The notes beneath the pieces were generated by a model. The model saw only the letters and a list, made by a program, of their open reading frames with translations, was not told the DNA's origin and made no database searches. Shown piece after piece: positions 1 to 64,000 of a stretch of 64,000 nt of DNA (positions are counted from its first letter, which is position 1; each line of letters opens with the position of its first letter). This DNA comes from Sabellastarte sp. h YS-2021. Lineage: Eukaryota; Annelida; Polychaeta; Sabellida; Sabellidae. Position numbers and translations under genes: made by a program. Location of the stretch: the NCBI GenBank assembly GCA_964017235.1, contig OZ024940.1, positions 28,266,573 through 28,330,572 of the forward strand, given 5' to 3'.

Positions 1-126
1 AGCTTACAATTGTTTAAATTTAAATTGCTTTCAAATTTAAACAATTGTAAGCTATTTCTGATGAAGGAGTGAAGCTCCGAAAGCTCAAATCCATTTTTTA
101 TTTTATATGCTCTTTGTTTATTATTT
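1..126. repeat. Right half of PLE terminal-repeat palindrome (cut by window start)
   Basis: Positions 1-21 are the end of the left arm, 22-32 the spacer and 33-90 a right arm that is perfect in the complete copy at 5981-6191. Weaker matching continues to about 126. The window opens inside this palindrome. Confidence 0.85.
58..82 (+). other. Hammerhead-core-like terminal motif
   Basis: CTGATGA, then GGAG/CTCC paired around a 5-nt loop, then GAAA. The conserved boxes and their order resemble a hammerhead ribozyme core. An extra A sits before the helix, and no partner for stem I is obvious next to the motif, so catalytic activity is unproven. Confidence 0.5.
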
Positions 127-735
127 CACAAAGAATAAATGAGACAAACTTTCTTCATGCTGTTGACATAAGATACATTTTGGGCTTTCGACAATTTTTC
201 TAAAGAAATATAAATATTGGTTCACTTGGTAAGATATGATGAACCATTCTATAAGTTACATCTCTGCTTTCCGGAGAAAGCAAAGGATGGTTCATGTTTC
301 GGAAAGATTTTGAAAAATCAATCTTTGGGAAGATATTTAAGATTCTTGGTGGTTTAACTTTCTCTTGTAAACAGAGAGAATTGAGCCCTTTTTAAAAGTC
401 ATTGACTGAAAGTCAAAGGATTTGTCAAGTTTAGATAAATCTTAAAAGCAGCTAGAGCATTAGCATAGAACACAGGCTTTTCAATTGAATCAAGACCACA
501 TCTTGAGATAAATATTCTCTCAGATCAAGCTTAAGCCAGTACATGGCAAAATTTTTCCATTTACAATGGCTACCATATAAAAGGTAGGTGAATAAAAATA
601 TTTTAGCTTTCATTAGATATAAGTAAGGGAAATACCACCACCAGCATAGCTGTTGTATAGCATTTCACATTTGAGACACTGTCTTGTTATTCCACAAAAA
701 GTGAATTTGAATTGGTATTTGAATTGGTTTGTGTT
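127..735. other. Unassigned AT-rich block upstream of P
   Basis: I see no coding signal and no family I recognise here. The piece around 338-500 recurs in unit B at about 15567-15733, so it behaves as a mobile or duplicated block. An inverted pair GATGAACCAT/ATGGTTCAT lies near 240-297. It could be a PLE 5' region or captured host DNA. Confidence 0.5.
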
Positions 736-760
736 CTGAGGAAGGAGTGAGGCTCCGAAA
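736..760 (+). other. Variant hammerhead-core-like motif at the 5' end of P
   Basis: CTGAGGA replaces CTGATGA; the GGAG/CTCC helix and GAAA are kept. An AT-rich hairpin and GCTCTTTT follow, as in the Q ends. It sits immediately before the P reading frame, and a related copy lies past the P 3' end in unit B (9893), as expected for terminal repeats of a PLE. Confidence 0.5.
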
Positions 761-813
761 TGTCAAATAATTGATATTATTGCTCTTTTATCATAACATT
801 TCTTTTCTTTGCT

Positions 814-1344
814 GTGTTTGAAGAAACAAAGAGCGAAGCAGCACATTTAAAAAGTTTATCAAGGTTTTGTTTCAAAGCTCCCAAAATGAGAAACTTGAAA
901 TCACAATTCCACAGTCGTCTGTGCACTTTCTTATCAAATTTCGGTACAAATGTGCAGTCGGAAGCTAGGGGAAAAGGTTTGGCCACTTTTAACAAAACAA
1001 CGTTTGCGTCTCAGAGAAGGTTTCTTACAACGTGTTTGCAAAGAAAAGTTATCCCAAATGGATTTTCACTTAAGTTCAACAGTTCATCGAGTAAAGGTAT
1101 TCTTCAAAGCTGTTCCTTTAACCTGATGAGAAATGCACTGAAAGATGTAACATGGAAAATTCAGGAACATTCAAAGAATCTTAAGGCAAGTACTCAAAAT
1201 CTTCAGGTTTGGTGTACCCATTCCAAGTTTGCCCAGATTTCACATTTTATTCATACATGCAACTATGAACTTTATTTTAAACTGGACGAAATCAAATGTA
1301 ATAAGTTGAAAGATCTTTTGCCCAAATTGGATGAAAAGGATTAG
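814..1344 (+). pseudogene. P piece 1: N-terminal PLE region
   Basis: A 176-codon open stretch rich in Lys, Ser and Phe with no motif I recognise. In the other full copies the frame starts earlier at an ATG overlapping the terminal motif (760 in this copy), giving 194 codons; here a T-to-G change makes a TGA at 772-774. It ends at TAG and overlaps the next piece by 14 nt in the +1 frame. It is probably the N-terminal part of the same polyprotein rather than a separate gene. Confidence 0.6.
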
Positions 1345-2053
1345 AATTCTATCCGATTTGGATAATTCAGAACGTTCACTTCTTAGAAAAGGTCTAGGAT
1401 TTGTTCTAGTTCACAAACAACCAGATCCAGTTCGAAGTCTTGAAGACCTCCATAGATTCCACCATAAGGTGAGACTTCATGCTTTTTTCAATAACCTGGA
1501 TCAGACTATTAACGAAAGAAACCATGCAAGTGATTTACCTGATGATGAAGTCATGAGCTTCAAGAGACAATCTAGGTCATCATTTACACCTAAAGAAGGT
1601 CAGTTTGACGCAGTTGATAGATTCATGTCAAAATGTTGTGATGATTTTTCTCAATCTAATTTTAAACCACCAAAAAGATCAAATTTGAAAGCAGATGAAG
1701 AAGAGGCCCTTCAAAAACTCAGAAAGAGAGAAGACATTGTTATCAAACCTGCTGATAAAGGGGGAGCTGTAGTTGTGTGGAGAAAGGATCTCTATTGTAA
1801 CGAAGCCAAGAAGCAATTATCATGTGAACAATTTTATACAAAACTTGATTGTGCCATCACTAACCAAATAAGTAAAACAGTAGAAAAAGAACTCAAATCA
1901 ATCATCTCTAAAGGTGAATTGCCAAAAACAGCATTGAACTTAGTGGTAGACAATCCTAAATGGAGTAATTTAATTACATGTTGCCCAAGATTCAGAAACT
2001 TGGAAACCCTGGTAGACCTGTTGTGTCCTCTTGTTCTTGCCCGACAACTTTGA
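1331..2053 (+). pseudogene. P piece 2: RT0 / start of reverse transcriptase
   Basis: A 240-codon piece. Residues 136-150 (EDIVIKPADKGGAVVVW) are the characteristic PLE segment just N-terminal to the RT fingers, and SLEDLHRFHHKVRLH near residues 37-50 also fits. After about residue 212 the reading is wrong: a roughly 2-nt insertion near 1971 hides a segment that in the other frame reads LPKIQKLGNPGRPVVSS, matching LPKIHKPGNPGRPVVSS in Q. Confidence 0.85.
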
Positions 2054-2110
2054 TATCCAAGTACCTTAGTGAGTTTTTGAAACCAATAGTTACCAAACTT
2101 ACCATCTTGT

Positions 2111-2527
2111 GTGAAAGACACTAATCATGCCTTGAAGATGATGGAAAACTTCCGATTTCAAGAAGAAAATGCTCTTCTTTTCACCATGGATATAAAGGGA
2201 CTTTACACTAATATACCCAATGACTATGGTCTTAACACAATGAAATATTTCCTAGAAAAACGTGAAATTCAGAATCCACCCACCCACACGTTATTAAGAC
2301 TTGCAGAACTTGTGTTGACACAAAATTGTTTCAGTTTTGATGATGCTTTCTATTCGCAAACAGGTGGGACAATGATTGGGACTCCATTTGGACCTGAATA
2401 TTCAAATTTGGCTGTTGGAAAATTTGAATTACACGTTGCTGATAGGTTCAATGGTGCTATGCCAGAATTTTCTCACAGATATATTGATGATGTAGTTGGT
2501 CCAACCTCCATCTTGAGAGTAGATTAA
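2111..2527 (+). pseudogene. P piece 3: reverse transcriptase palm
   Basis: A 138-codon piece with RT motif A (FTMDIKGLYTNIP, Asp27), motif B (QTGGTMIGTPFGPEYSNLA, 83-101) and motif C (YIDD, 124-127), so all the catalytic aspartates are present. One extra A near 2100 separates it from the preceding piece. An in-frame TAA at 2525-2527 ends it, and the same frame then continues with FIDYVCNFHPAFHFTF, the normal downstream RT sequence. Confidence 0.92.
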
Positions 2528-2634
2528 TTTATTGATTATGTGTGCAATTTCCATCCAGCTTTTCACTTTACTTTTGTTGTATCTGAGACAGAAATAGAAT
2601 TTTTGGATATAAAAATTTCAGTTTCCAGAAAAAA

Positions 2635-2859
2635 TTGTCCACCTCAGTACATTACAAGGCTACTGACAGTCATTCATATTTAAGATATGGTTCTTGCCAC
2701 CCAAAGGCTTGTAAAAATGCTATACCATACTCTCAGTTTTTAAGATTGAGAAGACTGTGTTCAGAAGAAAACGATTTTGTGTCAAAAGTGAATGAAATGG
2801 AAAATTTCTTTCTTGTGAGGGATTATCCCCAAAAAGGAATTGATAAAACAAAAACATAA
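2635..2859 (+). pseudogene. P piece 4: RT thumb / linker
   Basis: This open stretch contains YLRYGSCHPKACKNAIPYSQ and FLRLRRLCS, matching the Q protein segment that follows YIDD. There is no ATG; it is a continuation after a frameshift near 2630. A TAA at 2857-2859 interrupts it, and the same frame resumes into the next piece. Confidence 0.85.
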
Positions 2860-2907
2860 GTAATTGGAATCAATCGAGCTCAAGTTCTTCAAAAAAGACC
2901 AAAAGGG

Positions 2908-3519
2908 GTGAACACTACCTTCAATTCACACAGCCAAATGATAAAAAACATCATAGAAAGAAATTTTCACATTTTGCAATTGGATGATGAAGTAGGCTAC
3001 CTTTTCCAAGAGAAACCTTTAGTTTCATATCGTAGAGACCGAAATGTGAAAGATATGCTTGTACACGCAAACATTGGTGTAAATTCTAAAGTCGGCAAAA
3101 CTCGTAAATGTGTCCGGACAAGATGTTTTACCTGTCCTCATGTTTTTGATGATGTCCACCAAGTCAGAGGGCCAAAGGGTGTATACTCTCCAAAGGACAA
3201 CATTAGTTGTATCAGCAAAGATATAATATACTGTATCGAATGTTTGAAATGTGGTAGTCTTTACATAGGGGAAACTGAAAGAAGACTAGGGGACAGAATT
3301 CGAGAACATTTAAGAGATATAAAGACTAAGCAACCCCAGAAACAGGTATCTGTGCATTTTAACTCACAAGGGCATAGTTTGAATGACCTAAAAGTTCAAG
3401 TTTTATATCAAAATTTTAGGGACAAGTTTTCCAGAAAGGCAAAAGAAAGCTTTTTGATTCAAAAATTAGGCACTGTGTTTCCGGATGGGATGAATATAGA
3501 TGGGGGAATGGAAACTTAA
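2908..3519 (+). pseudogene. P piece 5: linker and GIY-YIG endonuclease
   Basis: This is the C-terminal third of the PLE protein. RDRNVKDMLVHA (44-54) is the conserved linker. Cysteines at 68, 73, 76, 101, 109, 112 and 115 form the Cys-rich segment. The nuclease follows: Y108-C-I, then YIGETERRLGDRIREH (119-134), then HFNSQGH (150-156). The GIY-YIG tyrosines, the downstream arginine and the Glu/His residues are all present, so the domain itself looks undamaged. A GTG begins the open frame, but the natural protein reads through from upstream. Confidence 0.93.
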
Positions 3520-3650
3520 AGTTTCTTATTATATTTACTTACCTTTTCTTTACATTTTCTTTCATATGGATATTACATATTCACTCTGTAATCTTTGCAT
3601 CCTTTGTATTTTGTATTTACATAAGATTTCTTCCATTTGGAACGCTAAAT
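3520..3650 (+). other. P 3' flank up to the A-unit deletion junction
   Basis: AT-rich sequence following the P stop, matching 9585-9708 in unit B except for a 7-bp duplication of TTGTATT near 3603-3616. At 3650/3651 it passes directly into gag sequence that lies at 18188 in unit B. Confidence 0.85.
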
Positions 3651-3940
3651 TGTGTCTCTTGAAAGCCAGAGTCATGGGCAGACTTGTTGGATTTTTCAAC
3701 ATGTAACCGGTTAAACGAATGCTCAGTTGGGCCCGAACCGTCACTGTCAGAATCATGCATAATTTGCCCACAGTCTATGTCACTGTCTGATACTGAAGAA
3801 TCTGAATCTTGGTGAGACATGGTTTGTTTTTGCCCCAACAAGTTCGTTACAAATTCGTTATCATCCGACATATGCAATTCAAACTGTACGTGAGATGTAT
3901 CAGACTTTTGTGAACGCAAATTATATTTTTTCTTCTCCAT
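3617..3940 (-). pseudogene. DIRS-like gag stub fused at the deletion junction (A1)
   Basis: The first 96 or so codons equal the start of the unit-B gag frame (17941-18477), including the acidic Ser/Asp stretch at 44-69. The last eleven codons come from the P 3' flank, because the unit-A deletion removed the rest of gag and all of pol. A 107-codon frame remains open by chance; there is no reason to expect a functional product. Confidence 0.8.
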
Positions 3941-4222
3941 ATAACACAGATCGAAAGACTAAGATAAATAAAACATATAACTAAAAACAACAATCAGTGG
4001 TACACGGAGAAGAAAAAAAGAATAAATTAAAATGTCCTTGAGGTGTTATCCCTTCCAAGTGTGAGCTGTAAATGGAAGAAGGGTTCAAATTTTTTGGCTA
4101 AAGAAGGCGTAGGGAGCCAATCAGAAGCCAGTTTACAACCAGCATGGTCATACATACTAAATGCCAGTTTAAGGTACCCTCTCAGGAATGATCTACCTGA
4201 CACCAAGGTGTCATCCCGCAAA
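3941..4222 (-). other. DIRS-like 5' leader remnant (A1)
   Basis: Sequence lying upstream of the gag ATG on the minus strand. It contains a 16-bp palindrome TGACACC-AA-GGTGTCA at 4198-4213. Short open frames on both strands overlap each other here, so I read it as noncoding leader or terminal repeat. It joins Q 3' DNA abruptly at about 4222. Confidence 0.55.
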
Positions 4223-4524
4223 TAAACAAAATTACATCAAAATGACGTTTTAACAAAGCAAAACACGTTATTATTACTTAAAACACATATTCAATCATAT
4301 TTACTCATATTTTTTTTTTACTAATTAAAATTTTTAATTTTTTTGCAATTTTTCACTATGACGTCACAAAATCGAAAATTTGAAAATTTTAAAATTTGTT
4401 TTAAAAAATCACTATAATGTCAAAAAAATCCAAAATTTCTTAAATTCGCACAATTTTAACAATGACAATAAAAATCAATATCCTCAACAAAAGAATTCAA
4501 ATTAAACAAATTGTAAGAGAGATA
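4223..4524 (-). other. Q 3' AT-rich region with a TGACGTCA site (A1)
   Basis: Minus-strand continuation downstream of the Q nuclease, rich in poly-A/T runs. One CRE-type palindrome TGACGTCA lies at 4359-4366. The equivalent plus-strand region behind Q+ is 15131-15480 and has two such sites. Confidence 0.7.
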
Positions 4525-4717
4525 ACAGTTATACTACAATTCCATTGTCCCTGTTCATACCCAGTGGGTACACACAGCCAAATTTCATAATGAGTTGAAG
4601 TGAATAGCTACCTCTCTATGTCTATTCTTGTTCTTGGCATCTCTCAAGTGGTCTCTTATCCTATCTCCTAACCTCCTTTCTGTTTCCCCGATATAAATCT
4701 CTCCACATCTAATACAT

Positions 4718-4959
4718 TCAATGCAATAAATATCCATATAAAATAGTAAACAAAGTAAAAACAAAGAGCGTATAAAATAAATAAATTTATTTAAGCTTTT
4801 TACAAGCTGTTTCTGATGAAGGAGTGAGGCTCCGAAAGCTTAAATAAATTTATTTATTTTATACGCTCTTTGTTTTTACTATGTTTACTATTTTATATGG
4901 ATATTTAAAAAGAGCCAAGCGGCATAACTTTATAAACTTGGAATATCAATGCAATAAAT
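4718..4959 (+). mobile_element. 214-bp fold-back insertion with 14-bp target-site duplication (A1)
   Basis: TCAATGCAATAAAT occurs at 4718-4731 and again at 4946-4959, and removing one copy with 4732-4945 restores the Q nuclease sequence. The insert has 68-bp inverted arms (4732-4799 and 4835-4902, one mismatch seen), a hammerhead-core-like motif between them, and a one-sided 43-bp tail. The arms and tail match the Q terminal sequence. The best reading is a short, inverted PLE terminal-repeat insertion made by retrotransposition machinery. Confidence 0.85.
4813..4837 (+). other. Hammerhead-core-like motif inside the fold-back insertion
   Basis: CTGATGA, GGAG/CTCC helix with loop TGAGG, GAAA. 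The opposite-strand copy expected on the other side of the fold-back is reduced to a few bases (4800-4812), so the structure is a half-deleted head-to-head pair. Confidence 0.5.
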
Positions 4960-5523
4960 GACATCTTTGGTGATACAAGAAAAACTACCTGACGGAGTAA
5001 ATTTACCTCTAGGGCCCTCAACTGTGTGTACCTCATTGAAAACAAAGGGACATGTAAGACAACGTTTTCTACCAAATGGCAAAGTTATGCCAGACACATC
5101 TTTTGAACTGAATCTAGAGTGGACCAGCATGTCTCTTATGTTCCTGTCCCGGTATGAAATCAGAGGTTTTTGTTGAAACAAATAGCCCACTTCCTCGTCA
5201 AGATTTAGCATGTGAAAATTCTTCTCCACAATATCTGTTATTACCTTACTGTGAGAGTTGTATGTAAGGGTAAGTATAACCCTATTCATTTCTTCAGCAG
5301 GTTCTTTTTGTTTCAAAGCATCAGCTCTACTGATATTAGAAACTCTATCTATGGCCTTAGAAACAATATCCTGGGGATAATCTCTCGCTAGAAAGAAATG
5401 TTCCATTTCCTTCTCTTTTGCCTTCAAATCCTGCCTAGGAGCTTTAAACGGAGAAATTGTGAAAATGGAATAGCATTTTTGCATGACTTTGGGTGGGAGG
5501 AACCATATTTAAGGTAAGCATTT

Positions 5524-5775
5524 ATAAGCACTCTTGTTTAGACAGCCTCCCTTCGCAAATTTCTTTTTGTTCATCTGATAAAAATTTTAAATCTTCAACT
5601 TAAGCCAGGTCCAAATAATCAACTAAGCTGTGATCCATAGCTTCTTTTGACATTAATTGTTTATAAAAATTCCGGACATGTTTTAAAATTTCCTTCTGCT
5701 TATTAACTAAAATTCCATCCACTAGCAATTTATCTAAAGTACGTTTTTCTGCTCTTTTTTGTTTCTTTATTTAAG
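5524..5775 (-). pseudogene. LINE-like (non-LTR retrotransposon) fragment (A1)
   Basis: Read on the minus strand, this gives a short stretch including LDKLLVDGILVNKQKEILKH, then FYKQLM, then after an in-frame TAA (5600-5602) LSDEQKEICEGRLSKQECL. The pattern FY...LS-E---CEG-----E is typical of the segment before the RT domain in L1/CR1-type LINE proteins. Only about 80 codons are present, so the clade cannot be named. It abuts Q at about 5523. Confidence 0.6.
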
Positions 5776-5934
5776 AAAAATCTTCACAATATATTCAAAA
5801 TTCAAATAATTATTTGAAACTATCAAAATATATCGCTCCTCACTTCAATATCGTGCTGAAGCTGCTCTCAGATACTTTTCATTTTCGTGTAATTTATTTT
5901 CCGATATGTACAGTGTAATATGTAATGCCAGACA
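5776..5934. other. Unassigned AT-rich spacer (A1)
   Basis: No coding signal or recognised repeat. Units A and B differ here by diagnostic substitutions (C versus T near 5878, G versus A near 5891), which is useful for telling units apart. Confidence 0.5.
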
Positions 5935-5980
5935 CTTCTTTTGAACTGAATCTAGAGTGGACCAGCATGTCTCTTATGTT
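5935..5980 (-). mobile_element. 46-bp orphan piece of Q
   Basis: Nearly identical to about 5088-5133 in the Q linker region (minus strand), isolated between unassigned DNA and the terminal-repeat palindrome. It is probably the 5'-truncated coding end of the inverted terminal repeat that follows. Confidence 0.75.
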
Positions 5981-6036
5981 AAATAATAAACAAAGTAAAA
6001 ACAAAGAGCATATCAAATAAATAGATTTATTTGAGC

Positions 6037-6061
6037 TTTCGGAGCTTCACTCCTTCATCAG
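6037..6061 (-). other. Hammerhead-core-like motif, left arm
   Basis: Minus-strand copy of CTGATGA-helix-GAAA. Downstream on the minus strand an AT-rich hairpin (CAAATAAA/TTTATTTG) is followed by GCTCTTTG. Confidence 0.5.
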
Positions 6062-6122
6062 AAATAGCTTACAATTGTTTAAATTTAAATTGCTTTCAAA
6101 TTTAAACAATTGTAAGCTATTT

Positions 6123-6147
6123 CTGATGAAGGAGTGAAGCTCCGAAA
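6123..6147 (+). other. Hammerhead-core-like motif, right arm (B1)
   Basis: Same as 58-82, in unit B1. The other unit boundaries carry it at 20661-20685, 26726-26750, 41264-41288, 47329-47353 and 61867-61891. Confidence 0.5.
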
Positions 6148-6191
6148 GCTCAAATCCATTTTTTATTTTATATGCTCTTTGTTTATTATTT

Positions 6192-6800
6192 CACAAAGAA
6201 TAAATGAGACAAACTTTCTTCATGCTGTTGACATAAGATACATTTTGGGCTTTCGACAATTTTTCTAAAGAAATATAAATATTGGTTCACTTGGTAAGAT
6301 ATGATGAACCATTCTATAAGTTACATCTCTGCTTTCCGGAGAAAGCAAAGGATGGTTCATGTTTCGGAAAGATTTTGAAAAATCAATCTTTGGGAAGATA
6401 TTTAAGATTCTTGGTGGTTTAACTTTCTCTTGTAAACAGAGAGAATTGAGCCCTTTTTAAAAGTCATTGACTGAAAGTCAAAGGATTTGTCAAGTTTAGA
6501 TAAATCTTAAAAGCAGCTAGAGCATTAGCATAGAACACAGGCTTTTCAATTGAATCAAGACCACATCTTGAGATAAATATTCTCTCAGATCAAGCTTAAG
6601 CCAGTACATGGCAAAATTTTTCCATTTACAATGGCTACCATATAAAAGGTAGGTGAATAAAAATATTTTAGCTTTCATTAGATATAAGTAAGGGAAATAC
6701 CACCACCAGCATAGCTGTTGTATAGCATTTCACATTTGAGACACTGTCTTGTTATTCCACAAAAAGTGAATTTGAATTGGTATTTGAATTGGTTTGTGTT
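6192..6800. other. Unassigned AT-rich block upstream of P (B1)
   Basis: Essentially the same sequence as 127-735. Nothing coding is seen. Confidence 0.5.
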
Positions 6801-6825
6801 CTGAGGAAGGAGTGAGGCTCCGAAA
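6801..6825 (+). other. Variant hammerhead-core-like motif, P 5' end (B1)
   Basis: CTGAGGA-helix-GAAA; the final A of GAAA is the first base of the P start codon, so the structured motif and the reading frame touch. Confidence 0.5.
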
Positions 6826-9584
6826 TGTCAAATAATTTATATTATTGCTCTTTTATCATAACATTTCTTTTCTTTGCTGTGTTTGAAGAAACAAAGAGCG
6901 AAGCAGCACATTTAAAAAGTTTATCAAGGTTTTGTTTCAAAGCTCCCAAAATGAGAAACTTGAAATCACAATTCCACAGTCGTCTGTGCACTTTCTTATC
7001 AAATTTCGGTACAAATGTGCAGTCGGAAGCTAGGGGAAAAGGTTTGGCCACTTTTAACAAAACAACGTTTGCGTCTCAGAGAAGGTTTCTTACAACGTGT
7101 TTGCAAAGAAAAGTTATCCCAAATGGATTTTCACTTAAGTTCAACAGTTCATCGAGTAAAGGTATTCTTCAAAGCTGTTCCTTTAACCTGATGAGAAATG
7201 CACTGAAAGATGTAACATGGAAAATTCAGGAACATTCAAAGAATCTTAAGGCAAGTACTCAAAATCTTCAGGTTTGGTGTACCCATTCCAAGTTTGCCCA
7301 GATTTCACATTTTATTCATACATGCAACTATGAACTTTATTTTAAACTGGACGAAATCAAATGTAATAAGTTGAAAGATCTTTTGCCCAAATTGGATGAA
7401 AAGGATTAGAATTCTATCCGATTTGGATAATTCAGAACGTTCACTTCTTAGAAAAGGTCTAGGATTTGTTCTAGTTCACAAACAACCAGATCCAGTTCGA
7501 AGTCTTGAAGACCTCCATAGATTCCACCATAAGGTGAGACTTCATGCTTTTTTCAATAACCTGGATCAGACTATTAACGAAAGAAACCATGCAAGTGATT
7601 TACCTGATGATGAAGTCATGAGCTTCAAGAGACAATCTAGGTCATCATTTACACCTAAAGAAGGTCAGTTTGACGCAGTTGATAGATTCATGTCAAAATG
7701 TTGTGATGATTTTTCTCAATCTAATTTTAAACCACCAAAAAGATCAAATTTGAAAGCAGATGAAGAAGAGGCCCTTCAAAAACTCAGAAAGAGAGAAGAC
7801 ATTGTTATCAAACCTGCTGATAAAGGGGGAGCTGTAGTTGTGTGGAGAAAGGATCTCTATTGTGACGAAGCCAAGAAGCAATTATCATGTGAACAATTTT
7901 ATACAAAACTTGATTGTGCCATCACTAACCAAATAAGTAAAACAGTAGAAAAAGAACTCAAATCAATCATCTCTAAAGGTGAATTGCCAAAAACAGCATT
8001 GAACTTAGTGGTAGACAATCCTAAATGGAGTAATTTAATTACATGTTGCCCAAGATTCAGAAACTTGGAAACCCTGGTAGACCTGTTGTGTCCTCTTGTT
8101 CTTGCCCGACAACTTTGATATCCAAGTACCTTAGTGAGTTTTTGAAACCAATAGTTACCAAACTTACCATCTTGTGTGAAAGACACTAATCATGCCTTGA
8201 AGATGATGGAAAACTTCCGATTTCAAGAAGAAAATGCTCTTCTTTTCACCATGGATATAAAGGGACTTTACACTAATATACCCAATGACTATGGTCTTAA
8301 CACAATGAAATATTTCCTAGAAAAACGTGAAATTCAGAATCCACCCACCCACACGTTATTAAGACTTGCAGAACTTGTGTTGACACAAAATTGTTTCAGT
8401 TTTGATGATGCTTTCTATTCGCAAACAGGTGGGACAATGATTGGGACTCCATTTGGACCTGAATATTCAAATTTGGCTGTTGGAAAATTTGAATTACACG
8501 TTGCTGATAGGTTCAATGGTGCTATGCCAGAATTTTCTCACAGATATATTGATGATGTAGTTGGTCCAACCTCCATCTTGAGAGTAGATTAATTTATTGA
8601 TTATGTGTGCAATTTCCATCCAGCTTTTCACTTTACTTTTGTTGTATCTGAGACAGAAATAGAATTTTTGGATATAAAAATTTCAGTTTCCAGAAAAAAT
8701 TGTCCACCTCAGTACATTACAAGGCTACTGACAGTCATTCATATTTAAGATATGGTTCTTGCCACCCAAAGGCTTGTAAAAATGCTATACCATACTCTCA
8801 GTTTTTAAGATTGAGAAGACTGTGTTCAGAAGAAAACGATTTTGTGTCAAAAGTGAATGAAATGGAAAATTTCTTTCTTGTGAGGGATTATCCCCAAAAA
8901 GGAATTGATAAAACAAAAACATAAGTAATTGGAATCAATCGAGCTCAAGTTCTTCAAAAAAGACCAAAAGGGGTGAACACTACCTTCAATTCACACAGCT
9001 AAATGATAAAAAACATCATAGAAAGAAATTTTCACATTTTGCAATTGGATGATAAAGTAGGCTACCTTTTCCAAGAGAAACCTTTAGTTTCATATCGTAG
9101 AGACCGAAATGTGAAAGATATGCTTGTACACGCAAACATTGGTGTAAATTCTAAAGTCGGCAAAACTCGTAAATGTGTCCGGACAAGATGTTTTACCTGT
9201 CCTCATGTTTTTGATGATGTCCACCAAGTCAGAGGGCCAAAGGGTGTATACTCTCCAAAGGACAACATTAGTTGTATCAGCAAAGATATAATATACTGTA
9301 TCGAATGTTTGAAATGTGGTAGTCTTTACATAGGGGAAACTGAAAGAAGACTAGGGGACAGAATTCGAGAACATTTAAGAGATATAAAGACTAAGCAACC
9401 CCAGAAACAGGTATCTGTGCATTTTAACTCACAAGGGCATAGCTTGAATGACCTAAAAGTTCAAGTTTTATATCAAAATTTTAGGGACAAGTTTTCCAGA
9501 AAGGCAAAAGAAAGCTTCTTGATTCAAAAATTAGGCACTGTGTTTCCGGATGGGATGAATATAGATGGGGGAATTGAAACTTAA
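6825..9584 (+). pseudogene. Penelope-like retroelement P, B1 copy
   Basis: Pieces: 6825-7409 (194 codons, ATG overlapping the terminal motif), 7396-8118 (RT0), 8176-8592 (RT with YIDD), 8700-8924 (thumb) and 9003-9584 (linker and GIY-YIG). It has the same shared frameshifts and stops as A1, plus a B-specific stop at 9000-9002 (CAA to TAA) just before the linker. The N-terminal frame is intact here, unlike in A1. Confidence 0.93.
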
Positions 9585-9869
9585 AGTTTCTTATTATATT
9601 TACTTACCTTTTCTTTACATTTTCTTTCATATGGATGTTGCATATTCACTCTGTAATCTTTGCATCCTTTGTATTTACATAAGATTTCTTCCATTTGGAA
9701 CGCTAAATGAGGTAATTTTTACGTTATAATATGTGGTGACGTTTTTTTGACGTCTTTATGACGTTTATACTACATACCGTAATTATCAATTGCTACGTCA
9801 TAAAAATTTTGTTTATAACGTAGAAAGGATGGAGGGATTGCTTTGTGATGTTTATTTTGTATATTGTTT
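9585..9869 (+). other. P 3' flank (B1)
   Basis: AT-rich sequence with several TGACGT/ACGTCA half-sites between 9730 and 9805. It continues past the unit-A deletion point (9708) and leads into a second P 5' end. Confidence 0.6.
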
Positions 9870-10196
9870 ATGTATTTGAATTGGTTTGTGTTCTGAGGAA
9901 GGAGTGAGGCCCCGAAATGTCAAATAAATTTATATTATTTCTCTTTTATAATAACATTTCTTTTATTTTGTGTGTTTGAAGAAACAAAGACCAAAGCAGC
10001 ACATTTAAAAGTTTACCAAGGTTTTGTTTTAAAGCTGCCAAAATGAGAAACTTGATATCACAATTCCCCAGTCGTCTGTGCACTTTCTTATCAAATTTCG
10101 GTACAAATGTGCAGTCGGAAGGTAGGCCAAAAGGATTGGCCACTTTTAACAAAACAAGGTTTGTGTCTAAGTTATCCCCAATGGATTTTTACTTAA
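9870..10196 (+). mobile_element. Second P 5' end (terminal repeat or truncated tandem copy)
   Basis: Aligns to the P 5' end from about 6780 through the first 120 or so codons, with many substitutions and a deletion of about 37 bp near 10167. It starts with its own motif at 9893-9917. Direct repetition of the 5' end downstream of the body is the expected layout of PLE terminal repeats; a truncated tandem copy is the alternative. Confidence 0.75.
9893..9917 (+). other. Variant hammerhead-core-like motif, P 3' side
   Basis: CTGAGGA-GGAG-loop-CCCC-GAAA. One helix base changed, leaving an A/C mismatch, so this copy pairs less well than 6801-6825. The distance between the two P motifs, 3,092 bp, gives the length of the P body. 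Confidence 0.45.
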
Positions 10197-10262
10197 ATAT
10201 TCCAAGTTACTAAAGTTATGCTGCTTGGCTCTTTAAATATCCATATAAAATAGTAAACAAAG
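10197..10262 (-). mobile_element. Q 5' terminal fragment, inverted
   Basis: Matches the tail of the Q terminal sequence on the minus strand: the GCATAACTT region through AAAGAGCC to the TTTGTTTACTATTTTATATGG segment, as at 4880-4945. Confidence 0.75.
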
Positions 10263-10385
10263 TAAATTTGAATGTTCCTGCATTTTCCATGTTACATCTT
10301 TCAGTGCATTTCTCATCAGGTTAAAGGAACAGCTTTGAAGAATACCTTTACTTCTCCTCGATGAACCGTTGAACTTAAGTAAAAA
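10263..10385 (-). mobile_element. P N-terminal fragment, inverted
   Basis: Minus-strand copy of P piece 1 around 1072-1180, slightly diverged. With the plus-strand P end at 9870-10196 it brackets the Q fragment, making a small rearranged fold-back. Confidence 0.75.
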
Positions 10386-10500
10386 TCCATATAAAATAGT
10401 AAACAAAGTAAAAACAAAGAGCATTTCAAATAAACAGATTTATTTGAGCTTTCGGAGCTTCACTCCTTCATCAGAAATGGCTTACAATTGTTTAAATTTG
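10386..10500 (-). mobile_element. Q terminal repeat, inverted, with motif 10450-10474
   Basis: The minus strand carries CTGATGA-GGAG/CTCC-GAAA at 10450-10474 followed by an AT-rich hairpin and a GCTCTTTG segment, as in the unit-boundary palindrome, but here in single orientation behind a Q 3' region. Confidence 0.75.
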
Positions 10501-10925
10501 AAAGAAAGCTCTTTTTATATGTAAATGAACAAAATTACATCAAAATGACGTTTTAATAAAGCAAAACACGACATTATTACTTAAAACACATATTTAGTCA
10601 CATTTACGTCATGAATTTTAAGATGACGTCACAAAAAAAATTTTTTTTACTATGACGTCACAAAAATCAAAATTTTTAAATTTTTTTGCAATTTTTCACT
10701 ATGACGTCACAAAATCGAAAATTTTCAAATTTTTAAAAATTTTTTTTAAATTCACTATAATGTCAAAAAAATCCAAAATTTCTTATATAAGAACAATTTG
10801 GGCTATGACAATAAAAATTAATATCCTCCACAAAAGAATTTGAATTAAACAAATTGTAAGAGAGATAACATTTATACTACAATTCCATTGTCCCTGTTCA
10901 TACCCAGTGGGTACACACAGCCAAA
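10501..10925 (-). mobile_element. Q 3' region, inverted, with three TGACGTCA sites
   Basis: Minus-strand Q tail: the last Q codons (CVPTGYEQGQWN, about 10870-10925) and the AT-rich 3' region. TGACGTCA lies at 10624-10631, 10653-10660 and 10702-10709. Together with 10386-10500 this gives the order of a Q 3' end: nuclease, AT-rich region, terminal motif. Confidence 0.75.
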
Positions 10926-11034
10926 TTTGGATGATGAAGTAGGCTACCTTTTCCAAGAGAAACCTTTAGTTTCATATCGTAGAGTCCGAAATGTGAAAGA
11001 TATGCTTGTACACTCAAACATTGGTGTAAATTCT
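10926..11034 (+). mobile_element. Short duplicate of the P2 linker segment
   Basis: Matches P2 at about 11795-11903, including P2-specific bases, but is joined directly to the P2 RT at 11035. A local duplication or template switch explains it. Confidence 0.75.
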
Positions 11035-12334
11035 ATGACTATGGTCTTAACACAATGAAATATTTCCTAGAAAAACGTGAAATTCAGAATCCACCCACCC
11101 ACACGTTATTAAGACTTGCAGAACTTGTGTTGACACAAAATTGTTTCAGTTTTGATGATGCTTTCTATTCGCAAACAGGTGGGACAATGATTGGGACTCC
11201 ATTTGGACCTGAATATTCAAATTTGGCTGTTGGAAAATTTGAATTACACGTTGCTGATAGGTTCAATGGTGCTATGCCAGAATTTTCTCACAGATATATT
11301 GATGATGTAGTTGGTCCAACCTCCATCTTGAGAGTAGATTAATTTATTGATTATGTGTGCAATTTCCATCCAGCTTTTCACTTTACTTTTGTTGTATCTG
11401 AGACAGAAATAGAATTTTTGGATATAAAAATTTCAGTTTCCAGAAAAAATTGCCCACCTCAGTACATTACAAGGCTACTGACAGTCATTCATATTTAAGA
11501 TATGGTTCTTGCCACCCAAAGGCTTGTAAAAATGCTATACCATACTCTCAGTTTTTAAGATTGAGAAGACTGTGTTCAGAAGAAAACGATTTTGTGTCAA
11601 AAGTGAATGAAATGGAAAATTTCTTTCTTGTGAGGGATTATCCCCAAAAAGGAATTGATAAAACAAAAACATAAGTAATTGGAATCAATCGAGCTCAAGT
11701 TCTTCAAAAAAGACCAAAAGGGGTGAACACTACCTTCAATTCACACAGCCAAATGATAAAAAACATCATAGAAAGAAATTTTCACATTTTGCAATTGGAT
11801 GATAAAGTAGGCTACCTTTTCCAAGAGAAACCTTTAGTTTCATATCGTAGAGTCCGAAATGTGAAAGATATGCTTGTACACTCAAACATTGGTGTAAATT
11901 CTAAAGTCGGCAAAACTCTTAAATGTGGTTGGACAAGATGTTTTACCTGTCCTCATGTTTTTGATGATGTCCACCAAGTCAGAGGGCCAAAGGGTGTATA
12001 TTCTCCAAAGGACAACTTTAGTTGTATCAGCAAAGATATAATATACTGTATCGAATGTTTGAAATGTGGTAGTCTATACATAGGGGCAACTGAAAGAAGA
12101 TTAGGGGACAGAATTCGAGAACATTTAAGTGATATAAAGACTAAGCAACCCCAGAAACAGGTATCTGTGCATTTTAACTCACAAGGGCATAGCTTGAATG
12201 ACCTGAAAGTTCAAGTTTTATATCAAAATTTTAGGGACAAGTTTTCCAAAAAGGCAAAAGAAAGCTTCTTGATTCAAAAATTAGGCACTGTGTTTCCGGA
12301 TGGGATGAATATAGATGGGGGAATTGTAACTTAA
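11035..12334 (+). pseudogene. Penelope-like retroelement P2, 5'-truncated (B1)
   Basis: Pieces: 11055-11342 (RT from just after motif A, with motif B and YIDD), 11450-11674 (thumb) and 11723-12334 (linker and GIY-YIG). It begins mid-RT, so catalytic Asp of motif A is missing. It shares the P stop after the YIDD segment and the P thumb frameshift, so it descends from the same dead copy. In the nuclease YIGET became YIGAT and HLRD became HLSD; the first change may hit a conserved position. Confidence 0.9.
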
Positions 12335-12552
12335 AGTTTCTTATTATATTTACTTAACTTTTCTTTACATTTTCTTTCATATGCATATTACATATTCACT
12401 CTGTAATCCTTGCATCCTTTGTATTTATATAAGATTTCTTCCATTTGGAACGCTAAATGAGGTAATTTTTATGTTATATTGTGTGGTGACGTGTTTTTAA
12501 CTACAGGATTTTTAAAATTAAGAATGAAAACAATTTAGACGAGAAAGAAAAT
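12335..12552 (+). other. P2 3' flank
   Basis: Diverged copy of the P 3' flank (9585-9745), followed by about 50 bp I cannot assign before the Q inverted pair. Confidence 0.6.
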
Positions 12553-13614
12553 ATTTGGTAATACAAGAAAAACTACCTGAAGGAGTAAATTTACCTCTAG
12601 GGCCCTCAACTGTGTGTACCTCATTGAAAACAAAGGGACATGTAAGACAACGTTTTCTACCACATAGCAAAGTTATGCCAGAAACATCTTTTGAACTGAA
12701 TCTAGAGTGGACCAGCATGTCTCTTATGTTCCTGTCCCTACGGTATGAAATCAGAGGTTTTTGTTGAAACAAATAGCCCACTTCCTCGTCAAGATTTAGC
12801 ATGTGAAAATTCTTCTCCACAATGTCCATTATTACTTTACTGTGAGAGTTGTATGTAAGGGTAAGTATAACCCTATTCATTTCTTCAGCAGGTTCTTTTT
12901 GTTTCAAAGCATCAGCTCTACTGATATGAGAAACTCTATCTATGGCCTTAGAAACAATATCCTGGGGATAATCTCTCTCTAGAAAGAAATGTTCCATTTC
13001 CTTCTCTTTTGCCTTCAAATCCTGCCTATCAGAACATAGGCGCTTTAAACGGAGAAATTGTGAAAATGGAATAGCACTTACTTCAGAAACTGTGAAAGTA
13101 TATTGAAAGGATGGGTGGAAATTGCTGACAAAATTTATAAATCTATCCAGATTTTCTCTAGACATTGAAGTTGCACCCAAAATATCATCAATATACCTTT
13201 TGTGAAACTCAGGAAAAGAACCATCATATGTTTCAGAGATTTCATTTTCCTGCTTCCCCACAGCCAAACAAGAGTATTCTGGGCCGAATGGTGTGCCTAT
13301 CATTGTACCGCCAGTTTGTGAATAGTAGTTATCACCAAACTTGAAGCAATTCTGTGTCAAAACTAGTTCTGCTAGTCTCAGAAGGGTATGTGTTGGAGGA
13401 TTCTGAACATTTCTTTTCTCCAAAAAGTATTTTAGTGCATTCAGACCATACTCATTGGGAATATTAGTATAGAGACCCTTAATGTCCATGGTAAACAAAA
13501 GCCTATTTTCACCTCGAAGTCGAAAATTTCGCACCAAGTTCAATGCATGATTAGTGTCCTTTACAAAAGTTGGCAAAGCTCTCACAATGGGCTTGAGTGT
13601 ATCGCTGAGATATA
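12553..13614 (-). pseudogene. Penelope-like retroelement Q, minus copy of the inverted pair (B1)
   Basis: The open frame runs 12518-13735 (405 codons), but only 12553-13614 is true Q. RT motif A (LLFTMDIKGLYTNIPNEYG), motif B (QTGGTMIGTPFGPEYSCLA), YIDD, thumb, linker (RDRNIRDMLVHS) and Cys-rich segment are all in one frame without stops. A deletion of about 40 codons joins TVSE to AIPFSQ. It stops just before the nuclease; the last residues are foreign. The first 40 residues or so come from antisense of the neighbouring Q+ copy. RT0 and GIY-YIG are absent, so it is not a working element. Confidence 0.9.
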
Positions 13615-14837
13615 TGTGCAAGAGACCTTCCAGATACGGCAGCAGCTTTATTGGTTGAGAAACCGAAATGTAGCAATTTATATATTTTGCCGAAAATCCA
13701 TAAGCCAGGAAACCCAGGTAGGCCAGTTGTTTCATCTTGTTCCTGTCCTACTAATGTATTTTCAAAATATCTCAGTGATACACTCAAGCCCATTGTGAGA
13801 GCTTTGCCAACTTTTGTAAAGGACACTAATCATGGATTGAACTTGGTGCGAAATTTTCGATTTCGAGGTGAAAATAGGCTTTTGTTTACTATGGACATTA
13901 AGGGTCTCTATACTAATATTCCCAATGAGTATGGTCTGAATGCACTAAAATACTTTTTGGAGAAAAGAAATGTTCAGAATCCCCCAACACATACCCTTCT
14001 GAGACTAGCAGAACTAGTTTTGACACAGAATTGCTTCAAGTTTGGTGATAACTACTATTCACAAACTGGCGGTACAATGATAGGCACACCATTCGGGCTA
14101 GAATACTCTTGTTTGGATGTGGGGAAGCAGGAAATTGAAATCTCTGAAACATATGATGGTCCTTTTCCTGAGTTTCACAAAAGGTATATTGATGATATTT
14201 TGGGTGCAACTTCAATGTCTAGAGAAAATCTGGATAGATTTATAAATTTTGTCAGCAATTTCCACCCATCCTTTCAATATACTTTCACAGTTTCTGAATT
14301 TCCTTGACATCAAGTTGTGTGTCAAAGCAGATGCAATTAGCACATGGGTTTACTACAAAGAAACTGACAGTCATGCTTACCTTAAATATGGTTCCTCCGA
14401 TCCAAAGTCATGCAAAAATGCTATTCCATTTTCACAATTTCTCCGTTTAAAGCGCCTATGTTCTGATACGCAGGATTTGAAGGCAAAAGAGAAGGAAATG
14501 GAACATTTATTTCTAGCGAGAGATTATCCCCAGGATATTGTTTCTAAGGCCATAGATAGAGTTTCTCATATCAGTAGAGCTGATGCTTTGAAACAAAAAG
14601 AACCTGCTGAAGAAATGAATAGGGTTATACTTACCCTTACATACAACTCTCACAGTAAAGTAATAAAGGACATGCTGGTCCAGTCTAGAATCAGTTCAAA
14701 AGATGTTTCTGGCATAACTTTGCCATGTGGTAGAAAACGTTGTCTTACATGTCCGTTTGTTTTCAATGAGGTACACACAGTTGAGGGCCCTAGAGGCAAA
14801 TTTACTCCTTCAGGTAGTTTTTCTTGTATCACCAAAG
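12553..14837. repeat. Q/Q inverted repeat (roughly 1-kb arms, about 152-bp spacer)
   Basis: The left arm 12553-13614 and right arm 13767-14837 are the same Q segment in opposite orientation; the spacer 13615-13766 belongs to the plus copy. Each arm lacks a different internal piece, so pairing would leave loops. Confidence 0.9.
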
Positions 14838-15130
14838 ATGTCATTTATTGCATTGAATGTATTCGATGTGGAGAGATTTATATCGGGGAAACAGAAAGGA
14901 GGTTAGGAGATAGGATAAGAGAACACTTGAGAGATGTCAAGAACAAGAATAGACATAGAGAGGTAGCTATTCACTTCAACTCTTTGGGCCACAGTTTAGA
15001 TCATTTCAGAGTGAAAGTTCTGTTTGAAAGTTACTTCATTATGAAATTTGGCTGTGTACCCACTGGGTATGAACAGGGACAATGGAATTGTAGTATAAAT
15101 GTTATCTCTCTTTCAATTTATTTAATTTGA
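13611..15130 (+). pseudogene. Penelope-like retroelement Q, plus copy (B1)
   Basis: The sequence runs from RT0 (ARDLPDTAAALLVEKPK, then LPKIHKPGNPGRPVVSS) through RT motifs A, B and C (YIDD) to the thumb in frame 13651-14307, then after a frameshift near 14297 through thumb, Cys-rich segment and GIY-YIG (YCIECIRCGEIYIGETERR) in 14249-15130. Two in-frame deletions are seen by comparison with the other copies: about 36 codons of linker at KVI/KDML, and part of the nuclease C-terminus after VLFES. The start codon is not natural; the copy is cut at its 5' side by the inverted junction. It is the most complete Q copy in the window. Confidence 0.9.
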
Positions 15131-15480
15131 ATTCTTTTGTTGAGGATATTGATTTTTATTGTCATTGTTAAAATTGTGCGAATTTAAGAAATTTTGGATT
15201 TTTTGACATTATAGTGATTTTTAATAAAATTTTAAAAAATTTTTAAATTTTCGATTTTGTGATGTCATATTGAAAAATTGCAAAAAAAATTAAAATTTTA
15301 ATTTTTGTGACGTCATAGTAAAAAAAAAATTTTTTGTGACGTCATCTTGAAATTTATGACGTAAATATGACTGAATATGTGTTTCACGTAATAATGACGT
15401 GTTTTGCTTTGTTAAAACGTCATTTTGATGTAATTTTGTTTATTTACATATGAAAAGAGCTTTCTTTCAAATTTAAACAA
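15131..15480 (+). other. Q 3' AT-rich region with TGACGTCA sites
   Basis: Follows the Q+ stop. TGACGTCA palindromes lie at 15308-15315 and 15337-15344, with further ACGT half-sites to 15425. Long A and T runs surround them. It ends at the AAATTTAAACAATTG block that precedes the terminal motif. Confidence 0.7.
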
Positions 15481-15566
15481 TTGTAAGCTATTTCTGATGA
15501 AGGAGTGAATCTCCGAAAGCCCAAGTTAATATATTTATTTGACATGTTCTTTGTTTTTACTTTGTT
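15481..15566 (+). mobile_element. Q 3' terminal repeat with motif 15494-15518
   Basis: CTGATGA-GGAG/CTCC-GAAA at 15494-15518, then an AT-rich stretch and TTCTTTGTTTTTACTTTG. This gives the natural Q 3' order: nuclease, AT-rich region, terminal motif. Confidence 0.7.
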
Positions 15567-15733
15567 ATTTTATTAAGATTCTTGGTGGTTTAACTTTCTC
15601 TTGTAAAAAGAGAGAATAAGCCCTTTTAAAAGTCATTGACTTAAAGTCAAAGGTTTTTGTCAAGTTTAGATAAATCTTTAAAAGCAGCTAGAGCATTAGC
15701 ACAGAACACAGGCTTTTGAATTGAATCAAGGCG
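15567..15733. repeat. Copy of the unassigned block from 338-500
   Basis: Aligns to about 338-500 and its counterparts with several substitutions and small indels, so it is an older duplicate than the array itself. Its function is unknown. Confidence 0.75.
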
Positions 15734-15848
15734 TGAGGCTCCGAAAGCTTAAATAAGTTTATTTATTTTATACGCTCTTTGTTTTTACTTTGTTTACTAT
15801 TTTATATGGATATTTAAAAAGAGCTAAGCAGCATAACTTTATTAACTT
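15734..15848 (+). mobile_element. Q terminal repeat lacking the CTGATGA box
   Basis: Starts at GTGAGGCTCCGAAAGC, so the 5' half of the motif is lost. It continues through the AT-rich hairpin, GCTCTTTG and the AAAGAGC segment, ending where DIRS-like pol begins at about 15849. It truncates that pol. Confidence 0.75.
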
Positions 15849-17264
15849 GACATATCTAACAGATGGATAAGACAATGAAAAATAAGTATCCAAATATCTA
15901 AATTTATGGATTGAACTATTAATAGAGGCCCCTTTGGGCCAACTTAGGTCCATTATGGTATGTCTTTTATCAGTATTTTGCTTCGGGCGAGTCATCAATG
16001 GAGAAACGTGAACTGGAAATGGCAGTTGTTGAAAAGGACCATATATTGCTCCATAGTTCAATTCTTCAGTTATATACTTTTCAATTTGATCCTTATGTTG
16101 TGTGGCCGAAGTATGATTTTGGTATGTTGGTTGGAGTATGGAGTTTCTGTCGAAATCGAGAGGGAAACCATAATTTATGAGATCTGGGAGTTGTTTATCC
16201 CAATAATCTTGAAGATGGAAATACCATCTTTGCGGATTGAGTTGAGTAGGTACTGGTATTCTGGATTTTAAAAAATTTGGAACTCCACTATTGCGTATTA
16301 TTTTATGAGCCTCTATGATATCAGGTACTTTTTTCCAGACAATGTCTGGGCCTTCATAAACTTTCAAGTCATTTAATGGAATATATCCAAAGTCGCCCCC
16401 ATTTTGTGCTAAACAGGCCATATGATCTTTACTCAGATGTTTATTTTTCCACACATATAGAGGAATTTGTTGTAATGTTTCATCAGAGTGACAATTCATA
16501 TCTTTGGCTACATGTGTTTGTGCTTTTTGAAGAAAATTTTTAGCCAAAGTCTGATTTTGGTTATCATGTGCCTTATCATGTGCCTGTTGAGTGACTTTTA
16601 ATGTATCTGGGATATCAGTGCTCTGTCTCACATGATGAGACAAGGCACTAAAATTTTTGTCGTGAGCAACAACATGGAAGCGACCTGGTTTGCCATTGAT
16701 TGATTTATCAGATACTTCAGTATAGGAAGCATGTTCGCATGCAGTGTACTCTTTACTTGATTTGTCATTAAAAGGCTGTAATTCCCCCTCAGAATCCCCA
16801 ATATCACTATAACGGTTTGATGACGAATCGTCAAGCAGATCAGTCAAAATGTGAAACCTATTAGTAAGAAACCCCTGATGGTGAGCATCTGAACTGACTT
16901 CACTGGTTTGAACCCGTGTCTTGGCATATGAGGGTCTATTAGGGGAAGTACAGCCTTTTGCATTCACACTCACCTTGGAAGGGGTAACGATTTTAGGTTT
17001 GACCTTGTCGTTGTTGACAGTGACGATGCGGGGATCCGAAGTAACATGGTTGTAAACCACATTTTGTTTTGAATTACAGTATAGAGTTTTGGCAACTTGG
17101 GCGTACGTCCTATGATCCCTTGTGTTATTAAAAGCTTTGGAAGAGTGAAACCATTGAAAAGCTATTTGTTTATCTGTATGCAACTCAGAAATTTTTAACA
17201 TTTTTAGTGTTCCAAACCATTCTAGTTTTAAAATGACACAAGTTATGAGGACCCACGCCCAGGT
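15849..17264 (-). pseudogene. DIRS-like pol, truncated inside the RT (B1)
   Basis: Open from 17264; the first ATG is at 17201 (477-codon frame to 15768, whose last 26 or so codons are Q terminal repeat). Toward the C-terminal third it reads NPQRWYFHLQDYWD, YGFPLDFDR, then FPVHVSPLMTRPKQN, RHTIMDLSWPKGASINSSI and FRYLDTYFSLSYPSV. This is the N-terminal RT signature of DIRS-type tyrosine-recombinase retrotransposons. RT motifs with the catalytic aspartates, RNase H and the recombinase are all missing. The N-terminal 300 residues are polar and have no motif I recognise. It shares its frame with the end of gag. Confidence 0.88.
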
Positions 17265-18477
17265 TTACTCGTTTTTTGTATTTTTTGATTTGTTCTGGCA
17301 TTCCATTTCAGAATGTGGAAAAGATTTGCCATTCTTGCTGAAGCAATAATTGCATACATGTTTGTAAATCACACCTTTCGTTTAATGGGCGGCTTGATGC
17401 ATGCATGAGCCCTGGTTGAAAAATTGGCCAATCATGGTCCTAGCAGTTTTGTCACGTTTTGTAGCATTTTTGGCAAAATTTTGAGTAGCAGGGGTATGAC
17501 GTTGAGCAATATGCTCGCATAATTCGATCAATGAGATCAGTTTGAGTATAATCTTTGATCTCACCTTGTTCCATACGACAGAGTAAAACTGCATGGCAGG
17601 CCTTTGCAGAGCTCCAGGAAAAATCATTAGAATCATCTAGTAACGAAATAAGATAATCCAACATAGAATCTTTGTTTTGAATACAATTTTCATCACGCAT
17701 TGTTCTGCAAAAGCCTGCCATCCATTGACCCATGGTTAATTGGTCGTATGAAACTCTTTCTTTCTGGGAACCTGCCAAGACATGTTCGTGGGGCCATTTT
17801 ACTCTATTTTTGACGAAAACATCAACTGTTCCACCCCTTTGGGACTTAATTTTATTCTCTGACATACCTGACTTTGCTAATTGCTGTAATTCTTTAATTC
17901 TCTCTTCAACACTACGTTGTATTTGGTTGTTTGCTCTGATTTATTCTAACGAAGGAATCTGTGCAGTACCAGACTGGGGAAACATTTCCGTGTTAACAGT
18001 GGGAGTACTTTTTTCCGCATGAGTACTGTCTAGTTTGTTGATACTAGTACTTTTATGGGTTTTTGACACACGGCTGCCCTTGACTTTGGATTTATCAGCT
18101 GTTTTCTTGACAGGCTTGTCCTCTAATTTGGAAAGCCTATCATTAATGGCAGTAAGCTGTGACAAAATTTGTTGGTTGACTAGGGTTTGTGTCTCTTGAA
18201 AGCCAGAGTCATGGGCAGACTTGTTGGATTTTTCAACATGTAACCGGTTAAACGAACGCCCACTTGGGCCCGAACCGTCACTGTCAGAATCATGCATAAT
18301 TTGCCCACAGTCTATGTCACTGTCTGATACTGAAGAATCTGAATCTTGGTGAGACATGGTTTGTTTTTGCCCCAACAAGTTCGTTACAAATTCGTTATCA
18401 TCCGACATATGCAATTCAAACTGTACGTGAGATGTATCAGACTTTTGTGAACGCAAATTATATTTTTTCTTCTCCAT
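17265..18477 (-). pseudogene. DIRS-like gag, broken (B1)
   Basis: Starts at the ATG at 18477. The frame 17941-18477 (178 codons) has a basic start, an acidic Ser/Asp tract (44-69) and a probable coiled coil (99-120, QQILSQLTAINDRLSKLE). An in-frame TAA at 17941-17943 interrupts it. The same frame continues into 17452-17865 with WPHEHVLAGS, YDQLTMGQWMAGFCR and FSWSSAKACHAVLLCRME, a conserved DIRS-type gag core. Two frameshifts follow (near 17520 and near 17390), after which HVCNYCF and HSEMEC suggest a C2HC-type zinc knuckle; the frame ends at 17265-17267. In this copy ICQFF reads IGQFF (17429). Gag would package element RNA; this one cannot be made whole. Confidence 0.85.
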
Positions 18478-18770
18478 ATAACACAGATCGAAAGACTAAG
18501 ATAAATAAAACATATAACTAAAAACAACAATCAGTGGTACACGGAGAAGAAAAAAAGAATAAATTAAAATGTCCTTGAGGTGTTATCCCTTCCAAGTGTG
18601 AGCTGTAAATGGAAGAAGGGTTCAAATTTTTTGGCTAAAGAAGGCGTAGGGAGCCAATCAGAAGCCAGTTTACAACCAGCATGGTCATACATACTAAATG
18701 CCAGTTTAAGGTACCCTCTCAGGAATGATCTACCTGACACCAAGGTGTCATCCCGCAAATAAACAAAATT
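18478..18770 (-). other. DIRS-like 5' leader (B1)
   Basis: Same as 3941-4222. The palindrome TGACACC-AA-GGTGTCA is at 18735-18750. No matching terminal repeat is found at the other end because pol is truncated. Confidence 0.55.
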
Positions 18771-19070
18771 ACATCAAAATGACGTTTTAACAAAGCAAAA
18801 CACGTTATTATTACTTAAAACACATATTCAATCATATTTACTCATATTTTTTTTTTTACTAATTAAAATTTTTAATTTTTTTGCAATTTTTCACTATGAC
18901 GTCACAAAATCGAAAATTTTAAAATTTTAAAATTTGTTTTAAAAAATCACTATAATGTCAAAAAAATCCAAAATTTCTTAAATTCGCACAATTTTAACAA
19001 TGACAATAAAAATCAATATCCTCAACAAAAGAATTCAAATTAAACAAATTGTAAGAGAGATAACATTTAT
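18771..19070 (-). other. Q 3' AT-rich region (B1, right side)
   Basis: Counterpart of 4223-4524 with one TGACGTCA near 18897-18904. B units have a 1-nt longer T run and a T for G change relative to A. Confidence 0.7.
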
Positions 19071-20061
19071 ACTACAATTCCATTGTCCCTGTTCATACCC
19101 AGTGGGTACACACAGCCAAATTTCATAATGAGTTGAAGTGAATAGCTACCTCTCTATGTCTATTCTTGTTCTTGGCATCTCTCAAGTGGTCTCTTATCCT
19201 ATCTCCTAACCTCCTTTCTGTTTCCCCGATATAAATCTCTCCACATCTAATACATTCAATGCAATAAATATCCATATAAAATAGTAAACAAAGTAAAAAC
19301 AAAGAGCGTATAAAATAAATAAATTTATTTAAGCTTTTTACAAGCTGTTTCTGATGAAGGAGTGAGGCTCCGAAAGCTTAAATAAATTTATTTATTTTAT
19401 ACGCTCTTTGTTTTTACTATGTTTACTATTTTATATGGATATTTAAAAAGAGCCAAGCGGCATAACTTTATAAACTTGGAATATCAATGCAATAAATGAC
19501 ATCTTTGGTGATACAAGAAAAACTACCTGACGGAGTAAATTTACCTCTAGGGCCCTCAACTGTGTGTACCTCATTGAAAACAAAGGGACATGTAAGACAA
19601 CGTTTTCTACCAAATGGCAAAGTTATGCCAGACACATCTTTTGAACTGAATCTAGAGTGGACCAGCATGTCTCTTATGTTCCTGTCCCGGTATGAAATCA
19701 GAGGTTTTTGTTGAAACAAATAGCCCACTTCCTCGTCAAGATTTAGCATGTGAAAATTCTTCTCCACAATATCTGTTATTACCTTACTGTGAGAGTTGTA
19801 TGTAAGGGTAAGTATAACCCTATTCATTTCTTCAGCAGGTTCTTTTTGTTTCAAAGCATCAGCTCTACTGATATTAGAAACTCTATCTATGGCCTTAGAA
19901 ACAATATCCTGGGGATAATCTCTCGCTAGAAAGAAATGTTCCATTTCCTTCTCTTTTGCCTTCAAATCCTGCCTAGGAGCTTTAAACGGAGAAATTGTGA
20001 AAATGGAATAGCATTTTTGCATGACTTTGGGTGGGAGGAACCATATTTAAGGTAAGCATTT
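19071..20061 (-). pseudogene. Retroelement Q, interrupted copy (B1)
   Basis: Same structure and lesions as 4525-5523; the open stretch is 19468-20022. Confidence 0.9.
19256..19497 (+). mobile_element. Fold-back insertion with 14-bp duplication (B1)
   Basis: Same insertion as 4718-4959 with identical flanking duplications, so it predates the A/B split. Its core motif is at 19351-19375. Confidence 0.85.
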
Positions 20062-20313
20062 ATAAGCACTCTTGTTTAGACAGCCTCCCTTCGCAAATTT
20101 CTTTTTGTTCATCTGATAAAAATTTTAAATCTTCAACTTAAGCCAGGTCCAAATAATCAACTAAGCTGTGATCCATAGCTTCTTTTGACATTAATTGTTT
20201 ATAAAAATTCCGGACATGTTTTAAAATTTCCTTCTGCTTATTAACTAAAATTCCATCCACTAGCAATTTATCTAAAGTACGTTTTTCTGCTCTTTTTTGT
20301 TTCTTTATTTAAG
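20062..20313 (-). pseudogene. LINE-like fragment (B1)
   Basis: Copy of 5524-5775. The next 200 bp (20314-20518) repeat the unassigned spacer and the 46-bp Q piece. Confidence 0.6.
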
Positions 20314-20518
20314 AAAAATCTTCACAATATATTCAAAATTCAAATAATTATTTGAAACTATCAAAATATATCGCTCCTCACTTCAATATCGTGCTGAAGC
20401 TGCTCTCAGATATTTTTCATTTTCGTATAATTTATTTTCCGATATGTACAGTGTAATATGTAATGCCAGACACTTCTTTTGAACTGAATCTAGAGTGGAC
20501 CAGCATGTCTCTTATGTT

Positions 20519-20729
20519 AAATAATAAACAAAGTAAAAACAAAGAGCATATCAAATAAATAGATTTATTTGAGCTTTCGGAGCTTCACTCCTTCATCAGA
20601 AATAGCTTACAATTGTTTAAATTTAAATTGCTTTCAAATTTAAACAATTGTAAGCTATTTCTGATGAAGGAGTGAAGCTCCGAAAGCTCAAATCCATTTT
20701 TTATTTTATATGCTCTTTGTTTATTATTT
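20519..20729. repeat. Terminal-repeat palindrome at the B1/A2 boundary
   Basis: Copy of 5981-6191 with motifs on both strands (20575-20599 on -, 20661-20685 on +). Confidence 0.92.
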
Positions 20730-21362
20730 CACAAAGAATAAATGAGACAAACTTTCTTCATGCTGTTGACATAAGATACATTTTGGGCTTTCGACAATTT
20801 TTCTAAAGAAATATAAATATTGGTTCACTTGGTAAGATATGATGAACCATTCTATAAGTTACATCTCTGCTTTCCGGAGAAAGCAAAGGATGGTTCATGT
20901 TTCGGAAAGATTTTGAAAAATCAATCTTTGGGAAGATATTTAAGATTCTTGGTGGTTTAACTTTCTCTTGTAAACAGAGAGAATTGAGCCCTTTTTAAAA
21001 GTCATTGACTGAAAGTCAAAGGATTTGTCAAGTTTAGATAAATCTTAAAAGCAGCTAGAGCATTAGCATAGAACACAGGCTTTTCAATTGAATCAAGACC
21101 ACATCTTGAGATAAATATTCTCTCAGATCAAGCTTAAGCCAGTACATGGCAAAATTTTTCCATTTACAATGGCTACCATATAAAAGGTAGGTGAATAAAA
21201 ATATTTTAGCTTTCATTAGATATAAGTAAGGGAAATACCACCACCAGCATAGCTGTTGTATAGCATTTCACATTTGAGACACTGTCTTGTTATTCCACAA
21301 AAAGTGAATTTGAATTGGTATTTGAATTGGTTTGTGTTCTGAGGAAGGAGTGAGGCTCCGAA

Positions 21363-24122
21363 ATGTCAAATAATTTATATTATTGCTCTTTTATCATAAC
21401 ATTTCTTTTCTTTGCTGTGTTTGAAGAAACAAAGAGCGAAGCAGCACATTTAAAAAGTTTATCAAGGTTTTGTTTCAAAGCTCCCAAAATGAGAAACTTG
21501 AAATCACAATTCCACAGTCGTCTGTGCACTTTCTTATCAAATTTCGGTACAAATGTGCAGTCGGAAGCTAGGGGAAAAGGTTTGGCCACTTTTAACAAAA
21601 CAACGTTTGCGTCTCAGAGAAGGTTTCTTACAACGTGTTTGCAAAGAAAAGTTATCCCAAATGGATTTTCACTTAAGTTCAACAGTTCATCGAGTAAAGG
21701 TATTCTTCAAAGCTGTTCCTTTAACCTGATGAGAAATGCACTGAAAGATGTAACATGGAAAATTCAGGAACATTCAAAGAATCTTAAGGCAAGTACTCAA
21801 AATCTTCAGGTTTGGTGTACCCATTCCAAGTTTGCCCAGATTTCACATTTTATTCATACATGCAACTATGAACTTTATTTTAAACTGGACGAAATCAAAT
21901 GTAATAAGTTGAAAGATCTTTTGCCCAAATTGGATGAAAAGGATTAGAATTCTATCCGATTTGGATAATTCAGAACATTCACTTCTTAGAAAAGGTCTAG
22001 GATTTGTTCTAGTTCACAAACAACCAGATCCAGTTCGAAGTCTTGAAGACCTCCATAGATTCCACCATAAGGTGAGACTTCATGCTTTTTTCAATAACCT
22101 GGATCAGACTATTAACGAAAGAAACCATGCAAGTGATTTACCTGATGATGAAGTCATGAGCTTCAAGAGACAATCTAGGTCATCATTTACACCTAAAGAA
22201 GGTCAGTTTGACGCAGTTGATAGATTCATGTCAAAATGTTGTGATGATTTTTCTCAATCTAATTTTAAACCACCAAAAAGATCAAATTTGAAAGCAGATG
22301 AAGAAGAGGCCCTTCAAAAACTCAGAAAGAGAGAAGACATTGTTATCAAACCTGCTGATAAAGGGGGAGCTGTAGTTGTGTGGAGAAAGGATCTCTATTG
22401 TGACGAAGCCAAGAAGCAATTATCATGTGAACAATTTTATACAAAACTTGATTGTGCCATCACTAACCAAATAAGTAAAACAGTAGAAAAAGAACTCAAA
22501 TCAATCATCTCTAAAGGTGAATTGCCAAAAACAGCATTGAACTTAGTGGTAGACAATCCTAAATGGAGTAATTTAATTACATGTTGCCCAAGATTCAGAA
22601 ACTTGGAAACCCTGGTAGACCTGTTGTGTCCTCTTGTTCTTGCCCGACAACTTTGATATCCAAGTACCTTAGTGAGTTTTTGAAACCAATAGTTACCAAA
22701 CTTACCATCTTGTGTGAAAGACACTAATCATGCCTTGAAGATGATGGAAAACTTCCGATTTCAAGAAGAAAATGCTCTTCTTTTCACCATGGATATAAAG
22801 GGACTTTACACTAATATACCCAATGACTATGGTCTTAACACAATGAAATATTTCCTAGAAAAACGTGAAATTCAGAATCCACCCACCCACACGTTATTAA
22901 GACTTGCAGAACTTGTGTTGACACAAAATTGTTTCAGTTTTGATGATGCTTTCTATTCGCAAACAGGTGGGACAATGATTGGGACTCCATTTGGACCTGA
23001 ATATTCAAATTTGGCTGTTGGAAAATTTGAATTACACGTTGCTGATAGGTTCAATGGTGCTATGCCAGAATTTTCTCACAGATATATTGATGATGTAGTT
23101 GGTCCAACCTCCATCTTGAGAGTAGATTAATTTATTGATTATGTGTGCAATTTCCATCCAGCTTTTCACTTTACTTTTGTTGTATCTGAGACAGAAATAG
23201 AATTTTTGGATATAAAAATTTCAGTTTCCAGAAAAAATTGTCCACCTCAGTACATTACAAGGCTACTGACAGTCATTCATATTTAAGATATGGTTCTTGC
23301 CACCCAAAGGCTTGTAAAAATGCTATACCATACTCTCAGTTTTTAAGATTGAGAAGACTGTGTTCAGAAGAAAACGATTTTGTGTCAAAAGTGAATGAAA
23401 TGGAAAATTTCTTTCTTGTGAGGGATTATCCCCAAAAAGGAATTGATAAAACAAAAACATAAGTAATTGGAATCAATCGAGCTCAAGTTCTTCAAAAAAG
23501 ACCAAAAGGGGTGAACACTACCTTCAATTCACACAGCCAAATGATAAAAAACATCATAGAAAGAAATTTTCACATTTTGCAATTGGATGATAAAGTAGGC
23601 TACCTTTTCCAAGAGAAACCTTTAGTTTCATATCGTAGAGACCGAAATGTGAAAGATATGCTTGTACACGCAAACATTGGTGTAAATTCTAAAGTCGGCA
23701 AAACTCGTAAATGTGTCCGGACAAGATGTTTTACCTGTCCTCATGTTTTTGATGATGTCCACCAAGTCAGAGGGCCAAAGGGTGTATACTCTCCAAAGGA
23801 CAACATTAGTTGTATCAGCAAAGATATAATATACTGTATCGAATGTTTGAAATGTGGTAGTCTTTACATAGGGGAAACTGAAAGAAGACTAGGGGACAGA
23901 ATTCGAGAACATTTAAGAGATATAAAGACTAAGCAACCCCAGAAACAGGTATCTGTGCATTTTAACTCACAAGGGCATAGTTTGAATGACCTAAAAGTTC
24001 AAGTTTTATATCAAAATTTTAGGGACAAGTTTTCCAGAAAGGCAAAAGAAAGCTTTTTGATTCAAAAATTAGGCACTGTGTTTCCGGATGGGATGAATAT
24101 AGATGGGGGAATGGAAACTTAA
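21363..24122 (+). pseudogene. Retroelement P, A2 copy
   Basis: Pieces 21363-21947, 21934-22656, 22714-23130, 23238-23462 and 23511-24122. It carries the shared lesions only; this is the least damaged P copy, without the A1 N-terminal stop or the B-specific stop. Confidence 0.92.
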
Positions 24123-24219
24123 AGTTTCTTATTATATTTACTTACCTTTTCTTTACATTTTCTTTCATATGGATATTACATATTCACTCTGTAATCTTTG
24201 CATCCTTTGTATTTTGTAT

Positions 24220-24543
24220 TTACATAAGATTTCTTCCATTTGGAACGCTAAATTGTGTCTCTTGAAAGCCAGAGTCATGGGCAGACTTGTTGGATTTTTC
24301 AACATGTAACCGGTTAAACGAACGCTCAGTTGGGCCCGAACCGTCACTGTCAGAATCATGCATAATTTGCCCACAGTCTATGTCACTGTCTGATACTGAA
24401 GAATCTGAATCTTGGTGAGACATGGTTTGTTTTTGCCCCAACAAGTTCGTTACAAATTCGTTATCATCCGACATATGCAATTCAAACTGTACGTGAGATG
24501 TATCAGACTTTTGTGAACGCAAATTATATTTTTTCTTCTCCAT
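24220..24543 (-). pseudogene. DIRS-like gag stub (A2)
   Basis: Same fusion as 3617-3940, but with Arg (ERSF) where A1 and A3 have His (EHSF). The leader remnant follows at 24544-24825. Confidence 0.8.
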
Positions 24544-25127
24544 ATAACACAGATCGAAAGACTAAGATAAATAAAACATATAACTAAAAACAACAATCAG
24601 TGGTACACGGAGAAGAAAAAAAGAATAAATTAAAATGTCCTTGAGGTGTTATCCCTTCCAAGTGTGAGCTGTAAATGGAAGAAGGGTTCAAATTTTTTGG
24701 CTAAAGAAGGCGTAGGGAGCCAATCAGAAGCCAGTTTACAACCAGCATGGTCATACATACTAAATGCCAGTTTAAGGTACCCTCTCAGGAATGATCTACC
24801 TGACACCAAGGTGTCATCCCGCAAATAAACAAAATTACATCAAAATGACGTTTTAACAAAGCAAAACACGTTATTATTACTTAAAACACATATTCAATCA
24901 TATTTACTCATATTTTTTTTTTACTAATTAAAATTTTTAATTTTTTTGCAATTTTTCACTATGACGTCACAAAATCGAAAATTTGAAAATTTTAAAATTT
25001 GTTTTAAAAAATCACTATAATGTCAAAAAAATCCAAAATTTCTTAAATTCGCACAATTTTAACAATGACAATAAAAATCAATATCCTCAACAAAAGAATT
25101 CAAATTAAACAAATTGTAAGAGAGATA

Positions 25128-26126
25128 ACATTTATACTACAATTCCATTGTCCCTGTTCATACCCAGTGGGTACACACAGCCAAATTTCATAATGAGTTG
25201 AAGTGAATAGCTACCTCTCTATGTCTATTCTTGTTCTTGGCATCTCTCAAGTGGTCTCTTATCCTATCTCCTAACCTCCTTTCTGTTTCCCCGATATAAA
25301 TCTCTCCACATCTAATACATTCAATGCAATAAATATCCATATAAAATAGTAAACAAAGTAAAAACAAAGAGCGTATAAAATAAATAAATTTATTTAAGCT
25401 TTTTACAAGCTGTTTCTGATGAAGGAGTGAGGCTCCGAAAGCTTAAATAAATTTATTTATTTTATACGCTCTTTGTTTTTACTATGTTTACTATTTTATA
25501 TGGATATTTAAAAAGAGCCAAGCGGCATAACTTTATAAACTTGGAATATCAATGCAATAAATGACATCTTTGGTGATACAAGAAAAACTACCTGACGGAG
25601 TAAATTTACCTCTAGGGCCCTCAACTGTGTGTACCTCATTGAAAACAAAGGGACATGTAAGACAACGTTTTCTACCAAATGGCAAAGTTATGCCAGACAC
25701 ATCTTTTGAACTGAATCTAGAGTGGACCAGCATGTCTCTTATGTTCCTGTCCCGGTATGAAATCAGAGGTTTTTGTTGAAACAAATAGCCCACTTCCTCG
25801 TCAAGATTTAGCATGTGAAAATTCTTCTCCACAATATCTGTTATTACCTTACTGTGAGAGTTGTATGTAAGGGTAAGTATAACCCTATTCATTTCTTCAG
25901 CAGGTTCTTTTTGTTTCAAAGCATCAGCTCTACTGATATTAGAAACTCTATCTATGGCCTTAGAAACAATATCCTGGGGATAATCTCTCGCTAGAAAGAA
26001 ATGTTCCATTTCCTTCTCTTTTGCCTTCAAATCCTGCCTAGGAGCTTTAAACGGAGAAATTGTGAAAATGGAATAGCATTTTTGCATGACTTTGGGTGGG
26101 AGGAACCATATTTAAGGTAAGCATTT
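25128..26126 (-). pseudogene. Retroelement Q, interrupted copy (A2)
   Basis: Open stretch 25533-26087; otherwise as in A1. Confidence 0.9.
25321..25562 (+). mobile_element. Fold-back insertion with 14-bp duplication (A2)
   Basis: Both duplicate copies are intact (25321-25334 and 25549-25562). Confidence 0.85.
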
Positions 26127-26378
26127 ATAAGCACTCTTGTTTAGACAGCCTCCCTTCGCAAATTTCTTTTTGTTCATCTGATAAAAATTTTAAATCTTCA
26201 ACTTAAGCCAGGTCCAAATAATCAACTAAGCTGTGATCCATAGCTTCTTTTGACATTAATTGTTTATAAAAATTCCGGACATGTTTTAAAATTTCCTTCT
26301 GCTTATTAACTAAAATTCCATCCACTAGCAATTTATCTAAAGTACGTTTTTCTGCTCTTTTTTGTTTCTTTATTTAAG
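26127..26378 (-). pseudogene. LINE-like fragment (A2)
   Basis: Copy of 5524-5775. Confidence 0.6.
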
Positions 26379-26583
26379 AAAAATCTTCACAATATATTCA
26401 AAATTCAAATAATTATTTGAAACTATCAAAATATATCGCTCCTCACTTCAATATCGTGCTGAAGCTGCTCTCAGATACTTTTCATTTTCGTGTAATTTAT
26501 TTTCCGATATGTACAGTGTAATATGTAATGCCAGACACTTCTTTTGAACTGAATCTAGAGTGGACCAGCATGTCTCTTATGTT

Positions 26584-26794
26584 AAATAATAAACAAAGTA
26601 AAAACAAAGAGCATATCAAATAAATAGATTTATTTGAGCTTTCGGAGCTTCACTCCTTCATCAGAAATAGCTTACAATTGTTTAAATTTAAATTGCTTTC
26701 AAATTTAAACAATTGTAAGCTATTTCTGATGAAGGAGTGAAGCTCCGAAAGCTCAAATCCATTTTTTATTTTATATGCTCTTTGTTTATTATTT
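26584..26794. repeat. Terminal-repeat palindrome at the A2/B2 boundary
   Basis: Copy of 5981-6191. Confidence 0.92.
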
Positions 26795-27427
26795 CACAAA
26801 GAATAAATGAGACAAACTTTCTTCATGCTGTTGACATAAGATACATTTTGGGCTTTCGACAATTTTTCTAAAGAAATATAAATATTGGTTCACTTGGTAA
26901 GATATGATGAACCATTCTATAAGTTACATCTCTGCTTTCCGGAGAAAGCAAAGGATGGTTCATGTTTCGGAAAGATTTTGAAAAATCAATCTTTGGGAAG
27001 ATATTTAAGATTCTTGGTGGTTTAACTTTCTCTTGTAAACAGAGAGAATTGAGCCCTTTTTAAAAGTCATTGACTGAAAGTCAAAGGATTTGTCAAGTTT
27101 AGATAAATCTTAAAAGCAGCTAGAGCATTAGCATAGAACACAGGCTTTTCAATTGAATCAAGACCACATCTTGAGATAAATATTCTCTCAGATCAAGCTT
27201 AAGCCAGTACATGGCAAAATTTTTCCATTTACAATGGCTACCATATAAAAGGTAGGTGAATAAAAATATTTTAGCTTTCATTAGATATAAGTAAGGGAAA
27301 TACCACCACCAGCATAGCTGTTGTATAGCATTTCACATTTGAGACACTGTCTTGTTATTCCACAAAAAGTGAATTTGAATTGGTATTTGAATTGGTTTGT
27401 GTTCTGAGGAAGGAGTGAGGCTCCGAA

Positions 27428-30187
27428 ATGTCAAATAATTTATATTATTGCTCTTTTATCATAACATTTCTTTTCTTTGCTGTGTTTGAAGAAACAAAGA
27501 GCGAAGCAGCACATTTAAAAAGTTTATCAAGGTTTTGTTTCAAAGCTCCCAAAATGAGAAACTTGAAATCACAATTCCACAGTCGTCTGTGCACTTTCTT
27601 ATCAAATTTCGGTACAAATGTGCAGTCGGAAGCTAGGGGAAAAGGTTTGGCCACTTTTAACAAAACAACGTTTGCGTCTCAGAGAAGGTTTCTTACAACG
27701 TGTTTGCAAAGAAAAGTTATCCCAAATGGATTTTCACTTAAGTTCAACAGTTCATCGAGTAAAGGTATTCTTCAAAGCTGTTCCTTTAACCTGATGAGAA
27801 ATGCACTGAAAGATGTAACATGGAAAATTCAGGAACATTCAAAGAATCTTAAGGCAAGTACTCAAAATCTTCAGGTTTGGTGTACCCATTCCAAGTTTGC
27901 CCAGATTTCACATTTTATTCATACATGCAACTATGAACTTTATTTTAAACTGGACGAAATCAAATGTAATAAGTTGAAAGATCTTTTGCCCAAATTGGAT
28001 GAAAAGGATTAGAATTCTATCCGATTTGGATAATTCAGAACGTTCACTTCTTAGAAAAGGTCTAGGATTTGTTCTAGTTCACAAACAACCAGATCCAGTT
28101 CGAAGTCTTGAAGACCTCCATAGATTCCACCATAAGGTGAGACTTCATGCTTTTTTCAATAACCTGGATCAGACTATTAACGAAAGAAACCATGCAAGTG
28201 ATTTACCTGATGATGAAGTCATGAGCTTCAAGAGACAATCTAGGTCATCATTTACACCTAAAGAAGGTCAGTTTGACGCAGTTGATAGATTCATGTCAAA
28301 ATGTTGTGATGATTTTTCTCAATCTAATTTTAAACCACCAAAAAGATCAAATTTGAAAGCAGATGAAGAAGAGGCCCTTCAAAAACTCAGAAAGAGAGAA
28401 GACATTGTTATCAAACCTGCTGATAAAGGGGGAGCTGTAGTTGTGTGGAGAAAGGATCTCTATTGTGACGAAGCCAAGAAGCAATTATCATGTGAACAAT
28501 TTTATACAAAACTTGATTGTGCCATCACTAACCAAATAAGTAAAACAGTAGAAAAAGAACTCAAATCAATCATCTCTAAAGGTGAATTGCCAAAAACAGC
28601 ATTGAACTTAGTGGTAGACAATCCTAAATGGAGTAATTTAATTACATGTTGCCCAAGATTCAGAAACTTGGAAACCCTGGTAGACCTGTTGTGTCCTCTT
28701 GTTCTTGCCCGACAACTTTGATATCCAAGTACCTTAGTGAGTTTTTGAAACCAATAGTTACCAAACTTACCATCTTGTGTGAAAGACACTAATCATGCCT
28801 TGAAGATGATGGAAAACTTCCGATTTCAAGAAGAAAATGCTCTTCTTTTCACCATGGATATAAAGGGACTTTAAACTAATATACCCAATGACTATGGTCT
28901 TAACACAATGAAATATTTCCTAGAAAAACGTGAAATTCAGAATCCACCCACCCACACGTTATTAAGACTTGCAGAACTTGTGTTGACACAAAATTGTTTC
29001 AGTTTTGATGATGCTTTCTATTCGCAAACAGGTGGGACAATGATTGGGACTCCATTTGGACCTGAATATTCAAATTTGGCTGTTGGAAAATTTGAATTAC
29101 ACGTTGCTGATAGGTTCAATGGTGCTATGCCAGAATTTTCTCACAGATATATTGATGATGTAGTTGGTCCAACCTCCATCTTGAGAGTAGATTAATTTAT
29201 TGATTATGTGTGCAATTTCCATCCAGCTTTTCACTTTACTTTTGTTGTATCTGAGACAGAAATAGAATTTTTGGATATAAAAATTTCAGTTTCCAGAAAA
29301 AATTGTCCACCTCAGTACATTACAAGGCTACTGACAGTCATTCATATTTAAGATATGGTTCTTGCCACCCAAAGGCTTGTAAAAATGCTATACCATACTC
29401 TCAGTTTTTAAGATTGAGAAGACTGTGTTCAGAAGAAAACGATTTTGTGTCAAAAGTGAATGAAATGGAAAATTTCTTTCTTGTGAGGGATTATCCCCAA
29501 AAAGGAATTGATAAAACAAAAACATAAGTAATTGGAATCAATCGAGCTCAAGTTCTTCAAAAAAGACCAAAAGGGGTGAACACTACCTTCAATTCACACA
29601 GCTAAATGATAAAAAACATCATAGAAAGAAATTTTCACATTTTGCAATTGGATGATAAAGTAGGCTACCTTTTCCAAGAGAAACCTTTAGTTTCATATCG
29701 TAGAGACCGAAATGTGAAAGATATGCTTGTACACGCAAACATTGGTGTAAATTCTAAAGTCGGCAAAACTCGTAAATGTGTCCGGACAAGATGTTTTACC
29801 TGTCCTCATGTTTTTGATGATGTCCACCAAGTCAGAGGGCCAAAGGGTGTATACTCTCCAAAGGACAACATTAGTTGTATCAGCAAAGATATAATATACT
29901 GTATCGAATGTTTGAAATGTGGTAGTCTTTACATAGGGGAAACTGAAAGAAGACTAGGGGACAGAATTCGAGAACATTTAAGAGATATAAAGACTAAGCA
30001 ACCCCAGAAACAGGTATCTGTGCATTTTAACTCACAAGGGCATAGCTTGAATGACCTAAAAGTTCAAGTTTTATATCAAAATTTTAGGGACAAGTTTTCC
30101 AGAAAGGCAAAAGAAAGCTTCTTGATTCAAAAATTAGGCACTGTGTTTCCGGATGGGATGAATATAGATGGGGGAATTGAAACTTAA
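27428..30187 (+). pseudogene. Retroelement P, B2 copy
   Basis: Pieces 27428-28012, 27999-28721, 28908-29195, 29303-29527 and 29606-30187. A private C-to-A change makes TAA at 28872-28874, inside the RT motif A segment (GLYTN). The B-specific stop is at 29603-29605. Confidence 0.92.
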
Positions 30188-30472
30188 AGTTTCTTATTAT
30201 ATTTACTTACCTTTTCTTTACATTTTCTTTCATATGGATGTTGCATATTCACTCTGTAATCTTTGCATCCTTTGTATTTACATAAGATTTCTTCCATTTG
30301 GAACGCTAAATGAGGTAATTTTTACGTTATAATATGTGGTGACGTTTTTTTGACGTCTTTATGACGTTTATACTACATACCGTAATTATCAATTGCTACG
30401 TCATAAAAATTTTGTTTATAACGTAGAAAGGATGGAGGGATTGCTTTGTGATGTTTATTTTGTATATTGTTT

Positions 30473-30799
30473 ATGTATTTGAATTGGTTTGTGTTCTGAG
30501 GAAGGAGTGAGGCCCCGAAATGTTAAATAAATTTATATTATTTCTCTTTTATAATAACATTTCTTTTATTTTGTGTGTTTGAAGAAACAAAGACCAAAGC
30601 AGCACATTTAAAAGTTTACCAAGGTTTTGTTTTAAAGCTGCCAAAATGAGAAACTTGATATCACAATTCCCCAGTCGTCTGTGCACTTTCTTATCAAATT
30701 TCGGTACAAATGTGCAGTCGGAAGGTAGGCCAAAAGGATTGGCCACTTTTAACAAAACAAGGTTTGTGTCTAAGTTATCCCCAATGGATTTTTACTTAA
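30473..30799 (+). mobile_element. Second P 5' end (B2)
   Basis: Copy of 9870-10196, motif at 30496-30520. The inverted Q and P pieces follow at 30800-31528. Confidence 0.75.
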
Positions 30800-31637
30800 A
30801 TATTCCAAGTTACTAAAGTTATGCTGCTTGGCTCTTTAAATATCCATATAAAATAGTAAACAAAGTAAATTTGAATGTTCCTGCATTTTCCATGTTACAT
30901 CTTTCAGTGCATTTCTCATCAGGTTAAAGGAACAGCTTTGAAGAATACCTTTACTTCTCCTCGATGAACCGTTGAACTTAAGTAAAAATCCATATAAAAT
31001 AGTAAACAAAGTAAAAACAAAGAGCATTTCAAATAAACAGATTTATTTGAGCTTTCGGAGCTTCACTCCTTCATCAGAAATGGCTTACAATTGTTTAAAT
31101 TTGAAAGAAAGCTCTTTTTATATGTAAATGAACAAAATTACATCAAAATGACGTTTTAATAAAGCAAAACACGACATTATTACTTAAAACACATATTTAG
31201 TCACATTTACGTCATGAATTTTAAGATGACGTCACAAAAAAAATTTTTTTTACTATGACGTCACAAAAATCAAAATTTTTAAATTTTTTTGCAATTTTTC
31301 ACTATGACGTCACAAAATCGAAAATTTTCAAATTTTTAAAAATTTTTTTTAAATTCACTATAATGTCAAAAAAATCCAAAATTTCTTATATAAGAACAAT
31401 TTGGGCTATGACAATAAAAATTAATATCCTCCACAAAAGAATTTGAATTAAACAAATTGTAAGAGAGATAACATTTATACTACAATTCCATTGTCCCTGT
31501 TCATACCCAGTGGGTACACACAGCCAAATTTGGATGATGAAGTAGGCTACCTTTTCCAAGAGAAACCTTTAGTTTCATATCGTAGAGTCCGAAATGTGAA
31601 AGATATGCTTGTACACTCAAACATTGGTGTAAATTCT

Positions 31638-32937
31638 ATGACTATGGTCTTAACACAATGAAATATTTCCTAGAAAAACGTGAAATTCAGAATCCACCCA
31701 CCCACACGTTATTAAGACTTGCAGAACTTGTGTTGACACAAAATTGTTTCAGTTTTGATGATGCTTTCTATTCGCAAACAGGTGGGACAATGATTGGGAC
31801 TCCATTTGGACCTGAATATTCAAATTTGGCTGTTGGAAAATTTGAATTACACGTTGCTGATAGGTTCAATGGTGCTATGCCAGAATTTTCTCACAGATAT
31901 ATTGATGATGTAGTTGGTCCAACCTCCATCTTGAGAGTAGATTAATTTATTGATTATGTGTGCAATTTCCATCCAGCTTTTCACTTTACTTTTGTTGTAT
32001 CTGAGACAGAAATAGAATTTTTGGATATAAAAATTTCAGTTTCCAGAAAAAATTGCCCACCTCAGTACATTACAAGGCTACTGACAGTCATTCATATTTA
32101 AGATATGGTTCTTGCCACCCAAAGGCTTGTAAAAATGCTATACCATACTCTCAGTTTTTAAGATTGAGAAGACTGTGTTCAGAAGAAAACGATTTTGTGT
32201 CAAAAGTGAATGAAATGGAAAATTTCTTTCTTGTGAGGGATTATCCCCAAAAAGGAATTGATAAAACAAAAACATAAGTAATTGGAATCAATCGAGCTCA
32301 AGTTCTTCAAAAAAGACCAAAAGGGGTGAACACTACCTTCAATTCACACAGCCAAATGATAAAAAACATCATAGAAAGAAATTTTCACATTTTGCAATTG
32401 GATGATAAAGTAGGCTACCTTTTCCAAGAGAAACCTTTAGTTTCATATCGTAGAGTCCGAAATGTGAAAGATATGCTTGTACACTCAAACATTGGTGTAA
32501 ATTCTAAAGTCGGCAAAACTCTTAAATGTGGTTGGACAAGATGTTTTACCTGTCCTCATGTTTTTGATGATGTCCACCAAGTCAGAGGGCCAAAGGGTGT
32601 ATATTCTCCAAAGGACAACTTTAGTTGTGTCAGCAAAGATATAATATACTGTATCGAATGTTTGAAATGTGGTAGTCTATACATAGGGGCAACTGAAAGA
32701 AGATTAGGGGACAGAATTCGAGAACATTTAAGTGATATAAAGACTAAGCAACCCCAGAAACAGGTATCTGTGCATTTTAACTCACAAGGGCATAGCTTGA
32801 ATGACCTGAAAGTTCAAGTTTTATATCAAAATTTTAGGGACAAGTTTTCCAAAAAGGCAAAAGAAAGCTTCTTGATTCAAAAATTAGGCACTGTGTTTCC
32901 GGATGGGATGAATATAGATGGGGGAATTGTAACTTAA
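31638..32937 (+). pseudogene. Retroelement P2 (B2)
   Basis: Pieces 31658-31945, 32053-32277 and 32326-32937; Ile to Val at 32629 in the Cys-rich segment (CVSKD). Confidence 0.9.
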
Positions 32938-33155
32938 AGTTTCTTATTATATTTACTTAACTTTTCTTTACATTTTCTTTCATATGCATATTACATATTC
33001 ACTCTGTAATCCTTGCATCCTTTGTATTTATATAAGATTTCTTCCATTTGGAACGCTAAATGAGGTAATTTTTATGTTATATTGTGTGGTGACGTGTTTT
33101 TAACTACAGGATTTTTAAAATTAAGAATGAAAACAATTTAGACGAGAAAGAAAAT

Positions 33156-34217
33156 ATTTGGTAATACAAGAAAAACTACCTGAAGGAGTAAATTTACCTC
33201 TAGGGCCCTCAACTGTGTGTACCTCATTGAAAACAAAGGGACATGTAAGACAACGTTTTCTACCACATAGCAAAGTTATGCCAGAAACATCTTTTGAACT
33301 GAATCTAGAGTGGACCAGCATGTCTCTTATGTTCCTGTCCCTACGGTATGAAATCAGAGGTTTTTGTTGAAACAAATAGCCCACTTCCTCGTCAAGATTT
33401 AGCATGTGAAAATTCTTCTCCACAATGTCCATTATTACTTTACTGTGAGAGTTGTATGTAAGGGTAAGTATAACCCTATTCATTTCTTCAGCAGGTTCTT
33501 TTTGTTTCAAAGCATCAGCTCTACTGATATGAGAAACTCTATCTATGGCCTTAGAAACAATATCCTGGGGATAATCTCTCTCTAGAAAGAAATGTTCCAT
33601 TTCCTTCTCTTTTGCCTTCAAATCCTGCCTATCAGAACATAGGCGCTTTAAACGGAGAAATTGTGAAAATGGAATAGCACTTACTTCAGAAACTGTGAAA
33701 GTATATTGAAAGGATGGGTGGAAATTGCTGACAAAATTTATAAATCTATCCAGATTTTCTCTAGACATTGAAGTTGCACCCAAAATATCATCAATATACC
33801 TTTTGTGAAACTCAGGAAAAGAACCATCATATGTTTCAGAGATTTCATTTTCCTGCTTCCCCACAGCCAAACAAGAGTATTCTGGGCCGAATGGTGTGCC
33901 TATCATTGTACCGCCAGTTTGTGAATAGTAGTTATCACCAAACTTGAAGCAATTCTGTGTCAAAACTAGTTCTGCTAGTCTCAGAAGGGTATGTGTTGGA
34001 GGATTCTGAACATTTCTTTTCTCCAAAAAGTATTTTAGTGCATTCAGACCATACTCATTGGGAATATTAGTATAGAGACCCTTAATGTCCATGGTAAACA
34101 AAAGCCTATTTTCACCTCGAAGTCGAAAATTTCGCACCAAGTTCAATGCATGATTAGTGTCCTTTACAAAAGTTGGCAAAGCTCTCACAATGGGCTTGAG
34201 TGTATCGCTGAGATATA
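33156..34217 (-). pseudogene. Retroelement Q, minus copy (B2)
   Basis: The open frame spans 33121-34338; its structure is as at 12553-13614. Confidence 0.9.
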
Positions 34218-35733
34218 TGTGCAAGAGACCTTCCAGATACGGCAGCAGCTTTATTGGTTGAGAAACCGAAATGTAGCAATTTATATATTTTGCCGAAAAT
34301 CCATAAGCCAGGAAACCCAGGTAGGCCAGTTGTTTCATCTTGTTCCTGTCCTACTAATGTATTTTCAAAATATCTCAGTGATACACTCAAGCCCATTGTG
34401 AGAGCTTTGCCAACTTTTGTAAAGGACACTAATCATGGATTGAACTTGGTGCGAAATTTTCGATTTCGAGGTGAAAATAGGCTTTTGTTTACTATGGACA
34501 TTAAGGGTCTCTATACTAATATTCCCAATGAGTATGGTCTGAATGCACTAAAATACTTTTTGGAGAAAAGAAATGTTCAGAATCCCCCAACACATACCCT
34601 TCTGAGACTAGCAGAACTAGTTTTGACACAGAATTGCTTCAAGTTTGGTGATAACTACTATTCACAAACTGGCGGTACAATGATAGGCACACCATTCGGG
34701 CTAGAATACTCTTGTTTGGATGTGGGGAAGCAGGAAATTGAAATCTCTGAAACATATGATGGTCCTTTTCCTGAGTTTCACAAAAGGTATATTGATGATA
34801 TTTTGGGTGCAACTTCAATGTCTAGAGAAAATCTGGATAGATTTATAAATTTTGTCAGCAATTTCCACCCATCCTTTCAATATACTTTCACAGTTTCTGA
34901 ATTTCCTTGACATCAAGTTGTGTGTCAAAGCAGATGCAATTAGCACATGGGTTTACTACAAAGAAACTGACAGTCATGCTTACCTTAAATATGGTTCCTC
35001 CGATCCAAAGTCATGCAAAAATGCTATTCCATTTTCACAATTTCTCCGTTTAAAGCGCCTATGTTCTGATACGCAGGATTTGAAGGCAAAAGAGAAGGAA
35101 ATGGAACATTTATTTCTAGCGAGAGATTATCCCCAGGATATTGTTTCTAAGGCCATAGATAGAGTTTCTCATATCAGTAGAGCTGATGCTTTGAAACAAA
35201 AAGAACCTGCTGAAGAAATGAATAGGGTTATACTTACCCTTACATACAACTCTCACAGTAAAGTAATAAAGGACATGCTGGTCCAGTCTAGAATCAGTTC
35301 AAAAGATGTTTCTGGCATAACTTTGCCATGTGGTAGAAAACGTTGTCTTACATGTCCGTTTGTTTTCAATGAGGTACACACAGTTGAGGGCCCTAGAGGC
35401 AAATTTACTCCTTCAGGTAGTTTTTCTTGTATCACCAAAGATGTCATTTATTGCATTGAATGTATTCGATGTGGAGAGATTTATATCGGGGAAACAGAAA
35501 GGAGGTTAGGAGATAGGATAAGAGAACACTTGAGAGATGTCAAGAACAAGAATAGACATAGAGAGGTAGCTATTCACTTCAACTCTTTGGGCCACAGTTT
35601 AGATCATTTCAGAGTGAAAGTTCTGTTTGAAAGTTACTTCATTATGAAATTTGGCTGTGTACCCACTGGGTATGAACAGGGACAATGGAATTGTAGTATA
35701 AATGTTATCTCTCTTTCAATTTATTTAATTTGA
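34214..35733 (+). pseudogene. Retroelement Q, plus copy (B2)
   Basis: Frames 34254-34910 and 34852-35733, with the same frameshift and deletions as B1. The AT-rich 3' region and terminal repeats follow to about 36451. Confidence 0.9.
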
Positions 35734-36451
35734 ATTCTTTTGTTGAGGATATTGATTTTTATTGTCATTGTTAAAATTGTGCGAATTTAAGAAATTTTGG
35801 ATTTTTTGACATTATAGTGATTTTTAATAAAATTTTAAAAAATTTTTAAATTTTCGATTTTGTGATGTCATATTGAAAAATTGCAAAAAAAATTAAAATT
35901 TTAATTTTTGTGACGTCATAGTAAAAAAAAAATTTTTTGTGACGTCATCTTGAAATTTATGACGTAAATATGACTGAATATGTGTTTCACGTAATAATGA
36001 CGTGTTTTGCTTTGTTAAAACGTCATTTTGATGTAATTTTGTTTATTTACATATGAAAAGAGCTTTCTTTCAAATTTAAACAATTGTAAGCTATTTCTGA
36101 TGAAGGAGTGAATCTCCGAAAGCCCAAGTTAATATATTTATTTGACATGTTCTTTGTTTTTACTTTGTTATTTTATTAAGATTCTTGGTGGTTTAACTTT
36201 CTCTTGTAAAAAGAGAGAATAAGCCCTTTTAAAAGTCATTGACTTAAAGTCAAAGGTTTTTGTCAAGTTTAGATAAATCTTTAAAAGCAGCTAGAGCATT
36301 AGCACAGAACACAGGCTTTTGAATTGAATCAAGGCGTGAGGCTCCGAAAGCTTAAATAAGTTTATTTATTTTATACGCTCTTTGTTTTTACTTTGTTTAC
36401 TATTTTATATGGATATTTAAAAAGAGCTAAGCAGCATAACTTTATTAACTT

Positions 36452-37867
36452 GACATATCTAACAGATGGATAAGACAATGAAAAATAAGTATCCAAATAT
36501 CTAAATTTATGGATTGAACTATTAATAGAGGCCCCTTTGGGCCAACTTAGGTCCATTATGGTATGTCTTTTATCAGTATTTTGCTTCGGGCGAGTCATCA
36601 ATGGAGAAACGTGAACTGGAAATGGCAGTTGTTGAAAAGGACCATATATTGCTCCATAGTTCAATTCTTCAGTTATATACTTTTCAATTTGATCCTTATG
36701 TTGTGTGGCCGAAGTATGATTTTGGTATGTTGGTTGGAGTATGGAGTTTCTGTCGAAATCGAGAGGGAAACCATAATTTATGAGATCTGGGAGTTGTTTA
36801 TCCCAATAATCTTGAAGATGGAAATACCATCTTTGCGGATTGAGTTGAGTAGGTACTGGTATTCTGGATTTTAAAAAATTTGGAACTCCACTATTGCGTA
36901 TTATTTTATGAGCCTCTATGATATCAGGTACTTTTTTCCAGACAATGTCTGGGCCTTCATAAACTTTCAAGTCATTTAATGGAATATATCCAAAGTCGCC
37001 CCCATTTTGTGCTAAACAGGCCATATGATCTTTACTCAGATGTTTATTTTTCCACACATATAGAGGAATTTGTTGTAATGTTTCATCAGAGTGACAATTC
37101 ATATCTTTGGCTACATGTGTTTGTGCTTTTTGAAGAAAATTTTTAGCCAAAGTCTGATTTTGGTTATCATGTGCCTTATCATGTGCCTGTTGAGTGACTT
37201 TTAATGTATCTGGGATATCAGTGCTCTGTCTCACATGATGAGACAAGGCACTAAAATTTTTGTCGTGAGCAACAACATGGAAGCGACCTGGTTTGCCATT
37301 GATTGATTTATCAGATACTTCAGTATAGGAAGCATGTTCGCATGCAGTGTACTCTTTACTTGATTTGTCATTAAAAGGCTGTAATTCCCCCTCAGAATCC
37401 CCAATATCACTATAACGGTTTGATGACGAATCGTCAAGCAGATCAGTCAAAATGTGAAACCTATTAGTAAGAAACCCCTGATGGTGAGCATCTGAACTGA
37501 CTTCACTGGTTTGAACCCGTGTCTTGGCATATGAGGGTCTATTAGGGGAAGTACAGCCTTTTGCATTCACACTCACCTTGGAAGGGGTAACGATTTTAGG
37601 TTTGACCTTGTCGTTGTTGACAGTGACGATGCGGGGATCCGAAGTAACATGGTTGTAAACCACATTTTGTTTTGAATTACAGTATAGAGTTTTGGCAACT
37701 TGGGCGTACGTCCTATGATCCCTTGTGTTATTAAAAGCTTTGGAAGAGTGAAACCATTGAAAAGCTATTTGTTTATCTGTATGCAACTCAGAAATTTTTA
37801 ACATTTTTAGTGTTCCAAACCATTCTAGTTTTAAAATGACACAAGTTATGAGGACCCACGCCCAGGT
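36452..37867 (-). pseudogene. DIRS-like pol, truncated (B2)
   Basis: The open frame from the first ATG spans 36371-37804; same protein as B1. Confidence 0.87.
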
Positions 37868-39080
37868 TTACTCGTTTTTTGTATTTTTTGATTTGTTCTG
37901 GCATTCCATTTCAGAATGTGGAAAAGATTTGCCATTCTTGCTGAAGCAATAATTGCATACATGTTTGTAAATCACACCTTTCGTTTAATGGGCGGCTTGA
38001 TGCATGCATGAGCCCTGGTTGAAAAATTGGCAAATCATGGTCCTAGCAGTTTTGTCACGTTTTGTAGCATTTTTGGCAAAATTTTGAGTAGCAGGGGTAT
38101 GACGTTGAGCAATATGCTCGCATAATTCGATCAATGAGATCAGTTTGAGTATAATCTTTGATCTCACCTTGTTCCATACGACAGAGTAAAACTGCATGGC
38201 AGGCCTTTGCAGAGCTCCAGGAAAAATCATTAGAATCATCTAGTAACGAAATAAGATAATCCAACATAGAATCTTTGTTTTGAATACAATTTTCATCACG
38301 CATTGTTCTGCAAAAGCCTGCCATCCATTGACCCATGGTTAATTGGTCGTATGAAACTCTTTCTTTCTGGGAACCTGCCAAGACATGTTCGTGGGGCCAT
38401 TTTACTCTATTTTTGACGAAAACATCAACTGTTCCACCCCTTTGGGACTTAATTTTATTCTCTGACATACCTGACTTTGCTAATTGCTGTAATTCTTTAA
38501 TTCTCTCTTCAACACTACGTTGTATTTGGTTGTTTGCTCTGATTTATTCTAACGAAGGAATCTGTGCAGTACCAGACTGGGGAAACATTTCCGTGTTAAC
38601 AGTGGGAGTACTTTTTTCCGCATGAGTACTGTCTAGTTTGTTGATACTAGTACTTTTATGGGTTTTTGACACACGGCTGCCCTTGACTTTGGATTTATCA
38701 GCTGTTTTCTTGACAGGCTTGTCCTCTAATTTGGAAAGCCTATCATTAATGGCAGTAAGCTGTGACAAAATTTGTTGGTTGACTAGGGTTTGTGTCTCTT
38801 GAAAGCCAGAGTCATGGGCAGACTTGTTGGATTTTTCAACATGTAACCGGTTAAACGAACGCCCACTTGGGCCCGAACCGTCACTGTCAGAATCATGCAT
38901 AATTTGCCCACAGTCTATGTCACTGTCTGATACTGAAGAATCTGAATCTTGGTGAGACATGGTTTGTTTTTGCCCCAACAAGTTCGTTACAAATTCGTTA
39001 TCATCCGACATATGCAATTCAAACTGTACGTGAGATGTATCAGACTTTTGTGAACGCAAATTATATTTTTTCTTCTCCAT
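37868..39080 (-). pseudogene. DIRS-like gag, broken (B2)
   Basis: Frames 38544-39080, 38055-38468 and 37985-38239. It keeps the Cys of ICQFF that B1 has lost. Confidence 0.85.
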
Positions 39081-39673
39081 ATAACACAGATCGAAAGACT
39101 AAGATAAATAAAACATATAACTAAAAACAACAATCAGTGGTACACGGAGAAGAAAAAAAGAATAAATTAAAATGTCCTTGAGGTGTTATCCCTTCCAAGT
39201 GTGAGCTGTAAATGGAAGAAGGGTTCAAATTTTTTGGCTAAAGAAGGCGTAGGGAGCCAATCAGAAGCCAGTTTACAACCAGCATGGTCATACATACTAA
39301 ATGCCAGTTTAAGGTACCCTCTCAGGAATGATCTACCTGACACCAAGGTGTCATCCCGCAAATAAACAAAATTACATCAAAATGACGTTTTAACAAAGCA
39401 AAACACGTTATTATTACTTAAAACACATATTCAATCATATTTACTCATATTTTTTTTTTTACTAATTAAAATTTTTAATTTTTTTGCAATTTTTCACTAT
39501 GACGTCACAAAATCGAAAATTTTAAAATTTTAAAATTTGTTTTAAAAAATCACTATAATGTCAAAAAAATCCAAAATTTCTTAAATTCGCACAATTTTAA
39601 CAATGACAATAAAAATCAATATCCTCAACAAAAGAATTCAAATTAAACAAATTGTAAGAGAGATAACATTTAT

Positions 39674-40664
39674 ACTACAATTCCATTGTCCCTGTTCATA
39701 CCCAGTGGGTACACACAGCCAAATTTCATAATGAGTTGAAGTGAATAGCTACCTCTCTATGTCTATTCTTGTTCTTGGCATCTCTCAAGTGGTCTCTTAT
39801 CCTATCTCCTAACCTCCTTTCTGTTTCCCCGATATAAATCTCTCCACATCTAATACATTCAATGCAATAAATATCCATATAAAATAGTAAACAAAGTAAA
39901 AACAAAGAGCGTATAAAATAAATAAATTTATTTAAGCTTTTTACAAGCTGTTTCTGATGAAGGAGTGAGGCTCCGAAAGCTTAAATAAATTTATTTATTT
40001 TATACGCTCTTTGTTTTTACTATGTTTACTATTTTATATGGATATTTAAAAAGAGCCAAGCGGCATAACTTTATAAACTTGGAATATCAATGCAATAAAT
40101 GACATCTTTGGTGATACAAGAAAAACTACCTGACGGAGTAAATTTACCTCTAGGGCCCTCAACTGTGTGTACCTCATTGAAAACAAAGGGACATGTAAGA
40201 CAACGTTTTCTACCAAATGGCAAAGTTATGCCAGACACATCTTTTGAACTGAATCTAGAGTGGACCAGCATGTCTCTTATGTTCCTGTCCCGGTATGAAA
40301 TCAGAGGTTTTTGTTGAAACAAATAGCCCACTTCCTCGTCAAGATTTAGCATGTGAAAATTCTTCTCCACAATATCTGTTATTACCTTACTGTGAGAGTT
40401 GTATGTAAGGGTAAGTATAACCCTATTCATTTCTTCAGCAGGTTCTTTTTGTTTCAAAGCATCAGCTCTACTGATATTAGAAACTCTATCTATGGCCTTA
40501 GAAACAATATCCTGGGGATAATCTCTCGCTAGAAAGAAATGTTCCATTTCCTTCTCTTTTGCCTTCAAATCCTGCCTAGGAGCTTTAAACGGAGAAATTG
40601 TGAAAATGGAATAGCATTTTTGCATGACTTTGGGTGGGAGGAACCATATTTAAGGTAAGCATTT
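39674..40664 (-). pseudogene. Retroelement Q, interrupted copy (B2)
   Basis: Open stretch 40071-40625, with the fold-back insertion at 39859-40100. Confidence 0.9.
39859..40100 (+). mobile_element. Fold-back insertion with 14-bp duplication (B2)
   Basis: Copy of 4718-4959. Confidence 0.85.
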
Positions 40665-40916
40665 ATAAGCACTCTTGTTTAGACAGCCTCCCTTCGCAAA
40701 TTTCTTTTTGTTCATCTGATAAAAATTTTAAATCTTCAACTTAAGCCAGGTCCAAATAATCAACTAAGCTGTGATCCATAGCTTCTTTTGACATTAATTG
40801 TTTATAAAAATTCCGGACATGTTTTAAAATTTCCTTCTGCTTATTAACTAAAATTCCATCCACTAGCAATTTATCTAAAGTACGTTTTTCTGCTCTTTTT
40901 TGTTTCTTTATTTAAG
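40665..40916 (-). pseudogene. LINE-like fragment (B2)
   Basis: Copy of 5524-5775. Confidence 0.6.
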
Positions 40917-41121
40917 AAAAATCTTCACAATATATTCAAAATTCAAATAATTATTTGAAACTATCAAAATATATCGCTCCTCACTTCAATATCGTGCTGA
41001 AGCTGCTCTCAGATATTTTTCATTTTCGTATAATTTATTTTCCGATATGTACAGTGTAATATGTAATGCCAGACACTTCTTTTGAACTGAATCTAGAGTG
41101 GACCAGCATGTCTCTTATGTT

Positions 41122-41332
41122 AAATAATAAACAAAGTAAAAACAAAGAGCATATCAAATAAATAGATTTATTTGAGCTTTCGGAGCTTCACTCCTTCATC
41201 AGAAATAGCTTACAATTGTTTAAATTTAAATTGCTTTCAAATTTAAACAATTGTAAGCTATTTCTGATGAAGGAGTGAAGCTCCGAAAGCTCAAATCCAT
41301 TTTTTATTTTATATGCTCTTTGTTTATTATTT
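41122..41332. repeat. Terminal-repeat palindrome at the B2/A3 boundary
   Basis: Copy of 5981-6191. Confidence 0.92.
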
Positions 41333-41965
41333 CACAAAGAATAAATGAGACAAACTTTCTTCATGCTGTTGACATAAGATACATTTTGGGCTTTCGACAA
41401 TTTTTCTAAAGAAATATAAATATTGGTTCACTTGGTAAGATATGATGAACCATTCTATAAGTTACATCTCTGCTTTCCGGAGAAAGCAAAGGATGGTTCA
41501 TGTTTCGGAAAGATTTTGAAAAATCAATCTTTGGGAAGATATTTAAGATTCTTGGTGGTTTAACTTTCTCTTGTAAACAGAGAGAATTGAGCCCTTTTTA
41601 AAAGTCATTGACTGAAAGTCAAAGGATTTGTCAAGTTTAGATAAATCTTAAAAGCAGCTAGAGCATTAGCATAGAACACAGGCTTTTCAATTGAATCAAG
41701 ACCACATCTTGAGATAAATATTCTCTCAGATCAAGCTTAAGCCAGTACATGGCAAAATTTTTCCATTTACAATGGCTACCATATAAAAGGTAGGTGAATA
41801 AAAATATTTTAGCTTTCATTAGATATAAGTAAGGGAAATACCACCACCAGCATAGCTGTTGTATAGCATTTCACATTTGAGACACTGTCTTGTTATTCCA
41901 CAAAAAGTGAATTTGAATTGGTATTTGAATTGGTTTGTGTTCTGAGGAAGGAGTGAGGCTCCGAA

Positions 41966-44725
41966 ATGTCAAATAATTTATATTATTGCTCTTTTATCAT
42001 AACATTTCTTTTCTTTGCTGTGTTTGAAGAAACAAAGAGCGAAGCAGCACATTTAAAAAGTTTATCAAGGTTTTGTTTCAAAGCTCCCAAAATGAGAAAC
42101 TTGAAATCACAATTCCACAGTCGTCTGTGCACTTTCTTATCAAATTTCGGTACAAATGTGCAGTCGGAAGCTAGGGGAAAAGGTTTGGCCACTTTTAACA
42201 AAACAACGTTTGCGTCTCAGAGAAGGTTTCTTACAACGTGTTTGCAAAGAAAAGTTATCCCAAATGGATTTTCACTTAAGTTCAACAGTTCATCGAGTAA
42301 AGGTATTCTTCAAAGCTGTTCCTTTAACCTGATGAGAAATGCACTGAAAGATGTAACATGGAAAATTCAGGAACATTCAAAGAATCTTAAGGCAAGTACT
42401 CAAAATCTTCAGGTTTGGTGTACCCATTCCAAGTTTGCCCAGATTTCACATTTTATTCATACATGCAACTATGAACTTTATTTTAAACTGGACGAAATCA
42501 AATGTAATAAGTTGAAAGATCTTTTGCCCAAATTGGATGAAAAGGATTAGAATTCTATCCGATTTGGATAATTCAGAACGTTCACTTCTTAGAAAAGGTC
42601 TAGGATTTGTTCTAGTTCACAAACAACCAGATCCAGTTCGAAGTCTTGAAGACCTCCATAGATTCCACCATAAGGTGAGACTTCATGCTTTTTTCAATAA
42701 CCTGGATCAGACTATTAACGAAAGAAACCATGCAAGTGATTTACCTGATGATGAAGTCATGAGCTTCAAGAGACAATCTAGGTCATCATTTACACCTAAA
42801 GAAGGTCAGTTTGACGCAGTTGATAGATTCATGTCAAAATGTTGTGATGATTTTTCTCAATCTAATTTTAAACCACCAAAAAGATCAAATTTGAAAGCAG
42901 ATGAAGAAGAGGCCCTTCAAAAACTCAGAAAGAGAGAAGACATTGTTATCAAACCTGCTGATAAAGGGGGAGCTGTAGTTGTGTGGAGAAAGGATCTCTA
43001 TTGTAACGAAGCCAAGAAGCAATTATCATGTGAACAATTTTATACAAAACTTGATTGTGCCATCACTAACCAAATAAGTAAAACAGTAGAAAAAGAACTC
43101 AAATCAATCATCTCTAAAGGTGAATTGCCAAAAACAGCATTGAACTTAGTGGTAGACAATCCTAAATGGAGTAATTTAATTACATGTTGCCCAAGATTCA
43201 GAAACTTGGAAACCCTGGTAGACCTGTTGTGTCCTCTTGTTCTTGCCCGACAACTTTGATATCCAAGTACCTTAGTGAGTTTTTGAAACCAATAGTTACC
43301 AAACTTACCATCTTGTGTGAAAGACACTAATCATGCCTTGAAGATGATGGAAAACTTCCGATTTCAAGAAGAAAATGCTCTTCTTTTCACCATGGATATA
43401 AAGGGACTTTACACTAATATACCCAATGACTATGGTCTTAACACAATGAAATATTTCCTAGAAAAACGTGAAATTCAGAATCCACCCACCCACACGTTAT
43501 TAAGACTTGCAGAACTTGTGTTGACACAAAATTGTTTCAGTTTTGATGATGCTTTCTATTCGCAAACAGGTGGGACAATGATTGGGACTCCATTTGGACC
43601 TGAATATTCAAATTTGGCTGTTGGAAAATTTGAATTACACGTTGCTGATAGGTTCAATGGTGCTATGCCAGAATTTTCTCACAGATATATTGATGATGTA
43701 GTTGGTCCAACCTCCATCTTGAGAGTAGATTAATTTATTGATTATGTGTGCAATTTCCATCCAGCTTTTCACTTTACTTTTGTTGTATCTGAGACAGAAA
43801 TAGAATTTTTGGATATAAAAATTTCAGTTTCCAGAAAAAATTGTCCACCTCAGTACATTACAAGGCTACTGACAGTCATTCATATTTAAGATATGGTTCT
43901 TGCCACCCAAAGGCTTGTAAAAATGCTATACCATACTCTCAGTTTTTAAGATTGAGAAGACTGTGTTCAGAAGAAAACGATTTTGTGTCAAAAGTGAATG
44001 AAATGGAAAATTTCTTTCTTGTGAGGGATTATCCCCAAAAAGGAATTGATAAAACAAAAACATAAGTAATTGGAATCAATCGAGCTCAAGTTCTTCAAAA
44101 AAGACCAAAAGGGGTGAACACTACCTTCAATTCACACAGCCAAATGATAAAAAACATCATAGAAAGAAATTTTCACATTTTGCAATTGGATGATGAAGTA
44201 GGCTACCTTTTCCAAGAGAAACCTTTAGTTTCATATCGTAGAGACCGAAATGTGAAAGATATGCTTGTACACGCAAACATTGGTGTAAATTCTAAAGTCG
44301 GCAAAACTCGTAAATGTGTCCGGACAAGATGTTTTACCTGTCCTCATGTTTTTGATGATGTCCACCAAGTCAGAGGGCCAAAGGGTGTATACTCTCCAAA
44401 GGACAACATTAGTTGTATCAGCAAAGATATAATATACTGTATCGAATGTTTGAAATGTGGTAGTCTTTACATAGGGGAAACTGAAAGAAGACTAGGGGAC
44501 AGAATTCGAGAACATTTAAGAGATATAAAGACTAAGCAACCCCAGAAACAGGTATCTGTGCATTTTAACTCACAAGGGCATAGTTTGAATGACCTAAAAG
44601 TTCAAGTTTTATATCAAAATTTTAGGGACAAGTTTTCCAGAAAGGCAAAAGAAAGCTTTTTGATTCAAAAATTAGGCACTGTGTTTCCGGATGGGATGAA
44701 TATAGATGGGGGAATGGAAACTTAA
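41966..44725 (+). pseudogene. Retroelement P, A3 copy
   Basis: Pieces 41966-42550, 42537-43259, 43317-43733, 43841-44065 and 44114-44725. It has the Asn and Glu states of A1, with the N-terminal frame open. Confidence 0.92.
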
Positions 44726-44822
44726 AGTTTCTTATTATATTTACTTACCTTTTCTTTACATTTTCTTTCATATGGATATTACATATTCACTCTGTAATCT
44801 TTGCATCCTTTGTATTTTGTAT

Positions 44823-45146
44823 TTACATAAGATTTCTTCCATTTGGAACGCTAAATTGTGTCTCTTGAAAGCCAGAGTCATGGGCAGACTTGTTGGATTT
44901 TTCAACATGTAACCGGTTAAACGAATGCTCAGTTGGGCCCGAACCGTCACTGTCAGAATCATGCATAATTTGCCCACAGTCTATGTCACTGTCTGATACT
45001 GAAGAATCTGAATCTTGGTGAGACATGGTTTGTTTTTGCCCCAACAAGTTCGTTACAAATTCGTTATCATCCGACATATGCAATTCAAACTGTACGTGAG
45101 ATGTATCAGACTTTTGTGAACGCAAATTATATTTTTTCTTCTCCAT
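44823..45146 (-). pseudogene. DIRS-like gag stub (A3)
   Basis: As in A1, including the His state. Confidence 0.8.
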
Positions 45147-45730
45147 ATAACACAGATCGAAAGACTAAGATAAATAAAACATATAACTAAAAACAACAAT
45201 CAGTGGTACACGGAGAAGAAAAAAAGAATAAATTAAAATGTCCTTGAGGTGTTATCCCTTCCAAGTGTGAGCTGTAAATGGAAGAAGGGTTCAAATTTTT
45301 TGGCTAAAGAAGGCGTAGGGAGCCAATCAGAAGCCAGTTTACAACCAGCATGGTCATACATACTAAATGCCAGTTTAAGGTACCCTCTCAGGAATGATCT
45401 ACCTGACACCAAGGTGTCATCCCGCAAATAAACAAAATTACATCAAAATGACGTTTTAACAAAGCAAAACACGTTATTATTACTTAAAACACATATTCAA
45501 TCATATTTACTCATATTTTTTTTTTACTAATTAAAATTTTTAATTTTTTTGCAATTTTTCACTATGACGTCACAAAATCGAAAATTTGAAAATTTTAAAA
45601 TTTGTTTTAAAAAATCACTATAATGTCAAAAAAATCCAAAATTTCTTAAATTCGCACAATTTTAACAATGACAATAAAAATCAATATCCTCAACAAAAGA
45701 ATTCAAATTAAACAAATTGTAAGAGAGATA

Positions 45731-46729
45731 ACATTTATACTACAATTCCATTGTCCCTGTTCATACCCAGTGGGTACACACAGCCAAATTTCATAATGAG
45801 TTGAAGTGAATAGCTACCTCTCTATGTCTATTCTTGTTCTTGGCATCTCTCAAGTGGTCTCTTATCCTATCTCCTAACCTCCTTTCTGTTTCCCCGATAT
45901 AAATCTCTCCACATCTAATACATTCAATGCAATAAATATCCATATAAAATAGTAAACAAAGTAAAAACAAAGAGCGTATAAAATAAATAAATTTATTTAA
46001 GCTTTTTACAAGCTGTTTCTGATGAAGGAGTGAGGCTCCGAAAGCTTAAATAAATTTATTTATTTTATACGCTCTTTGTTTTTACTATGTTTACTATTTT
46101 ATATGGATATTTAAAAAGAGCCAAGCGGCATAACTTTATAAACTTGGAATATCAATGCAATAAATGACATCTTTGGTGATACAAGAAAAACTACCTGACG
46201 GAGTAAATTTACCTCTAGGGCCCTCAACTGTGTGTACCTCATTGAAAACAAAGGGACATGTAAGACAACGTTTTCTACCAAATGGCAAAGTTATGCCAGA
46301 CACATCTTTTGAACTGAATCTAGAGTGGACCAGCATGTCTCTTATGTTCCTGTCCCGGTATGAAATCAGAGGTTTTTGTTGAAACAAATAGCCCACTTCC
46401 TCGTCAAGATTTAGCATGTGAAAATTCTTCTCCACAATATCTGTTATTACCTTACTGTGAGAGTTGTATGTAAGGGTAAGTATAACCCTATTCATTTCTT
46501 CAGCAGGTTCTTTTTGTTTCAAAGCATCAGCTCTACTGATATTAGAAACTCTATCTATGGCCTTAGAAACAATATCCTGGGGATAATCTCTCGCTAGAAA
46601 GAAATGTTCCATTTCCTTCTCTTTTGCCTTCAAATCCTGCCTAGGAGCTTTAAACGGAGAAATTGTGAAAATGGAATAGCATTTTTGCATGACTTTGGGT
46701 GGGAGGAACCATATTTAAGGTAAGCATTT
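45731..46729 (-). pseudogene. Retroelement Q, interrupted copy (A3)
   Basis: Open stretch 46136-46690, with the fold-back insertion at 45924-46165. Confidence 0.9.
45924..46165 (+). mobile_element. Fold-back insertion with 14-bp duplication (A3)
   Basis: Copy of 4718-4959. Confidence 0.85.
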
Positions 46730-46981
46730 ATAAGCACTCTTGTTTAGACAGCCTCCCTTCGCAAATTTCTTTTTGTTCATCTGATAAAAATTTTAAATCT
46801 TCAACTTAAGCCAGGTCCAAATAATCAACTAAGCTGTGATCCATAGCTTCTTTTGACATTAATTGTTTATAAAAATTCCGGACATGTTTTAAAATTTCCT
46901 TCTGCTTATTAACTAAAATTCCATCCACTAGCAATTTATCTAAAGTACGTTTTTCTGCTCTTTTTTGTTTCTTTATTTAAG
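46730..46981 (-). pseudogene. LINE-like fragment (A3)
   Basis: Copy of 5524-5775. Confidence 0.6.
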
Positions 46982-47186
46982 AAAAATCTTCACAATATAT
47001 TCAAAATTCAAATAATTATTTGAAACTATCAAAATATATCGCTCCTCACTTCAATATCGTGCTGAAGCTGCTCTCAGATACTTTTCATTTTCGTGTAATT
47101 TATTTTCCGATATGTACAGTGTAATATGTAATGCCAGACACTTCTTTTGAACTGAATCTAGAGTGGACCAGCATGTCTCTTATGTT

Positions 47187-47397
47187 AAATAATAAACAAA
47201 GTAAAAACAAAGAGCATATCAAATAAATAGATTTATTTGAGCTTTCGGAGCTTCACTCCTTCATCAGAAATAGCTTACAATTGTTTAAATTTAAATTGCT
47301 TTCAAATTTAAACAATTGTAAGCTATTTCTGATGAAGGAGTGAAGCTCCGAAAGCTCAAATCCATTTTTTATTTTATATGCTCTTTGTTTATTATTT
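47187..47397. repeat. Terminal-repeat palindrome at the A3/B3 boundary
   Basis: Copy of 5981-6191. Confidence 0.92.
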
Positions 47398-48030
47398 CAC
47401 AAAGAATAAATGAGACAAACTTTCTTCATGCTGTTGACATAAGATACATTTTGGGCTTTCGACAATTTTTCTAAAGAAATATAAATATTGGTTCACTTGG
47501 TAAGATATGATGAACCATTCTATAAGTTACATCTCTGCTTTCCGGAGAAAGCAAAGGGTGGTTCATGTTTCGGAAAGATTTTGAAAAATCAATCTTTGGG
47601 AAGATATTTAAGATTCTTGGTGGTTTAACTTTCTCTTGTAAACAGAGAGAATTGAGCCCTTTTTAAAAGTCATTGACTGAAAGTCAAAGGATTTGTCAAG
47701 TTTAGATAAATCTTAAAAGCAGCTAGAGCATTAGCATAGAACACAGGCTTTTCAATTGAATCAAGACCACATCTTGAGATAAATATTCTCTCAGATCAAG
47801 CTTAAGCCAGTACATGGCAAAATTTTTCCATTTACAATGGCTACCATATAAAAGGTAGGTGAATAAAAATATTTTAGCTTTCATTAGATATAAGTAAGGG
47901 AAATACCACCACCAGCATAGCTGTTGTATAGCATTTCACATTTGAGACACTGTCTTGTTATTCCACAAAAAGTGAATTTGAATTGGTATTTGAATTGGTT
48001 TGTGTTCTGAGGAAGGAGTGAGGCTCCGAA

Positions 48031-50790
48031 ATGTCAAATAATTTATATTATTGCTCTTTTATCATAACATTTCTTTTCTTTGCTGTGTTTGAAGAAACAA
48101 AGAGCGAAGCAGCACATTTAAAAAGTTTATCAAGGTTTTGTTTCAAAGCTCCCAAAATGAGAAACTTGAAATCACAATTCCACAGTCGTCTGTGCACTTT
48201 CTTATCAAATTTCGGTACAAATGTGCAGTCGGAAGCTAGGGGAAAAGGTTTGGCCACTTTTAACAAAACAACGTTTGCGTCTCAGAGAAGGTTTCTTACA
48301 ACGTGTTTGCAAAGAAAAGTTATCCCAAATGGATTTTCACTTAAGTTCAACAGTTCATCGAGTAAAGGTATTCTTCAAAGCTGTTCCTTTAACCTGATGA
48401 GAAATGCACTGAAAGATGTAACATGGAAAATTCAGGAACATTCAAAGAATCTTAAGGCAAGTACTCAAAATCTTCAGGTTTGGTGTACCCATTCCAAGTT
48501 TGCCCAGATTTCACATTTTATTCATACATGCAACTATGAACTTTATTTTAAACTGGACGAAATCAAATGTAATAAGTTGAAAGATCTTTTGCCCAAATTG
48601 GATGAAAAGGATTAGAATTCTATCCGATTTGGATAATTCAGAACGTTCACTTCTTAGAAAAGGTCTAGGATTTGTTCTAGTTCACAAACAACCAGATCCA
48701 GTTCGAAGTCTTGAAGACCTCCATAGATTCCACCATAAGGTGAGACTTCATGCTTTTTTCAATAACCTGGATCAGACTATTAACGAAAGAAACCATGCAA
48801 GTGATTTACCTGATGATGAAGTCATGAGCTTCAAGAGACAATCTAGGTCATCATTTACACCTAAAGAAGGTCAGTTTGACGCAGTTGATAGATTCATGTC
48901 AAAATGTTGTGATGATTTTTCTCAATCTAATTTTAAACCACCAAAAAGATCAAATTTGAAAGCAGATGAAGAAGAGGCCCTTCAAAAACTCAGAAAGAGA
49001 GAAGACATTGTTATCAAACCTGCTGATAAAGGGGGAGCTGTAGTTGTGTGGAGAAAGGATCTCTATTGTGACGAAGCCAAGAAGCAATTATCATGTGAAC
49101 AATTTTATACAAAACTTGATTGTGCCATCACTAACCAAATAAGTAAAACAGTAGAAAAAGAACTCAAATCAATCATCTCTAAAGGTGAATTGCCAAAAAC
49201 AGCATTGAACTTAGTGGTAGACAATCCTAAATGGAGTAATTTAATTACATGTTGCCCAAGATTCAGAAACTTGGAAACCCTGGTAGACCTGTTGTGTCCT
49301 CTTGTTCTTGCCCGACAACTTTGATATCCAAGTACCTTAGTGAGTTTTTGAAACCAATAGTTACCAAACTTACCATCTTGTGTGAAAGACACTAATCATG
49401 CCTTGAAGATGATGGAAAACTTCCGATTTCAAGAAGAAAATGCTCTTCTTTTCACCATGGATATAAAGGGACTTTACACTAATATACCCAATGACTATGG
49501 TCTTAACACAATGAAATATTTCCTAGAAAAACGTGAAATTCAGAATCCACCCACCCACACGTTATTAAGACTTGCAGAACTTGTGTTGACACAAAATTGT
49601 TTCAGTTTTGATGATGCTTTCTATTCGCAAACAGGTGGGACAATGATTGGGACTCCATTTGGACCTGAATATTCAAATTTGGCTGTTGGAAAATTTGAAT
49701 TACACGTTGCTGATAGGTTCAATGGTGCTATGCCAGAATTTTCTCACAGATATATTGATGATGTAGTTGGTCCAACCTCCATCTTGAGAGTAGATTAATT
49801 TATTGATTATGTGTGCAATTTCCATCCAGCTTTTCACTTTACTTTTGTTGTATCTGAGACAGAAATAGAATTTTTGGATATAAAAATTTCAGTTTCCAGA
49901 AAAAATTGTCCACCTCAGTACATTACAAGGCTACTGACAGTCATTCATATTTAAGATATGGTTCTTGCCACCCAAAGGCTTGTAAAAATGCTATACCATA
50001 CTCTCAGTTTTTAAGATTGAGAAGACTGTGTTCAGAAGAAAACGATTTTGTGTCAAAAGTGAATGAAATGGAAAATTTCTTTCTTGTGAGGGATTATCCC
50101 CAAAAAGGAATTGATAAAACAAAAACATAAGTAATTGGAATCAATCGAGCTCAAGTTCTTCAAAAAAGACCAAAAGGGGTGAACACTACCTTCAATTCAC
50201 ACAGCTAAATGATAAAAAACATCATAGAAAGAAATTTTCACATTTTGCAATTGGATGATAAAGTAGGCTACCTTTTCCAAGAGAAACCTTTAGTTTCATA
50301 TCGTAGAGACTGAAATGTGAAAGATATGCTTGTACACGCAAACATTGGTGTAAATTCTAAAGTCGGCAAAACTCGTAAATGTGTCCGGACAAGATGTTTT
50401 ACCTGTCCTCATGTTTTTGATGATGTCCACCAAGTCAGAGGGCCAAAGGGTGTATACTCTCCAAAGGACAACATTAGTTGTATCAGCAAAGATATAATAT
50501 ACTGTATCGAATGTTTGAAATGTGGTAGTCTTTACATAGGGGAAACTGAAAGAAGACTAGGGGACAGAATTCGAGAACATTTAAGAGATATAAAGACTAA
50601 GCAACCCCAGAAACAGGTATCTGTGCATTTTAACTCACAAGGGCATAGCTTGAATGACCTAAAAGTTCAAGTTTTATATCAAAATTTTAGGGACAAGTTT
50701 TCCAGAAAGGCAAAAGAAAGCTTCTTGATTCAAAAATTAGGCACTGTGTTTCCGGATGGGATGAATATAGATGGGGGAATTGAAACTTAA
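48031..50790 (+). pseudogene. Retroelement P, B3 copy
   Basis: Pieces 48031-48615, 48602-49324, 49382-49798, 49906-50130, then the linker and GIY-YIG. A private stop at 50311-50313 breaks the RDRN linker motif, leaving 50317-50790 open. The B-specific stop is at 50206-50208. Confidence 0.92.
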
Positions 50791-51075
50791 AGTTTCTTAT
50801 TATATTTACTTACCTTTTCTTTACATTTTCTTTCATATGGATGTTGCATATTCACTCTGTAATCTTTGCATCCTTTGTATTTACATAAGATTTCTTCCAT
50901 TTGGAACGCTAAATGAGGTAATTTTTACGTTATAATATGTGGTGACGTTTTTTTGACGTCTTTATGACGTTTATACTACATACCGTAATTATCAATTGCT
51001 ACGTCATAAAAATTTTGTTTATAACGTAGAAAGGATGGAGGGATTGCTTTGTGATGTTTATTTTGTATATTGTTT

Positions 51076-51402
51076 ATGTATTTGAATTGGTTTGTGTTCT
51101 GAGGAAGGAGTGAGGCCCCGAAATGTCAAATAAATTTATATTATTTCTCTTTTATAATAACATTTCTTTTATTTTGTGTGTTTGAAGAAACAAAGACCAA
51201 AGCAGCACATTTAAAAGTTTACCAAGGTTTTGTTTTAAAGCTGCCAAAATGAGAAACTTGATATCACAATTCCCCAGTCGTCTGTGCACTTTCTTATCAA
51301 ATTTCGGTACAAATGTGCAGTCGGAAGGTAGGCCAAAAGGATTGGCCACTTTTAACAAAACAAGGTTTGTGTCTAAGTTATCCCCAATGGATTTTTACTT
51401 AA
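51076..51402 (+). mobile_element. Second P 5' end (B3)
   Basis: Copy of 9870-10196, motif at 51099-51123. The inverted Q and P pieces follow to 52131. Confidence 0.75.
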
Positions 51403-52240
51403 ATATTCCAAGTTACTAAAGTTATGCTGCTTGGCTCTTTAAATATCCATATAAAATAGTAAACAAAGTAAATTTGAATGTTCCTGCATTTTCCATGTTA
51501 CATCTTTCAGTGCATTTCTCATCAGGTTAAAGGAACAGCTTTGAAGAATACCTTTACTTCTCCTCGATGAACCGTTGAACTTAAGTAAAAATCCATATAA
51601 AATAGTAAACAAAGTAAAAACAAAGAGCATTTCAAATAAACAGATTTATTTGAGCTTTCGGAGCTTCACTCCTTCATCAGAAATGGCTTACAATTGTTTA
51701 AATTTGAAAGAAAGCTCTTTTTATATGTAAATGAACAAAATTACATCAAAATGACGTTTTAATAAAGCAAAACACGACATTATTACTTAAAACACATATT
51801 TAGTCACATTTACGTCATGAATTTTAAGATGACGTCACAAAAAAAATTTTTTTTACTATGACGTCACAAAAATCAAAATTTTTAAATTTTTTTGCAATTT
51901 TTCACTATGACGTCACAAAATCGAAAATTTTCAAATTTTTAAAAATTTTTTTTAAATTCACTATAATGTCAAAAAAATCCAAAATTTCTTATATAAGAAC
52001 AATTTGGGCTATGACAATAAAAATTAATATCCTCCACAAAAGAATTTGAATTAAACAAATTGTAAGAGAGATAACATTTATACTACAATTCCATTGTCCC
52101 TGTTCATACCCAGTGGGTACACACAGCCAAATTTGGATGATGAAGTAGGCTACCTTTTCCAAGAGAAACCTTTAGTTTCATATCGTAGAGTCCGAAATGT
52201 GAAAGATATGCTTGTACACTCAAACATTGGTGTAAATTCT

Positions 52241-53540
52241 ATGACTATGGTCTTAACACAATGAAATATTTCCTAGAAAAACGTGAAATTCAGAATCCAC
52301 CCACCCACACGTTATTAAGACTTGCAGAACTTGTGTTGACACAAAATTGTTTCAGTTTTGATGATGCTTTCTATTCGCAAACAGGTGGGACAATGATTGG
52401 GACTCCATTTGGACCTGAATATTCAAATTTGGCTGTTGGAAAATTTGAATTACACGTTGCTGATAGGTTCAATGGTGCTATGCCAGAATTTTCTCACAGA
52501 TATATTGATGATGTAGTTGGTCCAACCTCCATCTTGAGAGTAGATTAATTTATTGATTATGTGTGCAATTTCCATCCAGCTTTTCACTTTACTTTTGTTG
52601 TATCTGAGACAGAAATAGAATTTTTGGATATAAAAATTTCAGTTTCCAGAAAAAATTGCCCACCTCAGTACATTACAAGGCTACTGACAGTCATTCATAT
52701 TTAAGATATGGTTCTTGCCACCCAAAGGCTTGTAAAAATGCTATACCATACTCTCAGTTTTTAAGATTGAGAAGACTGTGTTCAGAAGAAAACGATTTTG
52801 TGTCAAAAGTGAATGAAATGGAAAATTTCTTTCTTGTGAGGGATTATCCCCAAAAAGGAATTGATAAAACAAAAACATAAGTAATTGGAATCAATCGAGC
52901 TCAAGTTCTTCAAAAAAGACCAAAAGGGGTGAACACTACCTTCAATTCACACAGCCAAATGATAAAAAACATCATAGAAAGAAATTTTCACATTTTGCAA
53001 TTGGATGATAAAGTAGGCTACCTTTTCCAAGAGAAACCTTTAGTTTCATATCGTAGAGTCCGAAATGTGAAAGATATGCTTGTACACTCAAACATTGGTG
53101 TAAATTCTAAAGTCGGCAAAACTCTTAAATGTGGTTGGACAAGATGTTTTACCTGTCCTCATGTTTTTGATGATGTCCACCAAGTCAGAGGGCCAAAGGG
53201 TGTATATTCTCCAAAGGACAACTTTAGTTGTATCAGCAAAGATATAATATACTGTATCGAATGTTTGAAATGTGGTAGTCTATACATAGGGGCAACTGAA
53301 AGAAGATTAGGGGACAGAATTCGAGAACATTTAAGTGATATAAAGACTAAGCAACCCCAGAAACAGGTATCTGTGCATTTTAACTCACAAGGGCATAGCT
53401 TGAATGACCTGAAAGTTCAAGTTTTATATCAAAATTTTAGGGACAAGTTTTCCAAAAAGGCAAAAGAAAGCTTCTTGATTCAAAAATTAGGCACTGTGTT
53501 TCCGGATGGGATGAATATAGATGGGGGAATTGTAACTTAA
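52241..53540 (+). pseudogene. Retroelement P2 (B3)
   Basis: Pieces 52261-52548, 52656-52880 and 52929-53540; Ile state as in B1. Confidence 0.9.
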
Positions 53541-53758
53541 AGTTTCTTATTATATTTACTTAACTTTTCTTTACATTTTCTTTCATATGCATATTACATA
53601 TTCACTCTGTAATCCTTGCATCCTTTGTATTTATATAAGATTTCTTCCATTTGGAACGCTAAATGAGGTAATTTTTATGTTATATTGTGTGGTGACGTGT
53701 TTTTAACTACAGGATTTTTAAAATTAAGAATGAAAACAATTTAGACGAGAAAGAAAAT

Positions 53759-54820
53759 ATTTGGTAATACAAGAAAAACTACCTGAAGGAGTAAATTTAC
53801 CTCTAGGGCCCTCAACTGTGTGTACCTCATTGAAAACAAAGGGACATGTAAGACAACGTTTTCTACCACATAGCAAAGTTATGCCAGAAACATCTTTTGA
53901 ACTGAATCTAGAGTGGACCAGCATGTCTCTTATGTTCCTGTCCCTACGGTATGAAATCAGAGGTTTTTGTTGAAACAAATAGCCCACTTCCTCGTCAAGA
54001 TTTAGCATGTGAAAATTCTTCTCCACAATGTCCATTATTACTTTACTGTGAGAGTTGTATGTAAGGGTAAGTATAACCCTATTCATTTCTTCAGCAGGTT
54101 CTTTTTGTTTCAAAGCATCAGCTCTACTGATATGAGAAACTCTATCTATGGCCTTAGAAACAATATCCTGGGGATAATCTCTCTCTAGAAAGAAATGTTC
54201 CATTTCCTTCTCTTTTGCCTTCAAATCCTGCCTATCAGAACATAGGCGCTTTAAACGGAGAAATTGTGAAAATGGAATAGCACTTACTTCAGAAACTGTG
54301 AAAGTATATTGAAAGGATGGGTGGAAATTGCTGACAAAATTTATAAATCTATCCAGATTTTCTCTAGACATTGAAGTTGCACCCAAAATATCATCAATAT
54401 ACCTTTTGTGAAACTCAGGAAAAGAACCATCATATGTTTCAGAGATTTCATTTTCCTGCTTCCCCACAGCCAAACAAGAGTATTCTGGGCCGAATGGTGT
54501 GCCTATCATTGTACCGCCAGTTTGTGAATAGTAGTTATCACCAAACTTGAAGCAATTCTGTGTCAAAACTAGTTCTGCTAGTCTCAGAAGGGTATGTGTT
54601 GGAGGATTCTGAACATTTCTTTTCTCCAAAAAGTATTTTAGTGCATTCAGACCATACTCATTGGGAATATTAGTATAGAGACCCTTAATGTCCATGGTAA
54701 ACAAAAGCCTATTTTCACCTCGAAGTCGAAAATTTCGCACCAAGTTCAATGCATGATTAGTGTCCTTTACAAAAGTTGGCAAAGCTCTCACAATGGGCTT
54801 GAGTGTATCGCTGAGATATA
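53759..54820 (-). pseudogene. Retroelement Q, minus copy (B3)
   Basis: The open frame spans 53724-54941. Confidence 0.9.
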
Positions 54821-56336
54821 TGTGCAAGAGACCTTCCAGATACGGCAGCAGCTTTATTGGTTGAGAAACCGAAATGTAGCAATTTATATATTTTGCCGAA
54901 AATCCATAAGCCAGGAAACCCAGGTAGGCCAGTTGTTTCATCTTGTTCCTGTCCTACTAATGTATTTTCAAAATATCTCAGTGATACACTCAAGCCCATT
55001 GTGAGAGCTTTGCCAACTTTTGTAAAGGACACTAATCATGGATTGAACTTGGTGCGAAATTTTCGATTTCGAGGTGAAAATAGGCTTTTGTTTACTATGG
55101 ACATTAAGGGTCTCTATACTAATATTCCCAATGAGTATGGTCTGAATGCACTAAAATACTTTTTGGAGAAAAGAAATGTTCAGAATCCCCCAACACATAC
55201 CCTTCTGAGACTAGCAGAACTAGTTTTGACACAGAATTGCTTCAAGTTTGGTGATAACTACTATTCACAAACTGGCGGTACAATGATAGGCACACCATTC
55301 GGGCTAGAATACTCTTGTTTGGATGTGGGGAAGCAGGAAATTGAAATCTCTGAAACATATGATGGTCCTTTTCCTGAGTTTCACAAAAGGTATATTGATG
55401 ATATTTTGGGTGCAACTTCAATGTCTAGAGAAAATCTGGATAGATTTATAAATTTTGTCAGCAATTTCCACCCATCCTTTCAATATACTTTCACAGTTTC
55501 TGAATTTCCTTGACATCAAGTTGTGTGTCAAAGCAGATGCAATTAGCACATGGGTTTACTACAAAGAAACTGACAGTCATGCTTACCTTAAATATGGTTC
55601 CTCCGATCCAAAGTCATGCAAAAATGCTATTCCATTTTCACAATTTCTCCGTTTAAAGCGCCTATGTTCTGATACGCAGGATTTGAAGGCAAAAGAGAAG
55701 GAAATGGAACATTTATTTCTAGCGAGAGATTATCCCCAGGATATTGTTTCTAAGGCCATAGATAGAGTTTCTCATATCAGTAGAGCTGATGCTTTGAAAC
55801 AAAAAGAACCTGCTGAAGAAATGAATAGGGTTATACTTACCCTTACATACAACTCTCACAGTAAAGTAATAAAGGACATGCTGGTCCAGTCTAGAATCAG
55901 TTCAAAAGATGTTTCTGGCATAACTTTGCCATGTGGTAGAAAACGTTGTCTTACATGTCCGTTTGTTTTCAATGAGGTACACACAGTTGAGGGCCCTAGA
56001 GGCAAATTTACTCCTTCAGGTAGTTTTTCTTGTATCACCAAAGATGTCATTTATTGCATTGAATGTATTCGATGTGGAGAGATTTATATCGGGGAAACAG
56101 AAAGGAGGTTAGGAGATAGGATAAGAGAACACTTGAGAGATGTCAAGAACAAGAATAGACATAGAGAGGTAGCTATTCACTTCAACTCTTTGGGCCACAG
56201 TTTAGATCATTTCAGAGTGAAAGTTCTGTTTGAAAGTTACTTCATTATGAAATTTGGCTGTGTACCCACTGGGTATGAACAGGGACAATGGAATTGTAGT
56301 ATAAATGTTATCTCTCTTTCAATTTATTTAATTTGA
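54817..56336 (+). pseudogene. Retroelement Q, plus copy (B3)
   Basis: Frames 54857-55513 and 55455-56336; same lesions as B1. Confidence 0.9.
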
Positions 56337-57054
56337 ATTCTTTTGTTGAGGATATTGATTTTTATTGTCATTGTTAAAATTGTGCGAATTTAAGAAATTT
56401 TGGATTTTTTGACATTATAGTGATTTTTAATAAAATTTTAAAAAATTTTTAAATTTTCGATTTTGTGATGTCATATTGAAAAATTGCAAAAAAAATTAAA
56501 ATTTTAATTTTTGTGACGTCATAGTAAAAAAAAAATTTTTTGTGACGTCATCTTGAAATTTATGACGTAAATATGACTGAATATGTGTTTCACGTAATAA
56601 TGACGTGTTTTGCTTTGTTAAAACGTCATTTTGATGTAATTTTGTTTATTTACATATGAAAAGAGCTTTCTTTCAAATTTAAACAATTGTAAGCTATTTC
56701 TGATGAAGGAGTGAATCTCCGAAAGCCCAAGTTAATATATTTATTTGACATGTTCTTTGTTTTTACTTTGTTATTTTATTAAGATTCTTGGTGGTTTAAC
56801 TTTCTCTTGTAAAAAGAGAGAATAAGCCCTTTTAAAAGTCATTGACTTAAAGTCAAAGGTTTTTGTCAAGTTTAGATAAATCTTTAAAAGCAGCTAGAGC
56901 ATTAGCACAGAACACAGGCTTTTGAATTGAATCAAGGCGTGAGGCTCCGAAAGCTTAAATAAGTTTATTTATTTTATACGCTCTTTGTTTTTACTTTGTT
57001 TACTATTTTATATGGATATTTAAAAAGAGCTAAGCAGCATAACTTTATTAACTT

Positions 57055-58470
57055 GACATATCTAACAGATGGATAAGACAATGAAAAATAAGTATCCAAA
57101 TATCTAAATTTATGGATTGAACTATTAATAGAGGCCCCTTTGGGCCAACTTAGGTCCATTATGGTATGTCTTTTATCAGTATTTTGCTTCGGGCGAGTCA
57201 TCAATGGAGAAACGTGAACTGGAAATGGCAGTTGTTGAAAAGGACCATATATTGCTCCATAGTTCAATTCTTCAGTTATATACTTTTCAATTTGATCCTT
57301 ATGTTGTGTGGCCGAAGTATGATTTTGGTATGTTGGTTGGAGTATGGAGTTTCTGTCGAAATCGAGAGGGAAACCATAATTTATGAGATCTGGGAGTTGT
57401 TTATCCCAATAATCTTGAAGATGGAAATACCATCTTTGCGGATTGAGTTGAGTAGGTACTGGTATTCTGGATTTTAAAAAATTTGGAACTCCACTATTGC
57501 GTATTATTTTATGAGCCTCTATGATATCAGGTACTTTTTTCCAGACAATGTCTGGGCCTTCATAAACTTTCAAGTCATTTAATGGAATATATCCAAAGTC
57601 GCCCCCATTTTGTGCTAAACAGGCCATATGATCTTTACTCAGATGTTTATTTTTCCACACATATAGAGGAATTTGTTGTAATGTTTCATCAGAGTGACAA
57701 TTCATATCTTTGGCTACATGTGTTTGTGCTTTTTGAAGAAAATTTTTAGCCAAAGTCTGATTTTGGTTATCATGTGCCTTATCATGTGCCTGTTGAGTGA
57801 CTTTTAATGTATCTGGGATATCAGTGCTCTGTCTCACATGATGAGACAAGGCACTAAAATTTTTGTCGTGAGCAACAACATGGAAGCGACCTGGTTTGCC
57901 ATTGATTGATTTATCAGATACTTCAGTATAGGAAGCATGTTCGCATGCAGTGTACTCTTTACTTGATTTGTCATTAAAAGGCTGTAATTCCCCCTCAGAA
58001 TCCCCAATATCACTATAACGGTTTGATGACGAATCGTCAAGCAGATCAGTCAAAATGTGAAACCTATTAGTAAGAAACCCCTGATGGTGAGCATCTGAAC
58101 TGACTTCACTGGTTTGAACCCGTGTCTTGGCATATGAGGGTCTATTAGGGGAAGTACAGCCTTTTGCATTCACACTCACCTTGGAAGGGGTAACGATTTT
58201 AGGTTTGACCTTGTCGTTGTTGACAGTGACGATGCGGGGATCCGAAGTAACATGGTTGTAAACCACATTTTGTTTTGAATTACAGTATAGAGTTTTGGCA
58301 ACTTGGGCGTACGTCCTATGATCCCTTGTGTTATTAAAAGCTTTGGAAGAGTGAAACCATTGAAAAGCTATTTGTTTATCTGTATGCAACTCAGAAATTT
58401 TTAACATTTTTAGTGTTCCAAACCATTCTAGTTTTAAAATGACACAAGTTATGAGGACCCACGCCCAGGT
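57055..58470 (-). pseudogene. DIRS-like pol, truncated (B3)
   Basis: The open frame from the first ATG spans 56974-58407. Confidence 0.87.
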
Positions 58471-59683
58471 TTACTCGTTTTTTGTATTTTTTGATTTGTT
58501 CTGGCATTCCATTTCAGAATGTGGAAAAGATTTGCCATTCTTGCTGAAGCAATAATTGCATACATGTTTGTAAATCACACCTTTCGTTTAATGGGCGGCT
58601 TGATGCATGCATGAGCCCTGGTTGAAAAATTGGCAAATCATGGTCCTAGCAGTTTTGTCACGTTTTGTAGCATTTTTGGCAAAATTTTGAGTAGCAGGGG
58701 TATGACGTTGAGCAATATGCTCGCATAATTCGATCAATGAGATCAGTTTGAGTATAATCTTTGATCTCACCTTGTTCCATACGACAGAGTAAAACTGCAT
58801 GGCAGGCCTTTGCAGAGCTCCAGGAAAAATCATTAGAATCATCTAGTAACGAAATAAGATAATCCAACATAGAATCTTTGTTTTGAATACAATTTTCATC
58901 ACGCATTGTTCTGCAAAAGCCTGCCATCCATTGACCCATGGTTAATTGGTCGTATGAAACTCTTTCTTTCTGGGAACCTGCCAAGACATGTTCGTGGGGC
59001 CATTTTACTCTATTTTTGACGAAAACATCAACTGTTCCACCCCTTTGGGACTTAATTTTATTCTCTGACATACCTGACTTTGCTAATTGCTGTAATTCTT
59101 TAATTCTCTCTTCAACACTACGTTGTATTTGGTTGTTTGCTCTGATTTATTCTAACGAAGGAATCTGTGCAGTACCAGACTGGGGAAACATTTCCGTGTT
59201 AACAGTGGGAGTACTTTTTTCCGCATGAGTACTGTCTAGTTTGTTGATACTAGTACTTTTATGGGTTTTTGACACACGGCTGCCCTTGACTTTGGATTTA
59301 TCAGCTGTTTTCTTGACAGGCTTGTCCTCTAATTTGGAAAGCCTATCATTAATGGCAGTAAGCTGTGACAAAATTTGTTGGTTGACTAGGGTTTGTGTCT
59401 CTTGAAAGCCAGAGTCATGGGCAGACTTGTTGGATTTTTCAACATGTAACCGGTTAAACGAACGCCCACTTGGGCCCGAACCGTCACTGTCAGAATCATG
59501 CATAATTTGCCCACAGTCTATGTCACTGTCTGATACTGAAGAATCTGAATCTTGGTGAGACATGGTTTGTTTTTGCCCCAACAAGTTCGTTACAAATTCG
59601 TTATCATCCGACATATGCAATTCAAACTGTACGTGAGATGTATCAGACTTTTGTGAACGCAAATTATATTTTTTCTTCTCCAT
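58471..59683 (-). pseudogene. DIRS-like gag, broken (B3)
   Basis: Frames 59147-59683, 58658-59071 and 58588-58842; it keeps the Cys of ICQFF. Confidence 0.85.
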
Positions 59684-60276
59684 ATAACACAGATCGAAAG
59701 ACTAAGATAAATAAAACATATAACTAAAAACAACAATCAGTGGTACACGGAGAAGAAAAAAAGAATAAATTAAAATGTCCTTGAGGTGTTATCCCTTCCA
59801 AGTGTGAGCTGTAAATGGAAGAAGGGTTCAAATTTTTTGGCTAAAGAAGGCGTAGGGAGCCAATCAGAAGCCAGTTTACAACCAGCATGGTCATACATAC
59901 TAAATGCCAGTTTAAGGTACCCTCTCAGGAATGATCTACCTGACACCAAGGTGTCATCCCGCAAATAAACAAAATTACATCAAAATGACGTTTTAACAAA
60001 GCAAAACACGTTATTATTACTTAAAACACATATTCAATCATATTTACTCATATTTTTTTTTTTACTAATTAAAATTTTTAATTTTTTTGCAATTTTTCAC
60101 TATGACGTCACAAAATCGAAAATTTTAAAATTTTAAAATTTGTTTTAAAAAATCACTATAATGTCAAAAAAATCCAAAATTTCTTAAATTCGCACAATTT
60201 TAACAATGACAATAAAAATCAATATCCTCAACAAAAGAATTCAAATTAAACAAATTGTAAGAGAGATAACATTTAT

Positions 60277-61267
60277 ACTACAATTCCATTGTCCCTGTTC
60301 ATACCCAGTGGGTACACACAGCCAAATTTCATAATGAGTTGAAGTGAATAGCTACCTCTCTATGTCTATTCTTGTTCTTGGCATCTCTCAAGTGGTCTCT
60401 TATCCTATCTCCTAACCTCCTTTCTGTTTCCCCGATATAAATCTCTCCACATCTAATACATTCAATGCAATAAATATCCATATAAAATAGTAAACAAAGT
60501 AAAAACAAAGAGCGTATAAAATAAATAAATTTATTTAAGCTTTTTACAAGCTGTTTCTGATGAAGGAGTGAGGCTCCGAAAGCTTAAATAAATTTATTTA
60601 TTTTATACGCTCTTTGTTTTTACTATGTTTACTATTTTATATGGATATTTAAAAAGAGCCAAGCGGCATAACTTTATAAACTTGGAATATCAATGCAATA
60701 AATGACATCTTTGGTGATACAAGAAAAACTACCTGACGGAGTAAATTTACCTCTAGGGCCCTCAACTGTGTGTACCTCATTGAAAACAAAGGGACATGTA
60801 AGACAACGTTTTCTACCAAATGGCAAAGTTATGCCAGACACATCTTTTGAACTGAATCTAGAGTGGACCAGCATGTCTCTTATGTTCCTGTCCCGGTATG
60901 AAATCAGAGGTTTTTGTTGAAACAAATAGCCCACTTCCTCGTCAAGATTTAGCATGTGAAAATTCTTCTCCACAATATCTGTTATTACCTTACTGTGAGA
61001 GTTGTATGTAAGGGTAAGTATAACCCTATTCATTTCTTCAGCAGGTTCTTTTTGTTTCAAAGCATCAGCTCTACTGATATTAGAAACTCTATCTATGGCC
61101 TTAGAAACAATATCCTGGGGATAATCTCTCGCTAGAAAGAAATGTTCCATTTCCTTCTCTTTTGCCTTCAAATCCTGCCTAGGAGCTTTAAACGGAGAAA
61201 TTGTGAAAATGGAATAGCATTTTTGCATGACTTTGGGTGGGAGGAACCATATTTAAGGTAAGCATTT
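60277..61267 (-). pseudogene. Retroelement Q, interrupted copy (B3)
   Basis: Open stretch 60674-61228, with the fold-back insertion at 60462-60703. Confidence 0.9.
60462..60703 (+). mobile_element. Fold-back insertion with 14-bp duplication (B3)
   Basis: Copy of 4718-4959. Confidence 0.85.
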
Positions 61268-61519
61268 ATAAGCACTCTTGTTTAGACAGCCTCCCTTCGC
61301 AAATTTCTTTTTGTTCATCTGATAAAAATTTTAAATCTTCAACTTAAGCCAGGTCCAAATAATCAACTAAGCTGTGATCCATAGCTTCTTTTGACATTAA
61401 TTGTTTATAAAAATTCCGGACATGTTTTAAAATTTCCTTCTGCTTATTAACTAAAATTCCATCCACTAGCAATTTATCTAAAGTACGTTTTTCTGCTCTT
61501 TTTTGTTTCTTTATTTAAG
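61268..61519 (-). pseudogene. LINE-like fragment (B3)
   Basis: Copy of 5524-5775. Confidence 0.6.
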
Positions 61520-61724
61520 AAAAATCTTCACAATATATTCAAAATTCAAATAATTATTTGAAACTATCAAAATATATCGCTCCTCACTTCAATATCGTGC
61601 TGAAGCTGCTCTCAGATATTTTTCATTTTCGTATAATTTATTTTCCGATATGTACAGTGTAATATGTAATGCCAGACACTTCTTTTGAACTGAATCTAGA
61701 GTGGACCAGCATGTCTCTTATGTT

Positions 61725-61935
61725 AAATAATAAACAAAGTAAAAACAAAGAGCATATCAAATAAATAGATTTATTTGAGCTTTCGGAGCTTCACTCCTTC
61801 ATCAGAAATAGCTTACAATTGTTTAAATTTAAATTGCTTTCAAATTTAAACAATTGTAAGCTATTTCTGATGAAGGAGTGAAGCTCCGAAAGCTCAAATC
61901 CATTTTTTATTTTATATGCTCTTTGTTTATTATTT
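61725..61935. repeat. Terminal-repeat palindrome at the B3/A4 boundary
   Basis: Copy of 5981-6191. Confidence 0.92.
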
Positions 61936-64000
61936 CACAAAGAATAAATGAGACAAACTTTCTTCATGCTGTTGACATAAGATACATTTTGGGCTTTCGA
62001 CAATTTTTCTAAAGAAATATAAATATTGGTTCACTTGGTAAGATATGATGAACCATTCTATAAGTTACATCTCTGCTTTCCGGAGAAAGCAAAGGATGGT
62101 TCATGTTTCGGAAAGATTTTGAAAAATCAATCTTTGGGAAGATATTTAAGATTCTTGGTGGTTTAACTTTCTCTTGTAAACAGAGAGAATTGAGCCCTTT
62201 TTAAAAGTCATTGACTGAAAGTCAAAGGATTTGTCAAGTTTAGATAAATCTTAAAAGCAGCTAGAGCATTAGCATAGAACACAGGCTTTTCAATTGAATC
62301 AAGACCACATCTTGAGATAAATATTCTCTCAGATCAAGCTTAAGCCAGTACATGGCAAAATTTTTCCATTTACAATGGCTACCATATAAAAGGTAGGTGA
62401 ATAAAAATATTTTAGCTTTCATTAGATATAAGTAAGGGAAATACCACCACCAGCATAGCTGTTGTATAGCATTTCACATTTGAGACACTGTCTTGTTATT
62501 CCACAAAAAGTGAATTTGAATTGGTATTTGAATTGGTTTGTGTTCTGAGGAAGGAGTGAGGCTCCGAAATGTCAAATAATTTATATTATTGCTCTTTTAT
62601 CATAACATTTCTTTTCTTTGCTGTGTTTGAAGAAACAAAGAGCGAAGCAGCACATTTAAAAAGTTTATCAAGGTTTTGTTTCAAAGCTCCCAAAATGAGA
62701 AACTTGAAATCACAATTCCACAGTCGTCTGTGCACTTTCTTATCAAATTTCGGTACAAATGTGCAGTCGGAAGCTAGGGGAAAAGGTTTGGCCACTTTTA
62801 ACAAAACAACGTTTGCGTCTCAGAGAAGGTTTCTTACAACGTGTTTGCAAAGAAAAGTTATCCCAAATGGATTTTCACTTAAGTTCAACAGTTCATCGAG
62901 TAAAGGTATTCTTCAAAGCTGTTCCTTTAACCTGATGAGAAATGCACTGAAAGATGTAACATGGAAAATTCAGGAACATTCAAAGAATCTTAAGGCAAGT
63001 ACTCAAAATCTTCAGGTTTGGTGTACCCATTCCAAGTTTGCCCAGATTTCACATTTTATTCATACATGCAACTATGAACTTTATTTTAAACTGGACGAAA
63101 TCAAATGTAATAAGTTGAAAGATCTTTTGCCCAAATTGGATGAAAAGGATTAGAATTCTATCCGATTTGGATAATTCAGAACGTTCACTTCTTAGAAAAG
63201 GTCTAGGATTTGTTCTAGTTCACAAACAACCAGATCCAGTTCGAAGTCTTGAAGACCTCCATAGATTCCACCATAAGGTGAGACTTCATGCTTTTTTCAA
63301 TAACCTGGATCAGACTATTAACGAAAGAAACCATGCAAGTGATTTACCTGATGATGAAGTCATGAGCTTCAAGAGACAATCTAGGTCATCATTTACACCT
63401 AAAGAAGGTCAGTTTGACGCAGTTGATAGATTCATGTCAAAATGTTGTGATGATTTTTCTCAATCTAATTTTAAACCACCAAAAAGATCAAATTTGAAAG
63501 CAGATGAAGAAGAGGCCCTTCAAAAACTCAGAAAGAGAGAAGACATTGTTATCAAACCTGCTGATAAAGGGGGAGCTGTAGTTGTGTGGAGAAAGGATCT
63601 CTATTGTAACGAAGCCAAGAAGCAATTATCATGTGAACAATTTTATACAAAACTTGATTGTGCCATCACTAACCAAATAAGTAAAACAGTAGAAAAAGAA
63701 CTCAAATCAATCATCTCTAAAGGTGAATTGCCAAAAACAGCATTGAACTTAGTGGTAGACAATCCTAAATGGAGTAATTTAATTACATGTTGCCCAAGAT
63801 TCAGAAACTTGGAAACCCTGGTAGACCTGTTGTGTCCTCTTGTTCTTGCCCGACAACTTTGATATCCAAGTACCTTAGTGAGTTTTTGAAACCAATAGTT
63901 ACCAAACTTACCATCTTGTGTGAAAGACACTAATCATGCCTTGAAGATGATGGAAAACTTCCGATTTCAAGAAGAAAATGCTCTTCTTTTCACCATGGAT
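61810..64000. repeat. Array unit A4, cut by window end
   Basis: The fourth short unit begins at the palindrome and stops inside the P reverse transcriptase. It has the Asn codon at 63607-63609, which groups it with A1 and A3. The other two A-diagnostic sites lie beyond the window. Confidence 0.9.
62569..64000 (+). pseudogene. Retroelement P, A4 copy, cut by window end
   Basis: Pieces 62569-63153, 63140-63862 and the start of the RT palm from 63920. The window ends at the Met-Asp of motif A. Confidence 0.9.

Follow-up and report, generated by a model that had tools for sequence, protein, structure and literature searches.

A very young tandem array, most likely, with a 20.6-kb unit rich in Penelope-like retroelement debris in the annelid Sabellastarte sp.

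Results

The window, that is, the whole 64,000-bp stretch of contig OZ024940.1 that was analysed, consists of three 20,603-bp periods (3 x 20,603 = 61,809) and 2,191 bp of a fourth, arranged head to tail. When every lag between 100 and 60,000 is compared, the identity is highest at a lag of 41,206 (99.969%, 7 of 22,794 positions differing), and at a lag of 20,603 it is 99.956%, with 19 differences in 43,397 positions. At 61,809, a single position differs among 2,191. The next best lag, 55,744, reaches only 62.5%, a value that is due to a 6,065-bp duplication inside the unit. Since the lag is constant across the whole window, there is no indel between the periods. A preliminary description had reported three complete periods and part of a fourth, free of indels and with few substitutions, and these numbers bear it out.

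Delimited by constant-lag identity, with an arbitrary phase and no strand, the periods lie at 1-20603, 20604-41206 and 41207-61809, followed by the partial one at 61810-64000. Periods 1 and 2 are distinguished by 10 sites, periods 2 and 3 by 9, and periods 1 and 3 by 5. In the assembled window, the head-to-tail copies and their constant period are those of a tandem array, or megasatellite.

The unit itself was found to be a higher-order repeat, in which a 6.07-kb block X occurs twice in tandem and is followed by an 8.48-kb block Y, none of them being assigned a strand. The first copy, X1 (6,066 bp), lies at 18187-24252 and spans the arbitrary period boundary, the second, X2 (6,058 bp), at 3650-9707, and Y (8,479 bp) at 9708-18186; the joints of this structure were read. 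X1 and X2 are separated by 14 substitutions and 2 gaps over some 6,060 bp, whereas two periods differ by 5–10 substitutions in 20,603 bp. This X-X-Y order is absent from the preliminary description.

Two further duplications were found. The stretch 11035-12501 is an older direct duplicate (plus strand) of 8285-9751 at a lag of 2,750, with 28 differences in 1,467 bp, and Y contains a large inverted repeat at 13082-14298, in which 13082-13613 and 13767-14298 face each other across a 153-bp spacer with 10 differences in 532 bp. The divergence thus ranks from 1.9% for the duplicate at the 2.75-kb lag, through 0.23% for X1 and X2, to 0.02–0.05% for the periods. The joint of the X duplication, at 3649/3650, shows at most 1 bp of microhomology. 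The left edge of X falls inside the open frame 17941-18495, whose cut copy is 3617-3958, and the right edge of X inside the stretch common to the older duplicate pair; neither edge is therefore an evident element end.

We now consider the variable sites, which number 12 among the 20,603 unit positions (8 transitions and 4 transversions, counted from the listing). Each full period carries its own substitutions, with 3, 7 and 2 private to periods 1, 2 and 3, and equality is not rejected (chi-square 3.5, 2 degrees of freedom, calculated by hand). At three of the 12 sites, 1799, 2989 and 3720, period 2 matches the paralogous X copy, and periods 1 and 3 have the other base in common. Under independent random substitution this has a probability of ca 1.6e-8, assuming 13 diagnostic sites; a recount gave 14, which alters the value little. 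The pattern therefore requires either exchange or a common ancestry of periods 1 and 3. The converted-looking sites are patchy, in that at X-alignment position 5352, located between two of them, period 2 keeps the X1 base. Haplotype switching within an assembled diploid array could mimic the pattern.

Turning to the content of the unit, tblastn with fetched retroelement proteins gave Penelope-like matches over 10,418 bp, about half of it, and this assignment is firm. Element A lies in X1 at 775-3519 (plus strand) and is not one continuous frame, being composed of frames 775-1344 and 1310-2053, a reverse transcriptase (RT) piece at 2141-2524 and a GIY-YIG frame at 2860-3519. It recurs in X2 at 6816-9584 (plus strand) with the same broken layout. 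Element B is represented by a fragment in X2 at 4505-5550 (minus strand; X1 copy at 19043-20088), by a 409-residue open frame at 12518-13747 (minus strand) whose RT match is under the Pfam cut-off, and by a copy in the opposite orientation at 13597-15130 (plus strand), with an RT frame at 13609-14307 and GIY-YIG at 14246-15130 in a different frame.

The Pfam scan covered 29 sequences, namely 22 window open frames of at least 70 residues and 7 protein records. GIY-YIG (PF01541) scored above the cut-off in three of the 22 frames, each downstream of RT similarity, and RVT_1 appeared under the cut-off in two (E 8.9e-6 and 1.5e-5). The endonuclease domain is thus found after RT in separate frames, and none of the listed open frames of the window unites the two. 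Among the best 120 of 174 matches, the named ones are from animals (Acropora millepora at 51%, Babylonia, Antedon, Nematostella and others), the sole non-animal being P0089, labelled as a Bacteroidetes metagenome bin, at 34%. A bacterial, viral or plasmid origin was also considered, but the 38 and 90 pattern matches to genome contigs in two scans yielded none that was confirmed. Viral contigs gave no relative in two scans and a single weak 30% match in a third.

DIRS-like protein matches cover 1,618 bp, ca 8% of the unit (tblastn, fetched proteins). They include the N-terminal part of a pol at 15798-17264 (minus strand), which is broken off inside RT where Penelope pseudo-LTR sequence (15725-15856) starts. 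This cut copy has no Pfam match; its complete relatives P0122 and P0124 carry RT and an RNase H-like domain (PF00078, PF13456). A tyrosine recombinase was not found in the 22 window frames or the 3 relatives scanned, which truncation or another frame could explain, and the DIRS-like label is no more than plausible. Two adjacent open frames at 17452-17940 and 17941-18495 (minus strand) are candidate gag-like frames by their position upstream of pol, and the upper one crosses the Y/X1 boundary at 18186/18187. Neither has a Pfam match, and only 17695-17853 matches fetched proteins.

Altogether, retroelement proteins cover 12,036 bp of the unit, or 58.4% (tblastn), and 42% matches none of those fetched. 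The unmatched part includes the Penelope pseudo-LTR copies and element A's upstream frames, together with stretches that fit no class, and it may contain sequence that is not of retroelement origin. The unit had been described as made entirely of nested dead retroelements, with Penelope-like, DIRS-like and LINE-like debris. Most of it does match such elements, "entirely" being too strong, and of the three classes the LINE-like one is not supported, as no LINE-type endonuclease or RT was detected in the 22 window open frames scanned with Pfam, and no LINE domain in the 7 protein records either.

A perfect palindrome is located at 6029-6155 (no strand), with 58-bp arms at 6029-6086 and 6098-6155 around an 11-bp centre and an X1 copy at 20567-20693. 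By analogy with the layout in PMC3846280, it can be read as an inverted pseudo-LTR junction, and related copies show the same arrangement of pseudo-LTRs with a palindrome where they meet. A candidate hammerhead-like core (CTGANGA, a GGAG/CTCC-type hairpin and GAAA; core only) precedes element A at 736-760 (plus strand). Counting both strands, each period holds 11 such cores, and the window holds 35 where 0.00 are expected. Weak candidates for helix I (4–5 bp) and helix III (2 bp) were found at the CTGATGA copies except that at 15494, and at none of the CTGAGGA copies; the helix II count in this check fails on an A-C first pair. The predicted fold of 700-800 is not a hammerhead (z −1.19), and Rfam gives no hammerhead at E<=1 in 1-22000. 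Minimal type I hammerheads are reported in Penelope-like elements (PMC7229834).

The 23 Rfam matches at E<=1 in 1-22000 are all under the gathering scores and were rejected as hairpin artefacts. All but one of them, 22 in number, are miRNA hairpin models that fall on the palindromes near 6090 and 4820 or on the X1 copies of these two; the exception is a lncRNA model at 14865-15068. No tRNA was found in 1-22000, and no solved structure matched the two relatives tried.

Finally, of 256 fetched proteins the window encodes exactly only P0035, which is recorded with a 407,722-bp contig. P0241, whose record gives an equal contig size, is 99.5% identical to the best window frames, and it combines residues E and I, a pairing absent from all six X copies spanning both sites and from the related Y frame. 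Further near-identical copies therefore probably lie outside the window, the sameness of the contig being assumed from equal size. P0003, P0125, P0243 and P0244, with 407,722-bp contig records as well, are diverged relatives that the window does not encode.

Discussion

The array most probably stems from a very recent tandem amplification. It belongs to a known kind, but its unit is unusually long and the history of that unit is still legible. The interpretation that we favour, with a probability of roughly 0.78, is that a retroelement graveyard was amplified as DNA in steps and then homogenised. The starting point would be a patch of animal genome full of broken copies of Penelope-like elements, together with a DIRS-like one that is truncated. 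Head-to-tail amplification at the DNA level would follow, the unit growing from the 2.75-kb lag to 6.07 kb and then to 20.6 kb. Non-homologous repair or template switching may have created the first tandem joints, possibly with help from the palindromes. Unequal exchange and gene conversion among the nearly identical units would then have produced the later copies and kept them uniform. The unit is expected to have no function beyond that of a neutral heterochromatin-type satellite.

A bolder version, which we hold to be doubtful, is that the satellite has been caught soon after birth, while the elements it came from, a nested series of three duplications and the first exchanges between copies are all legible, and that the palindromic inverted Penelope-like pseudo-LTRs were the fragile sites that began the amplification.

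The preliminary description left the choice between recent amplification, homogenisation and an assembly error. It is unlikely that the assembler passed several times through a pair of haplotypes, or through no more than two real copies, with the array shorter or absent in the genome. A 20.6-kb unit likely exceeds many accurate long reads, the periods are at least 99.95% identical, and the three paralogue-matching sites of period 2 could reflect read or haplotype mixing. However, a simple paste is hard to reconcile with periods that each carry substitutions of their own (12 sites, no indel), head-to-tail closure requires at least one real joint, and the P0241 haplotype, assumed to be on the same contig, is missing from the window. 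The best reading is that a retroelement-derived unit was recently amplified in tandem or homogenised.

Lower still we rate an extrachromosomal circle of ca 20.6 kb, present or past, from which the array would have been unrolled or re-integrated as a rolling-circle product. The periods are exactly equal in length, and one saltatory event of this type would account for a divergence close to zero more readily than gradual exchange. On the other hand, the derived bases common to periods 1 and 3 against period 2 would need later exchange or a longer history, and the four diverged relatives on the apparent 407,722-bp contig indicate that this is not just a circle. Production of the period by Penelope retrotransposition itself is barely credible. 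These elements typically have their pseudo-LTRs in tandem and inverted arrangement (PMC11167929, PMC3846280), but the unit combines two Penelope-like families in both orientations with a truncated DIRS-like segment, and the X boundary at 18187 falls within an open frame that lies upstream of the DIRS-like segment. Because truncated elements of two classes are present in both orientations, retrotransposition would have made the pieces and not the period.

Several known systems come closest to the array. Tandem insertions have reportedly been put forward by McGurk and Barbash (2018) as seeds of satellite DNA, transposon copies being the homologous substrate for expansion; the X joint here differs, being no shared element end and having 1 bp of homology at the most. 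Penelope-like pseudo-LTR arrays (PMC11167929, PMC3846280) share with the unit GIY-YIG and RT, inverted pseudo-LTR copies, a junction palindrome and a candidate hammerhead-like core near the ORF start, whereas the 20.6-kb period is a block of many fragments and not an element tandem. In humans, gene-free megasatellites with transposon patterns have 5.4-kb and ~6-kb units, and a 12-kb Gor1 array is described in the same paper (PMC2588610). They too are long tandem units marked by repeating transposable-element patterns, but shorter than the present one, a higher-order repeat in which Penelope-like debris predominates. Among the paper titles listed, none concerns a 20-kb Penelope-built array, and we do not claim its absence from print; PMC11899658, PMC6567227 and PMC13042054 contributed no deciding evidence.

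A unit with a 20.6-kb period at 99.95% identity could easily be collapsed or inflated in assembly, which calls for caution. Composite satellite monomers have been proposed to come from transposon graveyards (PMC12628747), and they consist, as here, of several shuffled and decayed transposable elements that were then tandemised. Those monomers usually retain only short stretches of similarity, while in the present 20.6-kb unit fragments of more than 1 kb are legible. A young array with legible elements, joints and duplication order would make the graveyard scenario testable.

Results and Discussion

A self-identity scan over every lag from 100 to 60,000 yields near-identity only at 20,603 bp and its double, with 7 mismatches over 22,794 positions at the latter; the three-period lag of 61,809, tested separately, gives 1 mismatch in 2,191. 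The preliminary description had claimed a 20,603-bp periodicity without net indel and with few substitutions, and this is real as sequence, with 19 mismatches over 43,397 positions at one period. The match keeps this one offset up to the last base of the window, so the periods are free of indels relative to one another. The unit has 12 variable positions (8 transitions and 4 transversions), and the complete periods differ at 10 (1 vs 2), 9 (2 vs 3) and 5 (1 vs 3) of them, that is, by 0.024–0.049%.

The 20,603-bp unit is itself a higher-order repeat, which the preliminary description does not mention. The secondary lags of 6,065 and 14,538 add up to 20,603, and self-comparison gives the order as two copies of a ca 6.07-kb block in direct tandem, X1 (18187–24252, crossing the arbitrary period boundary) and X2 (3650–9707), followed by a block Y (9708–18186). 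Between X1 and X2 there are 14 substitutions and two gaps (8 bp in all). The left edge of X1 falls within an unbroken open frame, 17941–18495, whose counterpart in X2 is shortened to 3617–3958. Since the frame is whole at X1 and cut in X2, the Y/X1 junction probably preserves the original arrangement, and the joint created by the duplication would be that between X1 and X2, at 3649/3650, where the microhomology is at most one base. The right edge of X is no element end either, since it lies inside a stretch present in an older direct duplicate (8285–9751 vs 11035–12501, lag 2,750, 28 of 1,467 sites differing).

Block Y contains an inverted repeat with 532-bp arms and 10 differences; this large, near-perfect repeat, at 13082–14298 with a 153-bp spacer, is made of Penelope-like element B. 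Short AT-rich tandem repeats with TGACGTCA-like cores in both orientations are also found in Y, at 10616–10781 and 15226–15325. The larger the duplicated unit, the lower the divergence, which falls from about 1.9% to 0.23% and then to 0.02–0.05%. The founding joint of the 20.6-kb tandem would lie somewhere in Y, and only an outside copy could reveal it.

Among the 22 open frames scanned, three have a GIY-YIG endonuclease domain above the Pfam cut-off and two a reverse transcriptase below it. No frame spanning both was found among those of at least 150 aa in 1–22000 and, in parts, among shorter ones. In the best 120 of 174 matches, the nearest proteins are Penelope-type frames, mostly from unnamed records; the best named match is from Acropora millepora (51%), and the remaining named ones are animal, except one labelled as a Bacteroidetes metagenome bin. 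A weak 30% match to Penelope GIY-YIG proteins was also seen in the viral-collection contig IMGVR_UViG_3300027985_000872 (166,618 bp), at L001 8001–8279. The inverted copies abut in a palindrome whose 58-bp arms match perfectly. This fits the layout of bdelloid Penelope elements, for which PMC3846280 describes inverted pseudo-LTRs and palindromes at the junction.

A hammerhead-like core motif occurs 35 times in the window (0.00 expected), with 11 copies per period (736, 6801, 9893 and eight more) that have a fixed hairpin and are located at Penelope pseudo-LTRs; they also occur directly ahead of the frames of element A, the other Penelope-like family. Minimal hammerheads are reported for Penelope-like elements in PMC11167929 and PMC7229834. 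An Rfam search of 1–22000 returned no hammerhead, candidates for helices I and III are weak or lacking, and the predicted fold of 700–800 is no hammerhead, with 26 of 200 shuffles folding equally well. The core is therefore a candidate ribozyme only.

On the minus strand, 15798–17264 matches pol proteins, and the two longest of these relatives scanned have a reverse transcriptase and an RNase H-like domain. The copy in the window, which we take to be DIRS-like from its resemblance, ends within the reverse transcriptase, at the start of Penelope pseudo-LTR sequence; the scanned frames yielded no tyrosine recombinase. With the 256 fetched proteins as tblastn queries, 10,418 bp of the 20,603 are matched by Penelope-like and 1,618 bp by DIRS-like proteins. 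The earlier view that the unit consists entirely of retroelements is too strong, protein similarity accounting for 58.4% of it; the remainder is unclassified apart from pseudo-LTR copies.

As to an assembly product, the periods are not identical pastes, because every full period carries its own substitutions. At 1799, 2989 and 3720, period 2 agrees with the other X copy, and periods 1 and 3 have the alternative base in common; four derived bases, polarised by paralogues, are private to period 2 (1374, 8271, 9921 and 12026), and 17429 is not polarisable. Such a pattern is expected from gene conversion, or if periods 1 and 3 are more closely related to each other within a longer array; haplotype mixing could mimic it. 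Of the fetched proteins, the window encodes only P0035 without any difference; the record of this protein gives a contig of 407,722 bp, on which the window very likely lies. The record of P0241 gives a contig of equal length; this protein is 99.5% identical to the best window frames but pairs E and I at two residues, a combination absent from all six X copies that span the two sites and from the Y frame. The more diverged relatives P0003, P0125, P0243 and P0244 are also recorded with such a contig (P0243 on two contigs). Equal length is the ground for treating the contig as shared; on this reading, additional copies, some nearly identical and some older, seem to be present beyond the window; the member counts in these protein records are not readable as copy numbers.

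Since the period combines a truncated third element with two Penelope-like families that occur in both orientations, it was amplified as DNA and not through retrotransposition. The best account of the data is that non-homologous tandem joints would have formed first, followed by unequal exchange and conversion between the copies. A rolling-circle burst is possible as the last amplification step, and that the palindromes took part is a guess.

Conclusion

Far longer repeat units exist, for example in the mouse Sp100-rs cluster. PMC2588610 describes megasatellites in humans whose units, of 5.4 kb and about 6 kb, show transposon patterns, and an array of 12-kb units; transposon graveyards are proposed as a source of composite satellite monomers in a 2025 review (PMC12628747), and tandem or partial tandem arrangements of Penelope-like elements are described in PMC11167929. 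With such megasatellites, graveyards and tandems already described, the array is of a known kind, as a new member with a long unit and a very young age.
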